Origin: Gaertneriomyces semiglobifer
Lineage: Eukaryota > Chytridiomycota > Chytridiomycetes > Spizellomycetales > Spizellomycetaceae
Reading direction: 5' to 3'
NCBI GenBank assembly: GCA_025558075.1
Contig: JAHLKF010000038.1
Coordinates: forward strand, 36,113-100,112
DNA: 64,000 nucleotides
The notes below the pieces were generated by a model that did no database searches, was not told where the DNA came from, and saw nothing but the letters and a program-made list of their open reading frames with translations. Positions 1 through 64,000 of the stretch are shown here, piece by piece (the stretch's first letter is position 1; the number at the start of each line of letters is the position of its first letter). The position numbers were made by a program, and so were the translations under genes.

Positions 1-467
1 TACTTTCGAACAATTTCATAGATATTGCGAGACATCAACAGGGATCCGTGGATATGTTTCTTTAGGTCACTTTCCAACGTGGGCGGCAGTTTGGTGGTTG
101 CATGTCCTAGAAGCTGAAAGAAGGTTCTACGTATTCGATAAAGTTGATCGTAGTGGTGTGTGCGTTGGCGGTTCATTTTCCATTGTTGTTCGTCCTGATA
201 ATCCATAACCATGGGATGCGCAGTTTGCTCATCTTCGACAACACAGTACCGGTGGTAACCAAAAGTTTCAGGGTCGCACCAAGCAATCTGGGAGGACGTG
301 AATATTGGAAGATGATCGTCGTCTGAGTCATAATAGGCGGGCTCGGAGGGTAACAATGGTGGGGAACGTGGCGCAGCATCATTAGAAACGTTGTGGGCCA
401 AGTTCCATTCATCAGGACTGACCTCGATTCCCAACTCGGCAAGCATGGACAGGTATGTGTTGGACAT
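1..467 (-). CDS. Partial element-B gene running off the left edge, possibly VLTF3-like
   Basis: An uninterrupted reading frame starts at ATG 467 and runs leftward without a stop through base 1, so about 155 N-terminal residues are visible and the C-terminus lies outside the window. The start follows a TATATAAAGG-type box about 50 bp upstream. An acidic stretch (YYDSDDD) is followed by a region rich in Cys/His/Tyr and by a helical segment with HHYDQLYRIRRTFFQLLG and a downstream LPPTLESDL. That pattern loosely recalls the C-terminal helical part of poxvirus late transcription factor 3-like proteins of large DNA viruses, but no zinc-finger block is convincing here. The open frame over its whole visible length is firm; the family is a guess. 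Confidence 0.5.
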   Translation of the reverse strand, partial: MSNTYLSMLAELGIEVSPDEWNLAHNVSNDAAPRSPPLLPSEPAYYDSDDDHLPIFTSSQIAWCDPETFGYHRYCVVEDEQTAHPMVMDYQDEQQWKMNRQRTHHYDQLYRIRRTFFQLLGHATTKLPPTLESDLKKHIHGSLLMSRNIYEIVRK

Positions 468-517
468 GTTTTGGAAAGCTGGGTAGGACAGAAAAGAGAA
501 ATGAAAAAAGTACTCAT

Positions 518-528
518 GCCTTTATATA
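518..528 (-). promoter_or_regulatory. TATA-type promoter core TATATAAAGGC
   Basis: The minus strand reads TATATAAAGGC about 50 bp before the ATG at 467. The same core (TATAAAGGTC or TATAAAAGGTC) precedes the SF3 helicase and SprT genes of element A and the HNH gene of element B. Confidence 0.5.
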
Positions 529-532
529 TTTT

Positions 533-2668
533 TTACAATGGGGCAACACCATAGAGAGTCAGACCACTACCGATCCAACTCAGTATTAACTCTGCTATTG
601 TTGGAGCATCTGTTGATCTTATACGTATTCGTAACAATGTATTTGCTTCTGCAATTGGAATTAACCATCGACCTTCCATTCGTCCATCCTGTGGGATGGT
701 TTGTGTGTATTGTCCTCCCTCCACATAAACACTCGATGATGGAGCCTTCAGACGATAGTTTGTCCAGACTTTGGCATTGCCAGTCATTCCACCCGTTAGG
801 CCCGAAAAAGCAACATGGTAAACACCTGGTTCAACGATAAGTATTTCATTACGGTTCGCCGTGACCAGTTGAATCAGACTTGTTTGTACTGGTGTATCTG
901 ACCAAAGCACATACATTTCTTTAGTAGCGGAAGGCACTTCGGGTTCAGCAAAAATTGTATGGTCTGTTGTTTTAAACACAGCGTATGCGGGGCTGCGATG
1001 GAAGTGTTCAAAGTTGGTTTGTTGGTGAGTTCTTCATAAGACAAGGTCTCATTGAGTGCCAAAGCACCAAGCGTCGGTTTGTTGATGATATCGTTGCTAT
1101 TCCAGTCCAGACTCTGTTTGAGTGCCAGGGCGCCTATAGGTGCACCCTTCACTTTCAGGTTACCCAACATGTTCACATCCCCTGTCCCAGGTTCCACGGC
1201 AATTCCGCCATTTACATTGTCAGACTGTAGTAGCAGAGACCCTCCACCGGTATTACGCAACATACAGGTGTTCGGTCCACCGTTGCCGGTGTATATAGAT
1301 GAATTGTATTGGAGAAAAGCCCCCTTGGTGGTATCGTTAGCAAGGCGTACTTGTGTAAAAGCACCTGCATGCTTGAATCGGTTGGTGCATATCATTTGAA
1401 CCATTGTGGAATTCACAGCCTTGCTGCCAACGTTCATGGAACCCGTTGTTTCAATGTTGGTGTATTCCATGTAATGTGTAGAATCACCGGTTCCAACAGT
1501 GCCTGGCGAGTTTGGCACATAGTACTCAATGTACCCTTGATGCACACCGTTGCTCAACAAAGTCAAGTGTCCAAGACTTAACCAAGGTGTGTTGGCCACA
1601 TTGGTGAATGTGTACAGAAGCACTCGTGTTGATGCAACTAATTCGGATCGGGTATTGCCAACGTACACCGAAAGGTCAACTGTATCGGAGACCGTCTGAT
1701 GCACGATACGGAAATAGAGATGGCGCGATCCGGTAGGGTGTGGGTTGCAGAAGCTACTTTTGTCGGTTCACTGTTAAAGCGTGTATATACATCCACCACA
1801 CGATTGGCCCGGAAGAGGATGTTGATTTGCGGTGGTCGGTTCCCAGGTTGGTTGTCCACTTCGTACGTATCAAACATACGAATAAGGACACCAAACCATC
1901 TGGTACTCTCACCAACAGCGTTGAGCCGGATACACCCTTCAATGGTTGCATCGAGATGATAGTTGTGAAACACCGCACCATACAGCTTACTCAAATTGTC
2001 TGATGATCCTGCAACAGACAAACGCGCTGCCCATCTTTTCGGTAACCAATCGTAACGAGCGAACCGTGGTTTGCCAGCCACACCATAGAACAATTTTGTG
2101 GATACGTATCCGTTGAGAGGATCCAAACATTCCCACTGATACGGAGCAAAGGATCTGTACCATTGCGAAACCGGTACGGGTGCATCTGCATACGCACTCA
2201 CAACGCGCTCATACTGTTCCCGATAGGTTTTCCATTGGTGAGGAGAATCCAAAGTGTACAAGAACAGATGTTTCTCCAAATTGTCAGCGACGGGATACAT
2301 TGTACTCAGTTGATCATGAGAACAACATAGATGGTCATACGTTGTAGGATCCTGAGCTTGGACATCGGTTGCATTGTTGACTGTCCAAATGGTTAAATAG
2401 CCGGCCGCTTTGAAAAATGTAACTTGATCTATTTCAAAGTCGGAGAACACCATCCGGTCTGGAGTCAACCCAATGGCGCGACATTCATCCAATAAGGCGG
2501 CAGGGTCCCCATTTTTGAGTTCCAAGAAAATGATGACCTGAGGGTACTTTCTCAAAGCATCCCAAGCTTCACGTAAAGTGGGTAACGGTTCACCGTCAAA
2601 GAGATGTGACCACCCTGATTTGAGGTGCCCTTTTTGGAGCTGCTCAGAGGTAGTTCCTGGATACTCGT
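533..2668 (-). pseudogene. Element-B fiber, 3' half: GDPD domain plus fiber C-terminal region (interrupted and frameshifted)
   Basis: This is the downstream half of a fiber gene cut by element A; the upstream half is at 26099-28157. After the insertion point the protein continues with the rest of a glycerophosphodiester phosphodiesterase barrel (TLREAWDAL, then VIIFLELKNGD, the FSDFE strand and the late TIWTVNN strand). Next comes a region of about 200 residues, then repeats of the type KPTLGALALK and SLDWNSNDIINKPTLG that closely resemble repeats in element A's fiber. A beta-rich tip ends at 533. Two frame changes, near 1640-1700 and 880-980, split this half into three open segments, so it is broken independently of the insertion. 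GDPD enzymes hydrolyse glycerophosphodiesters; on a fiber this would suggest action on host surface lipids or polymers (inference). Confidence 0.75.
2664..2668. repeat. Left target-site duplication CTCGT
   Basis: CTCGT directly precedes the left palindromic terminus and recurs directly after the right terminus at 26094-26098. Removing element A and one copy restores an uninterrupted fiber reading frame across the junction (Glu-Glu-Tyr-Glu-Tyr-Pro), which fixes the boundaries to the base. Confidence 0.9.
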
Positions 2669-2725
2669 TGTCACAGTGCACCACAATCTGGTGGTCAGAC
2701 CACCAGATTGTGGTGCACTGTGACA
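2669..2725. repeat. 57-bp perfect palindrome at the left terminus
   Basis: Two 28-bp arms (TGTCACAGTGCACC... and its reverse complement) surround a single central A. The last bases of the element can therefore fold into a terminal hairpin. The mirror copy is at 26037-26093 with a central T. Confidence 0.9.
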
Positions 2726-2945
2726 GTGGCGGTGAACCCTAACACTTACCACCACTTGGTTGCCACCACCAAGCCGTTTGGCTGCCACCACCAACCGGTA
2801 GAAGCGGTCACGTGACCTCACAGGACGTCATTGGAGAGTCATATGGTCGTTCATACATCTTCACGGCATCTTCTAATACATCGATTGAAGAATCGGTGAA
2901 GAAACCATCATACAGCATTCTCTGCATCTTCACGGCAGCGTTTTT

Positions 2946-3101
2946 GATCTCCTATTTTGTCCGAATTGGAAACTGTTGATACAATATACTATCTGCAAGT
3001 TTCCAATTTTTCTAAATAGGAGAACGAAAAGCTTGACGGGATACTTGGATAGATATCTTAGAGGAAACTGATATGTTTTCTCTCCTTTATTGAAACGTTC
3101 T
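2946..3101 (-). repeat. Stem-loop module, copy L1
   Basis: The copy starts with GATCTCCTATTTTG, holds a loop containing the ATACAATATACTATCTGCAAG core and ends with TTGAAACGTTCT. It is an imperfect member of a five-copy family (others at 3361, 20608, 25235 and 25661) and lies inside the left terminal repeat. Confidence 0.7.
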
Positions 3102-3360
3102 ACCCGGCTACAGCTTCTCGGTTAAGTGTCTAGTACCAAAGGCTACATAGGCTACAAGTATCGTACAACAGTCATGTAGCCCTTGTAGCCCTTGGAGTCT
3201 TCAGGCAAACAACGCTTCTCGTGTAGCCTCTTGACGACAACTTTGTCACCGTTCCCCAATGTACATGTTGCCCGGGCTTCCCGTCGCGACACTGGCTTCC
3301 TCCCTTACTTCCTTTATGAACCATTACCAAAAGTTGCCTTTCGTCCTCGCAGTAGCTTCT

Positions 3361-3528
3361 GTTCTCCTATTTTGAAGATTGGAAACTTGCAGATAGTATA
3401 TATGTTTCAACAGTTTCCAATCTTCAAAATAGGAGAACGCAAAGCTTGACGGAATACTTTCAAAGGAAACTTGGTTAGATATCCGAGCGGAAACTGATAC
3501 TTCTTCTTCTTTTTTTTTGAAACGTTCT
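3361..3528 (-). repeat. Stem-loop module, copy L2 (27-bp perfect arms)
   Basis: Arms at 3361-3387 and 3412-3438 (GTTCTCCTATTTTGAAGATT...) are perfect reverse complements around a 24-base loop. A conserved flank follows (CAAAGCTTGACGG, GATATCCGAGCGGAAACTGATA, GAAACGTTCT). The palindromic part could be a cruciform, a protein-binding site or an RNA 3'-end hairpin. Confidence 0.75.
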
Positions 3529-3587
3529 CGCGCGGGTGCGTCCAAGTTTTTGTTATCTCTGATTTTTTCACCGATCTCATGTAAAAG

Positions 3588-4061
3588 ATGTTTCCATTAG
3601 AAATCCTTCACATGATCTTGAATGAAAGACGTCGTCTCATGCATCATGAAGACTTTCAGAAACGACGGCAAGTTGTGAAGGCAAACCTCAAATTCCCATT
3701 GAGATTCTTTATCTCACAACGCATCCGTTTAAACCCACCCGGGACGGACACGGAGCTTCATTACAGTGTGGGAGAGCATCACCAATGGGAAATTTTCCAT
3801 CATAGTGGATACCATGAAAGCATCATACGACACTCATTCATTAGTCAAAAACATTTTCGAAAACGGCGGGTCTTAATCGTGTACGAAAACGACATTCATG
3901 TGAATGGTATTGGAGAGGAGTTTTTACATAACACCATGAATATCGCAGACTTGAACAGAAGAGAAGGTCATATTCTCACACTCTCTTGTGACGCCGAACC
4001 TGATGATTGGGCATGGTCCTTAGGAATGTATCATAAAAGGAAACCACGTAAAACAAAATGA
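3588..4061 (+). CDS. Orphan protein with F-box-like N-terminus
   Basis: This is a 157-residue frame starting at ATG 3588, 60 bp inside the left terminal repeat. The N-terminus (PLEILHMIL) fits the LPxElLxxIL core of F-box motifs, though the rest is not recognised. The middle is rich in His, Phe and Arg, and the C-terminus is basic (KRKPRKTK). If it is a true F-box it could recruit host SCF ubiquitin ligase, but the motif is short. The neighbouring fiber gene is convergent; their stops lie about 110 bp apart. Confidence 0.55.
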   Translation: MFPLEILHMILNERRRLMHHEDFQKRRQVVKANLKFPLRFFISQRIRLNPPGTDTELHYSVGEHHQWEIFHHSGYHESIIRHSFISQKHFRKRRVLIVYENDIHVNGIGEEFLHNTMNIADLNRREGHILTLSCDAEPDDWAWSLGMYHKRKPRKTK

Positions 4062-4171
4062 TTCTTCCACTTCAATGTTATTAAGCTTTCTCATTCGGAG
4101 CCTTTTCCCTTTCCAGAAAGTGAAGAATCCTTTTTTGATCGAGAAAAGAATCGGAAAATGAAGTGTCCATC

Positions 4172-7100
4172 CTATCCAACTCTTGTTACAATTAATCGTG
4201 ACATACCAATATCGTTAATCTTGAAAGCATCCGTTCTATGTTCTACCGTCGTGGGAACATGCCAAATGATAAAGGACAATGTATTCATCCAATTGGTTAA
4301 AGATTGGATGTGGGCACACATATTGAATCTTAAGGTTTGAAATCTTCCTGATGCATACTGTGTGGCAGATTCTGGATACGTGATTATGTTACTTTTGCTC
4401 ATCACTGTTCCTTCTGGCATGTATTCTGCTTCAGAATCTCTAATCACATTACGGGCTTGACATAACCATTCGTATGCATTCACTTGAGTATTTAATGGAT
4501 ACATCCAAGAGAGAACAATTTCTACTGAGTATACACCGACGGATGGCAGTGTCAAAAATGAAACCCGATAACCATAGGAGGTTTCTGTGGTTGTACATGT
4601 GATTCCATTGGTCGAAATGTTCGGTAGGTAGTCAAAACTTAAATATCCATCGGTTCGGCTTGCTGTCAACCAATTGACTCCAGTGTATTGAAAAACACCG
4701 ATAGGAGTAGCGCCGAATGTAGAAGGTTTGTTAATAATATCGTTTGTATTCCAGTCGATCGTATCTTTGAACGCTAGGTTCCTTACTTTTTGGTTGTCCA
4801 CACTCAAAACCTTCTTCAAGGGTCCACCCTTAAATTTCAAGGCGTATATCTGGGCGTACTTTGCACCTGTTGAACCCCCAATAATGGATTTTGCAATCAA
4901 TCGGTACGATTTGTAAGCAGGTGGGTTAGTAGTTATAACGATATTTAGTTCACGCAACAAGCCATTCGTAGTAGAACTACTCCAATTGAATGTTCCAGAA
5001 GTCACCTGTTTCCAAGTTGAATTATCATTACTAGCTGCAAGAACAAAATCTTTAATATCAAAGTATTGACTGCTTGCAGCAGTAGGACTAGCAATGTAAA
5101 CGGAAGTCAAAGCAATTGAAGTTTGCATGCCCAACTGAACCCATTCGCCACTGACTGCCGATCCATCCACTGTTGTGGATGCTGTCCCAATATACGAGTA
5201 CGGCGCATTGGTTGAATATGGATCGTTAGCAGAAAACCAAGTGTTGCTGTTGTCCGAAACATATGGATTGTAAATTTTCCAAGCCGTCCACGTTCCCGAA
5301 TATACACTTGATGAACTAGTAGTATATTGTCCTGTTAGAGCGCCTGTCATAGGAATGTCAGGAAACGTTGCAATTGAAAGAACATCATCTTGCAAAGTGA
5401 GTCCATTCATCTGGACACCACCGGAACATACCAAGTTCTCTGTCACTACCTGATTTGCGGAAATGGTGCCTCGGATGTCCATCGAAACAGGTGTGCCATT
5501 GAAAACCAAACGACCGACATAGCAATACGCTGAATTAAGTCCGCTAACAGATCGTATAATCAACCTGTATATCTTGAATGGCTTTGTTGTCGTTGGTGTC
5601 TGTACATTGACTGTTTGCGTTTGACCATTAATCCAAGATGAAATAGTCGATGAAAGAACGTGAATGAAGGTGGATCCATCGTTCGAACCGACTAGGGTGA
5701 AATCCCTCACATTTCTTATATAGGTAGAACTTCCAGATATATCGAACGATGTTAAGAAAATGCCAACTGGCATCTGAATCTGAACCCATTCTCCAGCAAT
5801 GTTTGTCGAATTCACAATGGTTGTTTGTGAGCCTGCATACAGACCGGTGGTGACATCGTAACCTGATGTTGCTTCTGAATACCATCCTCCCCCGGCAGCA
5901 AAAACCGCATATGGTTGATACGTGGATGAGAAGATAGAACTTGTACTCGCAACATAAGTTCCATTCCCATATGCTTGGTTTGAGATGATAGTGGAATTTG
6001 ACGTCATGCTTAGCGGAGGGAATGCAACCACATCAGAAGTTGTTCCAACTGAAAGCCTTTCAGATACATCTATAGCGCCATGTTCATCTATAACGATACC
6101 CTTTTCCCTTTGACTGAGAACCCTGAGAGCACCGTTGTAGTTCATCAGGGTCGCTGTATTTCCACCACCAAAGGCAGTGCGTGCCTGCGCGTTGACATTA
6201 ATATAGAGACCGGTTCCAGGACCGGCTCTAATTTGAAGAGTTGTTCTCGAATTGGAACCTGTTGATGAATTGACAAGAGAGTGCAGATAGGAACCGTTAA
6301 CATTCATTGTTCCATTGAAGGATCCTCCTAAATTGAGATTTCCTGTTGCAGACAAGGAATCAATACCGGTCAAGACTGGATTCAGTGAAACCGTATTGTT
6401 GCTAAATAGCAAATTGCTTCCATAGGTCACAGATGCTGGAACATTGATTAAATCAGTCGCATAATCGATCTTATCCTTGTAAGCCAATCCCTTAAGTGCT
6501 GTTTTTGTTTCATATACGGTTAAATCCGGTTTTCCTGAGACTTCAGTGATCCATGACACTGACGATTTTGAAGCGAGGGCGCCCAATGTTGGTTTTGATA
6601 GAATGTCATTCCAACTCAAAGTGTCCTTGTATGCTAAAGCCTTCAGATTGGTTTTGACTTCAAAGGCGCCGAGATCTGACCCAAGAGATATTGTGCTCCC
6701 TGTTTTGACCAACCCTGTTCCAACCGTGAGATATGATAAAGAATCCACATATGTTTTCGTTGTGAGATCAGTGGCTTTGTTAATGATATCTGTTCCATTC
6801 CAATCCAGTGTATTCTTTGTACTCAATGTTCCCAAAGTTGGCTTGTTCGCCACGTCTGTCGTCCAAGATACACTGGATTTGGCAGCGAGGGCACCCAATG
6901 TCGGGCGCCCGGTTAGATCATTATAGGCAAGAGTGTCCTTGAACGCAAGAGCCTTTAATGAACTTGTCTTTACAAAGGTCGAGAGATCTTCACTTAAGGA
7001 CAATGTATTGCCTGTTTTGGTTAATCCATTTTCGACGCTGATATAGTTAATACTTTCTATATATGGAAGAATGTATTGCTCATATGCTTGATAAATCATG

Positions 7101-8557
7101 GCAAGGTTGGGAACAGTTGAAGGATGCTCTTGAAGGATCCCGCCTTGGTTGATGAATCCGCTTTGCAAGTGCCTATCATGTGTGAGGATGGCAGTAGAGA
7201 TGCTATCATCATCAGTCCGTCTTAGGATAATGTCCAGGTGTCCAGGCTGTGTGATAGGAATTCCGTTGGCATCGTATTCCAAAATTGATCTTTCAATTCC
7301 TTCTTCGGTGAATTCTGACTGGATTTTCTCTGTCCATTTAGTGCCCCACGAGTCTACAAGGACAGTACGCTCTAGATTTTGATCTCTACCTTTGAAAATT
7401 GGAGGGACTCCATTAAGGCATCCTCCACCACCACCTCCGCCTCCCCCTCCTCCACCGCCTCCTCCAATTCGTCCAGTATTCTTCAGATTTGTTGGATCGA
7501 CTGGAGGGGGAGGCGGAGGTGGAATGGGGGGGTCTGGCGGATCGGGCAATCCTGGAGTGATTTCTCCTGTTGAACCTCCTCCTCCTTCATTATCTCCTTG
7601 ATACGTATCCTTGAATGTTGTACCGCCATTTTTGTTTGTAGGACCGAGAGGTGGCTCTTTCGTCATGAGCGGACCGGTTGAATTTGTAATTGTTACAATA
7701 CCTGTCAGGGCATCGGGAGGAGAAACGATCAACCCGATTCCAACGACCCCACGAACAACGGGCAAGGACGTATAGGCAGTCAAAGCAGCATCCAGACCAG
7801 TGACCTGCCCAGCCAATGATGTAGCGATTCCTTGCAAACTTGTTACATCGCCCTTCATCAAAGCCTGCGCTACTTGCACTCCAGTAGCAACTGTATTCAC
7901 TGTATCGACGACTCCTGTCAAGCCTGTGACTTGAGCCCCTAACGAAATCAAGTCGGACTGAATTTGGTTCTTAGCAATGTCCAAGTTGTTGATATTTCCT
8001 TTGTTGGTGGTGATATCGCTCGAGAGAAGGTCGCTCTTCAATTCTTGCTGCTGTACTCGACTCTCAACAGCATCGATTTTGTTATCCAAACGAATGTCTT
8101 CATTCTTCAAACTGTTGATCTCATTATCAGTTTCCAGTTTGTTCTGGTCAGTCTTTTCGTTAAGATCCGTCACTTTGTCGTCGAGGTTGTCAATTTGACT
8201 CTGTGGATTCAGCACGGACACTTCATACGAAAAGGGATTCGATTGGACAACAGTGACATTACTAGAGCCGGAAATAACAGTCTTTCCAATGACTTCGTCA
8301 CCTTCTCGTCGCAAGGAACCGCCATATGTTAACTTGGACGAAATCACATTGTCAATGATACTAATGGAATCTCCTGCCGTGTAGGCATCCACTGACAACT
8401 TGTTATTTACTACTTTAACCGAAGTACCGTCCGCGATGTTAGTAACATTCACTTCGAGTTGGTTCGACTCATTGATATTGAGTGTCGTATCATGATTAAC
8501 CTTGATCAACTTGCGTCCGTGCAACGGCACCGATATCCACTGCTGAACCAGCCTCAC
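4172..8557 (-). CDS. Fiber/tail-like protein, main part (ORF without its own ATG)
   Basis: This open frame of about 1,460 codons has no ATG near its 5' end: the first codon of the frame at 8557 is GTG, and the first Met is more than 200 residues in. It overlaps the end of the 8496-9509 frame by 62 bp, so it is probably the continuation of that gene after a +1 shift. From N to C it holds beta-rich shaft repeats, a long coiled coil (about residues 120-190), a hydrophobic Thr/Val region, and a low-complexity zone with proline and glycine runs (around 7420-7560). Many KPTLGALA...SVSW repeats follow. Two discoidin (F5/8 type C)-like domains come next (GEWVQIQM...DFTLVGSNDGSTF and GEWVQLGM...DFVLAASNDNSTW). 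A C-terminal beta tip ends it. Discoidin-like domains bind glycans or lipids, so host attachment is the likely role. Confidence 0.8.
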   Translation of the reverse strand: MRLVQQWISVPLHGRKLIKVNHDTTLNINESNQLEVNVTNIADGTSVKVVNNKLSVDAYTAGDSISIIDNVISSKLTYGGSLRREGDEVIGKTVISGSSNVTVVQSNPFSYEVSVLNPQSQIDNLDDKVTDLNEKTDQNKLETDNEINSLKNEDIRLDNKIDAVESRVQQQELKSDLLSSDITTNKGNINNLDIAKNQIQSDLISLGAQVTGLTGVVDTVNTVATGVQVAQALMKGDVTSLQGIATSLAGQVTGLDAALTAYTSLPVVRGVVGIGLIVSPPDALTGIVTITNSTGPLMTKEPPLGPTNKNGGTTFKDTYQGDNEGGGGSTGEITPGLPDPPDPPIPPPPPPPVDPTNLKNTGRIGGGGGGGGGGGGGGGCLNGVPPIFKGRDQNLERTVLVDSWGTKWTEKIQSEFTEEGIERSILEYDANGIPITQPGHLDIILRRTDDDSISTAILTHDRHLQSGFINQGGILQEHPSTVPNLAMIYQAYEQYILPYIESINYISVENGLTKTGNTLSLSEDLSTFVKTSSLKALAFKDTLAYNDLTGRPTLGALAAKSSVSWTTDVANKPTLGTLSTKNTLDWNGTDIINKATDLTTKTYVDSLSYLTVGTGLVKTGSTISLGSDLGAFEVKTNLKALAYKDTLSWNDILSKPTLGALASKSSVSWITEVSGKPDLTVYETKTALKGLAYKDKIDYATDLINVPASVTYGSNLLFSNNTVSLNPVLTGIDSLSATGNLNLGGSFNGTMNVNGSYLHSLVNSSTGSNSRTTLQIRAGPGTGLYINVNAQARTAFGGGNTATLMNYNGALRVLSQREKGIVIDEHGAIDVSERLSVGTTSDVVAFPPLSMTSNSTIISNQAYGNGTYVASTSSIFSSTYQPYAVFAAGGGWYSEATSGYDVTTGLYAGSQTTIVNSTNIAGEWVQIQMPVGIFLTSFDISGSSTYIRNVRDFTLVGSNDGSTFIHVLSSTISSWINGQTQTVNVQTPTTTKPFKIYRLIIRSVSGLNSAYCYVGRLVFNGTPVSMDIRGTISANQVVTENLVCSGGVQMNGLTLQDDVLSIATFPDIPMTGALTGQYTTSSSSVYSGTWTAWKIYNPYVSDNSNTWFSANDPYSTNAPYSYIGTASTTVDGSAVSGEWVQLGMQTSIALTSVYIASPTAASSQYFDIKDFVLAASNDNSTWKQVTSGTFNWSSSTTNGLLRELNIVITTNPPAYKSYRLIAKSIIGGSTGAKYAQIYALKFKGGPLKKVLSVDNQKVRNLAFKDTIDWNTNDIINKPSTFGATPIGVFQYTGVNWLTASRTDGYLSFDYLPNISTNGITCTTTETSYGYRVSFLTLPSVGVYSVEIVLSWMYPLNTQVNAYEWLCQARNVIRDSEAEYMPEGTVMSKSNIITYPESATQYASGRFQTLRFNMCAHIQSLTNWMNTLSFIIWHVPTTVEHRTDAFKINDIGMSRLIVTRVG

Positions 8558-9509
8558 TTTGCATCAATTGGTGTACGTAAGCAGCAGTTGGTACTTGAGT
8601 GGGTTCCGTGATATTGTAGTCAACATTGCTATGTATCGTTGGAGCAGACAATATGTTGAGGGTGTTGTTGTATGTGAAATTTGCATCAGAGTCGAAACCC
8701 GATAGACCACTATAGAAGGGAATTCGGTATAAGCCGTGCGACCTCAACGCCAAGCGACCGGACGTTTGTTGAAAGTCGTCACTGACTTGGAGTTTCACCA
8801 GCATGCCGTTTTGAAGATAATCATCCAGTCCGAGCGGCAACTCGATGTCCAGCCAGTCTGGCATATCAGGTGCTATACCCCCAATATCGTTCGCCGTATA
8901 CACTCTGATCGCTCCCGCCCCTTTTGCTATCTCTTTGGTATCAACTGTCAATTGGTCATCCTCAACAAGAAGTGGCTCTTTGAATCTCAACTTAACCACA
9001 TTATCAGTGTCCTTCACGATAGGAAGTTCATAGGTTTCCTTTTCTTCACGGACAACGGTCAATTTTCCTTCTCCATCCAATGTTAAAGAAGAATCAGTCA
9101 CCAAACTCAAGCCGTGTTCAGAGATTCCAAATGGAGCCCCACATTTTAAATCAATCACATCATATGTATCCTCCCTCTCAACAGTCAAAGGGAATTCCGC
9201 AGCGACAGATCGACGCAAGGCGATACCGGATTGATTATCAACCTGAAAGTCCTCCTCGTTGTACTTTAATGACACGGATGCTACGCCATCTTCGGTCGTT
9301 GAAGACAAAGGTTCAGAGGTTTTTACCGTGTTGACCTCCAATGGTCCATTCTTATTGCTTATTTCTTCAATATGGGCTTTGTGAAAATCTTTCAGCTCTA
9401 CATCATCTCCAATTGCTTGTAACCCATCACCGGAAACATAACCACTGAAGATATTAGTGTTGGTCAATAACCGTAACCCTGTTGCGGTCCGTGAATTAAG
9501 ACCGGACAT
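8496..9509 (-). CDS. Fiber N-terminal segment with adenovirus-like shaft repeats
   Basis: This 337-residue frame has a good ATG at 9509. It consists of short repeats of the kind seen in adenovirus fiber shafts (alternating hydrophobic residues with PL, G and LTV turns, for example PLTVEREDTYDV, SLTLDGEGKLTV, PLLVEDDQLTVD). The N-terminus would be the penton-binding anchor by analogy. The frame ends at 8496 in a stop that overlaps the next, ATG-less fiber frame, so a single longer fiber made by a +1 shift (or a one-base insertion in this copy) is more likely than two proteins. Element B has a single long fiber gene in the matching place. Confidence 0.75.
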   Translation of the reverse strand: MSGLNSRTATGLRLLTNTNIFSGYVSGDGLQAIGDDVELKDFHKAHIEEISNKNGPLEVNTVKTSEPLSSTTEDGVASVSLKYNEEDFQVDNQSGIALRRSVAAEFPLTVEREDTYDVIDLKCGAPFGISEHGLSLVTDSSLTLDGEGKLTVVREEKETYELPIVKDTDNVVKLRFKEPLLVEDDQLTVDTKEIAKGAGAIRVYTANDIGGIAPDMPDWLDIELPLGLDDYLQNGMLVKLQVSDDFQQTSGRLALRSHGLYRIPFYSGLSGFDSDANFTYNNTLNILSAPTIHSNVDYNITEPTQVPTAAYVHQLMQSEAGSAVDIGAVARTQVDQG

Positions 9510-9580
9510 TTCGAGAACCAGTCGAACCAGGTTATTTATTACTATATGGTAAAGCTTTTTTCACACAATCAAAAGGAAAT

Positions 9581-11236
9581 CTAGGATCTCTTCACACGCT
9601 TAGCAGGTCGCTCATCTATAGCATCCTTCCGCTTCTTCTTTCTAATTGTCACGGTAGGTTCAGCAGTACCACGATAAGCACCTGCCGATGTTACGAGAGC
9701 AACATCCGGTTGATCGGAACCTCCCTTACCGAGTTTTGCAAGAGGACGGACAGCTGATCCACGTTGGATGGAAACATTATCTACGTCCAGAGCTGGTGCT
9801 CTGATCGGGGCTACATTCTCCATCACCGCCTTCACCTGTCTTCCCCAAGTTCGCATTTTTATACGACGGTCGAGTTCCTTTGGGTCCTCAGCGTGGAACT
9901 CTTGAATATCCATTCTTGGCAATGCAGACGGTGCTGATCCAATTCTTGCTCGCTTCTTGACCTGTCTTTCATCGGGCTGCCTCATAGCAGGTCGTTTCGT
10001 ACCTTTGACCAGTTTCACATCACTTCCACGACGTCCAGCTGAAGATTCAATGGATGAAGCGGTATATGGACCATCGTTAGCAACACTGGACACGGTCCCT
10101 ACATTGTGCTGTTGACTTACCGTTCTGGCATCCGCCCATGGCATGAGGATGTCTACCTTTGTAGAAAACGGTTTACCCACAGATGATATCTCCGCACCTC
10201 CAGCCGTGTGCTTGACTGTAACCAATTTGCCAACATCTTCAACAACAGCTGCTTCCATTCCAGTCGATACATGCGGTGTGCTTCCGATAGGTGCATCCAA
10301 GACGACATCCTTCTTGGACTTCTTACTGTAGGGAACATATCGTGCTTCTTTTCTTGTTCTAAAAGGAGTCCTTGCCGGTTGATTAGAGACTTTCTGGTAG
10401 AAGGCATTCTGGTCGAGGATGCGTTGGACTGCAGATGGATCATCACGTTCATTCGCAACCAATCTGCTAGGTGCATATGCTTGTACAGGACTTGATGTGT
10501 CTACGATTTCTTCGATAGGTGAAGAAGGAGCCGGTTCACGAGGCACAATGCTTCCAGGAAATGTTCCTGGCATCGGATAGTCAATGTCCATATCCTTGAC
10601 TTCAACATCGGCAGGAATAGACACGCCCGTCGCATAATTGACATGCCCCAAACCGGTAACGGGATCAACTGTGACTTCACGTTCTTTGGTAAGGATCACC
10701 CTATCGATACTTCTTCCCATCTTGTTACTTGGTTCTTCTATGACTTCCCGTGTGCCAATAGGGACCTCAAATCGCAAGCCAGTAACGGCAGTAGTGGCGG
10801 CGTCATAGTGGTATACGTTACCACCTTGATCAGGAATGGCAAAGTGTGAAGAACTTGTACCGGACGTGGTGTTATTCCTTCGGCTCGGTGTCACTTTGTC
10901 CAGGTATCGTTCTTGGGCACGGTAGTCTTCTTCAGCCTTGATGAATTCGAGAGCGTCTTTGTATGCTTTGGTGTAGTGTCGCTTCTCAGACATACGAAGC
11001 TCCTCTTTACTGGTCAGCTGTTGAGGCTGGTAGAGTTCCGCCGTTGCCTTCTTCGTAGCATTGTCCTTGTCATGGATGTTCCGATTCCAGCTGTATACTA
11101 CCTTTGGTTGTCCGTATTCATCTATCTGGTCATAGTCTACAGCGAAACCCATCTGCTTCCTTTGAACGTTCGCCACGGGACGTTGGTTATTGATCCCATT
11201 CTGACTTAGAATGTTCGCCCTGTACGGAGCCGACAT
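9581..11236 (-). CDS. Basic structural protein of unknown family
   Basis: This is a 551-residue protein from ATG 11236. It is rich in Lys, Arg, Pro, Ser and Thr, with little predicted globular content. The C-terminus ends in nuclear-localisation-like clusters (RKKKRKDA, RPAKRVKRS). The middle holds a DMDIDYPMPG motif, reminiscent of MDIDG/MEVD motifs in element-B proteins. It lies between fiber and capsid genes on the same strand, so a virion core or minor capsid role is inferred from position. I do not recognise the family. Confidence 0.65.
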   Translation of the reverse strand: MSAPYRANILSQNGINNQRPVANVQRKQMGFAVDYDQIDEYGQPKVVYSWNRNIHDKDNATKKATAELYQPQQLTSKEELRMSEKRHYTKAYKDALEFIKAEEDYRAQERYLDKVTPSRRNNTTSGTSSSHFAIPDQGGNVYHYDAATTAVTGLRFEVPIGTREVIEEPSNKMGRSIDRVILTKEREVTVDPVTGLGHVNYATGVSIPADVEVKDMDIDYPMPGTFPGSIVPREPAPSSPIEEIVDTSSPVQAYAPSRLVANERDDPSAVQRILDQNAFYQKVSNQPARTPFRTRKEARYVPYSKKSKKDVVLDAPIGSTPHVSTGMEAAVVEDVGKLVTVKHTAGGAEISSVGKPFSTKVDILMPWADARTVSQQHNVGTVSSVANDGPYTASSIESSAGRRGSDVKLVKGTKRPAMRQPDERQVKKRARIGSAPSALPRMDIQEFHAEDPKELDRRIKMRTWGRQVKAVMENVAPIRAPALDVDNVSIQRGSAVRPLAKLGKGGSDQPDVALVTSAGAYRGTAEPTVTIRKKKRKDAIDERPAKRVKRS

Positions 11237-11334
11237 GATGATGATTATTTCACTTCACTATTAATCAAAAGTTACTTGATAGGAACGAAAAAAAAACTCG
11301 GTGTCTTCTATTAAAAGGAACAAGTCCTTCAATC

Positions 11335-11643
11335 ATGCCGTCCTTCTTGAAAGGTATTGGGTCCAGAACCAAGACACTGTTCTCGAATGCCCCTAGTCTT
11401 TTCAATAAAGCAAGAACATTTGCATCCACTGCCGTCCGCCATGCCGGGACCTTCAACCGGAGAATCCAAGATATCAACCGTGCTGTGCAAAGTACGCCTG
11501 AACTGTTTAATGACAAGGTAAGAACAGGTATTCAGAGCGTGAGTAACAAAGCAGATACCGGCATCAAAAGACTGGACACGTTGCATACAAAAGGAAACGA
11601 ATTTATTGACAAGGTAAGAAAGGGACAACCGATGCCGACATAA
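11335..11643 (+). CDS. Small basic amphipathic protein
   Basis: This is a 102-residue protein from ATG 11335. It is basic and almost entirely helical in character, with a repeated pattern (FNDKVRTGIQSVSNK, FIDKVRKG). An N-terminal FLKGIGSRTKTLF segment could form an amphipathic helix. By position (between structural genes) and character it may be a membrane-active or DNA-condensing virion peptide, like adenovirus protein VI or mu; that is inference only. It is transcribed opposite to its neighbours. Confidence 0.55.
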   Translation: MPSFLKGIGSRTKTLFSNAPSLFNKARTFASTAVRHAGTFNRRIQDINRAVQSTPELFNDKVRTGIQSVSNKADTGIKRLDTLHTKGNEFIDKVRKGQPMPT

Positions 11644-11747
11644 AACATAAACATTCATGTATAGCTACCAAAACCTCAGTCATCTTTTCCCTAAAAGCTT
11701 TTTTTCTTCATAATATCTTTCCCTTTGATTCAAGTCATATTGCATCT

Positions 11748-12998
11748 TCACACAACTGTTACCGCAGATCCTACTGCCAATGTGACATTCTCATGCAAGG
11801 TTGAGAGTAAACGGACAGTAACAGGTACAGATCCTTCGTGCCTCGTCGTAATTCGCATAATACCGTCTGTACCAGTGAAACTTAGAGCCGCGGTTGAGCC
11901 TTCATCTTTACTCTGGAAGGAATAGCCAAAGTTGAACAACTGAGTATCGTAGTTGTAGTTCAAATCCATGCTACCGATTTGGTCAAAGTTGTTATCTGAA
12001 AGATGGGTAACGAGCAATGTGGTCATATCCGTCGGAGAATGCGTAAAGCCTGTTATTCCCGAGGGGATGGTCAATGCACCCATGCGAATCCACCACTCCC
12101 TCAGTCCATGCGAACTGTAGGATAAGTTGTTGTCCTTGGTAGGGTCTTGGACAGCGTTTCCATCAATGTACATACACGAGATGCCTTGGAGGGACCGAAT
12201 TCCGGACATATGTAACATATAAGTGTTCAAGGAGCTTCCACTTGATGCATTCTCCACTTGCGTGGAGCGTACATAATCGTAGAACACCGACTTCCCTTCG
12301 GAAATTGCTCGAGTAGTCGCGATCACAAAACTAGGGGGAGGGGTAATAAACGGCACGAGACAGCGGATGTTAGAGATTCTCACTTCAGCGGGCTGCCCAC
12401 TTACGCCCACAAAGAACGCAGCAGGATCAGCCAAAGTAATCTGAATCTCCATGGCTTGATCAGGTAATGCCCATACATGGAAAAAGGAATCGTTTGTAGG
12501 GTGGCAGAAGCCTACCAACGGGTGATGGTTCACCGTGACGGTCGAAGTAGAACTAAACAGGTCAGTACGATTGTAACCCGACATCTTTGTGAGAAGTGCC
12601 TTGGTGGATGTAGGAAGGTTCTTGTAAACATCAGCTAGATAAGCATTATAATTAGGAATGTTCACCACGGTCTCCCCACCGGCTTTAATCACAAGAGTTT
12701 GGATGATAGCATCGGCACCAAGCTGGGTGTTCTTCACACCCGCTCCCGCAGGGAATGGTGTACCATCCGTCTTGTAAATGGAAAGGTCCCAGCTCAACAC
12801 CAACTTTTGCAAGATGAATGAAACTTGGTTAGAATCACACTTGATGCGAATAAGTGTTAAAGTGCGAGCCTTGGTCGTGTACTCTGCCTGTCCAACGGGA
12901 CTGTAAATAGTAACCCCTTCACCACGAGGATCCGAGTAGCTACGGGCAAATGTATTTGACGTTGCAAGCCAATTGCGTGGAACAGCGACTTCACTCAT
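11748..12998 (-). CDS. Major capsid protein (double jelly-roll type)
   Basis: This is a 416-residue protein from ATG 12998. Its beta-rich sequence fits the major capsid protein of polinton-like viruses. An N-terminal segment leads into strands (ARTLTLIRIKC, SFILQKLVLSWDLSIYKTDG). A central part holds HHPLVGFCHPTNDSFF and FFVGVSGQPAEVRISNIRCLVPF, followed by a helix with YVRSTQVENASSG. A second jelly-roll ends in NYNYDTQLFNFGYSF and VRLLSTLHENVTL. Length and place beside penton and ATPase agree with the assignment. It forms the trimeric hexons of the icosahedral shell. An AT-rich leader (GTTTATATTTTC) lies upstream. Confidence 0.8.
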   Translation of the reverse strand: MSEVAVPRNWLATSNTFARSYSDPRGEGVTIYSPVGQAEYTTKARTLTLIRIKCDSNQVSFILQKLVLSWDLSIYKTDGTPFPAGAGVKNTQLGADAIIQTLVIKAGGETVVNIPNYNAYLADVYKNLPTSTKALLTKMSGYNRTDLFSSTSTVTVNHHPLVGFCHPTNDSFFHVWALPDQAMEIQITLADPAAFFVGVSGQPAEVRISNIRCLVPFITPPPSFVIATTRAISEGKSVFYDYVRSTQVENASSGSSLNTYMLHMSGIRSLQGISCMYIDGNAVQDPTKDNNLSYSSHGLREWWIRMGALTIPSGITGFTHSPTDMTTLLVTHLSDNNFDQIGSMDLNYNYDTQLFNFGYSFQSKDEGSTAALSFTGTDGIMRITTRHEGSVPVTVRLLSTLHENVTLAVGSAVTVV

Positions 12999-13084
12999 GA
13001 TGTTTTTTCTGATCTGTGGTTGTTTCGCAGGAGAAAATATAAACAGGAAGACGTTGTTTACACATATGCAACAAAAAAAATTAC

Positions 13085-13618
13085 TTAGCCGAAAATACCA
13101 CCGTACGGATCGGAATATCCGGTGTCGTAGTAACCTTTATCCTCAATACTAGATTCATCCGAACTGTCGCTCATATGCACCGTTACTGTTGGTCTGGTTT
13201 TTGCTTGTGCTTTGGTTGGAACTACGCTGCTCATTCTCTTACGCCCTTTCTTCTTCACCGGTGCTTTCTTCGCTTTCTTCTGTTCCCTTTCACGTCGTTT
13301 CCGTTCTTTCTCTTCCTCTAAAATTTTTTTCGCTTCTTCTAATCTCTTCTTCCTCTCCTCCTCAGCATCCAACTGACGCTGCCGTGCATGCATTTCCTTC
13401 AGCTTCTTACTTCTCACCTCATTAGCTTTCTTGAGCGACTCCCGTTGCTTCTCACTCATCGGCTGCTTCTTCTTGACGGGTTTAGGGGCTGCTTCAGGAA
13501 CTGGCTCTTGAACCGGTTCATTATCAGGCTCATTTATAGAGTCATTTTCCAGCGACTGTTCTTCGGGAACTTGCTCCTCGGGAGCGTTCCCAGTGTCGGA
13601 ATCTTCTTCTTTTTGCAT
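13085..13618 (-). CDS. Lys/Glu-rich charged protein ending in IFG
   Basis: This is a 177-residue protein from ATG 13618. It has an acidic N-terminal third with EPV/PEE repeats and a central strongly helical KRE block starting SEKQRESLKKANEVRSKK. A KKKGRKR cluster and an acidic C-terminus ending DPYGGIFG follow. Element B encodes a longer protein with the same order (SEEQKQKMKEAREKR, helical KRE block, end in MIFG) at 41786-42493, so this is a shared component. A nucleic-acid-binding or scaffold role in the virion is inferred from its position between capsid and penton genes. Confidence 0.65.
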   Translation of the reverse strand: MQKEEDSDTGNAPEEQVPEEQSLENDSINEPDNEPVQEPVPEAAPKPVKKKQPMSEKQRESLKKANEVRSKKLKEMHARQRQLDAEEERKKRLEEAKKILEEEKERKRREREQKKAKKAPVKKKGRKRMSSVVPTKAQAKTRPTVTVHMSDSSDESSIEDKGYYDTGYSDPYGGIFG

Positions 13619-13695
13619 TTTTCGTTGAAGGGAATTGTGTTAAGGAATTGAATCGATTAACCAGTTTTAACATTTGAATTTGAAAAAAAAATATT

Positions 13696-14412
13696 TTAGT
13701 AAAGATCATCGGAATCATCTGTGAACGCATAGGTCACCGTTAGAGGGGACCGGAGCATGACCTCTCTACCGGTCATACTGTCGATGAGATGGAATTCAAC
13801 CCGGCTGATTGTGTCGTCAACTTCAAACCACGACGGGTCTGGGTTAGTCCATGTCACGACGTCGCCAAAGGCATCTGGGACCACGGCGAGCAATGCTGTA
13901 TCGGCGCCTTCGTTGAAATCGTTGAGGAAGTGAATGCCTTTGACTGGAATATTTGAAGTCAAGATGAGAGGGTAAGCGGCACTTAGGTTTACTGGATTCT
14001 GCATGGTGATCGAAGTCGCCGGTTCAGTTGCATTGTATTGAGAAGAACCAACAAGAGCATAGGCAGTGGAACCGTCCGTGGAAGGCAAGACGGAGAATTC
14101 GGAAGCAGCAGCAATGGTAAGTTTCCTAGTGGTATTGGAATAGGAAACCGTATAGGATTGCGTCCCCGCAGCGGTCATCGCACGTGCCAGTTCTTGTGGG
14201 AAATCAGCAACGGTATAATTACCTGCATCGATACGAGCAGCTAGCGGTGTATCATTCCCGTTCTCTTTGAAGAGCAGTGTATTGTTCTCTTCATTGATAA
14301 GGTCCCAGTCCTGGGTGAAGCTGACACTAAGGACTTTGAATGCCTCGCATCGTTTAGGCGGAACACTGAAGGATCTTGCCTTCAAGGAGCAGTATATGTG
14401 TTGGTTGAGCAT
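13696..14412 (-). CDS. Penton (minor capsid, single jelly-roll)
   Basis: The frame is open from a TTG at 14439, but the first ATG is 14412 (MLNQHIYCSLKAR), giving 238 residues. The pattern fits polinton/polinton-like pentons: an N-terminal strand region (FKVLSVSFTQDWDLINEENNTLLF), then GNYTVADFPQELARAM, the typical position where the chain is threaded into a basis for a short sampled peptide. A jelly-roll with PLILTSNIPVKGIHFLND follows, and an acidic DDSDDLY tail ends it. It would fill the fivefold vertices and anchor the fiber. It is divergent from the packaging ATPase with a shared promoter zone between. Confidence 0.75.
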   Translation of the reverse strand: MLNQHIYCSLKARSFSVPPKRCEAFKVLSVSFTQDWDLINEENNTLLFKENGNDTPLAARIDAGNYTVADFPQELARAMTAAGTQSYTVSYSNTTRKLTIAAASEFSVLPSTDGSTAYALVGSSQYNATEPATSITMQNPVNLSAAYPLILTSNIPVKGIHFLNDFNEGADTALLAVVPDAFGDVVTWTNPDPSWFEVDDTISRVEFHLIDSMTGREVMLRSPLTVTYAFTDDSDDLY

Positions 14413-14450
14413 GGCTTTCACGGAGACGACGTTTATCAAAAAGAACTCTT

Positions 14451-14463
14451 CTATATAGTATAG
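14451..14463. promoter_or_regulatory. Divergent TATA-like site between penton and ATPase genes
   Basis: CTATATAGTATAG is nearly palindromic. It sits 25 bp before the ATPase ATG on the plus strand and about 40 bp before the penton ATG on the minus strand, so it could serve both. Confidence 0.4.
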
Positions 14464-14487
14464 CAGACAAAGTTTTAATTCTTTCTA

Positions 14488-15210
14488 ATGACCCTGTATA
14501 AACCGAAAGCTATCTTCCCAAAGAAGGGGAAGCATAGGGACGCCCGTATTCCTGAAGAATTGGCGGATATTCCATTGTGTACCACGTTATGCGCGCCACG
14601 AAAATCCGGAAAATCTGCATTAGTGTGCGGTTTGATCAACGATGTCTACGCGAAAGTCCACAATCGCGTTATTATCATGAGTGACACGGTCGAGTATGAT
14701 GCGTCCGTGAGGGAACTTGCAAAAAATACCAGGCACAAGAACATTTTCTTCATCGACGACGTTTCCAATAATAGTATCAAAGCAATCATTGAAGAACAAA
14801 AGGCGCTCTTCAAAGAGAATGGATCCACCTTGTTACTATTTATAGACGATGCCGCAGATGGTGCAAGGAGTAAAGACTTGGCGGCAGAACTAGGAAAGCT
14901 GTACACCAAGTCGAGGCACTTTGGCGTCTCGGTGATCGTGGGGATCCAAAGCGTGAAGGGGCAACTTACTAGCAAACACAAGAATTGTACCACTGAATGG
15001 GTGGTATTTCGGAACTCTAACCAGGACATGAAGGTGCTTTCAGAAACATTAGCATCCGCTTTCAAAACATCGAAAGAAGTACTAGAATACCTGACTGAAT
15101 GTACAAAAGAACGCTTTTCCTTTTGTTACATTGATACCACGAAGAACAATGCATCCGACATGTACAGGTTCTGCGACTCGGAGGGCTTCAAAGAATATTT
15201 TGATGAATGA
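14488..15210 (+). CDS. DNA-packaging ATPase (A32/FtsK-HerA type)
   Basis: This is a 240-residue protein from ATG 14488. Walker A is APRKSGKSALV (about residues 33-43); Walker B is STLLLFIDDAAD (about 112-123), followed by a sensor-like stretch (VIVGIQSVKG). Size and motifs match the genome-packaging ATPases of polinton-like viruses and large DNA viruses, which pump DNA into preformed capsids. Its element-B homologue at 34063-35015 has Walker A APKGSGKTTLI. Immediately downstream lies the 37-bp repeat zone. Confidence 0.85.
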   Translation: MTLYKPKAIFPKKGKHRDARIPEELADIPLCTTLCAPRKSGKSALVCGLINDVYAKVHNRVIIMSDTVEYDASVRELAKNTRHKNIFFIDDVSNNSIKAIIEEQKALFKENGSTLLLFIDDAADGARSKDLAAELGKLYTKSRHFGVSVIVGIQSVKGQLTSKHKNCTTEWVVFRNSNQDMKVLSETLASAFKTSKEVLEYLTECTKERFSFCYIDTTKNNASDMYRFCDSEGFKEYFDE

Positions 15211-15680
15211 AAACGCCCAGTGGAATTTTTGGAATGGTTCCTTCGCCGAAAACGCCCAGTGAAAAATTCCCAGTGTTTTGCTGTTGAAACGCCCAGTGAA
15301 AAATGCTCAGTGTTTTGCTGTTGAAACGCCCAGTGAAAAATGCTCAGTGTTTGGTTATTGAAACACCCAGTGAAAAATGCTCAGTGTTTTGCTGTTGAAA
15401 CGCCCAGTGAAAAATGCTCAGTGTTTTGCTGTTGAAACGCCCAGTGAAAAATGCTCAGTGTTTGGTTATTGAAACACCCAGTGAGAATCTTCAAAAATCA
15501 CTAAGTCCTAAAATCACTGGGCGTTTTGTGTAGTTTTCTTTATGCAAAAATCACTGGGCGTTTTGGTGGAATGTTCTGTAGTCAAAAACCTCTGGGCGTT
15601 TTGGTGGAATGTTCTGTAGTCAAAAACCTCTGGGCGTTTTGGTGTAAGTTTCCGTAGTCAAAAACCTCCTCTGGGTGTTG
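15211..15680. repeat. Opposed arrays of about 37-bp tandem repeats (origin candidate)
   Basis: From about 15251 to 15509, copies of a unit containing AACGCCCAGTGAAAAATGCTCAGTG recur at exact 37-bp steps (15251, 15288, 15325, 15362, 15399, 15436, 15473), with a diverged copy at 15213. From about 15510 the complementary core CACTGGGCGTTTTG recurs in the opposite orientation (15516, 15553, 15592, 15630), the last two 38 bp apart. The zone is noncoding, lies between packaging and replication genes, and could fold into a large hairpin. A replication origin, packaging signal or regulatory RNA are options. Confidence 0.8.
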
Positions 15681-15880
15681 TGGGAGAGTTTCCTTCATAG
15701 GATTATTCGACGCTGGGTATCTTGGTAATTGGAAAAGGTTGTGAATGCAATGTTAAATTCCTTTTCTTTTCATAAAAAGACAAGAAAAGAAGAAAGACAA
15801 CGAAGCTTCACTTTAGATCAATGCAGCGGCTTTTCCGGTAGAAGAAAAGAACCACATTTGTTCGAATCCTCGGCATGGGG

Positions 15881-15892
15881 ATATAAAGGTCC
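15881..15892 (+). promoter_or_regulatory. TATA-type promoter core ATATAAAGGTCC
   Basis: It lies 76 bp before the SF3 helicase ATG. The identical 12-mer occurs at 19882 before the SprT-like gene, which suggests coordinated (early) expression. Confidence 0.6.
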
Positions 15893-15967
15893 CGAAATGG
15901 GAACCGGGGAACCACAGAAAAGAGCAAAGAAAACAAAGAAGCAAAGAAGCAAAGAAAAGCCGTCAAT

Positions 15968-18424
15968 ATGGACACCCGTCAGAAGGTACTTTGGACCAAG
16001 GAGCAATCAAGAAAGTTGATATGCCCTGTATGCTTCTTCCAAGCAAGTCAGGACGGACCTATACAGACTAGGATTCCGGAGATCAAAACCCATTTTCAAC
16101 AACATGAGGATGACTATGAGATTATTCTTGAGAGAACGCCTCCCAAAGCCGTTGAAGACCAATCCCAAGTCGACGATGAAACCATTGAGGGGTCAACCGA
16201 AGCCACGGTTCCTGTATCCGCTGAGCTTACACCAGAACCTATTGTGACACCTGACAATACTTCCGACGTCGTAGTTCCTGTATCGGATGAAGACACATCT
16301 GACCCAGTTCTCGTATCGGCTGAAGTCGCATCCGACCCAGTTCCCGTATCGACTGAAGTCACATCTGAGCCCATCGAGACAACCGACACGACTTCCGAAG
16401 CCATTGTTGCGGTAGCTGCTGAAGCCAGTCTTGAAGCCACTGGAGAAACAATCGCCAAAGAAAGTCCCAAGAAGTCCAAGAAGACCAAGAAGCTACAAAA
16501 GTTACAGAAGTTTCAAAAGTCTAAGAAGTCCCGGAAGCGCCATCGTGAAACGACTGAGGATGACAATGTATCTTCCAAAAAGGTCAAACTGGAACACAAC
16601 CACGATCCCAAATTAAAAAAACTTGCGGAAGAATTCATGACTGGGGAACCAGAAATAAATGAACCTCCGAGAATGCTTCGCATTTTGCATCGTGGGAAAG
16701 TCGTCATTCGGAACGACAAGACAACATGGAAGTTTTCAGATCATGTTTGGAGACCATCGAGTCAGGAGAACCTCGAATGGATAGCTAGCGATTCACTCAC
16801 GACCTCGTTGAAAGAGATGGGCTTTACATTAAAAAAGAAAGTAAGCACATTTCTGCTCAAGAACAATGCCAAGGTTGTTCGCTTGTGGAAGGGAATACTA
16901 GGAGATGATGAACCTATTGAGGACAACTTCGACCGGCAATGGAATCTATTGTGCTTCAAGAATGGAGTATTGGATTTGGATGATGTGACAATGTCTGTGC
17001 CCAGGGGTGGTCGCCCGGAGGACTACATTACTGTCCAAATACCATACGATTATTTGCCATTGGATGAGGAGGCACCTATGTTCAAGGAGCTTTGGAAGAT
17101 CTTATGTGATATGTATCCCGATGAGCTGGAGCGTGAATATTGGTTGACGTCCTTCGCCTTGGCTCTTGCCAGACACAATGTCCAGCTGGTCAAAGTGTAT
17201 ATTGGAGATGGAAGCGATGGGAAAAGTGTCATGCTTAGCTTGCTAAAGGAGGCTTTGGGTCCTCATATGTGTCCATTGAGTGGTTCATGCTTGACGAAGC
17301 GCTTCACTGGCACCGGACCTCAACCGGAATTAAGCATTGCACAACAACCTCATATCCGAATAATTGGAATTGATGAAGGAGAAAACGCAGACCATATCTC
17401 TGGGGAAACCATCAAGTGCCTCACTGGTGGTACAGAAAAACATAGTCGAGGACTGTACCAAAACGGCAAACAAGACATCTACCGGGCTACGACTTTTGCC
17501 TTTCGGAACTCCATGTTCTACATTCCCGACCATGAAAAGTCACAGATTCGACACTATATCATTGGTAAAGCACGTACTCGATTTGTCAAGTTTGGCTTTT
17601 ATGAGAAAGTTGCAAAGGGGGATATCAAAACCACAATGTGCGTCAAACTCGGGGACAACACATTGATGAGTCGTAAGAAAGAGTTTGCTCCCTACATGAT
17701 GATGATCCTTATCAAGTATTATCGACGCTACTTGAAAGCCGAAAGAGAATCAGCCATTGCTGTCATTGCTGCCAGAGAATTAGCCAGAAAAATATCAGAG
17801 GAGCAGCTATCAAGCGACCAAACTTTGACAGCAGAATCATCCGAAATATTGCCCCAGAACTCTACAATGGCGGCAACTGAAGTGTTGAAGGTACCACCGA
17901 CAATCATTGACTCCACAAGAGAATATCTTCTCAAGTGTGATCCTCTCCATCATTTTCTCAAAGAAAGTGGATTTGTCGAAACCGAGCACCAATTGCCTCC
18001 AAGCGAATTCGAAGAAGATGCGGACATCATTGAAGAACCTGAAGAAATAGAGGAAGAAGATACCTCATCTGATGAAGATGAAGGTGACGATATGTCTACT
18101 GATGATGATAATGATGAAAGTGATGAAGATGGTAATGATTCGTCTGATGATGAAAGTGTTGTTGAGCAAGAATTGTACCGCGCTCATCAAGTGGATATCG
18201 ACAAGCTTGTCTCGTTCTGGATGAAAAAGCAGGACAAAAAGTTTAAAAATTATGCATACAAGAAGGACCATTTGAAACGGTTGCAAACCCTTCGTGAAGG
18301 AATCATATTCAAGACGAAAACACATGTGAAAGGGAAAAACACGAGTCCTGGATTTTGGGGTATCAGGATCACCAACGCTGGAAAAAAGTGCCTGGAGTTC
18401 ATTAACAAGAAGGAATTTCGTTAA
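15968..18424 (+). CDS. D5-like superfamily 3 helicase
   Basis: This is an 818-residue protein from ATG 15968. The N-terminus has a possible zinc finger (CPVCFFQ...H...H, residues 18-43), then a Ser/Thr/Pro/Glu-rich linker with tandem PVS-TE repeats (about 75-150) and a Lys-rich stretch. A D5_N-like region follows (LLCFKNGVLDLD, about 320). The SF3 core has Walker A GDGSDGKS (about 418), motif B IIGIDEGE (about 463) and motif C ending in FRNSM (about 515). An acidic Asp/Glu/Ser tail and a small basic C-terminal domain complete it. No catalytic primase domain is visible; that activity is probably supplied by the 20940-23993 protein. It acts as the replicative helicase. Confidence 0.87.
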   Translation: MDTRQKVLWTKEQSRKLICPVCFFQASQDGPIQTRIPEIKTHFQQHEDDYEIILERTPPKAVEDQSQVDDETIEGSTEATVPVSAELTPEPIVTPDNTSDVVVPVSDEDTSDPVLVSAEVASDPVPVSTEVTSEPIETTDTTSEAIVAVAAEASLEATGETIAKESPKKSKKTKKLQKLQKFQKSKKSRKRHRETTEDDNVSSKKVKLEHNHDPKLKKLAEEFMTGEPEINEPPRMLRILHRGKVVIRNDKTTWKFSDHVWRPSSQENLEWIASDSLTTSLKEMGFTLKKKVSTFLLKNNAKVVRLWKGILGDDEPIEDNFDRQWNLLCFKNGVLDLDDVTMSVPRGGRPEDYITVQIPYDYLPLDEEAPMFKELWKILCDMYPDELEREYWLTSFALALARHNVQLVKVYIGDGSDGKSVMLSLLKEALGPHMCPLSGSCLTKRFTGTGPQPELSIAQQPHIRIIGIDEGENADHISGETIKCLTGGTEKHSRGLYQNGKQDIYRATTFAFRNSMFYIPDHEKSQIRHYIIGKARTRFVKFGFYEKVAKGDIKTTMCVKLGDNTLMSRKKEFAPYMMMILIKYYRRYLKAERESAIAVIAARELARKISEEQLSSDQTLTAESSEILPQNSTMAATEVLKVPPTIIDSTREYLLKCDPLHHFLKESGFVETEHQLPPSEFEEDADIIEEPEEIEEEDTSSDEDEGDDMSTDDDNDESDEDGNDSSDDESVVEQELYRAHQVDIDKLVSFWMKKQDKKFKNYAYKKDHLKRLQTLREGIIFKTKTHVKGKNTSPGFWGIRITNAGKKCLEFINKKEFR

Positions 18425-18438
18425 GCATTAGTTATGTG

Positions 18439-19770
18439 TTATGTGATATTTGTTATTTCATTGTATTCATCAATCAAATTTTGTGCATTTACATCTTCTT
18501 CATTGACCCATGAATCATCGTCTTGCCCATATCCAACCCAGCGGACCTTATATTGAGTCCGTCCACGATACCGTCTGCGTCCCACAATCGCCTCGACTTC
18601 ATAGTGATCTTCTTGGTCTCTGTTGAGACGAAGTGATCGCCGTGGTTCAGCAGCCTCATTCTGTTCTCTTATTAATTCATTATCCTCGAGTGGATCATCG
18701 ACACTCGGTACGTCCTCTTCAACTTCTTCTTCTTCTTCTTCCTCACTTTCATCGAGAGCATCTTCCTTCAGGATAGGAGGGATCGCTAGTAGAGAACTCT
18801 TAGGGTACCTTTCTTTCAATACGTTTCCATTACCATCTTCTAAACGGTAAGATGCCAAAATGTTGGCATAAGTAGAATTGACCCTTTCTACTACGATGAA
18901 AATATCTGTGGACCAATAACCCCCACGCCCGTACTTCTTCACCGAACTCTTCAAGTCCCGTTTAATACGCACCCTTTGACCAATATGCAACGGTTTTGTT
19001 CTTGAGTTCACATGGTATCGCTTAGCTATATTTTTTGTTATCTTTTCTTGTGCCTCAGCGACCATTTCAGGATCTGCCGCTTCAAGGTCATTAGGACTGT
19101 GTCCAGTCGCAAAAGAACGCATGTTATTCACATTGTTTATTACGGTCGGAAGTCGGGATACCCATTTCCTGTCATCGTTGGCATTCATGAGTGCGTATAA
19201 TTGTTTTTTGATATCTCCATTTCTTCGTTCCACAAAGGCATTCGCTTCAGGTCTTCCCGGTTGCGAATATATATGCTTGATGCCGTGACTCTGTAGCATT
19301 GCTCGAAAGATACTCTGAAAGTGACTACCTTGGTCTGTTTGTACAATTCTAATCTCCTTACCTTCACGTTGACACTGTTTTACCATATCTTCAACTGCAT
19401 TGGTCATGTCCACTTCCCTTTCGTTCCTCAAGGGTCTTGAAAACGATTTTTTGGTGAAGCCGTCTATCATATAGACGAAAGCGACATAGCCAGTGTCCGT
19501 ATAGGTTCGCATCGACACCATATCTATCTGAAGGTAACCTGGTTTCTGTATATTCAAAGGCGCAATGACAGTGGCTGTATTTGGTTTTCTATGAAGTTGC
19601 CATTCGTCCTTCGAATACAGGAAGTCGTAGAGAAGAGCCCTTTGGCTACCTTTGAAGTCAGGATACTTGCGTTTTACTGCGAGCCAAAGGTTGTCTCTAC
19701 CTACCTTCATCGTAGAATAGACATTCTCAACTTGACTCCGTTCGCGATCTGTGAGTGCGCGGAAACTCAT
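18439..19770 (-). CDS. Retroviral-type (rve) integrase with C-terminal chromodomain
   Basis: The frame opens further upstream, but the start taken here is MSFRALTD at 19770, giving 443 residues. The DDE core is visible: Asp in LQIDMVSM, Asp in VQTDQGSHF and Glu in NAFVERRNG. A basic SH3-like region (RVRIKRDLKSS), an acidic Glu tract and a clear chromodomain (YEVEAIVGRRR...YKVRWVGYGQDDDSWVNEEDV) follow. It catalyses provirus insertion; the 5-bp target duplication fits this enzyme class. The chromodomain could steer insertion to methylated histone H3, as in chromoviruses. It is divergent from the SprT-like gene. Confidence 0.93.
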   Translation of the reverse strand: MSFRALTDRERSQVENVYSTMKVGRDNLWLAVKRKYPDFKGSQRALLYDFLYSKDEWQLHRKPNTATVIAPLNIQKPGYLQIDMVSMRTYTDTGYVAFVYMIDGFTKKSFSRPLRNEREVDMTNAVEDMVKQCQREGKEIRIVQTDQGSHFQSIFRAMLQSHGIKHIYSQPGRPEANAFVERRNGDIKKQLYALMNANDDRKWVSRLPTVINNVNNMRSFATGHSPNDLEAADPEMVAEAQEKITKNIAKRYHVNSRTKPLHIGQRVRIKRDLKSSVKKYGRGGYWSTDIFIVVERVNSTYANILASYRLEDGNGNVLKERYPKSSLLAIPPILKEDALDESEEEEEEEVEEDVPSVDDPLEDNELIREQNEAAEPRRSLRLNRDQEDHYEVEAIVGRRRYRGRTQYKVRWVGYGQDDDSWVNEEDVNAQNLIDEYNEITNIT

Positions 19771-19881
19771 CTTTATTGATAAGTGAGTGATTATATTATG
19801 GATCGACTTCTTGCTTTGTGCGATGAAAGAACTAACTATCGATAGAGGAAAAGGAACGATCAAACATGCACCTAACGCAAT

Positions 19882-19892
19882 ATATAAAGGTC
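19882..19892 (+). promoter_or_regulatory. TATA-type promoter core ATATAAAGGTCC
   Basis: It lies about 58 bp before the ATG at 19940 and is part of TATATAAAGGTCC, the same core as before the SF3 helicase. It supports the internal start chosen for the SprT-like protein. Confidence 0.6.
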
Positions 19893-19939
19893 CTGTACGA
19901 GGTCACTTCTCCAATTATGTCTATATTCGAAAGTTCAAG

Positions 19940-20491
19940 ATGAAGAACGCCAAGACACCCGTAAAAAGGCAGACAAAACGCAAAACCGCCAAAAAACGCG
20001 CTACAAAAACCGTAAAGGTAACCAAGAAAACACGGGTAGTCATCAAGCCAGTCACCAAAATGGAAAAGGCTGCCACGAAGCTTGCTCACACTCTTTTTAC
20101 TAAACACAAAATTGTTGGGTGGACTTTTGGTTTCGACCGAGCTGTAAGGCGCTATGGCGTAACGAAATTCGGATCAAAAGTTATATCATTGTCTAGAGAA
20201 TGGGTCAATTCACCAACTGGAACATTGGACAATATTCGTAACACTATTCTTCATGAAATTGCTCATGTTCTTACACCAAAACACCACCATGATGCTGTGT
20301 GGAAAGCCAAGGCAATCGAGATTGGCTGTACCGGAGAGAGGTGTGGATCCTATGGTAGCTTCGTCGAGAAAAAGTGGAAAATAATTTGTAAATGTGGAAG
20401 AGCCAATTTAGAACGTCACAGGAAACCTGCATGTCTCGAGAACAAAGTGTGTGATCATTGCAAAACTCCTCTCAAAATAGTTAAGAAATGA
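19940..20491 (+). CDS. SprT-like zinc metalloprotease
   Basis: The start at 19940 (MKNAKTPVKRQ) is preferred over upstream codons because a TATA box lies between; this gives 183 residues. A basic N-terminus (KRKTAKKRATK) is followed by the SprT core with HEIAHVLTPKHHHDAVW (HExxH plus a third His). A C-terminal zinc-ribbon-like part has CKCG and CDHC pairs. Cellular SprT/Spartan proteases degrade DNA-protein crosslinks. Here it could clear proteins from replicating or incoming viral DNA, or replace the missing maturation protease (inference). It sits between integrase and primase-helicase. Confidence 0.85.
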   Translation: MKNAKTPVKRQTKRKTAKKRATKTVKVTKKTRVVIKPVTKMEKAATKLAHTLFTKHKIVGWTFGFDRAVRRYGVTKFGSKVISLSREWVNSPTGTLDNIRNTILHEIAHVLTPKHHHDAVWKAKAIEIGCTGERCGSYGSFVEKKWKIICKCGRANLERHRKPACLENKVCDHCKTPLKIVKK

Positions 20492-20607
20492 TATAGGAGG
20501 AATACAGTTGTGTTGTAATACAAATGTCATCAATAAAAGCTGAAGAACATATTGCTGGAACGCGTCGACCCCTACACTCTCTGTGCGGATCCATCCATTT
20601 GTGGGAT

Positions 20608-20762
20608 AGAACGTTTCCAAAAAGTGGAGAAACATATCAGTTTCCGCTCGGATATCTATCAAAGTAATCCCGTCAGGCTTTTTGATCTCCTAATTTGAAG
20701 ATTGGAAACTGTTGATACGTATATACTACCTACACTTTTCCAAATCTTCAAATTAGGAGATC
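20608..20762 (+). repeat. Internal stem-loop module, related to those in the terminal repeats
   Basis: The unit reads AGAACGTTT, AACATATCAGTTTCC, GATATCTATCAAAGTAATCCCGTCA and then a hairpin (20684-20762) with GATCTCCTAATTTGAAGATT arms. Both the flank and the hairpin are diverged copies of the modules in the terminal repeats, but this one lies 5 kb inside, between the SprT-like and primase-helicase genes. Confidence 0.75.
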
Positions 20763-20939
20763 AAGAACTACTGCGTCAACGATCATGTAATATATGTATA
20801 CATGATGTAGTCATCAATAAAGCTTTCAAACAGTACATAAACCCTACACACTGCGTTCGGTTATCAATAGGATTTTTAGTTGCCATTAAGTAAAACGAAA
20901 AATCACAACCCCCCAGTTCTAATTTTATCGATTACTAGA

Positions 20940-23900
20940 ATGGCAATTACTTCTATCAAGAACAAGTACCGTCCCATTGAGAAGCACGGTATCACTTTCT
21001 TCACCAATCGCAGCAAGGGCAATGGGATCCTCAAGAATCTCCTTGGGAAATGCCCCACGGACAAGGTGGTCGTTGCATCTTCAATCAAGTACGAACGTAA
21101 AACCGGTGATCAACAAGGTACCAAAGCGTACAGCGCTTATACCGCCGTGACGCCCAAGCAGTTGTCGGCTCTGTTGAAGCAGGATGTCAACTTATTCGAG
21201 ATCATGCATGAAGACCGTCCTCAAAAGGTTGCTTTTGATATCGACTTTAAACCCCAACCCGACCAAACGCCCATCAAGACGGATGTACTCCAAGAAATCA
21301 CTACCTTGCTTCACAAGTACTTTCCGGGTTGCCGTTTGAATATATCAGGATCTATCACCGACTCAAAGCATTCCTATCATATAATCTTGGAAAATTATTT
21401 TGCGAAACGCAATGAGGATCTACTCGCGGTCAAACAGTTTTGCTGCGTCCCAGAACACAGGGCTCTGGGCTTTGATCCTGCCGTGTACAATAACAACGGA
21501 CAGTTTAAAGCGATCAATCAAAGCAAAGGAGATGGACGGATTCAGACTTATATATCGGGTTCGAAAAAAGTTTTGGACCACACCGTCATGCACAAGATCC
21601 CAAAAGATGCCATCGACGTTTCGACCTTGGATCTACCTGCTCCTGCCAAGAAGCGCAAGTACACCAGGAAAGACCCGGCGAACGCGTCCAATTCAAAACC
21701 GAAGAAGAAAGTGGACGATTACATTATCGAGCTCCCGCGTATGGAATTAGAGTGTCCAGACGGATTCTCTTACCATGAGGCAACACCGGACGCACAACTG
21801 GCTGCCATGCCCAATGCTCCTCGGTACGACAAGTTTCAGTTGTACCATACGTACAATCGCCGAGTGCTCGCCTGGTGTAAGCATGTCGGTCTCACCTTTG
21901 AAGAGTTCTGGGAGTGGTGCAAGCAAAAGGACGATAGCCCTGATCGAAAATCCAGGTACAGCCGCATATGGAAGGATGCAGATGTCAACAAGTACCCACC
22001 CAAGGATAACTTTATGAAGGCATCGTTGGCAGTGGTGTACAAGAACATTCAAAAGCATCATCCGGTCAAGCAGATGCTCCAATCATTGAACAAGACATTT
22101 GACCTCGACATCAATCGTCGCTTCCTCAGTGTGGACGATCTGATTTCCAACCAAGATAAACGATGCATTCTCCTTCAACTCCCGACCGGTAGTGGAAAGT
22201 CACAGGCTGTTCTCGAGTTGCTGAAGTGGTACAGCGAAAAGAATCCGAATCAACGCATTCTTTGGCTGACGTGTCGTATCACATTGACCAACGACCAGAG
22301 GACACGCCTCAGAGACACCACTGGACTTCCTTGGATATTTTACTTGGATGCACATGGATCCGCCAAGAAGGAATTGATGAAGAAATCGAATCCTCAGTAC
22401 TTTGTGTGCTCCGTCCAGTCTGCATACATGATAAACAAGCCTTATGATCTTGTCATCATGGATGAATCTGAAACACTATTGAGGAGTTTTGAAGGTGAAG
22501 CAAAATGTCACAAAGGTGGTTCAAACGACCGACGTCTCCTTCACTGGAAAATCTTACAGACGACCATCACAAACGCCAAACAGACCATCTGGATGGACGC
22601 TTTGTTGACCAATGCCAGTATCCATCTTGCTCAAGATCTCTGCGGCGGGGAGGTTTTCAAAATAGGTTCTCAACCACACCATGTCCCTCAACGTAACGCG
22701 ATACGGGTCAAGTCAGAGCCAGATTTCTTCAACAAAATCCAAGTAGCTCTGCAGAATGGTGAAAAGCTACTTATTTGTACGGGGAACAAGGGATCCACCA
22801 CTCCTGACAGCGAATGCTTCCTGTCTGTTGAAGGGATCTACTCGACAATCATGCGTATGTTCCCTGATTGGGAGTATGGGAAACAGGTCTTGAGATACCA
22901 TGCGGATCGCAAAGATGAAAAAGAAGGATTGCGAGAAGTCTTGTCTGCTTGGGGACATCCTGATATACGTGTCGTGATTGGGAATTCTTCACTCGCTGTG
23001 GGTGTCAACTATGACCCAACACCAGAACAACAGAAATACTACAGGCTTTTTGACAAGGTATTTGTCGTACTTCAGCCGCCGGCTCTATCGCCTCGGGACG
23101 CTACTCAAGTTGTGGGACGTGTGAGGAAAACCACAACCAACGAGATCTACTATCTTGCCGCTCGCGGTGCCACAGGAGCCGACTTCTATCACAATGATGG
23201 GCTTGCTGATTCACTCTCTCAGCTGTCCCCTGCATATGCCCGTCTGAGGAAGAACATGAGGACAGAAACGTTGGTGTCTTCATGCAAAGGATACATGACC
23301 ATTGTCCGTGAGATGTTCCTCATGAACAACATTGTCATGGCAAAGGATGACATTGAAGCTATCGTTGAAGAGGACGAAGAAGAAAAGGCAAACGAGTTCT
23401 GCAATACCGACTTGAGTATGTACCGCTGGAAAAACATTCGAGACATCACCGAAGATGAAAAGAAAAAGATTCTACAACTCATGTTCTACCAGGATGCAAC
23501 TATCACACAAATACTCGAACTATACAAGTACAATTTCCGGGAACGGTTTATATCCATTGAGGAGGGCTTGTACGAGCTGTACTGGGACAGGTTCAAACCA
23601 TGTGCAGATCAACTGCATATGATGGGCATCACCAGACGCAAAGACAAAGATCTTCCTGAAGAACATCAATACAAGATGAAACTTGCAGCTCGACACCTGT
23701 GCAAGTTGTTCCAAGAGAATAATGTGGATATTATGGATCCGGACAAGTTCAAGATTACCAAGGACTTTCAATGGAGTGTTCCTTTGCATGAGATCAAACG
23801 CATCTTTGACTTTTTATCGCGTCCGCCGACAACTCTTAGGATGGATCTGTTCGCCAAAGTCTTGAATACAGCGTTCGGGACCGAGTTGGTGTACAAAGAC

Positions 23901-23993
23901 TATCCCAACGAAAAGAATCGAAAGTACTACGAATGGAAAACCAAATACTTTCCTTGTGATCCTTGCCATATTCGATCTTTGCAAGAACTTTAG
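20940..23993 (+). CDS. Primase-SF2 helicase fusion (origin-binding-protein-like)
   Basis: The frame opens at a TTG (20880); the first ATG is 20940 (MAITSIKNKYRP), giving 1,017 residues. The N-terminal third looks like an archaeo-eukaryotic primase: KVAFDIDF carries the catalytic DxD and SYHIIL the following His motif (about residues 100-155). After a basic linker (AKKRKYTRK) and a helical domain (FEEFWEWCKQ) comes an SF2 helicase with Walker A LPTGSGKS, motif II IMDESET, and motif VI QVVGRVRK. The helicase resembles herpesvirus/phycodnavirus origin-binding-protein helicases. It would prime and open origins, alongside the SF3 helicase. No polymerase B accompanies it in element A. Confidence 0.85.
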   Translation: MAITSIKNKYRPIEKHGITFFTNRSKGNGILKNLLGKCPTDKVVVASSIKYERKTGDQQGTKAYSAYTAVTPKQLSALLKQDVNLFEIMHEDRPQKVAFDIDFKPQPDQTPIKTDVLQEITTLLHKYFPGCRLNISGSITDSKHSYHIILENYFAKRNEDLLAVKQFCCVPEHRALGFDPAVYNNNGQFKAINQSKGDGRIQTYISGSKKVLDHTVMHKIPKDAIDVSTLDLPAPAKKRKYTRKDPANASNSKPKKKVDDYIIELPRMELECPDGFSYHEATPDAQLAAMPNAPRYDKFQLYHTYNRRVLAWCKHVGLTFEEFWEWCKQKDDSPDRKSRYSRIWKDADVNKYPPKDNFMKASLAVVYKNIQKHHPVKQMLQSLNKTFDLDINRRFLSVDDLISNQDKRCILLQLPTGSGKSQAVLELLKWYSEKNPNQRILWLTCRITLTNDQRTRLRDTTGLPWIFYLDAHGSAKKELMKKSNPQYFVCSVQSAYMINKPYDLVIMDESETLLRSFEGEAKCHKGGSNDRRLLHWKILQTTITNAKQTIWMDALLTNASIHLAQDLCGGEVFKIGSQPHHVPQRNAIRVKSEPDFFNKIQVALQNGEKLLICTGNKGSTTPDSECFLSVEGIYSTIMRMFPDWEYGKQVLRYHADRKDEKEGLREVLSAWGHPDIRVVIGNSSLAVGVNYDPTPEQQKYYRLFDKVFVVLQPPALSPRDATQVVGRVRKTTTNEIYYLAARGATGADFYHNDGLADSLSQLSPAYARLRKNMRTETLVSSCKGYMTIVREMFLMNNIVMAKDDIEAIVEEDEEEKANEFCNTDLSMYRWKNIRDITEDEKKKILQLMFYQDATITQILELYKYNFRERFISIEEGLYELYWDRFKPCADQLHMMGITRRKDKDLPEEHQYKMKLAARHLCKLFQENNVDIMDPDKFKITKDFQWSVPLHEIKRIFDFLSRPPTTLRMDLFAKVLNTAFGTELVYKDYPNEKNRKYYEWKTKYFPCDPCHIRSLQEL

Positions 23994-24069
23994 CACTTTT
24001 ATCCATTGTTCGATCGATAGGAAAAGGTTATTCGATTAAAGGTAAACCTCATATTTTTTTCAAAGCTTG

Positions 24070-24079
24070 TATATAAAAG
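24070..24079 (+). promoter_or_regulatory. TATA box TATATAAAAG
   Basis: It lies 59 bp before the ATG at 24138 and supports that start rather than the upstream in-frame codon at 24102. Confidence 0.5.
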
Positions 24080-24137
24080 CAAATATACTTTCACCTTCAG
24101 ATTGTTGTCCACCTCCATCCGTATCTCATTCTCCAAA

Positions 24138-25154
24138 ATGGACCGCGAAAGTATCAAAGGTATTCTCGAAGCCAATTTGAACGCGACTAGCGTCGAGATC
24201 AAGAAGCGCGCCAAGTACCTTTTAGCTATCCTCAATGAGGGTCTGCTTGACGATCTTTACAATGTGGAGGTGCAGGACTTGGCTAAACGGTTGTTTGATC
24301 GGACGCAAGATCCTCGCAAGAGTAGAACTTCAAGTATGGAAAATGTTGTCAAGTCTCATCTAGGTTATGTTCGTACATTACTTTCCACTGATATTCCTGG
24401 ATTCAAAGACGACGAGGTACGTCAACAGTATGTTATGAAGATCAGGTCATACCAGGATAGTTTCGCACCAAAGCATCGCAAGGAGGGAAAGTTATCGAAC
24501 AAGGAGAAGGAGGCGTTGGACAATGCGGCAGTGGATATTGAGACATTTGAGAAACTGTTTGAAACAGTCAAGACACTTACTGAAGACATGCTCCAGATGC
24601 TGCAGAACAATGTTTCCTTGGACGAAGAACAGTTGTTGAACCTGCAATTGGTTATCATATTGAATCTGCTGTTGAACGAACCAAATGTTCGTTTGAGTCC
24701 ATATGCAAAGTTGAAATTTGATGGGAACTGTCTGGATGACAACATTATTGTTTTTGAAGGACATGAGATGGGTAAGATTGTACTGATCTTCAACACTGTC
24801 AAAACGGTGGGTGTCCCAATCATCCTTTCAGTGTCGAATGAACCGTTGAAAAAGATGATGCACGCGTACTTTGATCGCTACCGGAAAGACCACAAGGACC
24901 ATGGATACTTGTTCCAGAAGAAGACCAAGCGTCCTTTTTCAGCTGATGAACTTCAAAAGGGAATCAATCAGTTGCTTCGTAAGCACTTTGCAGATGGATT
25001 GACTTCAAGATTGATCCGTGTTATCGAAACCATCACTTCATATGAGGCGGACAAGAAGTTCAGTTATCGCGAGTTGGATATGATGTCCTTTGCACGCAAT
25101 CACTCTATCAAAGAGGGACACTTGTATAATCGTACCGAGCGTAGCAATGTCTAG
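24138..25154 (+). CDS. Tyrosine-recombinase-like protein
   Basis: The start MDRESIKG at 24138 gives 338 residues. The N-terminal half is helical. The C-terminal half follows the layout of tyrosine recombinases of polinton-like and giant viruses: LVIILNLLLNEPNVR (helix then Arg), a beta hairpin, IVLIFNTVKTVGVPIILSV, PLKKMMHAYF, YLFQKKTKRPFSADELQKGINQLL, SRLIRVIET and ARNHSIKEGHLYNRT (His-Ser and a terminal Tyr). The usual HxxR triplet is not clean (SRLIRVIE), so activity is uncertain. It could resolve replication products or palindromic ends. It is the last gene before the right terminal repeat. Confidence 0.6.
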   Translation: MDRESIKGILEANLNATSVEIKKRAKYLLAILNEGLLDDLYNVEVQDLAKRLFDRTQDPRKSRTSSMENVVKSHLGYVRTLLSTDIPGFKDDEVRQQYVMKIRSYQDSFAPKHRKEGKLSNKEKEALDNAAVDIETFEKLFETVKTLTEDMLQMLQNNVSLDEEQLLNLQLVIILNLLLNEPNVRLSPYAKLKFDGNCLDDNIIVFEGHEMGKIVLIFNTVKTVGVPIILSVSNEPLKKMMHAYFDRYRKDHKDHGYLFQKKTKRPFSADELQKGINQLLRKHFADGLTSRLIRVIETITSYEADKKFSYRELDMMSFARNHSIKEGHLYNRTERSNV

Positions 25155-25234
25155 TTTCAGTCCTAAGTTTGTTTTTTCATTAAGTAATATGAGCTTTTGT
25201 TTTACATGATCTGCTGTTCATTGGCACCCACCCA

Positions 25235-25401
25235 AGAACGTTTCAAAAAAAAGAAGAAGAAGTATCAGTTTCCGCTCGGATATCTAACCAAGTTTCCTTT
25301 GAAAGTATTCCGTCAAGCTTTGCGTTCTCCTATTTTGAAGATTGGAAACTGTTGAAACATATATACTATCTGCAAGTTTCCAATCTTCAAAATAGGAGAA
25401 C
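25235..25401 (+). repeat. Stem-loop module, copy R1
   Basis: This is the mirror of 3361-3528, with the same 27-bp perfect arms around the hairpin. Confidence 0.75.
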
Positions 25402-25660
25402 AGAAGCTACTGCGAGGACGAAAGGCAACTTTTGGTAATGGTTCATAAAGGAAGTAAGGGAGGAAGCCAGTGTCGCGACGGGAAGCCCGGGCAACATGTA
25501 CATTGGGGAACGGTGACAAAGTTGTCGTCAAGAGGCTACACGAGAAGCGTTGTTTGCCTGAAGACTCCAAGGGCTACAAGGGCTACATGACTGTTGTACG
25601 ATACTTGTAGCCTATGTAGCCTTTGGTACTAGACACTTAACCGAGAAGCTGTAGCCGGGT

Positions 25661-25816
25661 AGAACGTTTCAATAAAGGAGAGAAAACATATCAGTTTCCT
25701 CTAAGATATCTATCCAAGTATCCCGTCAAGCTTTTCGTTCTCCTATTTAGAAAAATTGAAAACTTGCAGATAGTATATTGTATCAACAGTTTCCAATTCG
25801 GACAAAATAGGAGATC
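25661..25816 (+). repeat. Stem-loop module, copy R2
   Basis: This is the mirror of 2946-3101. It carries the single base difference (TTTTC against TTTCC) noted between the two terminal repeats. Confidence 0.7.
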
Positions 25817-26036
25817 AAAAACGCTGCCGTGAAGATGCAGAGAATGCTGTATGATGGTTTCTTCACCGATTCTTCAATCGATGTATTAGAAGATGCCGTG
25901 AAGATGTATGAACGACCATATGACTCTCCAATGACGTCCTGTGAGGTCACGTGACCGCTTCTACCGGTTGGTGGTGGCAGCCAAACGGCTTGGTGGTGGC
26001 AACCAAGTGGTGGTAAGTGTTAGGGTTCACCGCCAC

Positions 26037-26093
26037 TGTCACAGTGCACCACAATCTGGTGGTCTGACCACCAGATTGTGGTGCACTGTGACA
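26037..26093. repeat. 57-bp perfect palindrome at the right terminus
   Basis: The 28-bp arms around a central T are the mirror of 2669-2725. Confidence 0.9.
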
Positions 26094-26098
26094 CTCGT
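26094..26098. repeat. Right target-site duplication CTCGT
   Basis: This is the second copy of the 5-bp sequence at 2664-2668, directly outside the right terminus. Confidence 0.9.
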
Positions 26099-28157
26099 AT
26101 TCTTCCATGTTGTTGTGTGACAGGTACCAGACACCATCGAGGGTACGGCAGACATCAAATTCGATATACTTGAGCCTTCCCCTTTGAATCAGACGTTCCA
26201 CATTTGATAACAAATAGATAGGGATTGATAATTGTCCAAAACGATGGGCAATGATAATGTTACGATCGGACATGTCAAGTTCCACTTTTTTGATGGTACC
26301 ATTATCCGGAACACCACCACCACCACCACTACCGTTGTCGATAGCTTTTTGAATTTCCTGTTGCAATGTACGGTAGTTGACCAGTTCGGTTCCTTCGTAC
26401 GCTGAGCCTGGATCACCAGTAGCATCATGATCGTAGAATGCTCGAGCATTGCCATCCTCATCTACAATCACCACAAAGGCGTCCGCACCGTTAGAGCCAC
26501 CATAAGCTTTAGCACTGGCTGCGGTCGAAAGTCCTAAACACGCCGCCAACGCACCCATGGTAATGATAGTACCATTGTTGGCGTACCATGAGACAACACT
26601 GCTCGCTAAACCACCTAAAGAGCCCGCAACACCTTCCTTGACAAGATCTCCAGCTGCCGAGCTCCCTTGTCCTGGAGCTTTTGTCGCTAAGCTGATGACA
26701 CCGTTATTGATACTGATTCCAGTTCCACCACTGTAATTTCCAGAGATTTTGCCGGTGTTGTTATCCACACTGATCCCGCCACTACCCTGATAATTTCCTT
26801 TGATGATGCGATGAGAACCATCCTGTGAGGTTACCGTTGTTAGAGTCGCATTGTCCACGAGTTTCGTCAAGTCCAGTTTGATTTTCACTTCTCCCGTGTC
26901 CGTATGGGTGTCTACACTCAATGTTTGATTGTCAATCAGGTTCTTGACATCCACTTCAATCAAATACAAAGGACGATTGGATCCATCCTGAAGTGTTTTG
27001 ATACGAAGTGTCCTCTTATCAATCAGCCCTTCAGTACGAACCGCTAGACGACCAGCAGCGTCCGGATCGGGATATTCAGCTGGTGGACTTAACAACTGCT
27101 TCATCATTGTGTTGGTGTCAAATTGAACGCCAAAGCTTGCTAACTTGGACGGTTTGGTGGTATCATTGTCTGGTTGGGGATCGTATGTGTGAAGTGTCCA
27201 GTCATGGTTGATGGACATTTGAAACTTAGCTTTGTCATAAGTCAGGGTTTTTCGATCCAGGATATGATGAAAATTGATGCTGAGACCGGGCGGTTTCTCG
27301 ATGTCGTTGGCGGGTAATACAACCAGTGTATCGTCGTGGATGACTGTAAGCGCTTTCGGTTGATAGGGCATTCCAGTATCATCATCCGATGGAAGCTCTT
27401 CGTCGGTGTAGAGGTCCTCAGTATCCACAACATTGAGAGGAGGTTTGTAACGAATGTTGAGTTCCTTTTTCTTGAACGTCCCCGCCTTTCTTGGAGTGGT
27501 TGTGATAGATACAGGAGAGTCTTTCCCCGGTCGCATGAATCGCCAGACATAGAAAACAGGTGCACACACATTGTCAGGGAACTCCATCACATTGAGAATG
27601 TTGAAACCTCCCGAAGTGATGTATATCGGCGAGTAGACAGCACCTAAACTGATCGGTCCCAAGGGAAGCTCTCCATAAAAGAATTCCTTGCTGCATTCGT
27701 AACCGTCAGGGTTGTTGAGGTCATCTCTGTTGGAACCGCTTCCAAAAAGAACTTGGCGGGCACCGATATTTTTGATCGTGAGTGTTCCGTCTTCTTTGAC
27801 CTTGAAAAAGGTATCATCTGATTTGAGTTGGATCTTAGGATTCCCCAGTGTTTCCACGATGGGGGCGTCAAACGATTTGGCAGTCGACAGAGCTCCTTGA
27901 GGGGTGACTCGAAACTTCTCACTGTCCAGTTTGAGTGTTACAACGGCATTCTCTTGGTCGATGAGTAAAGGAGGTGCATGATCAGGTATAAGGGCAGGGA
28001 TGTCGGCCTTCACTGCTAACTGATCATCCTCATTGATTTTCAACGATGTCGGATCCAAACGAAGCGTAATCTTGTTGTTACTATCCACAACGAGAGGAAC
28101 ATCAGCACTCACACCGCCTACTCTGCCCGGCCGACGTCCAATAGTGGAGCCACCCAT
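26099..28157 (-). pseudogene. Element-B fiber, 5' half: shaft repeats, hydrophobic segment and start of GDPD domain (interrupted)
   Basis: From ATG 28157 about 685 residues are intact up to the insertion. Adenovirus-like shaft repeats come first (for example PLVVDSNNKITLRLDPTSLKINEDDQLAV). A folded insert and more shaft repeats follow, then GGTGISINNG turns and a hydrophobic stretch (ITMGALAACLGLSTAASA). A linker with a glycine run leads to the start of a GDPD barrel (IIIAHRFG, then IEFDVCRTLDGVWYLSHN). The catalytic His-Arg and the ExD pair are present, with Asn where the classical HD motif has Asp. The frame then enters element A's terminal repeat and reads about 50 unrelated codons before a stop at 25947. 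The rest of the domain is at 533-2668. The intact gene would have been about 1,400 codons. Confidence 0.85.
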
Positions 28158-28240
28158 TGTTGGTTGGCTACGTATACTGTCGGTTGCATACTATCTAGCT
28201 GATCTTTTTGAGTGCATCTCATCATATTGGGGCGAACAAC

Positions 28241-29302
28241 ATGAACGCCGACCCACGTTCGCAGATCCTCTTGAACCAATTGGGAGACGTCCCAACGATT
28301 CCTCAACGCAAGCTGGCTGTCTTTGTAGCGCCATTAGAGAAACTCAAGTTCAAAAAACGACGAGGGCGTGGGGGTGCCAGCTACAACGACCCAAATAACC
28401 TCGTCAAGGAACGCGTGAAGAAAGGCCTCCCCGACAAAAACGGGGAAGAGGAAGACGATGATGAACCAAATGTACAAGTTGATCCAAAACAAAAGGTAAC
28501 GAATTGGTTAGACAAGCTAAAACAGGACACGTTGCTGCCGCCGACAACTTCTCTACCGAAAAGACACATGACAACACCCAACAAGGAAAAACATGGTGTT
28601 CCATCAGCGGACGAGAAAGAGGCACAAGAAGAACGGAAACGCTTGATCGCCCATCATGGCGGGCCGGTAGCGTATATGAACAAAGTTCGGTCAGGAGAGA
28701 TCAACGTCCACACACTTGTACCTGAAGGCGACGTAGCACGACCTATGGTCGTGGACTCGAGTCCAACAAATGAACCAGCCAAGCAGAAAAAAGGTGGCAA
28801 GGCTGTAAAGAAACAAAGTGACAGCAAACCAGAACCCATGGAAGTGGATAAGAAATCGAAAACCCAGAAGAAACAAAGTGTGACAAAACCAGAACCCATG
28901 GAAGTAGATACAACATCAAAAGCCCACAAGAAATCAGAACCTGTAAAGGATCAGGTCAAAGCAAAGAAAAATGTTCATGAGGAGGTAAAGGAGCTACAAC
29001 AGCAACAACCGTCCTCTCTGATAACAAGAAAGTCACCGGAAAATAAACGCCATACTAAAGAAGCGATCACGGACGGTATACGTACAAAGGTCATATCAAA
29101 GGGGAATGCCAGTGGGACTACATTAGGCAAACACACCGTTAGCGATATGTATGGAGCTCCCATCCATTTTAAGAAAACCATCGTGGACCCGGACCCGATT
29201 AAGCGAGGTCCAAAAGGACCCATTCTAAAGTACATGAAAAAGAACAGCGGCGAAAGGAAAGTCCCAACGCCGCCGCTTCACCCGAGACGCTGGAGATATT
29301 AG
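28241..29302 (+). CDS. Element-B basic protein with MEVD repeats
   Basis: The first ATG is 28241 (the open frame begins at a TTG at 28208), giving 353 residues. The protein is rich in Lys, Pro, Glu and Ser, with basic clusters (KKRRGRG near residue 35) and near-duplicate units of KQS...KPEPMEVD around residues 190-230. The C-terminus is basic and proline-rich. It is divergent from the fiber gene and directly upstream of the capsid gene, so a minor virion or core role is likely. The family is not recognised. It may be the counterpart of the 9581-11236 protein of element A, judging by composition only. Confidence 0.6.
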   Translation: MNADPRSQILLNQLGDVPTIPQRKLAVFVAPLEKLKFKKRRGRGGASYNDPNNLVKERVKKGLPDKNGEEEDDDEPNVQVDPKQKVTNWLDKLKQDTLLPPTTSLPKRHMTTPNKEKHGVPSADEKEAQEERKRLIAHHGGPVAYMNKVRSGEINVHTLVPEGDVARPMVVDSSPTNEPAKQKKGGKAVKKQSDSKPEPMEVDKKSKTQKKQSVTKPEPMEVDTTSKAHKKSEPVKDQVKAKKNVHEEVKELQQQQPSSLITRKSPENKRHTKEAITDGIRTKVISKGNASGTTLGKHTVSDMYGAPIHFKKTIVDPDPIKRGPKGPILKYMKKNSGERKVPTPPLHPRRWRY

Positions 29303-29424
29303 GGGTCCAAGATGTCAACGATTAAAGGATGATGGGGAGACCTGCTTTTAAAAAATACTACATTTTCTGTTCAAAAATCATTCAATATAGTGTGCATCCG
29401 AGTATTATTGGAAGAGAGATCACG

Positions 29425-30925
29425 ATGGCGTCTCATTACAAGATCCACAACAGTGTAGGAGAGGTGGTCCCGTGGAATGCCAAGTATTCGTATCCGACAC
29501 AAGCGAGTCGAGCATGGAGGACGTTGGTGAAAATCCCACCCAAGAACGGGTTCGACTTCCGGTCCGGTATGCAGAACACCATTCGTCTCGAACTTCCAGC
29601 TACAGGATACGTGAACCTGGCAAATCACTCTCTCTCCTTTCAAGTCAAACATGTCTTGAAAACTCGAACGGTTGGCACACCCCTCCCACGCTTCCAGAAC
29701 AACATTGCGAGTATCTTTTCACGTATACGATGTTCTTATGGATCCATGACATTTGAGGACCTACAAAATCAAGGAATATTGGCCCGGGTTTTGACGGAGG
29801 GCGCTACCAACAACACGACAGGAGTGAGCGCGCAGAGTAGTATTTCCGAAGGTGTTGGAGGAACCACACAATGTTGGGATAAAGTTGGAAAGAAAGTGTC
29901 GGTGACGAACACACGGTTTGCAGACATCCAAGGAGGTACTAGCAAGTCTGTGGAGGACGACTCTTTGACAGCGGCTATGGTAGTGAATCGACAGTATACT
30001 ATCCAGTTACCCGCTCGGCTTATTTCAACAGAGCAAGCTCATTCCTCTCAAATGGATGGCGTCGCAACTGGCCATCGAATTGGAATTGGCTGATTATGAA
30101 AATTGCGTGGCTCAAACCGATAACAAACAACTCGAGGATTACTTTGAACTGACCAACGTGTCTTTGAATCTGGAGCTGTTAGAGTTTGATGCGACATATG
30201 ACCAAGCAATGTTGGAAGGATTACGCGGGGGTGGAGTACCTATCAAGTTTGCCACCTACGATTGTTTTATTGCAACACCTCACAAATCCAATAAACAAGT
30301 CCTGACGATCCCCGAACGGAACCGATCCATCAAAGCGGTGTTCAATGTGCAAGTACCTGGAAAAGGTACTAACGTGAACCAGAAATATCCCAAAGACTCG
30401 CATGCCTTTTTACAGTCCTCGACGGGATACTTTAATGCCATGGAGAAACCTTGGTGTGTTGGACATGTGGTGGACTTTCAATGGCGTATCGGTGGTAAAT
30501 ACCATCCGGCACAACCTGTGGTATGTGGAACGGACACTGCCACCAACGGTGCTGCTGACGCATACTGGGAATTCGCCAAAGCGTTGAATATTGTTGGGGA
30601 TTATCGTGTAACGACAGGTTTGAACAGCACACGTTGGGCTCGTGGCGATGACAAGAGTATTTTCTGTGATTGGATCGGTGAAGAACAGAAAGACGCAATG
30701 AGCAACGAAACCATTGACGGTCCCTCCGCCTTTGTGATTGCGTGCAACCTCGAGACAAGTGATGGTACAGAGATTTCTGGTATCAACGGAGAAGAACAAA
30801 ACGACATTGCACTTGTGATCAACTACAGTTCAGAACAGTCTCCAGAGACTTATTACTACACGTTTGTTTATTACGATGCAATGTTGGTCCTGCGTGAGAA
30901 CAATGTTGTAGAACTGATCAAATAG
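29425..30925 (+). pseudogene. Element-B major capsid protein, one frameshift
   Basis: From ATG 29425 the frame reads a double-jelly-roll capsid N-terminal half, with PWNAKYSYPTQASRAWRT, then a Phe/Pro-rich region. At about 30020 the frame changes: the downstream frame resumes with LFQQSKLIPLKWMASQLAIELEL, a segment typical of the middle of polinton/adintovirus-type capsid proteins, and runs to 30925. Together they give about 500 residues. A single-base indel explains the break; whether it is biological or a sequencing error cannot be told here. The protein is clearly different from element A's capsid. Confidence 0.8.
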
Positions 30926-30987
30926 AATGCGCCAATGTAATATGAGTGAACTACATACGTGATACTGTATTTATTCTTGGAAAAAAC

Positions 30988-31986
30988 ATGGCCGAAGCTG
31001 TTCCCCTCCGACCTCCTATTCAAACCGTGGGCATCAACGACGTCTACGTCTATCATGAACTCCACTTTGATTCCTCACAACGGGACAACGGTACCAACAG
31101 CCATCCTGTATTCATGTTGAGCAATCCTTTGAACAACGTTTTGGGTATCAAAGTCATCAGTGCCGATATCCCATATGTGTACTATTCTTTTAACAAAAGC
31201 AACAACGTTTTTTACGTGGAGGAACTGGACCTGGATCAGACAAAACGTACCGCCATACCTATTCGTGAGGGAAACTACTCTGCCGAAGAAATAGTGAGAG
31301 AGCTACGTTATCAATTCTTGGAAGCCGGTCTGGATTTGGAAATCGACTATGAGGCTCGTACAAGTACCTATGCGGTCTTTAGCAAAAGTACGGAGTTTGC
31401 GTTGGTCTTTGGTCTTGATCCTGAAGGAAAAGAAGAAGATCTTCAACATACACATGACAGTTTCCGTTTGCTGGGTTTCGACCGTGGAAGATATCCTTCT
31501 GAGGAAATCGCGGCCACCTTACAGACTGGACCACTGGGTGCATACGCTTATATAGTGTACCCACCCTACCCGTGTTTTCCCACCAGCCCTAGTTACCTTC
31601 TTCTTAGTAGTGACACTTTGGGTGCTAGGATTTCCCATTACGTGCATGTGAGCGGAAAAGCCATGCAAAACGCCGGGGTGTTGGCAAAGATACCTGTCAA
31701 CGCGTTACCATTTGATATGATTCATTATGAGGACCCAACACCTATCTACGTCTTTGATACGAGCGCTGGAAATGTGCAAGCTGTTGACCTTCAACTGAAA
31801 TACGGAGATACGGGTATGGAGGTGGATTTAAACGGTATTGCATGGTGCGTCACCTTGGGAGTTTTAGTGGAACGCGAGGCGAGTTTGGCCCGTTACGACT
31901 TTGTAAACAACCGAAACAAAAGGACTTTACCAGTTACGATGTCAATGGGGCCAGGTTCAAGTGCTAAACGCTTCAAAGTTATGTAA
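30988..31986 (+). CDS. Element-B penton (minor capsid)
   Basis: The first ATG is 30988, giving 332 residues in an intact frame. It has the penton layout: HFDSSQRDNGTNSHPVFML, NNVLGIKVISADIPYVYYSF, then IREGNYSAEEIVRELRYQFLEAGL, followed by a single jelly-roll and a C-terminal KRFKVM. The GNYSAEE...L block matches GNYTVADFPQEL in element A's penton. It follows the capsid gene by 62 bp and is convergent with the HNH gene. Confidence 0.75.
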   Translation: MAEAVPLRPPIQTVGINDVYVYHELHFDSSQRDNGTNSHPVFMLSNPLNNVLGIKVISADIPYVYYSFNKSNNVFYVEELDLDQTKRTAIPIREGNYSAEEIVRELRYQFLEAGLDLEIDYEARTSTYAVFSKSTEFALVFGLDPEGKEEDLQHTHDSFRLLGFDRGRYPSEEIAATLQTGPLGAYAYIVYPPYPCFPTSPSYLLLSSDTLGARISHYVHVSGKAMQNAGVLAKIPVNALPFDMIHYEDPTPIYVFDTSAGNVQAVDLQLKYGDTGMEVDLNGIAWCVTLGVLVEREASLARYDFVNNRNKRTLPVTMSMGPGSSAKRFKVM

Positions 31987-32004
31987 TGAATATATAAATA
32001 AAAA

Positions 32005-33894
32005 CTACGACTGTGGTTGTTGCCCACTATCATATGAAAATCCATTCGTAAAGAGGGACACTATCTGAGAACCAGGGAGACTTGGATCCATCAAGTCCGG
32101 TCGTTGATGTAAGGATGCTTTTCGATGTCGACGTATGCGTGCGAGCATGCTCCTAGCATGTTCATTGTTTTCCCGCTGTGTCATCGGTGTTAGGTTACCA
32201 ATACGGTTATCGTGCTTTTGCATGTTGTCGTGGTTGATGGTCAGGTTGTCAATATTGACATGTGGGAAAAAACACCGGTAAAGAGCCCGATGCACGTAAA
32301 CACTTTTGTTTTGACCCTCGTGCCTTAGGGTTACTGTTCGATAACCTTCCTTTGCACGCTGCGCCAAAATTTTTCTACTTTTTCCAAGGACAGCACCCCG
32401 GCTAGAGAAAAAGTATCCTGGAAAATCCGGATGCTCTTTCCAGATTTCGTGCGTGTGGTCGGTATCAAAGAACTGCGCATAATGACCCTTCCCGATGTTG
32501 ACTTTCTCTAGACAAGATCGCAGTACGGCTTGAACGGTTGTTTGGTAAGCGTCAGCACACTCCTGTGCATCGGCGTAGATCTTGGGTGGTTGAAGGGGTT
32601 GGTGCGTAGAGGATTCAAAGATATGTACCGATTTTGAACGCATACGTAATGACGAGTTATAGCGTGGGTCATTACCAAACCCAGAGTCAAGGGATTGGAA
32701 CGGGGTACAGGTGGTGTACTGTGTGACATCTATAGCCACAGTCGCTGTAGCGTTAGGCACGGATAGTTCATCGTCTTCTTCCGAGACCGGTTGTGTGGGC
32801 ACATCAGCTTCTTCTACTTCATCCTGTAAAGGTTGCGAATTTGCCCACTCTGATGCTTTGCCATAGATCTCTTCCCAATCTTCCTCTTCTTCTACCGTTT
32901 CTGTTGTTGTTGCTGTCGTTGCGGCGGCAGCACCATCAATATCCATGTCACTTGTGTTGATTACTGTAATCGTACCGTCAATATCCATATGATCCGTGGT
33001 TACCACATCGGACTGGGAAGGTGGATCTTGGCGATAATGTTTGGACCAAGCGGGTCGACTGCTTCCTACAATATGCATCCGCTTGTGGTTGATATATTCC
33101 CTGTTTTTCTGCAAAAACATCCATCGGTTCGCTAAGGGGGTTACAGGAGGGGGTGGCGACCTTTGTGGTACACATTGTTTCCCTTTTGCGGTAGCATTGA
33201 TCGCCTCGTATTTTTGACGTACCCTTTCTGCCTCCGCAGGGTCCTTGTACATAGTGAGGTCCGGCATCGGTAACCATGGTTCCTCACCTTGCGACGGCTG
33301 CTCCAACGACCTTGCTTCTGACTCATCATACGATGGTAGTTCCAAGGAGCATACCGTTTCTTCAGTTCTCTGCGAAACTGTAGCGGTACATGATGGTTGG
33401 CTTGTAGGGGATGTGACCGTATTGGTTGTAACTGGCGAAGGAGATATTGATACGTTGCGAGGGCAACGTAGTGCCGATTTCAAGGCCTGCCCCGTTAACG
33501 TTGAGCGAACAAGGGATCGGGGCACACTTTCTGTGTTATGTGTAAAGACCCGAACTTCAGGTAATGAATTTATTTGAACATGTTGGTTTGTCGGTTCTGG
33601 CGCTGGCGTCGTTAATGTATTGATCATACTTGGCTCTTCGTCATCGTCCGATACCACAACGGTTTCAACGTCGCTTACATCATCCACCCATGGTGCTTGC
33701 TGAATGATGGTTGTAGGCACTTTGAAACGTGTTTCCGTTTTCATAAAGACGGTAAAAGTTGTTATCGTTGAATACGTCTTGAAATCCTTTGAAACACGTT
33801 CACGGTATACAATATCACATGGGATGTGATGGTATGGGAAAGTTGTCTTGTCCAACACGGTAACATCGCGGGGTGGTAATGGAACACGTGGCAT
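32005..33894 (-). CDS. Element-B protein with C-terminal HNH endonuclease domain
   Basis: The open frame begins upstream at a GTG, but the first ATG after the TATA box is 33894 (MPRVPLPPRD), giving 629 residues. A long Ser/Thr/Pro-rich and acidic middle carries two HMDIDG/DMDIDG copies and an acidic WEEIYGKASEW segment. The C-terminal 150 residues form a NUMOD4/HNH-like unit: FPGYFFSSRGAVLG, then YVHRALYRCFF, INHDNMQKHDNRIGNL and a basic tail. HNH nucleases cut DNA; this could be a homing-type enzyme or a repair or packaging nuclease. The frame is intact despite decay nearby. Confidence 0.7.
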   Translation of the reverse strand: MPRVPLPPRDVTVLDKTTFPYHHIPCDIVYRERVSKDFKTYSTITTFTVFMKTETRFKVPTTIIQQAPWVDDVSDVETVVVSDDDEEPSMINTLTTPAPEPTNQHVQINSLPEVRVFTHNTESVPRSLVRSTLTGQALKSALRCPRNVSISPSPVTTNTVTSPTSQPSCTATVSQRTEETVCSLELPSYDESEARSLEQPSQGEEPWLPMPDLTMYKDPAEAERVRQKYEAINATAKGKQCVPQRSPPPPVTPLANRWMFLQKNREYINHKRMHIVGSSRPAWSKHYRQDPPSQSDVVTTDHMDIDGTITVINTSDMDIDGAAAATTATTTETVEEEEDWEEIYGKASEWANSQPLQDEVEEADVPTQPVSEEDDELSVPNATATVAIDVTQYTTCTPFQSLDSGFGNDPRYNSSLRMRSKSVHIFESSTHQPLQPPKIYADAQECADAYQTTVQAVLRSCLEKVNIGKGHYAQFFDTDHTHEIWKEHPDFPGYFFSSRGAVLGKSRKILAQRAKEGYRTVTLRHEGQNKSVYVHRALYRCFFPHVNIDNLTINHDNMQKHDNRIGNLTPMTQRENNEHARSMLARIRRHRKASLHQRPDLMDPSLPGSQIVSLFTNGFSYDSGQQPQS

Positions 33895-33946
33895 GATGAC
33901 TGTGAGAAAATGATAAGGTGTAGGTAGAGGTGAAAAGGGAGACACC

Positions 33947-33957
33947 GACCTTTTATA
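33947..33957 (-). promoter_or_regulatory. TATA-type promoter core TATAAAAGGTC
   Basis: The minus strand reads TATAAAAGGTC about 55 bp before the ATG at 33894. It matches the core before element A's helicase and SprT-like genes. Confidence 0.55.
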
Positions 33958-34062
33958 ACCATTCGTTTTTAGTATGAAGGTAGGAGTGTACCGGCAACCC
34001 TGATCGATCACAACACCTGGTGACAACAAAAAACACGAAAAACACGAAACATTGATTAGTCC

Positions 34063-35015
34063 ATGGCACCGCGGAAACACTCAAACCGTCAAGAGTTACA
34101 GGTGCGGCCCATTCCGCTGGCTGTAACAGCGCATCACCCTCCTCCACCCATCGGCGACGATGTTCTTTCGTATCACGAATTTACAGCCGGACTGATTGCA
34201 CCGAAAGGGAGTGGGAAAACAACGCTTATCTGCAACCTCCTCAAATTCTATCAGGGCTACTTCCACGTTATCACGGTCTTCAGCCCAACGTTGCACTGTG
34301 ACGAAAAGTGGGAAACAGTCCGCCGTTTACCGTTATTAGCTGAAAATACACAACTCGTCAAATTTCTAAAGAAGAAGGGGCAGAGTGAAAATCCGGTGGT
34401 GGGAAGACCCAGTATCATCGATCAGGGTAACAAACCTTTCAACCCGCATATACCAGACAGTCACTTTATCAGCGAATACGATGAGTCCACGTTGGATGAC
34501 ATGCTTACAGAGCAGCGGGATATGATCAAAGAAATAGAAGGGTTGGGAGGAACCAAACACCTCGCAAACCGTTGGTTGATCATTTTTGATGATCTTGTAG
34601 GTAGTACCTTATTCAGCAATAAGCGACAGGGTGTGTTTAAAATGCTGAACACGAATCATCGACACGCGTCTGCCAGTTTGCTTTTGGTCTCCCAAGCGTA
34701 CCGAGAGGTAAGCAAAACACGAGCGTGTTTTTGATTACCTAACTCCGACGATATAGTATCTCAACACTTGTGTTACTAGATCCCCAAAACCGTGCGGGTA
34801 AACCTTACCGCTTTGATTCTTTTTGAAGTGACAATGAATCCGAGTTGAAAGCGCTTTATGAAGAGAACATTTGCGGAATGACTTGGGATGTGTGGGTGCA
34901 AGCATATAGGTACTGCACAGAACAGGACTACGATTTTATGTACATCAACTACAAGAAGCCGAAAAAACTCCGTGTTATGAAGAATTTTGATCAGTACATC
35001 TTTCTGGATAATTAA
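34063..35015 (+). pseudogene. Element-B packaging ATPase with a 72-bp intron and one frameshift
   Basis: From ATG 34063 the frame gives Walker A APKGSGKTTLI (about residue 45) and Walker B RWLIIFDDLVGS (about 175). At 34708 a segment starts GTAAG, contains CTAAC and ends TAG at 34779. Removing these 72 bases joins YRE to IPKTVRVN in frame, the sequence expected in this family, so it looks like a spliceosomal intron. After it, one base is missing in an A-run near 34830. Beyond that the frame resumes with ESELKALYEENICGMTWDVW and ends at 35015. It packages DNA if functional. Confidence 0.75.
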
Positions 35016-35157
35016 TCGGAAAAGGCAATACAGTTTAATCTTTAGAGTAAATGAATTTTTATTCCATGACAAGTAAATCACTGTTACAACACGCGTGGTC
35101 TCTCTGTGACGGCCAACCGTTCTGACAACCCTCACATCCAGTCTGGCGCGTTCTAAG

Positions 35158-35742
35158 TCATTCCTGCTTCTTCTCATCCTCAAGACCTGGGAACACAACA
35201 TTTGTGGCTGCAAAGTTCATTCCAAAGCGTTTCATGCCCTTGTTGAACCAACCTCCAACACTACAGTGAACTACCATCGGGATACCAGCACAAAGGGTTT
35301 TAGGCGGTGCACCAGGCACAAGTTTGATGTTGCTCTTGGCTTTGAAGTACTTCTTTGTCGTGTCAGTGGTCATTTTGACATAGATACGTGATGTCGTCTC
35401 AGTGGGGTCAAAGAGACGTCCGTTCCAACGTTTCTCCTTATCTTCGCTATAGAACGCCACAGCATCTTTGTCTGTAACACAACCTTCAAGACGTTCAAAG
35501 AGAGTTTGCAAAGCATCCAGGTCTTGAGCACTAACGGTGATACCGAACGTGTGGTTGCCCCAATTATCCGTGTTGATGGTGTTTGTGGCAAGTTGTCCCA
35601 CTAACTCGAGCAATAATGGACGCACAGTCAGGTTGGTAAACATCAGATTAGGTGCATTGGGATTACTGAGTGTCACACATTGAAATGCGGTGTCAGGGTT
35701 GTTCTCCAGCAGGGCCGATGGTGTGAAGGTCGTAACAGTCAT
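35158..35742 (-). CDS. Element-B protein, possible ssDNA-binding protein
   Basis: The frame is open from 35904 but begins at a TTG; the first sensible ATG is 35742 (MTVTTFTPSALL), giving 194 residues. The pattern (RWNGRLFDPTE, SRIYVKMTT, a KFK-type basic strand, then CAGIPMVVHCSVGGWFNKGMKRFGMNFAATNVV and an acidic Lys/Glu end) recalls OB-fold single-strand-binding proteins of large DNA viruses, which finish with a K.(F/W)G... strand and an acidic tail. It lies between ATPase and polymerase genes. Without a profile search this is only a suggestion; the intact frame itself is firm. Confidence 0.55.
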   Translation of the reverse strand: MTVTTFTPSALLENNPDTAFQCVTLSNPNAPNLMFTNLTVRPLLLELVGQLATNTINTDNWGNHTFGITVSAQDLDALQTLFERLEGCVTDKDAVAFYSEDKEKRWNGRLFDPTETTSRIYVKMTTDTTKKYFKAKSNIKLVPGAPPKTLCAGIPMVVHCSVGGWFNKGMKRFGMNFAATNVVFPGLEDEKKQE

Positions 35743-36078
35743 TTCCAAATGGGGAAATAGAATTACTGACGTTGATGTTGTTGTGTTGTTGTTGTTGCTC
35801 TTGTCGGGACCCTGGGGTTCTTGATGGTTAAGGTTGTTTGCTAGAAAAAACTTCTGGGGGCACAGAGAACCTTTCGCCGTTTTATATTCCAATCCGTGAA
35901 ACAATGTAAAATAGTGAGCATACTACTCTATGAGAGTCGACAATATCAGTGGAAGTGTATAGAACTCAAAAGAACAAAATTGGTACGGCCTGATGTTCAA
36001 CCGTTCGGAAAAAAGCAGGGATGCTCACATTGTCTCGTTTTTCTTTCATGCACAATGTTGCCAGGGGCGGTTCAAGAC

Positions 36079-36330
36079 ATGTTCAGGCGAAAGAACCTTC
36101 GAGTAACGCGTCGGCCTTGGTATCGTCGACAGCGACGACAACTTGGTGCCCTTTGGGAGAGTCGTGGCACCAGCCGTGGCAGCGTCGCAACCCATTCGGC
36201 AGACTGGTACGACATTTCAATGAAAGTCCCACGACCGCCATCTGTCGGGAGCGGAATGATGGGGAAGGTGACAATGTACACTGGTGTTGGAGCTCAGACT
36301 CAAAAACGACGGGGTGTGCAGATGAGATAG
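36079..36330 (+). CDS. Small Arg-rich protein (core-protein-like)
   Basis: ATG 36079 gives 83 residues beginning MFRRKNLRVTRRPWYRRQRRQLG, strongly basic at the N-terminus. Such peptides resemble adenovirus-type core/condensing proteins, but other frames are also open here and the surroundings are decayed, so it may be chance. Confidence 0.3.
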   Translation: MFRRKNLRVTRRPWYRRQRRQLGALWESRGTSRGSVATHSADWYDISMKVPRPPSVGSGMMGKVTMYTGVGAQTQKRRGVQMR

Positions 36331-36404
36331 TAGGCATCCCCTTTCTCTGGAACCCTCTTTTGCTCACCCATACGGTTGTAAAAACTCCATAAATTCAATA
36401 CAAG

Positions 36405-36999
36405 ATGGTTTGCCCCGCTAACGTAGAGGAACTTGACCCTTGTCATTGGCGAGTACGAGCGCGCGCGGTTCTTTGAACTCTTAGGTAGCGAAAGTTTCGA
36501 GAACGTTCCTGAAGTGCGTGAAGACCAACTTCTCCTATATCTGTACCCTGCAATGGATCAAATCTGCCCCTTGATTGTCAATGTCCGGGATCCGACCGTG
36601 TGCCATTGGCCCTTACGACAACACAACCGCATAACACCTTCCTACTCTTTGTCCCGACAAACTTTCCTGAACCATTCCATATGACACCCTACTCTTTCGC
36701 GGAGATCCCGCTCGGTTTGGAGTTTCACGTACCACGCGGTATGACAGTTCAGATCGAGCATGTGGCCCGATCCCATTCGGTCGTGCTTCAGACTTTACTC
36801 ATGAAACCAACACCAATGGTTGTGTCGGTACAAGAGAAGTGCAAGGTCTCCATATCACCATTCGGAACCCTACCGCGTCATACTCACCATCGACCCGACG
36901 AAAGCTATTGCGTATGCGGTAATACCTAGACGGCGCACCTTCCAGAAGCATCCCGCTCAACGCTTCAACCCGCCCCGGATCATTTCAAGTGGTCAATGA
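36405..36999 (+). pseudogene. Broken element-B gene of unknown function
   Basis: Reading starts at ATG 36405 and shifts frame near 36435, near 36600 and near 36850. Together the segments give roughly 190 residues with coding-like character: EYERARFFELLGSESF, LLLYLYPAMDQICPLIV, then NTFLLFVPTNFPEPF, EIPLGLEFHVPRGMTVQIEHV and finally IAYAVIPRRRTFQKHPAQ. The family is not recognised; a beta-rich virion protein is possible. Confidence 0.4.
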
Positions 37000-37048
37000 T
37001 GATAGCTTAGTTTTGAAGAACTCAGTAGCGATTACTCGTTCAGTTCTG

Positions 37049-37056
37049 TATAAATA
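37049..37056 (+). promoter_or_regulatory. TATA box TATAAATA before the polymerase gene
   Basis: It lies 69 bp upstream of the ATG at 37118. Confidence 0.4.
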
Positions 37057-37117
37057 AGATGTTCGACTATTTTGTGTGTATCATAGTTTGAATAGAAAAT
37101 ACACACCATTGTCAGCG

Positions 37118-40100
37118 ATGAGTACAGTACCATTTCAAGTGGTTGAACCTTCTGCAGCCAGGACACCTACCTATGAGGTGACAGTTCGCCGTGCACGAGA
37201 TGGTCGTCCTATCGAAATTACGATGCATGCTATACGTTTGGGTAACGATCAAGCGATTGATGATGATCGGGTTCGAGCTCTTTTTGGGATATCTTTTCGG
37301 AGTCGAATATTTGCTGAGCTTCAAGCGTACCTACCGAATTGGACACCAACTCAAATCATGACTCGCGTCCATGGATTTTTACAACTGAGAAATGTGGATG
37401 GCCCAGCGGTAACAGTAAATGAAACGGGAGTAGCGTTACATCATGTGACTGATCGACGCTTTGATGATATGTTGGAACGGGCAGTACATTCACAAACCGA
37501 AGTTACCATCTACACCATCGCTTATTCTTACTACATTCAACGCGATACTCGAATGTTGGTGCGGGAACAAAAAGAGGTCTGCGTGGAGTTAAAGGTGTTC
37601 GCCAAGCATCTCTCACCACCCATTATCACAATGATCAACCGGTTGCTTGCGCCGCTGTGGCGATCATGCTCCACCTCATCTATACCGCCCGGATCTATAC
37701 CCTTCGGGAAGAATGATGGTAGTTCGGGGCACGCCTATGGTTCGTGAAGCTGCAGCACTTCAGACAAAACTGGGTTGGTCTCAAGAAGTGACCATTGCCC
37801 AGTTGGAGGATTTTGTCAAACACCCTGACTATTCTGCCTATCGTATCGTGTTGATTATCCCCACGCTCAAGTCCATGGCAATGCACGATTGGTCAGGGGT
37901 AGATTATGATTATGACGCCCTACCCAACCGTATTGTGTATGTTCACTTGGACGAAGTCAAACGTCACTATGTTTCTGTGGATGCGCCTCCCGCCTTTATC
38001 AGTCATATGCGACGAGCTCAGAACTGGAACTGGTGCAGTCGATGTTCCAGCACATTCTACATTCGCTGGACATTCTGTTGCGACGAGATGGAGAGCCCAC
38101 GTTCGTAAGATGGCACGTTTCGTGGAAAACAAAATATGCGATATGTGCGGCATCTCTATTCACCAAAACATCGCCATGTATGTAACGTGATGAAGTGCAA
38201 ATTTTGCTATCTGGACGTTAATTTTACGGAACTACGATCGCACCGATGTACCATATGGAAAGATTTTACCCAACACAAACCTACCTTTCTGTCCCACGGT
38301 GAGCAGGGTGAAAAGGACCAGTACATGGTTTGGGCATACGACATTGAGAGTTGTCTAGTACCTGTGCCGGATACGGAATCTCTCCATTTCATATCGGATG
38401 AGGGTGGGAACTTTGTCTTGGATCAAGAGACGGGTAAAGTCAGAACATACACCGTAACGGAACAAACTCAAGTGCCCAATCTTGTCTGTTACCGGAACCT
38501 TTTCGACCATGTTGGCGACACCTGTGTTGTGGATTCTCTAGAGGAGTTTATTCATTTCATGCTTCAACACAACGACGGTAAAAACATTTGTCTTGCACAC
38601 AATGCTAGCGGATACGACTCACGGTTATTGTTCAACACTTTAATCAAGATGACCGGCTTAGCCACCAGCATCAAACCGATCTTGCGCGGCGGAAAGTTCA
38701 TGCGTCTCCAAGTTGGGAATACGATCTTTCTGGATACCATGCTCCATTTGAAAGGTCGTTTGAAGGATCTGGCAAATGATTTCTTTCCTAATAATGCGGA
38801 TGTTGACAAGGGCATTTCCCTCATCTGTTTAACACACCCGAAAATCAGCATTATGTGGGACCTATTCCGGACAAGAGCTTCTTTGACCTGAGTTTCAGTT
38901 GTCGCGACGCCGCCGAGTTACAGGAATTCAACGACTGGTACGCTACTTGGATGGGGCGCAACGATTGGAACTTTCGCCATGAAATAGTCAAGTACTGTAA
39001 ACAGGACGTGGAGGTCTTGGTTCAGATTGCTCGAAATACCACGATCTTTGTACTGAAAACCTGGCAGCGTTCGATGAAGACCTTGCTATCTCCCCATGGT
39101 TGCACCCAACCTCAGCAGGTTATGTCCACAATCTGTTTTTACGTTACAACAGTAAGATGATGGAGCTCGACCTGGACGATCCTGACAGTGTGGCTCAATC
39201 AGCATACGACAACTGGTGCGCCTTGGAAGCTGAAGAATATTACTTTGACCGTGCTGCGCTCCGCGGTGGCGAACGGACATTCGAAGTTTCACCATCGTGT
39301 TTCTGATGCTGACTGGGAACGTGGAGAGCGCATCTCCTACATTGATGTGGTGTCGATGTATCCTTTGTCCAAGTGGTCAACGATTATCCGGTGGGGCCGC
39401 CTATCATACATATATACGATGATGCTTTCTATCCTGTTACAAACATTTCAATCGACCGTTGGATGGGTGCAATGTCATATTGAAGAGAGGAAACGAACTC
39501 GTAATCGGCGCATCCATGTCATTGAACACGCTGAACAACCCACACCTCAATACCTAGAAACCTTTTTCGGGATCATCTGTTGCGATGTGACACCTCCAAG
39601 AGATTTATACCACCCTGTCCTTGTCCACTTTGATCATACACAAAACAAGTGTTTGGCGACCTTGGAACCTTTGAACAAGGGTGTTTTCACTTCGGTCGAG
39701 TTACAAAAAGCGGTCACCTGTGGATACAAGATCTCTCGAGTCTATCGCCTTCACGAGTACAAGCGCGCACCATCTAAATGGTCGGGTTTGTTGCACGAAT
39801 TTACAAACTCAAACTGTACAACAGTGGGGAGCTTCGGTCTGAAGAAGAAGGTCAGAGACTCAAACAGGAGTACCTAGAAAGGTTCGGAATGGACATCGAC
39901 CCCACCAAGTTCCGAAACATGCCAGCTGTCAAACAGACATTCAAAATTCTTTTCAACAGTGCTTGGGGAAAGCATGCTGAGACTGTAGACCATCAACAGA
40001 GCATCATTGTTCATGAAGAAGATGATGAAGATGTGTCGCGCTTCTTGCAAACAGTAGCTGACGATACGAACCGTGTCAGCTCTTATGATGCTTTGGACGA

Positions 40101-40687
40101 GTACACGTTGTTCCGATACAACACAATCGGGAAAAAAGCCGACCTGATCTCCATAAGGGTTACATACCAGCGGCCATCTTTGTTCCAGCATACGGACGCC
40201 TCCTACTGTTAGAGCAAATGCTCAAGCTCGATACCAACGTTCTTATGCATGACACTGACAGTATCATTTATGTAAAGACACCCGATATGCCAAGGATTTT
40301 GTACCAGCAGGTGATATCTGGGGAGACTGGGAAGTGGACAAGTTTGAAAAGAAACATAAGGGGATTCGTGAGTTTGTCGGTTTGGGACCCAAGACGTATG
40401 GGTTACGTGGTGACGACGGCTACACTACCTTCAAATGTAAAGGTGTCTCTCTCAAAGTGGCTCACAACAAAATCTTCAATTTCAACACCGCCTTGGAGAT
40501 TCTCTTGTCCGACAGAACCGTTGATGTGCCACAATTCACCTTTACGTATCATATGGGTCGTGATATGACGAGTCGGCGTTTTTTCAAAAAGATCACGTTT
40601 GATCAAGACAAGTTGAAGGGTGTGTACGATAAAGAAACGAAACAATTGTGGCCTTTTGGACACAGTATTTTAGAGGATATGTGTTAA
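37118..40687 (+). pseudogene. Protein-primed family B DNA polymerase (pPolB) of element B, multiply frameshifted
   Basis: The gene is colinear over about 3.6 kb but needs at least six frame changes (near 37640, 37700, 38110, 38830, 39070, 39270, 39800 and 40200). Recognisable parts in order: a long N-terminal domain; a Cys/His pair region (KCKFCYLD); ExoI YDIES (38340); ExoII NASGYDS (38600); ExoIII YCKQDVE (39000). Then polymerase motif A VDVVSMYP (39345), motif B KQTFKILFNSAWGK (39930) and motif C HDTDSI (40245), followed by a KKHKG/KTYGL region near the end. This is the protein-primed polymerase of polintons, adintoviruses and virophage relatives. In its present form it cannot be expressed whole, so element B is not autonomous. 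Confidence 0.88.
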
Positions 40688-40691
40688 ATAA

Positions 40692-40998
40692 TATGCCATT
40701 TACATTGACAAGTAACGTGACATCTACTATGGACGTTTCCGGTGACCCTGCCACGACCTGCAAAGCACCGGATTGGCTTACCATTGTGACCGTTGTTTTG
40801 GGTGTCCTTCTTGGAGTATCAGAAGCTTTGGGAATCAAAGCACCGAACCGCACTGCTAGTGTCACAGGTGCTCTTTTCAAGGGAACAAAAGCGACCACCA
40901 CAACACTTGTTGAGGCTGTGAGCCGGCGTGGTTCCACGGCGCCCCCGGTTGACCAACGGGTTCCAGACGATTCTCCACCGCGCGACCGGACACAGTAA
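40692..40998 (+). CDS. Small one-pass membrane protein
   Basis: ATG 40692 gives about 101 residues. It has one clear membrane segment (WLTIVTVVLGVLLGVSEALGI, about residues 29-49) and a Thr/Arg/Pro-rich C-terminus. It starts 4 bp after the polymerase stop. Small membrane proteins are common in polinton-like genomes; the function is unknown. Confidence 0.5.
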
Positions 40999-41009
40999 CG
41001 TGACACGTC

Positions 41010-41657
41010 ATGGGCATCGATAACGTTACCGTGTACGCACCACGCAGACCGATAGAACGTGTGAATGTTGGAAGTTGCGGAACCCGTTACTTTCCCGTTG
41101 CCAACTGGCGAGAACATCGTACCCGTACTACCATTGCAAAAACCATTTATCAAGACTTCCGGAAATCCGATGTCAAGGCGGTGATACAAGCCCCTTACCC
41201 TTTTGGAAGATTTCATACGTTGGCCGCTCAAACCGATTCAGCCATGAAACGTACTCCAGCATCTGTGAGACTCCGACAACCCCCACATGGAACGACACCT
41301 GTCATTGCTGGACGTTCGGAAGGTCCTCCAAACGCATTTTACGGTGGTAACGTTGATCAAATTCGCAAGGTTACCTATCAAGACGATCCTATGGAGGGTA
41401 TCGAGTACCGCACAGGTAAAATAATGAAAGGTGGTGTGCTTAACTTGAAGACCTCCTCTCCTAGTGACAAGTGGATGAAATACCGAACGACCCGTTTGGT
41501 TGGCCCCACAGGGCGTCATCACGGTCCACCATCACAGGGAACCAGTGTGACGGAACGTCGAGCGTCGAGTAGCAGGGCTTCATCTGGTGGAGTGGTGATC
41601 CCTCATGCTGCGGCGGGGTCTGTTGGGTCGCTCCTTGATGAAATGAAAGGATTATGA
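41010..41657 (+). CDS. Element-B protein of unknown function
   Basis: ATG 41010, 11 bp after the previous stop, gives 215 residues. It is rich in Arg, Thr, Pro and Gly, with a beta-like N-terminus (VTVYAPRRPIERVNVG), a YPFGRFHTLAAQTDS region and a Ser/Arg-rich low-complexity stretch before a helical SLLDEMKGL end. It has no membrane segment. The frame is intact, and the position in a same-strand cluster suggests a virion component. Confidence 0.55.
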   Translation: MGIDNVTVYAPRRPIERVNVGSCGTRYFPVANWREHRTRTTIAKTIYQDFRKSDVKAVIQAPYPFGRFHTLAAQTDSAMKRTPASVRLRQPPHGTTPVIAGRSEGPPNAFYGGNVDQIRKVTYQDDPMEGIEYRTGKIMKGGVLNLKTSSPSDKWMKYRTTRLVGPTGRHHGPPSQGTSVTERRASSSRASSGGVVIPHAAAGSVGSLLDEMKGL

Positions 41658-41785
41658 GATAGTGTGCACCTCATACTGTACCTTACACCCTCACACGACC
41701 GTCCGACGCAATAGATACCTCGTTTTCTTTTTTCTTCTTGTGCACACTTGATTATTCATTCTTTTTGTGTAGACGCCGCTCCACC

Positions 41786-42493
41786 ATGCCAAAGTCAGCT
41801 GCACCTACCAAGACTTCCCCATCCTTGTATGTCGCTTCGGCCCAGTCGATGGGCCCACCTACGAAACTGGATGAGACATCATCAGCGTCAGTTGAAACGA
41901 AACCTAAGCGGACTCTTTCAGAGGAACAAAAACAAAAGATGAAGGAAGCTCGCGAGAAACGCCGCCAAGAGAAACTAGCCGAAGAACAAAAACGTCGTGA
42001 GGAAGAACTTTTAAAAGTAAAAGCCGAAGAAGAAGCTGCTAATGCTGCCAAGGCTAGAAAGGAAGCCGCGAACGCGAAACGCCGTGAAGCCCGCAAACGG
42101 AAGCAAGAAACCGTCACCGAAAACGAAAACAGTGACACCAAGTCGGACCCTCGTTCCGAAACCGAAACCGAAGGACGTTCGGACCAAGTGTCGTCTCCCC
42201 CGACAGAGACCGTGAGCAACGGTGTTAGTAAACCAAAACGTGTCCGCAAACCAAAGAGTGAACCTAATTTGGATCCTTCAGAGGACAAGCCCCCAACCTG
42301 GTTCACCAAGTTTGTCACCTCCATTGTGAAGGAGCAAGAAGAGCAAAAAGGTGCCAAGATGACCAAGAAGGAACTGAAAGAGTTGGCAAACCATGAGGTT
42401 GAACAAAGATGGCATGATGGGTACACTCGTGAACGTGTGCGTGGAGCTGTAGATAACCATGTCGCATCCATGTATTCGATGATTTTTGGTTAA
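41786..42493 (+). CDS. Lys/Glu-rich charged protein ending in IFG (element-B counterpart of 13085-13618)
   Basis: The first ATG after the leader is 41786, giving 235 residues. The N-terminal 40 residues are Ser/Thr/Pro-rich. Then SEEQKQKMKEAREKRRQEK begins a long helical Lys/Arg/Glu/Ala block, followed by an acidic Ser/Thr region, a KPKRVRKPKS cluster and a folded C-terminus (TWFTKFVTSIVKEQ, ending SMYSMIFG). Order and ending match the element-A protein at 13085-13618, so both viruses carry this component. A nucleic-acid-associated or scaffold role is inferred. Confidence 0.6.
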   Translation: MPKSAAPTKTSPSLYVASAQSMGPPTKLDETSSASVETKPKRTLSEEQKQKMKEAREKRRQEKLAEEQKRREEELLKVKAEEEAANAAKARKEAANAKRREARKRKQETVTENENSDTKSDPRSETETEGRSDQVSSPPTETVSNGVSKPKRVRKPKSEPNLDPSEDKPPTWFTKFVTSIVKEQEEQKGAKMTKKELKELANHEVEQRWHDGYTRERVRGAVDNHVASMYSMIFG

Positions 42494-42510
42494 CAATATA
42501 TGTACGTCTT

Positions 42511-43713
42511 TTATTCATCTATACGTACATGAAGCAAAACATTTTGACGATGAATGGGAAGCAACCCTGTCAACGTTGATTCAAACACTGAATCCTCATT
42601 GTAGAGTAAAAACAGTTCAGCGTCATCACAGCTGAGTTTGACAAGTTCAGCGAAGCGGCACCATTCGATCCAGTTTTCGCCATACTTGTAAGGTATACGT
42701 TGCTGAAACCCGATGACAATACACGGATGCATTAGGTGCTTGACTGGTTCCATTGTCACATGAGATGAGGTCGCGTCGATGTGGGGTTGATTCGGCCCGT
42801 AGGAACGTTCGTACAATACGGTAGTGCCAATGGAACCCGCTCCCCATCCCAAGGATTTAAAACGCATGGGGCCTGCCGCACCATAACCTGTAGGACGTTC
42901 CCGCACTCGAATCATCATCTGTCGCATGCTTCTGTGTCTCACAAATGCTTGGATACGTAAAGGAACAAAGGGGCGGTGCATCAATGTACGATCATCGCCC
43001 GATTCGTCCAAAATAAACTCATCGTCATCCTCGTCGTCTTCCTCTTCTTGCATCGTTGATGGTGCATCTTCCGACCATGTCGAATCTTGCGAATGAATCG
43101 ATTCCGAGTCAATGCCGCTACCTTCTTCCAGAGTCGATGTAACATGTTGTACAGTGCGTTCTGCAATGTGTAATGAAAGATCCTGATCATAGTAATTGCA
43201 AAGAATGTTACAGGGGGAGTAATCAGCATTATTCCGAAACTGATAAACACAGTACTGCAGTGTCGTATCAAAGATGTCGTCGACGAAATTTCGTTCTTCA
43301 CGAGTAATTTCAAAAGCGGCTCCGGCGACAAGGTGTAAGATGTTGAATGTTCGCAACGTTTGGTGAATCATGGTGAATGTAGAGACTTTATCCACGGTGT
43401 GAAGACCCCTGACGAACCGTCGAAAAAACCATCTTAACAACGGTTGGCTGATGGCTACCAGTCTAGCAGCCTCTGCAATCGCATGTCCTTTCAACATTGT
43501 CAACACAGTGTATTGCAGAACACGTTCCCTCAGCTCTGGTGGTAATCGTTGGGTAAGAACCTTTTGAACTTTAACGTCGTCCAACGTATCTTCACTCCAA
43601 TGGATGCCGGTAAACATTTGCATCTCAAAGCGGCCGTCGTTTGTGACATTTTCAATCTTGAATATCCGTCCATGACGACCGTGTAGTACTTGTACGTTTT
43701 CTTCGACAGTCAT
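42511..43713 (-). CDS. Element-B protein with F-box-like motif
   Basis: The open frame begins at a GTG at 43764; ATG 43713 (MTVEENVQVLHG) is preferred because a CATATAAAAAG box lies about 45 bp upstream. This gives about 400 residues. A stretch RLPPELRERVLQYTVLT fits an F-box core, followed by a helical region and an acidic segment (MQEEEDDEDDDEFILDE). The C-terminus is beta-rich with an LFLLYNEDSVFE segment. It is divergent from 43793, which also starts with an F-box-like motif. The family is unknown. Confidence 0.55.
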   Translation of the reverse strand: MTVEENVQVLHGRHGRIFKIENVTNDGRFEMQMFTGIHWSEDTLDDVKVQKVLTQRLPPELRERVLQYTVLTMLKGHAIAEAARLVAISQPLLRWFFRRFVRGLHTVDKVSTFTMIHQTLRTFNILHLVAGAAFEITREERNFVDDIFDTTLQYCVYQFRNNADYSPCNILCNYYDQDLSLHIAERTVQHVTSTLEEGSGIDSESIHSQDSTWSEDAPSTMQEEEDDEDDDEFILDESGDDRTLMHRPFVPLRIQAFVRHRSMRQMMIRVRERPTGYGAAGPMRFKSLGWGAGSIGTTVLYERSYGPNQPHIDATSSHVTMEPVKHLMHPCIVIGFQQRIPYKYGENWIEWCRFAELVKLSCDDAELFLLYNEDSVFESTLTGLLPIHRQNVLLHVRIDE

Positions 43714-43792
43714 TGTTACATGTTGGTTTTTCCATTTCACAAACTCTACTCTTTTTATATGCACCTCATAATAGCAATCTCCTCAACCTGCC

Positions 43793-44304
43793 ATGCCAGC
43801 GACCTTTGACGATCTTCCTGTGGAGCTTCGAAAACTCATTTTCGGGATCCGCGCCAAAGACCATATGTATGATCGTATTCGGACCTTCGAGAAGCTTTTT
43901 ACTCCACAGCGTTTACGCACTCATTTTCGAACCCGTCTTGCTCAACGCATTGGTCCCATGGGAAGCTTGTTAGGTCCTGTTCTCGATGAACGAACATATG
44001 TCACCAAGTTAGGAGGTCGTGTCTTCGGCGTCGTCGCTATCAAACCTATGTGATTCTCGAAGGTTCTGATAAGCCAAAATTGCTCTACGATGTGGAACTT
44101 ACTTTAAGCCTGGTGTACCTTCCGGACACTTGCAATATCAACCTCAAGTCCATTTGCTATTTTGTGCAATATGTGCGTCCCTCTTTGGTACCATCATCAT
44201 GGACTTTGGTCATGACAATCTTCGTTCCTTCTATGGTGAAATGTTGTCTGCGGAGATGGTCTGGTAGAGCTTTGTCGAAGAATGTTTGTCAACGTACAAC
44301 CTGA
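43793..44304 (+). pseudogene. Broken element-B gene with F-box-like N-terminus
   Basis: ATG 43793 gives FDDLPVELRKLIFGIRAKDHM and continues in frame to 44053. The sequence then continues in other frames to about 44300 (for example LLFCAICASLFGTIIMDFGHD), so at least one indel is present. The N-terminus has the LPxELxxxIF pattern of F-box proteins, as in the neighbouring gene and in the element-A orphan at 3588. It is the last gene-like sequence of element B seen here. Confidence 0.45.
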
Positions 44305-44532
44305 CTATTTAATAAATGACTCTGTCGGGTAAACCCTCTCAAAATATTCCAAAACCTTCTATGAGTTTCCATAAACGACACCAGAGTGTCCGAAACTCTT
44401 TGTGGCTGTGTGGCGTACTATGAGTCACTCTCTTCCGATCCCCTGGGTCGCACGCACAATCCAAACTCTATTTCTTTCACGAAACTTTCATACATTTCCA
44501 TTGTTTCCTTTCTTTTCTATAAAACGCGCTTT

Positions 44533-44582
44533 CCCGAAATCTATGCAATTTATCCGAAATCTATGAAATTTATCCGAAATTT
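44533..44582 (+). repeat. Short 20-bp tandem repeat
   Basis: CCGAAATCTATG(C/A)AATTTAT occurs twice and starts a third time. It lies in the noncoding stretch between the last element-B gene and the host membrane-protein gene (44305-45075). That stretch otherwise shows no gene and may hold element B's right end. Confidence 0.6.
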
Positions 44583-44824
44583 ACTCCGCTGCCGCGCCCA
44601 CTTTTGCGTTATCGATACCGAAAAAGGTGTTACAAACTATCATACCCCCTTCTCTCATGTTCAGTGAAAATGTGCAACTGCATGTCGTACAAAAGGTGCT
44701 GAGGCACTTGAAAAGGAATGTCAGAAGGAGGTGCGTTGGGGGTAGGGGTGTATACAATGCATTACATTGTATTCCCAAATCTCCTGGTGTTACGCGCAAT
44801 CCGGGCGAATAGCATGGAATTCCT

Positions 44825-44881
44825 TGAGTGCCCGATGAAAGAGCATTCAGTGCCCGATTGAAAAAGCGTTGAGTGCCCGAT
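44825..44881 (+). repeat. Three-copy 22/23-bp repeat with AGTGCCCGAT core
   Basis: AGTGCCCGAT recurs at 44827, 44849 and 44872 in noncoding DNA at the presumed virus-host boundary. The core slightly recalls the CCCAGTG repeats of element A. Confidence 0.55.
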
Positions 44882-45075
44882 ACCATCTCTTAGAAAGTGT
44901 ATCACATAGGAGCACACATCGGATCATATACGGGATTCTGAATAGCATTGACAAGCATCTCACACTATGTTCAGATATAAAAGTAGCGACCACAGCAGAG
45001 AGAAGGTAGTGAATTACGGACGAACCTATGTGCGCAACGTAACACTAGGCCTCGGTCAGTGGACGATTCGACAAG

Positions 45076-45939
45076 ATGGCATCAACCAGACAGATTATGA
45101 GGTTGTGTTTAGCCACCACTTCCCTAGGCTCAGTGATCGTCATGCAGGGGTTACGGAAAGAAGGTCGCCGTGGGAGAACTCAGATATTGGCGGATGCGAT
45201 GCTGGCCACTGAATTCGTCCAATCATGGATGTATTTCACGGCGGAGATGATTACTGTCGAAAAGACTGCCCTCGGAATTTTCTATGCCAGTAGCGTCGTG
45301 TATGTGGTGACTGAGAGCATTCAAACATACCTAAGTTTGCTGTACACGAGAGCCATCGTCACATCTGAAAAAAAGTGGTTGCGATCCCTTGCCCTGGCGG
45401 CAGCAGTCTCGGCAATCGTGAGCTCTGCGCTCGTTGTTATTGGTTCTGGATGGCTGAACTACACCCTACGCACTTGGGAAGGACTCGGCTTTACCGCTGG
45501 TGTGGATATCGCTAATTACGCAACAATAACACGCTGGATATCCATGTGCATCATCGACGCACTTCCTTTGATTGTGCTGTTGGATAAGCGTGCCGTGAAA
45601 GTCCCGGGAAGCATCTCTGCAGAACTGGGGGCGCGTGCTATCAAGATCACTGCGGTTCTGACCTCCTTGAGCATTGTGGCGATCATCTATGCTGTGGTGC
45701 CAGGCGGCCCATTTACCAACTTGGGACTAATTGGAACACAAGTGACGGCCACCTTGAGCAGACTTTACGCAGCGATTCTGTACAACACACTCCTGCGCTC
45801 GGTACATATCACTTCTCACGGCAGCACAGACGCGAAAACGGGTGTAAGCGACGATTTACGCAGGGCGAAGGGTTCGTCAGCCGGGCAGCGGCCGTCAATG
45901 CAGGCGACAGTACCTGGTACCGGCACTCGACCGGCATAG
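45076..45939 (+). CDS. Multi-pass membrane protein, probably 7TM (host)
   Basis: ATG 45076 gives 287 residues in a single exon. Hydrophobic segments alternate with short loops: around residues 10-25, 40-60, 65-95, 100-130, 145-175 and 195-250. The C-terminal tail of about 30 residues is Ser/Thr/Arg/Lys-rich and hydrophilic. The layout fits fungal orphan seven-helix proteins. No family signature is recognised. It lies between decayed element B and the polymerase relic, so it may be host sequence trapped between two insertions. Confidence 0.6.
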   Translation: MASTRQIMRLCLATTSLGSVIVMQGLRKEGRRGRTQILADAMLATEFVQSWMYFTAEMITVEKTALGIFYASSVVYVVTESIQTYLSLLYTRAIVTSEKKWLRSLALAAAVSAIVSSALVVIGSGWLNYTLRTWEGLGFTAGVDIANYATITRWISMCIIDALPLIVLLDKRAVKVPGSISAELGARAIKITAVLTSLSIVAIIYAVVPGGPFTNLGLIGTQVTATLSRLYAAILYNTLLRSVHITSHGSTDAKTGVSDDLRRAKGSSAGQRPSMQATVPGTGTRPA

Positions 45940-46075
45940 TATCGAAAACGTGTAACAAACGGATGAGTTGAATGAATAGGTTATAAGAGATTAGTGAAAA
46001 CTACCTAGTCGCCTTCTATACCTTTATATAATGACAGATCCCATTCTATCATCCGCTTGCCTCCACCTTGCCAAT

Positions 46076-48770
46076 TCATTTACTGAGTCCGCGGATCAGG
46101 TATAAAACGTTGGGGTGCAATGGTAGCCCGGGTGGGTGCCGTATCGGTAGATGTTGGACCGGGGGATCCTGTGCACTCTCCTGCAATTCAATGGCCCGCT
46201 GGTACCCGGTCAGCCACAGCTGCGTAGTCCTTCGTTCGTAGATGCCCTTGAGCGCCTGGGTCTGAAAGTACACATCCTTGAAGAATCGCCGGGAGACTAT
46301 TTCGACGCCCATGCCGTCGTCGAAGCAGAACTGGGGCACGTGGACCTGGTGTCCCCGAGCAGAATGTCCTTGGCCACGTCAAAGTTGAGCAGCTTCTTGT
46401 GGGCGGCCTTGATGCTAATCCCTTGATCTTGAATGTGGTGAACCCGCCCTCGCCGCGGACACCGCACGTCAAACTTCCGGATGCCCCGGTGCTTCTTCTC
46501 GAACGTGTCCACCTCCCAGTCGCCCCAGATGCCTCCCTCGTCCAATCGCGGGATGATTGAGTCCGTGTCGTGCATCCGCACGTCCTCAAGCCGCATATCT
46601 GTTCCGGCGGGAGCAAGTGACGTATGCCGGGACAAACACCGCAGTCGGGCAGGTACCCCTTGTGCAGGGTGGGTCGCTGCTTCTCCCGGTTGTTGGTGTA
46701 GCGGAACAGTGTGTACTCGTCCAGCGCCGAGAAGGAGGCCACCCGGTTGGTCGCATCGGCCACCGCCTGCTCCTCACCCTCCTCGTGCACGATGAGCGCT
46801 TGGAGGTGGTCCACCTTTCGGCGTGCTTGTCCCAGGTGCTGCTGAAGAGGGAGGATCTTGAAGGTCTACTTGACCGCCAACACGCTCTGGAACAGGGAGG
46901 GATCGATCTCCATCCTGAACCGTTCCTCGTACTCCCGCCTTAAGCGCTCGCCGTCATCGGCAGACTTGATGGTCCCGCTGTTGTACAGCTTGAGTTTGAA
47001 CAGCTCTTCCAACAGACCGTGCCACTTGGACGGGGCCTTTTTGTACTCGTGGATGCGGTAGGCGTGCGTCACTCAGTAGCCCACCGACAGGGCCTTTTGC
47101 AGCTCCATGGACGTAAACACCCATTTGACCATGGGCTCGCGTGCGGCGACGCACTTGCCCTGCGCGTGGTCAAAGTGCACCAGGACCGGGTGGTAGATGT
47201 CTCGCGGCGGGGCTACGTCGCAGCAAATGATTCCGAAAAACGACTGCAGGTAACCGTCGGTCGGTTGCTTTCCGTGCATCTCGATGGTCAGCCGGCGGTT
47301 GTGGCGACGGCGCCGCTTCTCCAGGGCGCACGCGCACCCCTCCAGAGGCCGAGCAATTGGCACGAAGCCCACGTACATTGTCGCGTCGTAGATCCGGATA
47401 GTCGTGCGCCACCTGCACATAGGGGTACATGGAGACGACGATCATGTAGGAAATGCGCTCTCCGCTCGCCCAGGCCTCGTGCGAGACCTCGTGGTGGAAC
47501 TTGCGCACATCCGTCCGCCCGCCCCGCAGCGCCGTCCGGTCAAAATAGTACTCTTCCGCCTCCACCCACCACGTGTCGTAGGACGCCCGCTCGCAGGCTT
47601 CGGGATCGTCCACGTCCAACTCTTATCGTCTTGGAGTTATACCGCAAAAACAGCTGGCGGGGTGGTGCCACGGTGAGATGGTCAGGTCGGGATCGAGGGT
47701 GCCCAGCCCTATGCAGAGGTCATGGTACCGCCGAGCAATCTTGGTGAGAACTTCCACGTCCTGTCCTGCTTGCAGTACTTGACGATCTCAGTCTAAAAGT
47801 CCCAGTCGTTCCTCCCCTCCCAGGTGGCATACCACGCGTTGAACTCGTCGATCTCGGTTTCGTCGTGGGGGAACAGATGCGAAAGTTCCCTTTGTCGTCT
47901 CGGCGTCCTCAGGAAAAAAGTCGTTCGCCAGGGCCTTCAGCCGCCGTTTGAGGTGCAGCATGGTGTCTATGAAGGGGAGCTTACCCACCTGCAGTCGCAT
48001 AAACTTGCCACTGCGGAGGATGGGTTTGATGTTGTGACCCTCCCCAGCCATCCTGACCACGGCGTTGAATACCAGAAGGGAATCGTAGCCGCTCGCATTG
48101 GGGCCAGGCAGATTTTGCGTCCACCTTTAATCTGCAGCATGTACCGGATGAAATCCTCCAGACGTCAAACAGGTTGCGGAAACACACCAGGTTGGGCACG
48201 TGACGTTGCTTGGTCACCGTCATGGTGCGCACGTACGCACCATTCTCATTGCGAGTCATCGCAAACTCGCCCGTCTCCTCGTCGGCCACAAACTCAAGCG
48301 ACTCAATGTCATCCACCCACACCTTGTACATGTAGGCCTTGTCCTTCTTTTTACCTGCTGGGGTTGCCGTTCATCGTCATCGTGGTGTTCGGTAGCGGCG
48401 AGGGCAGTGTGGGGCAAAAACTCGGGTTTCTTCTTCTCCCCATAGTCCTTCCACAGCGGACACCAGTGGTGCGTAATCTTGCACTTGTGCTTCTTCTTGC
48501 TGAAGCACCGGACCGATCGTAGTGCTTGTCGGGTCAAAAGCAGGCAAACTTGACGACCTGGGTGTACTCCCCATCATCCGTGTCGTGAGAGTGGCCAGCT
48601 CTCGGTGTAGGTCTCCGCGCACAGGTCACACCACATCCATCGATCCGTTGTTTCGGTTACGCAGCGAACTGATGAACGTTGCCCGGCGTTGACAGCGAGG
48701 TAGTGCTGGCAGTGGCAGGACATTGCAGGCGCCCTCCAGATCCAGTTCCAGTCGTTGCGCGCTCTCGAGA
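46076..48770 (-). pseudogene. Second, GC-rich relic of a protein-primed family B DNA polymerase
   Basis: Read on the minus strand, fragments in several frames match the element-B polymerase in order. They are: RARNDWNWIW near the upstream end, HHWCPLWKDYGEKK, DDIESLEFVADEE (ExoI region), NIKPILRSGKFMRLQVG, EAEEYYFDRTALRGG, IVVSMYPYVQVAHDYP (motif A), YRIHEYKKAPSKWHGLLEELFKLKLYNSG, ALDEYTLFRYTNN, MHDTDSI (motif C) and FEKKHRGIRKF. Many indels and stops make it a clear pseudogene. It is visibly richer in G+C than element B, so it derives from a different virus or has drifted separately. Homology to the N-terminal region stops at the telomere-like repeat at 48771. No other viral genes are seen beside it. 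Confidence 0.85.
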
Positions 48771-48819
48771 GTTTAGGGTTAGGGTTAATAGTTAAGTGAC
48801 CCTAACCCTAACCCTAAAC
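48771..48819. repeat. Inverted telomere-like repeats
   Basis: A 17-bp arm GTTTAGGGTTAGGGTTA (48771-48787) and its exact reverse complement (48803-48819) surround a 15-base spacer; a further CC extends the C-rich side. TTAGGG is the common fungal telomere unit. The arrangement abuts the truncated polymerase relic. Confidence 0.85.
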
Positions 48820-49191
48820 GGCCCTGAGGATTCTTTAGACTTGTACGTCGAAGGTACATACGAGGGATACGTTCATAGCAGTGATCCCCAGCAACACTAC
48901 GGGGACCTGTACCTGTATATGTAACATGTACTTGTATGCACATGCAACCCTTCTTAGCCGTGCTCCCAGACAGGACGGGTTGGGCAATGCGAATAGTTTG
49001 ACCTGGACTGTGATAGCTCCGGAGTTCCTGCGATTTCACGCGTCGCAATGCGCAGACGTTGAAAAACTCAAAATTTATCACTCAAACCAGATGTTGTCAA
49101 ACCTTAATTTCGAAGAAAACCTCACTGATGACAGTGTAGGTCGTCGTGCACTGCTGCTGCTGCTGCGACATGTTGGCTCGCCTGACTGGCA

Positions 49192-52182
49192 ATGGCTCGC
49201 CGGACTCACAGCAACCAAGCCAAGATGTCGCGCGCTTGCGTCGGCGTGCGAAGCGTTCGTCTCTTGACAGGGATGTTCGCCATTGCAGTGTACATATCGG
49301 TCGTGCTCACAGTGTTTTTCCTTGCCTCGAAGCAGAGTCTCCCTCAAGAATCGTTGACTCATGCGACAGCGCATGCCTCTAACTCGTCATTTTGCGCCGC
49401 TCGCGCTATCAGCGAGACCTTGTCGATCATAGCTCAAGAATCTAGCATGACCAATTCGGAACAAAACAAAGTCATTCGGCTCTTCATTGCCGACCAGCTC
49501 AGCGCGCTGCAAGCGTACGGTACTGAGCGAGGACATACGGTTGACCTCATGCTGGAAGATGATGCCAACATCATAATTAATACCGCTTATTGGCAATCAA
49601 CCAACCTTGCCCTGCGAATACGAGGAACGACATTCGCTTCCGAGGCTGGCGCTGCGTTACTTATCTCCACTCATTTTGATTCTGCACCACGCGCCCCTGG
49701 CGCGACCGACTCTGGCGTCGCAGTTGCGGTCATGGTCGAGGCGATTCGCAGCCTTCTCTCGGATTCAAAAGTCCTAGAGAGCTCCCTCATATTTCTCTTT
49801 AACAACGGCGAAGAAATCGATAAGCTGGGCAGCCAAGCCTTTACACATCATCCTTGGTTTGCCAGTGTGTCAGCATTTATCAACCTGGACAGCGCCGGCG
49901 CAGCTGAACGTGGAGCACGATCCATGCTGTTTCGCTCGAATTCTGCGGACATGGTCAGAGCGTACGCCGCGGGTGCGCCGTATCCCCACGCCAGCGTCTT
50001 GGCCCAGAATGCCTTTGATTATATCCCTAGCGACACCGATGGCTCTATTTACTCGCTGCTCGGCGGCAAAGCTGGTATGGATATTGGCTTCTACAATGCT
50101 CGGTACCTTTATCACTCGCAGCTCGACGATCTCGCGCACGTCTCAGCCGATAGCGTGCAACAAATGGGGGAGAACCTGCTGGGAACAATCAAGATCGTTG
50201 CATCTGGAGACGTGGGTAAGATGCGCCTTGATGGAGACACCCGTGGATTTGCTACAACCGAATTGGTCTATGGTGAGATTCAGGGTATGGGCATGTTTGT
50301 CATTTCTGCGACAAGGTACCGGATTGCCATGATTGTCTTCATTGTCTTTGTTATCGGTTCCGCTTCAGTAGCCACGATGTATCGCGTTCGCCGCCTTGGC
50401 TGGCGACGAATGATCGCGCGTGCCGCTTTGCCATTTTTTGATGAAGCGATTGTTGTTCTACTTTGTTGCATTTCCCTGCCTGCAATCGTTTATCTTCTTT
50501 CCTTACTCAAGACTCGAGTGAATCCGGCATCAACTTACGGTCACCCTACACTCAACGTTGCGTGGATTGCTGCGGCAGCATTGAACACGATGTTAATCAT
50601 TCACGCAGTTGCTACCAGGATTCGACTTGCGACACGGCTTCAGCGAAGAATCCTTCATCCCGAAGTTGCGTCAGCACGAACGTTGGAAAACATGGACAGC
50701 GACGGTCCACAAAAACAGGAAGTGGACGAGCTGCCCAAACAAATAGCGTCCGTGGTGGAGCCGGTAGACGATTCGTTGACACAGCCGAAGCAGGGTTGCA
50801 GCTTGACGGAACAACACCGGCTAGGTACGAAACGCAACCTCGCTACGTACGCCGTCTGTGTCTTTCAGTCCATCTTGGTCATACTGGCTTTGGCCCTGTC
50901 AGCTGCCGGAATACAGAGCGCATTTATATTCTTTGAGTCAGCAATTTGGCCGGTAGTCGCTATCCTTGTAAACGGTGGCCTCCGACTGGCATGTCGTCGG
51001 TGGGAGGTACGAATTTCATCGTCGCGACCAATGTACGCGGTCGCGTGCTTCGCCGCTCGTTGGAGTTGGTTTCTCGCGCTGATAATCGGTACGACAATTC
51101 CGATCCTTAGAGCTGGCGACCTGTTACGGCTCACTGTCACCGCTCTCCCTGCCGTGATTGCCGAAGGCTTGAATGAATCCATGTTGGATTTGGTCTATGG
51201 GCTTCAGATTACCCTATCTCTGATTATTTTGCACCCATACATCTATCTCCTGACCCACCGGCACCGCATCATTGCACTGTCGTGTTCAAAGCTTACTTGG
51301 GCAGTCCTTTACAGTTTGGCCGCGACACGATTTCCCTTTTCCGAAGAACGGCCCGCGCGCGCTTGGTTTACGGAAGCGTGGGACGTGACTACCGAAGCCT
51401 CAGCTCAAAAATCGTCCTTCCTGGTCGGCCCCGACGGCTTGATATCCTCGCACCAGCTGCGGACCGTGCTCGAGTCCCAGGGCATCCAGAAACTCTCATG
51501 CGACCCAATTGGGTGCCTCAAGGTCGACGCCGATATCCCGGTCATGCGCGACCCGGCAGCGGCGAACGTGGTCCTGCCGTGGAACGAGACCCTCATTGTC
51601 ACGCATCAGCCTGCGATCGTTAGCAATAGCACCATCACCATCCGTGGAAAGTTTATAGGACCACCAAGTTCCAGTGTATGCGTCGTTTCGTTACCTGCAT
51701 ACCGCCGTTCGTCCGGTGCGTACTCACTTGATGTCAATTTTCCATCCGACTCGACAACCAGCTGGATCGGAGCACCAGACGATGTTGAGCTATTCAACGG
51801 ATACATCACTCGCAGCCTGCACTCTCGCAACGGGCGGGTGGAAAGCGATTTCAGCCTCTCCTATAATGGGCCCGGTGGTATATTGCCAAACGTTACAGTT
51901 CGTTTCGAGTGCATCGTGGATGAGACGGCCGTTTCAAGTGCGTGGAGGCTTGTGCAGGACGCAATTCCCAAGTGGATGGGATGGTATTCCAACCCTTATG
52001 TTGAGCCACAGCGCGATGGGGCATCAAGCTCGTACAACGGGGCATTAGTGGTCAGAAGAAACTTGAGAAGCTCGGAGTTTGAGATTACCCACAGCAGGGA
52101 AATCGCACGTCGAGTTTTGACGGCAATACATAGAAGTCTAGAAGTAGCTTCACATAGAGGGTCATATAGAACGTTTCTGTAA
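49192..52182 (+). CDS. M28 family membrane metallopeptidase (ERMP1/FXNA-like)
   Basis: This is a 996-residue single-exon protein from ATG 49192. An N-terminal membrane anchor (about residues 22-45) is followed by the M28 peptidase domain. Zinc-binding positions are HFDS (His), GATDSGVAV (Asp), NNGEE (Glu-Glu), NLDSAG (Asp) and YHSQLD (His). Beyond about residue 350 come several membrane segments in groups (about 370-470 and 540-700), then a lumenal C-terminal domain with NxS/T sites. This matches the ER/vacuolar membrane aminopeptidase-like FXNA/Pff1 group, which has an N-terminal peptidase and a polytopic C-terminal part. It is a host housekeeping gene. Confidence 0.88.
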   Translation: MARRTHSNQAKMSRACVGVRSVRLLTGMFAIAVYISVVLTVFFLASKQSLPQESLTHATAHASNSSFCAARAISETLSIIAQESSMTNSEQNKVIRLFIADQLSALQAYGTERGHTVDLMLEDDANIIINTAYWQSTNLALRIRGTTFASEAGAALLISTHFDSAPRAPGATDSGVAVAVMVEAIRSLLSDSKVLESSLIFLFNNGEEIDKLGSQAFTHHPWFASVSAFINLDSAGAAERGARSMLFRSNSADMVRAYAAGAPYPHASVLAQNAFDYIPSDTDGSIYSLLGGKAGMDIGFYNARYLYHSQLDDLAHVSADSVQQMGENLLGTIKIVASGDVGKMRLDGDTRGFATTELVYGEIQGMGMFVISATRYRIAMIVFIVFVIGSASVATMYRVRRLGWRRMIARAALPFFDEAIVVLLCCISLPAIVYLLSLLKTRVNPASTYGHPTLNVAWIAAAALNTMLIIHAVATRIRLATRLQRRILHPEVASARTLENMDSDGPQKQEVDELPKQIASVVEPVDDSLTQPKQGCSLTEQHRLGTKRNLATYAVCVFQSILVILALALSAAGIQSAFIFFESAIWPVVAILVNGGLRLACRRWEVRISSSRPMYAVACFAARWSWFLALIIGTTIPILRAGDLLRLTVTALPAVIAEGLNESMLDLVYGLQITLSLIILHPYIYLLTHRHRIIALSCSKLTWAVLYSLAATRFPFSEERPARAWFTEAWDVTTEASAQKSSFLVGPDGLISSHQLRTVLESQGIQKLSCDPIGCLKVDADIPVMRDPAAANVVLPWNETLIVTHQPAIVSNSTITIRGKFIGPPSSSVCVVSLPAYRRSSGAYSLDVNFPSDSTTSWIGAPDDVELFNGYITRSLHSRNGRVESDFSLSYNGPGGILPNVTVRFECIVDETAVSSAWRLVQDAIPKWMGWYSNPYVEPQRDGASSSYNGALVVRRNLRSSEFEITHSREIARRVLTAIHRSLEVASHRGSYRTFL

Positions 52183-53038
52183 AAGCGGTGGTATAGGTTT
52201 AGAGGAAGCGTGATATTAGTAGCTTCAGCAGCCTCGCTGCTCCACGATGTGCTAAATTAAATTGTTTCCAAAACAATGTCGTGCTAGAACTCCCAAAGAC
52301 CGCCGTAGGTTACTCGGCCCATCGCACGCAATTGGCCAGCTCGCTCCTGCCTTCGAGCTCTGGCGTGTCTTTGGATTGAGGCCCACGCTATCGCTGGTTA
52401 AGTACCTGTCTTTCGGTGATCCCTGTTCAACATTCAACTACAGAACTCCATGTAACTTTTGCGTCAATCCAGCATGCCCGAACGAGACGTGCTTTCCGAT
52501 GCGATAGCCTTTTAATCTCCAACTTCCTCGCTTGGTCCAAGTGAAAAAAGGGGATGTCGGATCAACCAGAAAGTCACCTTTCTCGGGGAGTGTGACAACA
52601 TTCCATCTGAGAAGGGCAACCTTGAGTATTCGTTTCACCGCCAAGCGTTGAAGTCCAACTCACTGGTGCCGGCCGCTAATGCTGTATCCTGTGGCCAAGG
52701 CGCAGCTGACGCCAGCGACATCGCACAAGATCTTGAACAGTAATGCCTTATGGCGGCATAAGCCAATGTCAACCTCACACAGACGCACAAAATTATGCCC
52801 CTGTCTAGCGTACTATGAGCGAAAGGGAGAGCGACGGACGCAGTCGCCAGAGCGCACTACCTCAGCATACGTTGGAATAATCTGGCATCCGCCGTTTCAC
52901 TACTTGGGCCATTCTCAAGTCCGTAATCACCAAGATAGCGTCGTGTGGTCATCAGCAGAAACTCGATGAGAGCTTCATTTGCAAGACTGTGGCAAGGCGA
53001 TAAAGAGAAAGCGCTTGCCTGCTCAACATACAACTCAA
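52183..53038. other. Intergenic stretch, no gene seen
   Basis: Only short open frames occur here. One Cys-rich stretch near 52430-52505 reads open but has no support. I see no repeat or RNA gene. Confidence 0.4.
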
Positions 53039-53591
53039 TTACCTTTTTTTCCGCTCGTTAACAAATGCAATGGCGCTGCGGAGCGTCGGATCGTTGATGG
53101 GGTCAACCACAATGGTCTCGCAATCAGCATTGAAGATGTCTGCCACGCCAAGGTGGAAAATCTTCCAAGAAATTGCCCCCGACTTTCTGTTCTTGTAGCG
53201 CCACGGAATGATGAACGCTTGTTGCCGCGTGCTGATGTGGGATGGAATGCATCCATCAAACTGGGCGTACACACCAGTTATGTACGGATCAAACCTAATA
53301 GAAGTGAACGTAAACTCCACCGGGTTGCACTCATCATGCACGTCACTAAAAGAGTACATTGGTTGCACATTAGCATTTGTTACGCTATCAGAAATAAATT
53401 TTGACTTACTCAGTCTTGAGGCCATTTTGGCGCGATGCCATTGGCGAATGAAATAAAGAAGCCAGCGTGCACCACGGCCGTGTCGGTTTACGCGCCATTG
53501 TTGCGCTCTCCGATACGCACGCACGCGCGATTGTGTAAGTGGGCATAGTCAGGGCAGGCTCCACCGTCCCTGTCGATGTCGCTGTCAGCAT
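53039..53591 (-). CDS. Small two-exon host protein of unknown function
   Basis: Exon 1 runs from ATG 53591 to 53410. A 64-bp intron (53409-53346) begins GTAAGT and ends TTTTAG, with TGCTAAT inside; exon 2 runs to the stop at 53039. The join is in frame and gives 162 residues. Exon 2 reads DVHDECNPVEFTFTSIRFDP and IIPWRYKNRKSGAISWKIFH and ends in a Lys-rich tail. It is beta-like in character with no membrane segment. The family is not recognised. The unspliced frame is also open for part of the intron, so the exon-1 model is tentative. Confidence 0.45.
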
Positions 53592-55610
53592 AATGTTGTA
53601 AGGCGGTAGGTTGATCTACACGGAAATCAGAAACCCGGCTGATTCCCAATCGCTGTTGTCGCTGTCAATGCCTGCCATCGTTGAGACAGAAAGCCGTGTG
53701 AAATGCACGCGTGCTGCGCTACACGCCCAAGCACGTAGGCACTCGCTTGCCAGGAGTTCCTGCGCAGGGGCGTCCCATGGCATCCATCACATAAGACCGT
53801 TCCAGCCTTCCTTCGCTTCAAGATCAATGGTTTTAAGCAGACAATGGCACACCGTCGTCCCAAGGCCCCACCGCATCCTCACTGATTCCTAGCCTACATG
53901 CAGCAATACACTCTTGACACTCTTGACGGTGTTAACCGTCCTGCAAACCACCGAAACGAAGAAGGACTTGCACGAGGGAAGAGTCATGATGGATACCCGT
54001 TGCATCGATATCCTGTTGCGATAAAGGCAAAGGAAAACGTTTTCGTTGGTTGGAGTGACGCGCCAATGACCCGATGTGGCGCAACAACAACGGATCCAAT
54101 CCAGTGTGTCGGTTCAAGGAAGGTTCGCCACCAGGCCAGAGCAGCATGACGTCACGTTTTTTTCCGGATCGGGGCGCTTGGGGATCAGTGGATCAAACTG
54201 GTTAATTAATTGTTTGGATAAACTCCTGCGCAACGTGAATTGTGTGAATTGAATTTGAAAGTGCACATGAAATGCCTGCGCCCTTGATCTTGATCAGTAT
54301 ATATATCATTATGATGCACATGCATATGTTTGATAGTACGGTACTATCAATTGCTTGCAATGTGTTGTATATGTAATGCATGTGCAAACTGGTTCATCCA
54401 CGATCCGTCGCCGACGAGAATGCGATCGATGCAATGCATGGTTCTTTCTAGCCGCCATCGGAAGGCATCATCATCATCACCTAATACTTGGCTATGGTTG
54501 TTAGCACGTGCTGCTCGTTTAACTTCTTTGCGTACGAACGTTTGCGTCTGGGAAAATGTCATTCTGATGAAGTTGAAATTCCCACAGGTTCTCGACCTAT
54601 CACAAAACCACTACCAGTGCCAACGTTCTCAGCCGCGGTATGACTAAAACCCGACGTAATAGTGCATGTACTCTTTTTCCTGTTAAACAAAATAACCTAA
54701 CTGCAACGTAATCGCTATGTGTAAAGTGTGTGCGTGTGTTTGTATGCAAGATGATGTTTGGGGATGGGTGGATCTATACCGCTGAATTTGAATTTCCGCG
54801 GAATTGTTCACCCACGATCGCATTTCCAATCAAAGATCCCCCTTTGCATTCATCCTTTTCAAATTCATTCATCAGTGCAAATGCGCACTTGTCCTACAAT
54901 GGTGACGCGTTTCACACTGCGTCAACTCCACGATAAGGAGTGATGGAAACGGGCTTTCCCACTCCATAAAAAAAAACCCGGCCGATAATAATAACAAGAC
55001 CGGCCGAAAAGCGACACGCGTCACTCCTCACAAAACAACCAAATTTTGCGGGGACGTGATTATCGAACGCCCGTCGGCCACTGGACTGGGTCTGGTCATG
55101 GTCCCCCAAATCGCGGCCGCTTTCTTTGCGAATGGGATCCCCCTTTCCTTTGCACACATTGGCGCATTCGCCCCATCGGTTTTCTTCTTCTTCCTTCCTT
55201 CTCCCAATCCAAACCCAAGTTGTTCTTTCCCCCATCCCGCGTCATCATTCACACACACACACACTCACACACACCAAATTCAAACCGCCCGCCCTTTCCA
55301 ACTTCGCCTCGCCTTTTCCGCCTCCCTCCTTCCTTTTCCCACCGCCGCCGCCATCATCATCTCATCAGCGGCTTCATTGCCTCTCTCCAAAGAAATATAT
55401 AAATACTCCCTGCCCTCCTTTTTCCGAACCTCTTATTGTCTTGCTGCCAAAGCGCAAAATCCCCAACCCACTCTTAGTGTGCGGGATCACTCCTAATAAA
55501 AGCGTATATATACAGATATCTAGTATATAGAACTAGACCAGTTTGACCAGGTGCCTCACTCTACTGCTCTCTCTCCCTGCCAAAGGAAGACGAGTAACTA
55601 ACTTACGAAG
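53592..55610. other. Long intergenic region with CT/CA-rich promoter-proximal tract
   Basis: No supported gene is seen. From about 55160 to 55350 the plus strand is strongly pyrimidine-rich, with a CA microsatellite (about 55248-55275) and CCGCCGCCG. TATAAATA-type sequence occurs near 55397. This looks like the promoter and leader of the oxidase gene at 55611. Open frames in the CT tract are compositional artefacts. Confidence 0.45.
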
Positions 55611-57618
55611 ATGGCTCCTCGCTCATTACTCTTGAAGGCCGCTACTGCAGCGGTTCTCGCCGTTGCTGCCAACGCACAAAGCCCCAATGCCGCCACACAA
55701 GGAGAATGGACGACGTTAAGCGAGAACGCTGGTGTTGTACCCAGTAAGTGTCTGCTAGCGGCCCGTGTAGTGACACGGCGACACTAACGAACACTGTTTT
55801 CTCTCTAGTTCATATGCTGTATTTACCCGGCGACAAAATTGTCATAACGGAACGTATTCACGTCTTGCCGACGGATCAATATGACCCTGCCATCATGGAG
55901 GCGTTCAGAGGCAGCGGCTTCTACAATGACAACAAGAACCTTGGAGAGTTCTTGACAGATACCGCCGTGTTCGATCTCAAGACCAAGCAATTTCAAATGA
56001 TCGATTACATTCCCAAGGTTGAGGAGGTTGGCAAGAACCAAGGTTATGCTTTCTGCATGGGCCACTCTCACCTGGCCGATGGTTCCATTCTGGGTGCCGG
56101 CGGTGACCAGTTTTGGTGGCACACGTACAAAGGCGTCAATATGACCTCTGATGGTCGTCGTGATGTCCGCGTGTGGACCGAGGAGTCGAACACATGGACA
56201 TCCGTTGCCAAAATGCCACCAGGACCCAACGGAAACAACACCTTTTCTGGCCGTTGGTACCCAACCGTAATAACGTTGCCAGACGAAAAGGCCATGATTC
56301 TCGGTGGACACACTGTATACTACGATCCCGCACAGCCTCTCGCAAACAACCCCACTTATGAAATGTACCACCCGATACCAAACAATTAGATCCTCCGAAA
56401 GAGGTCGAAATGCTCAAGAAGACTTTCCCGATCAACATGTACCCCATGGCACACGTCCTACCAAAATCCGGGAAAGTGTGGTTCGTTGCTGGCCATGAGT
56501 CAGCGTCGGTTGATCTTAAAACGGGCGTTGAAACCGCCGGGCCCGCCCTCCCTCAAGATGGTGTCTTAGGCCGCAGCTTCCCCTTTGCAGCATCAAACTT
56601 TTTGACTCCTCTCACTTACCGCAACAACTACGAGAGCACTTTCTTCACCTGCGGAGGTGTAGATTCTACTAATGGAAAGAGGGACGGTGATCAGCCGTAT
56701 GCCAACTGCCCCACTTGCCCTGCCACCGACAAGTGCTACCACATCAACCCCGAGAACCCTACACAGTGGACTATTGAAAAGATGCCGTTGGCACGCAGTC
56801 AACCTCTTGCTGTTAACCTGCCAAACATGAAGGTTGCGTTGATTGGAGGGACCGGGCGTGGCCACCAGGGAGGCAATGCTGGAACTCCTTACAACTTTGA
56901 CCCCGTCAATAAGGTTGTCATCTTTGATCCTTTCAAGCCCACGGGAGACGCTCAGCGTTGGGCCGTGGCTGCTGAGGCCAAGATCGCTCGCCAATACCAT
57001 GCGACCGCTGTACTCCGAACGGATGGTTCCATTGTTACTGGTGGAGGTGATGTCCAGAACTTCGCTGATATCAACTCTGATCCTTATGAGATGCGCTTGG
57101 AGGTCTACAGTCCGCCATACATGTTTATCCCCAACCGCCCGTCCCTGCAGTTGGAAGCCGTCCCGAAGGCCATTACTTACGGTCAAACCTTTGTGGTTCC
57201 TTTCGCAGGCGATGTCGGACCATCTATTATGTCCGTTACCATGGTGCGATACTCCACCGTGACGCACACTCTGAACACTGATCAGCGCGTTGTTGAGTTG
57301 AAAATTACAAAGTACGGCAAGAACAAGCTTCTAGTCGAGTCACCTCCGGATGCCAATGTCGCTGTTCCCGGACCCTGGATGTTGTGGGCCGTAGATAACC
57401 GAGGGGCCCCAGTAATGGAGGCCGCAACCGTGAGTCTTCGCGCCAGCAACCCCAAGGAGGACGCTGCTTGGGACGAGAAGGACACTGTTAAGCCGGATCA
57501 AGCTACTCTGGATGCTCAGAGCGGTATCACACCCGCTGGCAGTGGCGCCCTTCGACTTGGTGGTTTCGCCGCTGCCTCGTCGCTAATTGCTGGTGCCGTT
57601 GCTGCTTTGTTGCTTTGA
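55611..57618 (+). CDS. Secreted glyoxal/galactose-oxidase-like protein with GPI-type C-terminus
   Basis: ATG 55611 starts a signal peptide (LLLKAATAAVLAVAANA). A 65-bp intron (55744-55808, GTAAGT...ACTAAC...CTAG) joins VVP to IHMLYLPG in frame. The following kelch-type propeller has YAFCMGHSHLADGSIL, GRWYPTVITLPD, a CPTC pair and QYHATAVLRTDGSIVTGGGD. The C-terminal domain (RPSLQLEAVP...) fits DUF1929. The last 20 residues are a hydrophobic GPI-type tail. Near 56371-56390 the frame shifts by one base: the upstream frame stops at TAG 56387, and the downstream frame resumes with DTKQLDPPKEVEM. This is probably a lost base after CACCC, a mutation or an assembly error. Copper-radical oxidases of this group make hydrogen peroxide. 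Confidence 0.8.
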
Positions 57619-57869
57619 AATTAAGGACTGGGCAGACTTTTGAATGGAGATTATAGTAATATATTAACTGTTGTACCATAACGCATACTATTCATTTTAA
57701 TATCATGACATTTTGCAACCTAGTCCTATTTACGGTTGCCGTCTCCGAGCGTTCAACCGTGCCTATATTTAGGTTACCATTGTCCTTGAATGCAAGTTCA
57801 TCGAGGAATAAAAATGATGCCCTTCTCCACTGCCCTGCCGAACAGAGCAGTTTGTAGTGATTTGCAAAG

Positions 57870-60253
57870 ATGTGTCGGAAGTTACTGTGGGCGTTGGTGG
57901 TGGGATTGTTGGTGAATGCCACATGTTCAAGTGCAGCCAGTCTTTCAACGTGCGCGTCGCAATGCATGAAATCCGTGGCCGGCAGTGTGGAGGTAAGTTT
58001 GTTTGCAAGTTGGGTCCATCAAGCTTCACATGATTTACGGACTTGGTGAATTTCTCAGCGAGGTTGTGTCCAGTCATCGGCGTCTCTCCGAGGCAATTTG
58101 TACGAGGATTTATGGCCCGCTATTGAGACCTGTTTGACGACGGCAGGATGTGACGAGGTGTCCTCATCGCTCAATGACGACGTAGGTTCCCTGGTTGATT
58201 AATAGCAGTTGCCAGTTTGGGTTGGTTAATCAAACTGAGCAGCCTCACGATGCCATATTGGACTTTTGCTCGAGTTGGTTTGCCAACGAACCCCGTGTGT
58301 ATATGCGTGCGATCCATTTCGACCGAATAAGCTTTACGCTTGTGAAGGATCGGCGGATAATTATTGGAACGATTGTGCAAGGCGTCATGAATGGCATCTT
58401 TATCCCGCTTTACGTACGTGTTCTCACTTTTTTATGGACGTCTTTAGTGTACCGTTGTGCCAAATTCTCTCATTTGTAGGTCGCCTTGCGCAAGGAGCGC
58501 ATTATTCGATTCCGGCACTGGAGAGTGTCAGTCATGATTTCGATTATGATGCAGATTTTTACGGCGACATTAGCTGCGGAAACTGCTTCGTTCGGTGATG
58601 CCAAAAACGTCAGGTAGGTTTTACTATACGACGGAACTTGATTGTGTACATTTCTCACATCACACTATCTGCGTCAGCTTGCCTCGAATCCGGGCGCTGT
58701 TATTTATTTCGCTAGCGGCTCTTCATCTTGCTGTAGCCGGTTTCTTTGCTCTCATCGTGTCGCACCATTACCTGGATACGTCTCAAAAACTGCGCTCCTT
58801 GCTGCAGACTGAACTACCCGCAGTGTATCATTATGAGTCTTCTATAACGAATTCCAGTCGTGCTAGCTCGCTTGTATCAGAGGATGCACCTCAAGGCGCA
58901 AAACGTAAAACCGATCTCAGGATGTTTGAAGAGACCATTGCCAAACTTCGCCGTAATAACGCTTGGTGCCAGGAGCGCCGATCCTGGCTCGTTTTCACTG
59001 TTGCGGCCTTACCGATGATGGTCATGGACGTATTTACTGTGGTTTCGAGGTTCGGGCACCCCGGCTTTGGTGCCTTTGTCGTGTGGACAGGATTTACCGC
59101 TGCCGTGTTCGCGGTTGGTCTTCTGTTTGGTTTTCAAATACCTTGGAAAATGAGTGACAAGTAAGTCTACCGCTGTAGTTGTTGCCACAGGTTTGAGTAT
59201 GGTCCCTAAGTCATCATTACAGCTACCGCATCAAGTATCAACTAGGGGTTGGGTCAACAGTGACGACTTTCGCTTTCTCTTGGGGACTTGTTAACTATTA
59301 CAGTTGGACCCCAACAACCCAAGATGTTCTTATGTGGGTGCTAGCCCTCTCCGGACCGGGACTTGTGCTCGCGATTATTGCGATGCCCGCTGTCACCGCA
59401 CTATGGGTTCATCTCACTGAAGGTCAAAGTTCAAACGCGACGTTACGGGCTTTACTAGGTATAACCACTTCAGGGGGTGAGATGGAGTCCTCCGCACGGT
59501 CGTCAAGCGTACAAAGTAGTATTGAGAAGGATCGTCGGGCCGGTTCCCTGCAACCGAACCTGCTGCACCCACCCACCTCAACGCCCGGAACTACCAAAGA
59601 TGACTCTACACGAGTCGGCACCAACCCGGCAGTTGTCAAGACCAGTACAAAAAGCAATGCGAAAAATCGTGGAAGTTCAACAGTTCCTGCTCGTCGGGCG
59701 GTGGATGCAATTCTGATAGATCCAGAAGCGTTAAACGCTCTTACAAAGTTTGCGGCCTTAGAGTTTTGTGTTGAAAACTTACTTTTCATTTCCGCTGTGG
59801 ATGAGTTCCGCCTACGCTGTGCTCGAGCAAAAGCGAAGGATTTGGCTACGATAGGCGCGTCGAGTCCGTTTTCACCAGGCGAAGCCTCACCAGTGTCACC
59901 GATGCCACCAGGATCACAGATGCCGAGTGATCGTGTGCGTTATGCGCAACGTGTTGTTGCAGACTTTATCAAAGCGGGAAGCGTGAATGAAGTGAACATA
60001 CCGAGCCAGATTCGGCGCGAGATTGAAGAAACGTTCAAGGAGTGCTGTAACAATCCGGAGAGCATTTTACCCGACTCGATTTTTGATTCAGCTTACAAGC
60101 ACGTAGAGTAAGTGACCGTGGTGAATGTTGTGTCATACAAGCGATGCCTGATCTCTTTGAAACAGGAACATGTTGATCACTGATATCATCCCAAGGTTCA
60201 AGAAATCGAAACTTTACGTTGAGCCACGAAAGAGTGGAGGACGACCAGTTTAA
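57870..60253 (+). CDS. CFEM-like/7TM receptor with C-terminal RGS domain (seven exons)
   Basis: Exons 57870-57992, 58059-58181, 58240-58413, 58480-58613, 58678-59160, 59223-60107 and 60166-60253 join in frame to 669 residues. All six introns are GT-AG and 58 to 66 bp long. A signal peptide (MCRKLLWALVVGLLVNATCS) is followed by a short Cys-rich ectodomain (CASQC, RGCVQSS, ETCLTTAGCDE), resembling a minimal CFEM domain. About seven membrane helices lie between residues 120 and 410. A Ser/Thr-rich linker leads to an RGS domain (LIDPEALNALTKFAALEFCVENLLFI..., ending ILPDSIFDSAYKHVE). It should sense an external ligand and accelerate GTP hydrolysis on a G-alpha subunit. The ectodomain call is the least certain part. 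Confidence 0.75.
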
Positions 60254-60801
60254 TCACCGATGCCAATATACTGTCTTAAAAGTCATGAAATGAAGCATTG
60301 ACCTCGCTCTGTACCGAGCGTTTTTTTGACATCGAGCCCATCTCATTCTCAGATAGGTTTCTGCATTGCAGCTAGTTCTGACTTTTGTTCAGTGTTCGCC
60401 GACCACGATAACAGCGGTTTGATGAAGTTCTGCTGGCGTGATTCTTGTATGAAGCGTTATGCGGGAAGAGCGTGACTTTACGCGACTTCACCGACACATT
60501 CATTAGAAGCAGATCATTGGACGTGAAGAGCACGTTTCAGGATAACATTAACAGATATGCTGTTTTGTCAACTGGACTATGTTCATCCCTGTAGCGTGTT
60601 ATATTGATTCGATTAGGGATCTATTTCGGGGTTCGGTAAGGCCTTCCCGAGCATAAACAAAATGCAACATCGATTGACTGTATTATGCTGTGAGCAACTG
60701 CCCTCCTGTAGCTTGCAAGTTCTCTGGCTTTCCTTGAGACGGGCGATTCCTTGCGAGCTTGCGACTTTGTAATTCATGTGTTCGAATCCACGCAGTTTCT
60801 T
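60254..60801. other. Intergenic stretch, no gene seen
   Basis: No supported frame, repeat or RNA gene was found between the receptor stop and the zinc-finger gene. Confidence 0.4.
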
Positions 60802-61983
60802 ATGTCTGTCTCATCCAACTTGATAGCAGACCCATACTGTTCCCCATGCCTCAGCTGGGTGGAGGACTCGGCTCATTCATGCGGTACCGCAGCCATCACC
60901 GATTTTACTTCCTTACTGGAGCATCAGATTGCCCAAGGCCTAGATCATGGAAGGACCCTCCCAACCAATAATTACCCTGACTCGGAGAGCGATTCAAGTA
61001 ATGCACCTTTCTCACCACTTTCGGTGATGGACGATTACTGCAATGCCGAGCTCACCACGGAATTGACCAGTGAACACGATTTATGGAGAAGTGCTATTGC
61101 ATTGTCAGATTTGTCCTTTGCTGCCCCCTTGGCGTTTACGCCATATAAGGCAGTAGCAAACGACGAAGAAACGTATTTCACAAGGTCAATGTCACCAACA
61201 ATCGACCCAAATGTTTTGATCTCGGCGGACCTCTCGCTGGCTGTCGATCAAAGCGACAAGTGTGATGGCGCGGCCCGGTTGCCCGCAGACGGTGTTATCG
61301 ACGAGCAGCTTGATCTAAGCTCGCTGGCAACAAATGCAATGCTCCAGTACACCAAGGACGGGGTAACGCCCTCACTTCCGCTCACCCCAACGAGCTATTC
61401 CCCGTTACTCGGCGAGGATCTCGAAAGAATCGCATCGTTACTGAGCAATAATGATGCCAGCTACGGGAACTACGTGACATGGCTTGAGGCCGCTAGTCGA
61501 GCGTCTGCCATGTCCACTATACCAAGTCCATTATCTCCCTCAGAAATAGAGAAAACAAGTTCGACGATTCATGGCGCACTACCCACTATGCATACCATAT
61601 GCCCAACAGAAAGAGCTGCGGGAGCTTTGAACAAACTCACTCAGTTTCCACCAGGGAGTACCAACAGCGATCTGATACAGTTAAACCCCCTGCCAAACGC
61701 AACCTGCCACCTGCGGATCCCCATCGTCCGTTTCAGTGCGAGCTTTGTCCTTCCGCTTTCGGCAGGCGCCATGATCTCAAGCGTCACGTCAGGTACTCCC
61801 AACATACTTTGCCCGCGCGGCCTTTGAGTGAGACTCCATTCATGTTGTTTTTTTATCTCCAGAATTCACCTTGGCATTCGTCCGTACGAATGTGGAACGT
61901 GCGGAAGATCATTCACAAGAGTGGATGCATTGAATCGGCACAATGTCGTCAAGAACTGCGCTGTCAGTACTGACAAGTTGTGA
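60802..61983 (+). CDS. C2H2 zinc-finger transcription factor (two fingers)
   Basis: ATG 60802 opens a long Ser/Thr/Pro-rich, low-complexity N-terminal region. The C-terminus holds two fingers: FQCELCPSAFGRRHDLKRHVR, a 70-bp intron (61793-61862, GTACTC...CTCCAG) that splits the linker Arg codon, then IHLGIRPYECGTCGRSFTRVDALNRH and a stop at 61981-61983. The linker (IHLGIRPYEC) is TGEKP-like. The N-terminal and finger parts are in different frames. The switch falls somewhere around 61600-61700, and neither a convincing intron nor a clear indel could be fixed there. It is likely a nuclear DNA-binding regulator. Confidence 0.65.
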
Positions 61984-62860
61984 ATTTGTAGTTGCTGTCT
62001 AGTTGAGGCCATGATTTGGATGTTTTGCTATGTGGCATGCACAAGGCAGTACGGTGATTGTCCAGTGATGATAGCCTCAGAACGTTCCCGCTGCGGACTT
62101 TGGCGAGCCACTCGAACATCATACTGTGTAGCACAGTGATTACTACGAAACTGTAGCATGTAGACTTGAAAAGGCGGACTAGAGCTCCATGCAGGCCGTA
62201 TTTAGCACCATCCTCCCTGGACTTGGATGTGATCACTCCACTCCGCAGGCAACCTGTTAGCGATCATAGTTGTTTGTTTGAGCAACCGTTGAAGAAAAAC
62301 ATACCATCAGCGTCGTTGTGTGCACGGTGCACGCCCGTAACTGGGATTTTTATTAGTCCAAAGTCTCCGACGAGTTTCTTTCCGCACACATACACAGCTG
62401 GTTATTTTCACTGCAGAGTTGACGGACGCTTCATTCGATCTGAAGGCCAACAGCCTATGTAACTACTGCGCTTCTGTATTTAGGCTATCTGGTTGGCTTG
62501 GTGGCCATTGTGCATTGTGCGCCTGGAAGTTTCTTTTTTTTTGAGACCGGATGGATCTGATCTGACCTTCGCAAGCTGTGAGATATAATTACATCAAACT
62601 TCTGCTTTCGACACCCAGCCGCCTTTGTATGCCCGCCTACAGCTGTGCCGAACGGAAGTCAGATACCATCGACTGGATTCATTATTACTAGTACCAACGA
62701 CCCGCTCATTGAGTCTTACGGATAGTCCTCGCCCGGCACGTCTTCTAGATGCGGTCAAGACGCAAAGGCCAACTTCGCCGCAGATCATCGCTCACCGCAT
62801 CGCTAGGGTCTTCCTCCTTTACACCAGAAGGATCTGCGTCCATCGGAAACGGCTCTCTAT
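61984..62860. other. Intergenic stretch, no gene seen
   Basis: Short open frames on both strands lack coding character, and no repeat is obvious. Confidence 0.4.
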
Positions 62861-64000
62861 ATGAGCTTTGCAGCCGCCCTTGGGCTGCTGCCGATCGCAG
62901 CATACGAAGGCATTTCCACCGTATTCTCTGCCCACAGCTTCTTCTCGCTCTGCCCATCCATGCGACAGAAATCTCCTTATTTAACACGCAGTGGCCGCAT
63001 TGCAATAGCCGGAGTGAATTGCCTACGATTGCGAAAGGCGTTGGGAAAAGAGGTTCGTCACTCCAGCAGAATTCCTTTTGAATACTATTGGGCTACATAC
63101 TGACATTTGTGCTTGCTCATAGATGGCACACAGCATATCATCCGCTTATGGATGTTCACGTCAGAAAGGGGGCAAACGGGGACAGTTGCGGCCTCGCTCC
63201 ATGGTACCACAGCAGCAAACAAGACCTGCATGCACCGTATCGTATGGAGATGCGGGACGGGACACCTTCGGATATGCCGTCGAAAACGAAGCAACGTTTA
63301 TACCCCAACCATCACGACTGACGAGTCGCGATAAATGTGCACGAATATCTCGCGACGGCAACGAAGAGCAATCATTTTATGCAGCTGAGATCCGGCGCAA
63401 GTATCTTTCCGATCAGCCCATCCGCGGAATTACAGATCTGTGGTATCTCATCGCTCGTGGGCAAGAAAAAGAAGAAAGTGCCAGTGAAGCTGTTTTAATA
63501 ACCTGCCAGGAGTTAGACCTCAGTGAATTACGGCGTTTGATAGCCTTACTGAAACGACATCCACATCCTGGACACGCTTTTGCGCGGATAAAAGCGTTGC
63601 ATCATGCCATGAGGCAACTTGGAGCACCGCTAACGGCGGACGATTTAAAAGCTCTCGTATGGGTCTGCGCAAAGCGCTTGCAACGGCTACGAAAAGCCAT
63701 GAAATTAGCTTTAGACTATGAGAAATCGGGTTATCCGGAACCCAATATTTATGTTTGGAAGGTATTGTACGACGCTTCGTTTTCGAGAGACCCCAGCAAA
63801 GGAAGGCGACATCAAAAGTGCTAGAGGAAATGCTTGGCAAGAAATGGGTATTTGATCACAAGACAGTGCTCGAGTTACTGCAGTGCCACAAGGGACGGAA
63901 CGATCTACCCGGTGCTCTGCAGTTGTATGAATGGTCGCTTTCACACAGTGTTAAACCCACAGTATGCATACTGGAAACGTTACTGGTAGTGGCCTGTCGT
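62861..64000 (+). CDS. PPR-like (pentatricopeptide-type) helical protein, partial at right edge
   Basis: Exon 1 starts at ATG 62861. A 70-bp intron (63053-63122, GTTCGT...CTGAC...CATAG) leads to exon 2 at 63123. The N-terminus is basic with few acidic residues (mitochondrial presequence-like). Downstream helical pairs read LDLSELRRLIALLKRHPHPGHAFARIKALHHAM and NIYVWKVLYDASFS. Near 63790 the frame changes; it resumes as VLEEMLGKKWVFDHKTVLELLQCHKG and ALQLYEWSLSHSVKPT, typical of PPR repeats, and runs to the window edge. The shift could be an indel or an unresolved intron. PPR proteins bind organellar RNA. Confidence 0.55.

Follow-up and report, generated by a model that had tools for sequence, protein, structure and literature searches.

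An integrated polinton-like virus in the fibre gene of a polinton-type provirus of the chytrid Gaertneriomyces semiglobifer

Can one integrated virus lie inside a gene of another, and if so, which of the two arrived first and did the site matter? The question is raised by a stretch of 64,000 nucleotides (the window; contig C38:36113-100112) from the 20.86 Mb, 66-contig assembly of Gaertneriomyces semiglobifer, a soil spizellomycete chytrid. A first-pass annotation of the window had described a complete virus (element A) with exact termini, bounded by a CTCGT duplication and nested in the fibre gene of a second virus (element B). Feature coordinates are given in Table 1.

Table 1. Coordinates of elements A and B and their genes in the window.
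Feature	Position	Strand	Basis or remark
Element A, integrated polinton-like virus	2669..26093	.	TIRs, gene set, capsid fold
Left TIR of A, 849 bp	2669..3517	+	First 57 nt a near-perfect palindrome
Right TIR of A	25245..26093	-	Last 57 nt palindromic
CTCGT target-site duplication, left copy	2664..2668	.	
CTCGT target-site duplication, right copy	26094..26098	.	
A: 1461-aa protein with F5/8 type C domain	4172..8557	-	
A: fibre-like protein	8496..9509	-	Weak adenovirus shaft match, E 0.0016, below cut-off
A: 551-aa protein	9581..11236	-	Conserved in spizellomycete chytrids
A: major capsid protein, double jelly roll	11748..12998	-	56% to named MELD virus hexon; fold
A: putative minor capsid protein	13696..14439	-	Inferred from position
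A: packaging ATPase	14488..15210	+	Terminase profile, E 2.8e-7
A: D5-type helicase-primase	15968..18424	+	
A: retroviral-type integrase (rve) with C-terminal chromodomain	18439..19863	-	
A: SprT-like protein	19787..20491	+	
A: superfamily 2 helicase	20880..23993	+	
Element B within window, interrupted by A	1..44656	.	Begins 2.2 kb upstream, at C38:33886
Right TIR of B	44445..44656	-	
B: fibre gene, 3' part	1638..2663	-	
B: fibre gene, 5' part	26099..28157	-	
B: putative capsid gene, two frames (29329-30093, 30056-30925)	29329..30925	+	Capsid label inferred by position
B: putative minor capsid gene, 346 aa, uninterrupted here	30946..31986	+	DUF5901, weak
B: packaging ATPase, A32 type	34063..34734	+	Pox_A32, E 5.9e-9
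B: protein-primed polymerase (pPolB) pieces, broken frame	38136..39877	+	DNA_pol_B_2, E 1.2e-7

The termini and the duplication were confirmed. A opens with TGTCACAG at one end and carries CTGTGACA at the other, its TIRs differ at 1 of 849 positions, and a 5-bp match at fixed ends would be expected by chance in about 1 of 1024 cases. The span given in the first pass (2664-26098) takes in both duplication copies, A proper being the interval between them.

The reading frame across the insertion was checked by arithmetic on the two fibre halves, without joining them. The 5' part, read from 28157 down to 26094 (one duplication copy included), comprises 2064 nt or 688 codons with no stops, and the 3' part, from 2663 down to 1638, comprises 1026 nt or 342 codons with a terminal stop only. 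The halves are in phase, and the claim that excision restores the frame is upheld to that extent. Nine other loci with a fibre-gene match were collected, matches to A's TIR alone being excluded; three (C20, C45, C58) hold one fibre part only and were not usable for the site test. At the six loci with both halves (C25, C63, C7, C32, C28, C5), the window's 100-nt flanks, aligned separately, abut gaplessly and share one five-base copy in every case, with identities (of 100) of 100 + 100 at C7, 98 + 97 at C5, and 91 + 81-82 at the other four. Because the CTCGT duplication is matched by six of six uninterrupted sister sites, A is younger than the resident B copy at this site, and both the nesting and the relative age that had been proposed stand. 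Some sister fibre copies have stops elsewhere in the gene, C7 being an example.

Other copies of A lying between the same fibre halves, which would make the halves part of A, were also looked for. The copies on C11 and C31 are not flanked by B, and the halves are therefore not part of A. A search with 17 B pieces around 11 loci, made up of the remaining A copies and four relics of A-type integrases, found no B protein in the flanks except B's own left end in L015. The C11 copy has an ACCGT duplication, a host gene for glycine dehydrogenase about 4 kb away, and 7 TIR mismatches in 822 positions, an approximate figure as 8 flank bases are included with the left TIR. C31 carries two copies in a repeat-rich stretch, with Ty3-type retroelement genes in the flanks; the first has no direct duplication, its flanks being inverted copies of one sequence, and the second is without the outer end of its left TIR. 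C6 holds a TIR fragment only.

Element A belongs to the polinton-like (MELD-type) viruses of chytrid fungi and is present in integrated form. It has a double-jelly-roll capsid, a packaging ATPase, TIRs, a duplication of the 5-6 bp class and an rve integrase, as in polinton-like viruses (PLVs). Its capsid is 56% identical, over 99% of its length, to that of Powellomyces chytrid fungus MELD virus 5 (TPA record, compared by the hexon entry alone), and the capsid structure model is of low confidence (mean pLDDT 57). A capsid from Gaertneriomyces sp. JEL0708 is closer, at 97% identity to that of A. The packaging ATPase gave no Pfam packaging family above cut-off, the 13696-14439 product gave no family match, and no relatives of the capsid were confirmed in viral contigs. 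The replication genes are the D5-type primase-helicase and the superfamily 2 helicase; no DNA polymerase B was matched in a Pfam scan of 13 A open reading frames (those below 100 aa and possible exons lying outside the scan). A Polinton/Maverick in the strict sense combines a protein-primed DNA polymerase B with an rve integrase, and of these A encodes the integrase and, on that scan, appears to be without the polymerase. Of the description as a complete virus, the gene set and size fit, and infectivity remains putative. The integrase ends in a chromodomain (Chromo, E 3.9e-13; HP1 1kna, E 9.6e-9; the PDB matches are HP1 and CDYL chromodomains). Tyrosine, tryptophan and tyrosine occupy what we take to be the aromatic-cage places, so that a cage of the H3K9me-binding type is indicated and methyl-histone binding is predicted.

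Element B starts 2.2 kb before the window, since its left TIR lies at C38:33886; the TIRs (about 212 bp, the right one ending at C38:80768, window position 44656) differ at 8 of 212 positions. No target-site duplication was seen at the B ends, and B may be mosaic, since C1 is about 100% identical to the part of the window's right end that was sampled. Judged by TIR divergence, A (1/849) would be much younger than B (8/212; Fisher P 1.7e-5); this dating was set aside and is not relied on because B's two ends may derive from different copies. B encodes the protein-primed DNA polymerase B of Polintons/Mavericks, with the frame broken in the window copy (238 aa open, vs up to 1215 aa in C34, C30 and C47). 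The putative capsid gene is broken as well: in five of five close relatives the last part of its first piece, beginning near residue 228, is matched in a different frame, and the C1 counterpart is a 535-aa open frame. Residual assembly indels could explain some of these breaks. With A's integrase as query no match was found in B, the 346-aa protein found no relative in the protein database, and no relatives of the B ATPase were confirmed in viral contigs. As for the label of GDPD-bearing fibre gene, the fibre part draws on a match to the avian adenovirus fibre N-terminus (E 1.6e-4, just below the Pfam cut-off), and the GDPD part is weak: a PDB sequence match at E 0.032 to residues 22-85 of the fibre 3' part, with no GDPD family in the Pfam scan. 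Four A or B proteins were compared by sequence with the PDB, and this match was the sole one.

We hold with high confidence that A is an integrated virus inserted in the fibre gene of the already resident polinton-type provirus B. A's retroviral-type integrase, presumably the element's own enzyme, would have cut the chromosome with a 5-bp stagger, linear viral DNA of A would have been joined into the fibre gene, and gap repair would have created the CTCGT duplication. The site was probably picked by chance or by mild preference (for the sequence NYCGT and/or for chromatin), and not to disarm B.

A second A-type element (A') bears on how the site was chosen. On C30, a B copy (98% identical to the window) ends at C30:158144 after CTCGT, inside the 346-aa putative minor capsid gene, and at C30:158145 a 52-nt palindrome starts that also opens with TGTCACAG. 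Past the junction lie a primase-polymerase, a capsid gene about 51% identical to that of A, and a chromodomain integrase. The same junction was found in all seven contigs looked at (C30, C2, C19, C34, C39, C47, C59), at the base matching window position 31759, where the window's own B is uninterrupted and has a single CTCGT. Only one end of this nesting is seen because six of the contigs end 1705 nt behind the integrase; no telomere repeat was found in the two contig ends and one start that were read (C30, C2, C59). Among these contigs A' has 0 substitutions over 3927 nt, and B around the ATPase varies by 0 to 6.5%, the closest differences lying 50-102 nt from the junction. Two readings fit: one insertion copied to further contigs through recombination or through path-sharing in the assembly, or repeated insertion of A' at one base. 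Since the seven A' sequences are identical, the first reading may hold, and the junctions were counted as a single event. On C20 the B ATPase breaks off at residue 178, next to the relic of an A-like capsid; this candidate was not counted, the break not being at an A-type terminus.

The first pass had suggested that the chromodomain integrase could favour silenced proviruses as safe targets. Extended to the group, chromodomain-integrase viruses would prefer B-type proviruses, via methylated histones or a near-CTCGT sequence, and would leave stacked proviruses with little host harm. A and A' both carry chromodomain integrases and both lie in B genes, A' after CTCGT in seven of seven contigs, but only one of three A-family sites found by TIR is in B. 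The four judged A-type ends are flanked by CTCGT, ACCGT, TTCGT and CTCGT; all thus end in CGT, a motif noticed post hoc in a small sample. Proximity was counted with B marker places transcribed by hand, the seven A' contigs as one count and fragments of one gene merged; one 27-residue fragment and all rows below 48% identity were dropped. Of 13 A-type capsid loci, 4 had a B marker no more than 15 kb away (P 0.0016), vs 4.2% of the genome, 2 at 10 kb (P 0.06) and 5 at 25 kb (P 0.0005), P values that do not allow for the clustering of all repeats in islands. The sample is, however, subject to ascertainment, the first case having been given and A' found while looking beside B. Without both known nestings the counts were 2/11 at 15 kb (P 0.07), 1/11 at 10 kb (P 0.30) and 3/11 at 25 kb (P 0.02), and shared heterochromatic islands or the survival of harmless insertions would look alike. 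A preference of A-type elements for proviruses is possible from these positions, and targeted nesting as the explanation is judged rather unlikely. It is doubtful, a shade more so, that chromodomain-integrase chytrid PLVs use resident polinton-type proviruses as landing pads, with the seven A' insertions at one base real and produced either by A' homing more than once to one CTCGT of a B gene or by its spread between B copies through recombination, to give stacked proviruses.

That one virus disarms the other does not follow from the insertion, because B's putative capsid and pPolB frames are also broken here (both open in sister copies), and these breaks may be older or younger than A. An advantage to A or A' from disrupting the virion genes of a competitor is very improbable. 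Both insertions do fall in putative virion genes (the fibre and the putative minor capsid), but such genes are a large share of B and two hits there therefore say little; moreover, since the fibre site is uninterrupted in other B copies, one insertion cannot disarm the B population.

The assembly calls for caution to the right of A. C1 matches window 44105-50111 and 61509-64000 at 99.8%, with 0 substitutions from 45000 on (50112-61508 lying outside the comparison), and within B the identity drops to 97.2-99.4% left of about 41500. Sequence of C38 left of B has no counterpart elsewhere in the assembly apart from repeats. Because the right side is about 100% equal to C1 and identity drops further left in B, C38 may have arisen by recombination or be chimeric, the switch then lying within B at a distance of 15 kb from the right junction of A; possible chimerism right of about 41500 is outside A and both A junctions. 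C1 was dropped as an allelic empty site because its B is without the fibre region: the left TIR (at 723759) and about 1.1 kb directly adjoin the capsid gene, and no fibre halves were found in C1's B. The left flanks of C38 and C1 also differ. An assembly artefact as the source of the A/B junctions is scarcely credible: path-sharing through B is visible where C38 equals C1 and where six contigs stop at one point past an identical A', but a chimera would not yield a 5-bp duplication and exact termini at a site uninterrupted in all six sister loci, and in the TIR the further A copies identified have a similarity of only 86-88%.

Insertion of A into resident B may be set beside known systems. Like A, the Spizellomyces punctatus PLV is integrated in a spizellomycete genome, and related elements of its group have TIRs and 5-7 bp duplications; unlike for A and B, no nesting is described there, the word 'nested' having 0 occurrences in the text (PMC7805220). 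Ngaro retrotransposons are nested in Cafeteria endogenous virophages, certain types being strongly preferred (91% of type 1; PMC8547959); as here, a mobile element lies in an integrated viral element, but the guest is a retrotransposon and not a capsid-coding virus. The same holds for retrotransposons in cryptophyte PLVs, which disrupt integrase or tail-fibre genes (PMC12220804, PMC12747079) as A disrupts the fibre gene of B. In Lentille virus the integrated Sputnik 2 provirophage is a small capsid-coding virus within the genome of another (review PMC6723459), but the host there is a replicating giant virus and not a chromosomal provirus. Retrotransposons in PLVs or virophages and a virophage in a giant virus are thus already known; a capsid-coding virus integrated within a second integrated virus (PLV in PLV) was not found in the open-licence literature. 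The nesting of A in B orders two viral lineages in time within one fungal genome and is a base-exact record of fungal PLV integration. The second case in this genome makes it possible to test whether viruses are guided by chromodomain integrases to proviruses that are already silenced.

For element B, the resident polinton-type provirus, a 200-bp repeat adjoined the terminal inverted repeat (TIR) at several loci and was found without the B TIR at many further ones; this repeat is perhaps a solo LTR. A further pPolB relic (48%, two stops) was located outside B, with an equal match in contig C1. Sampled parts of the window's right-hand portion were ~100% identical to C1, and the window's contig, C38, is either a recombinant, a duplicate or a chimera. 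In C20, the B ATPase was broken off at residue 178, and behind it stood a relic comprising A-like genes for the capsid, the minor capsid and an ATPase.

Element A, the polinton-like virus integrated in the B fibre gene, carried tandem repeats between its ATPase and primase genes. In C31, A copies were found with inverted flanks, as was a tandem duplication comprising A and flank, about 27 kb in length. In C19, two dissimilar capsid genes, one 51% and the other 25% identical to that of A, adjoined the integrase of A', a related chromodomain-integrase element. They lay ~2.2 kb apart and on opposite strands, and a similar arrangement was present in C30, C34, C39 and C47.

Features and their coordinates
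Feature	Sequence	Positions	Detail
A palindrome, left	window	2669-2725	57 nt, near-perfect
A palindrome, right	window	26037-26093	57 nt, near-perfect
A' palindrome	C30	158145-158196	52 nt, perfect
A tandem repeats	window	15213-15668	37-38 bp
A copies	C31	94774-149987	
Capsid pair	C19	374261-378861	
Broken B ATPase and A-like relic	C20	343666-347221	
pPolB relic	window	46992-47465	
C1-like portion	window	about 41500-64000	C1:737000-759497
Repeat beside B TIR	C38	33688-33886	
Repeat beside B TIR	C12	3521	
Repeat beside B TIR	C10	10453	
Repeat beside B TIR	C63	7768	

Both ends of A, and the A' terminus, were palindromic. The A palindrome folded as DNA at -34.6 kcal/mol (z -11.5), and was partly absent from the C11 left end, the left end of the second C31 copy and the C6 TIR fragment. 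Between A and A', the initial 12 bases were identical, whereas the interior differed. As palindromy was retained while the sequence diverged, the comparison hints at terminal hairpins.
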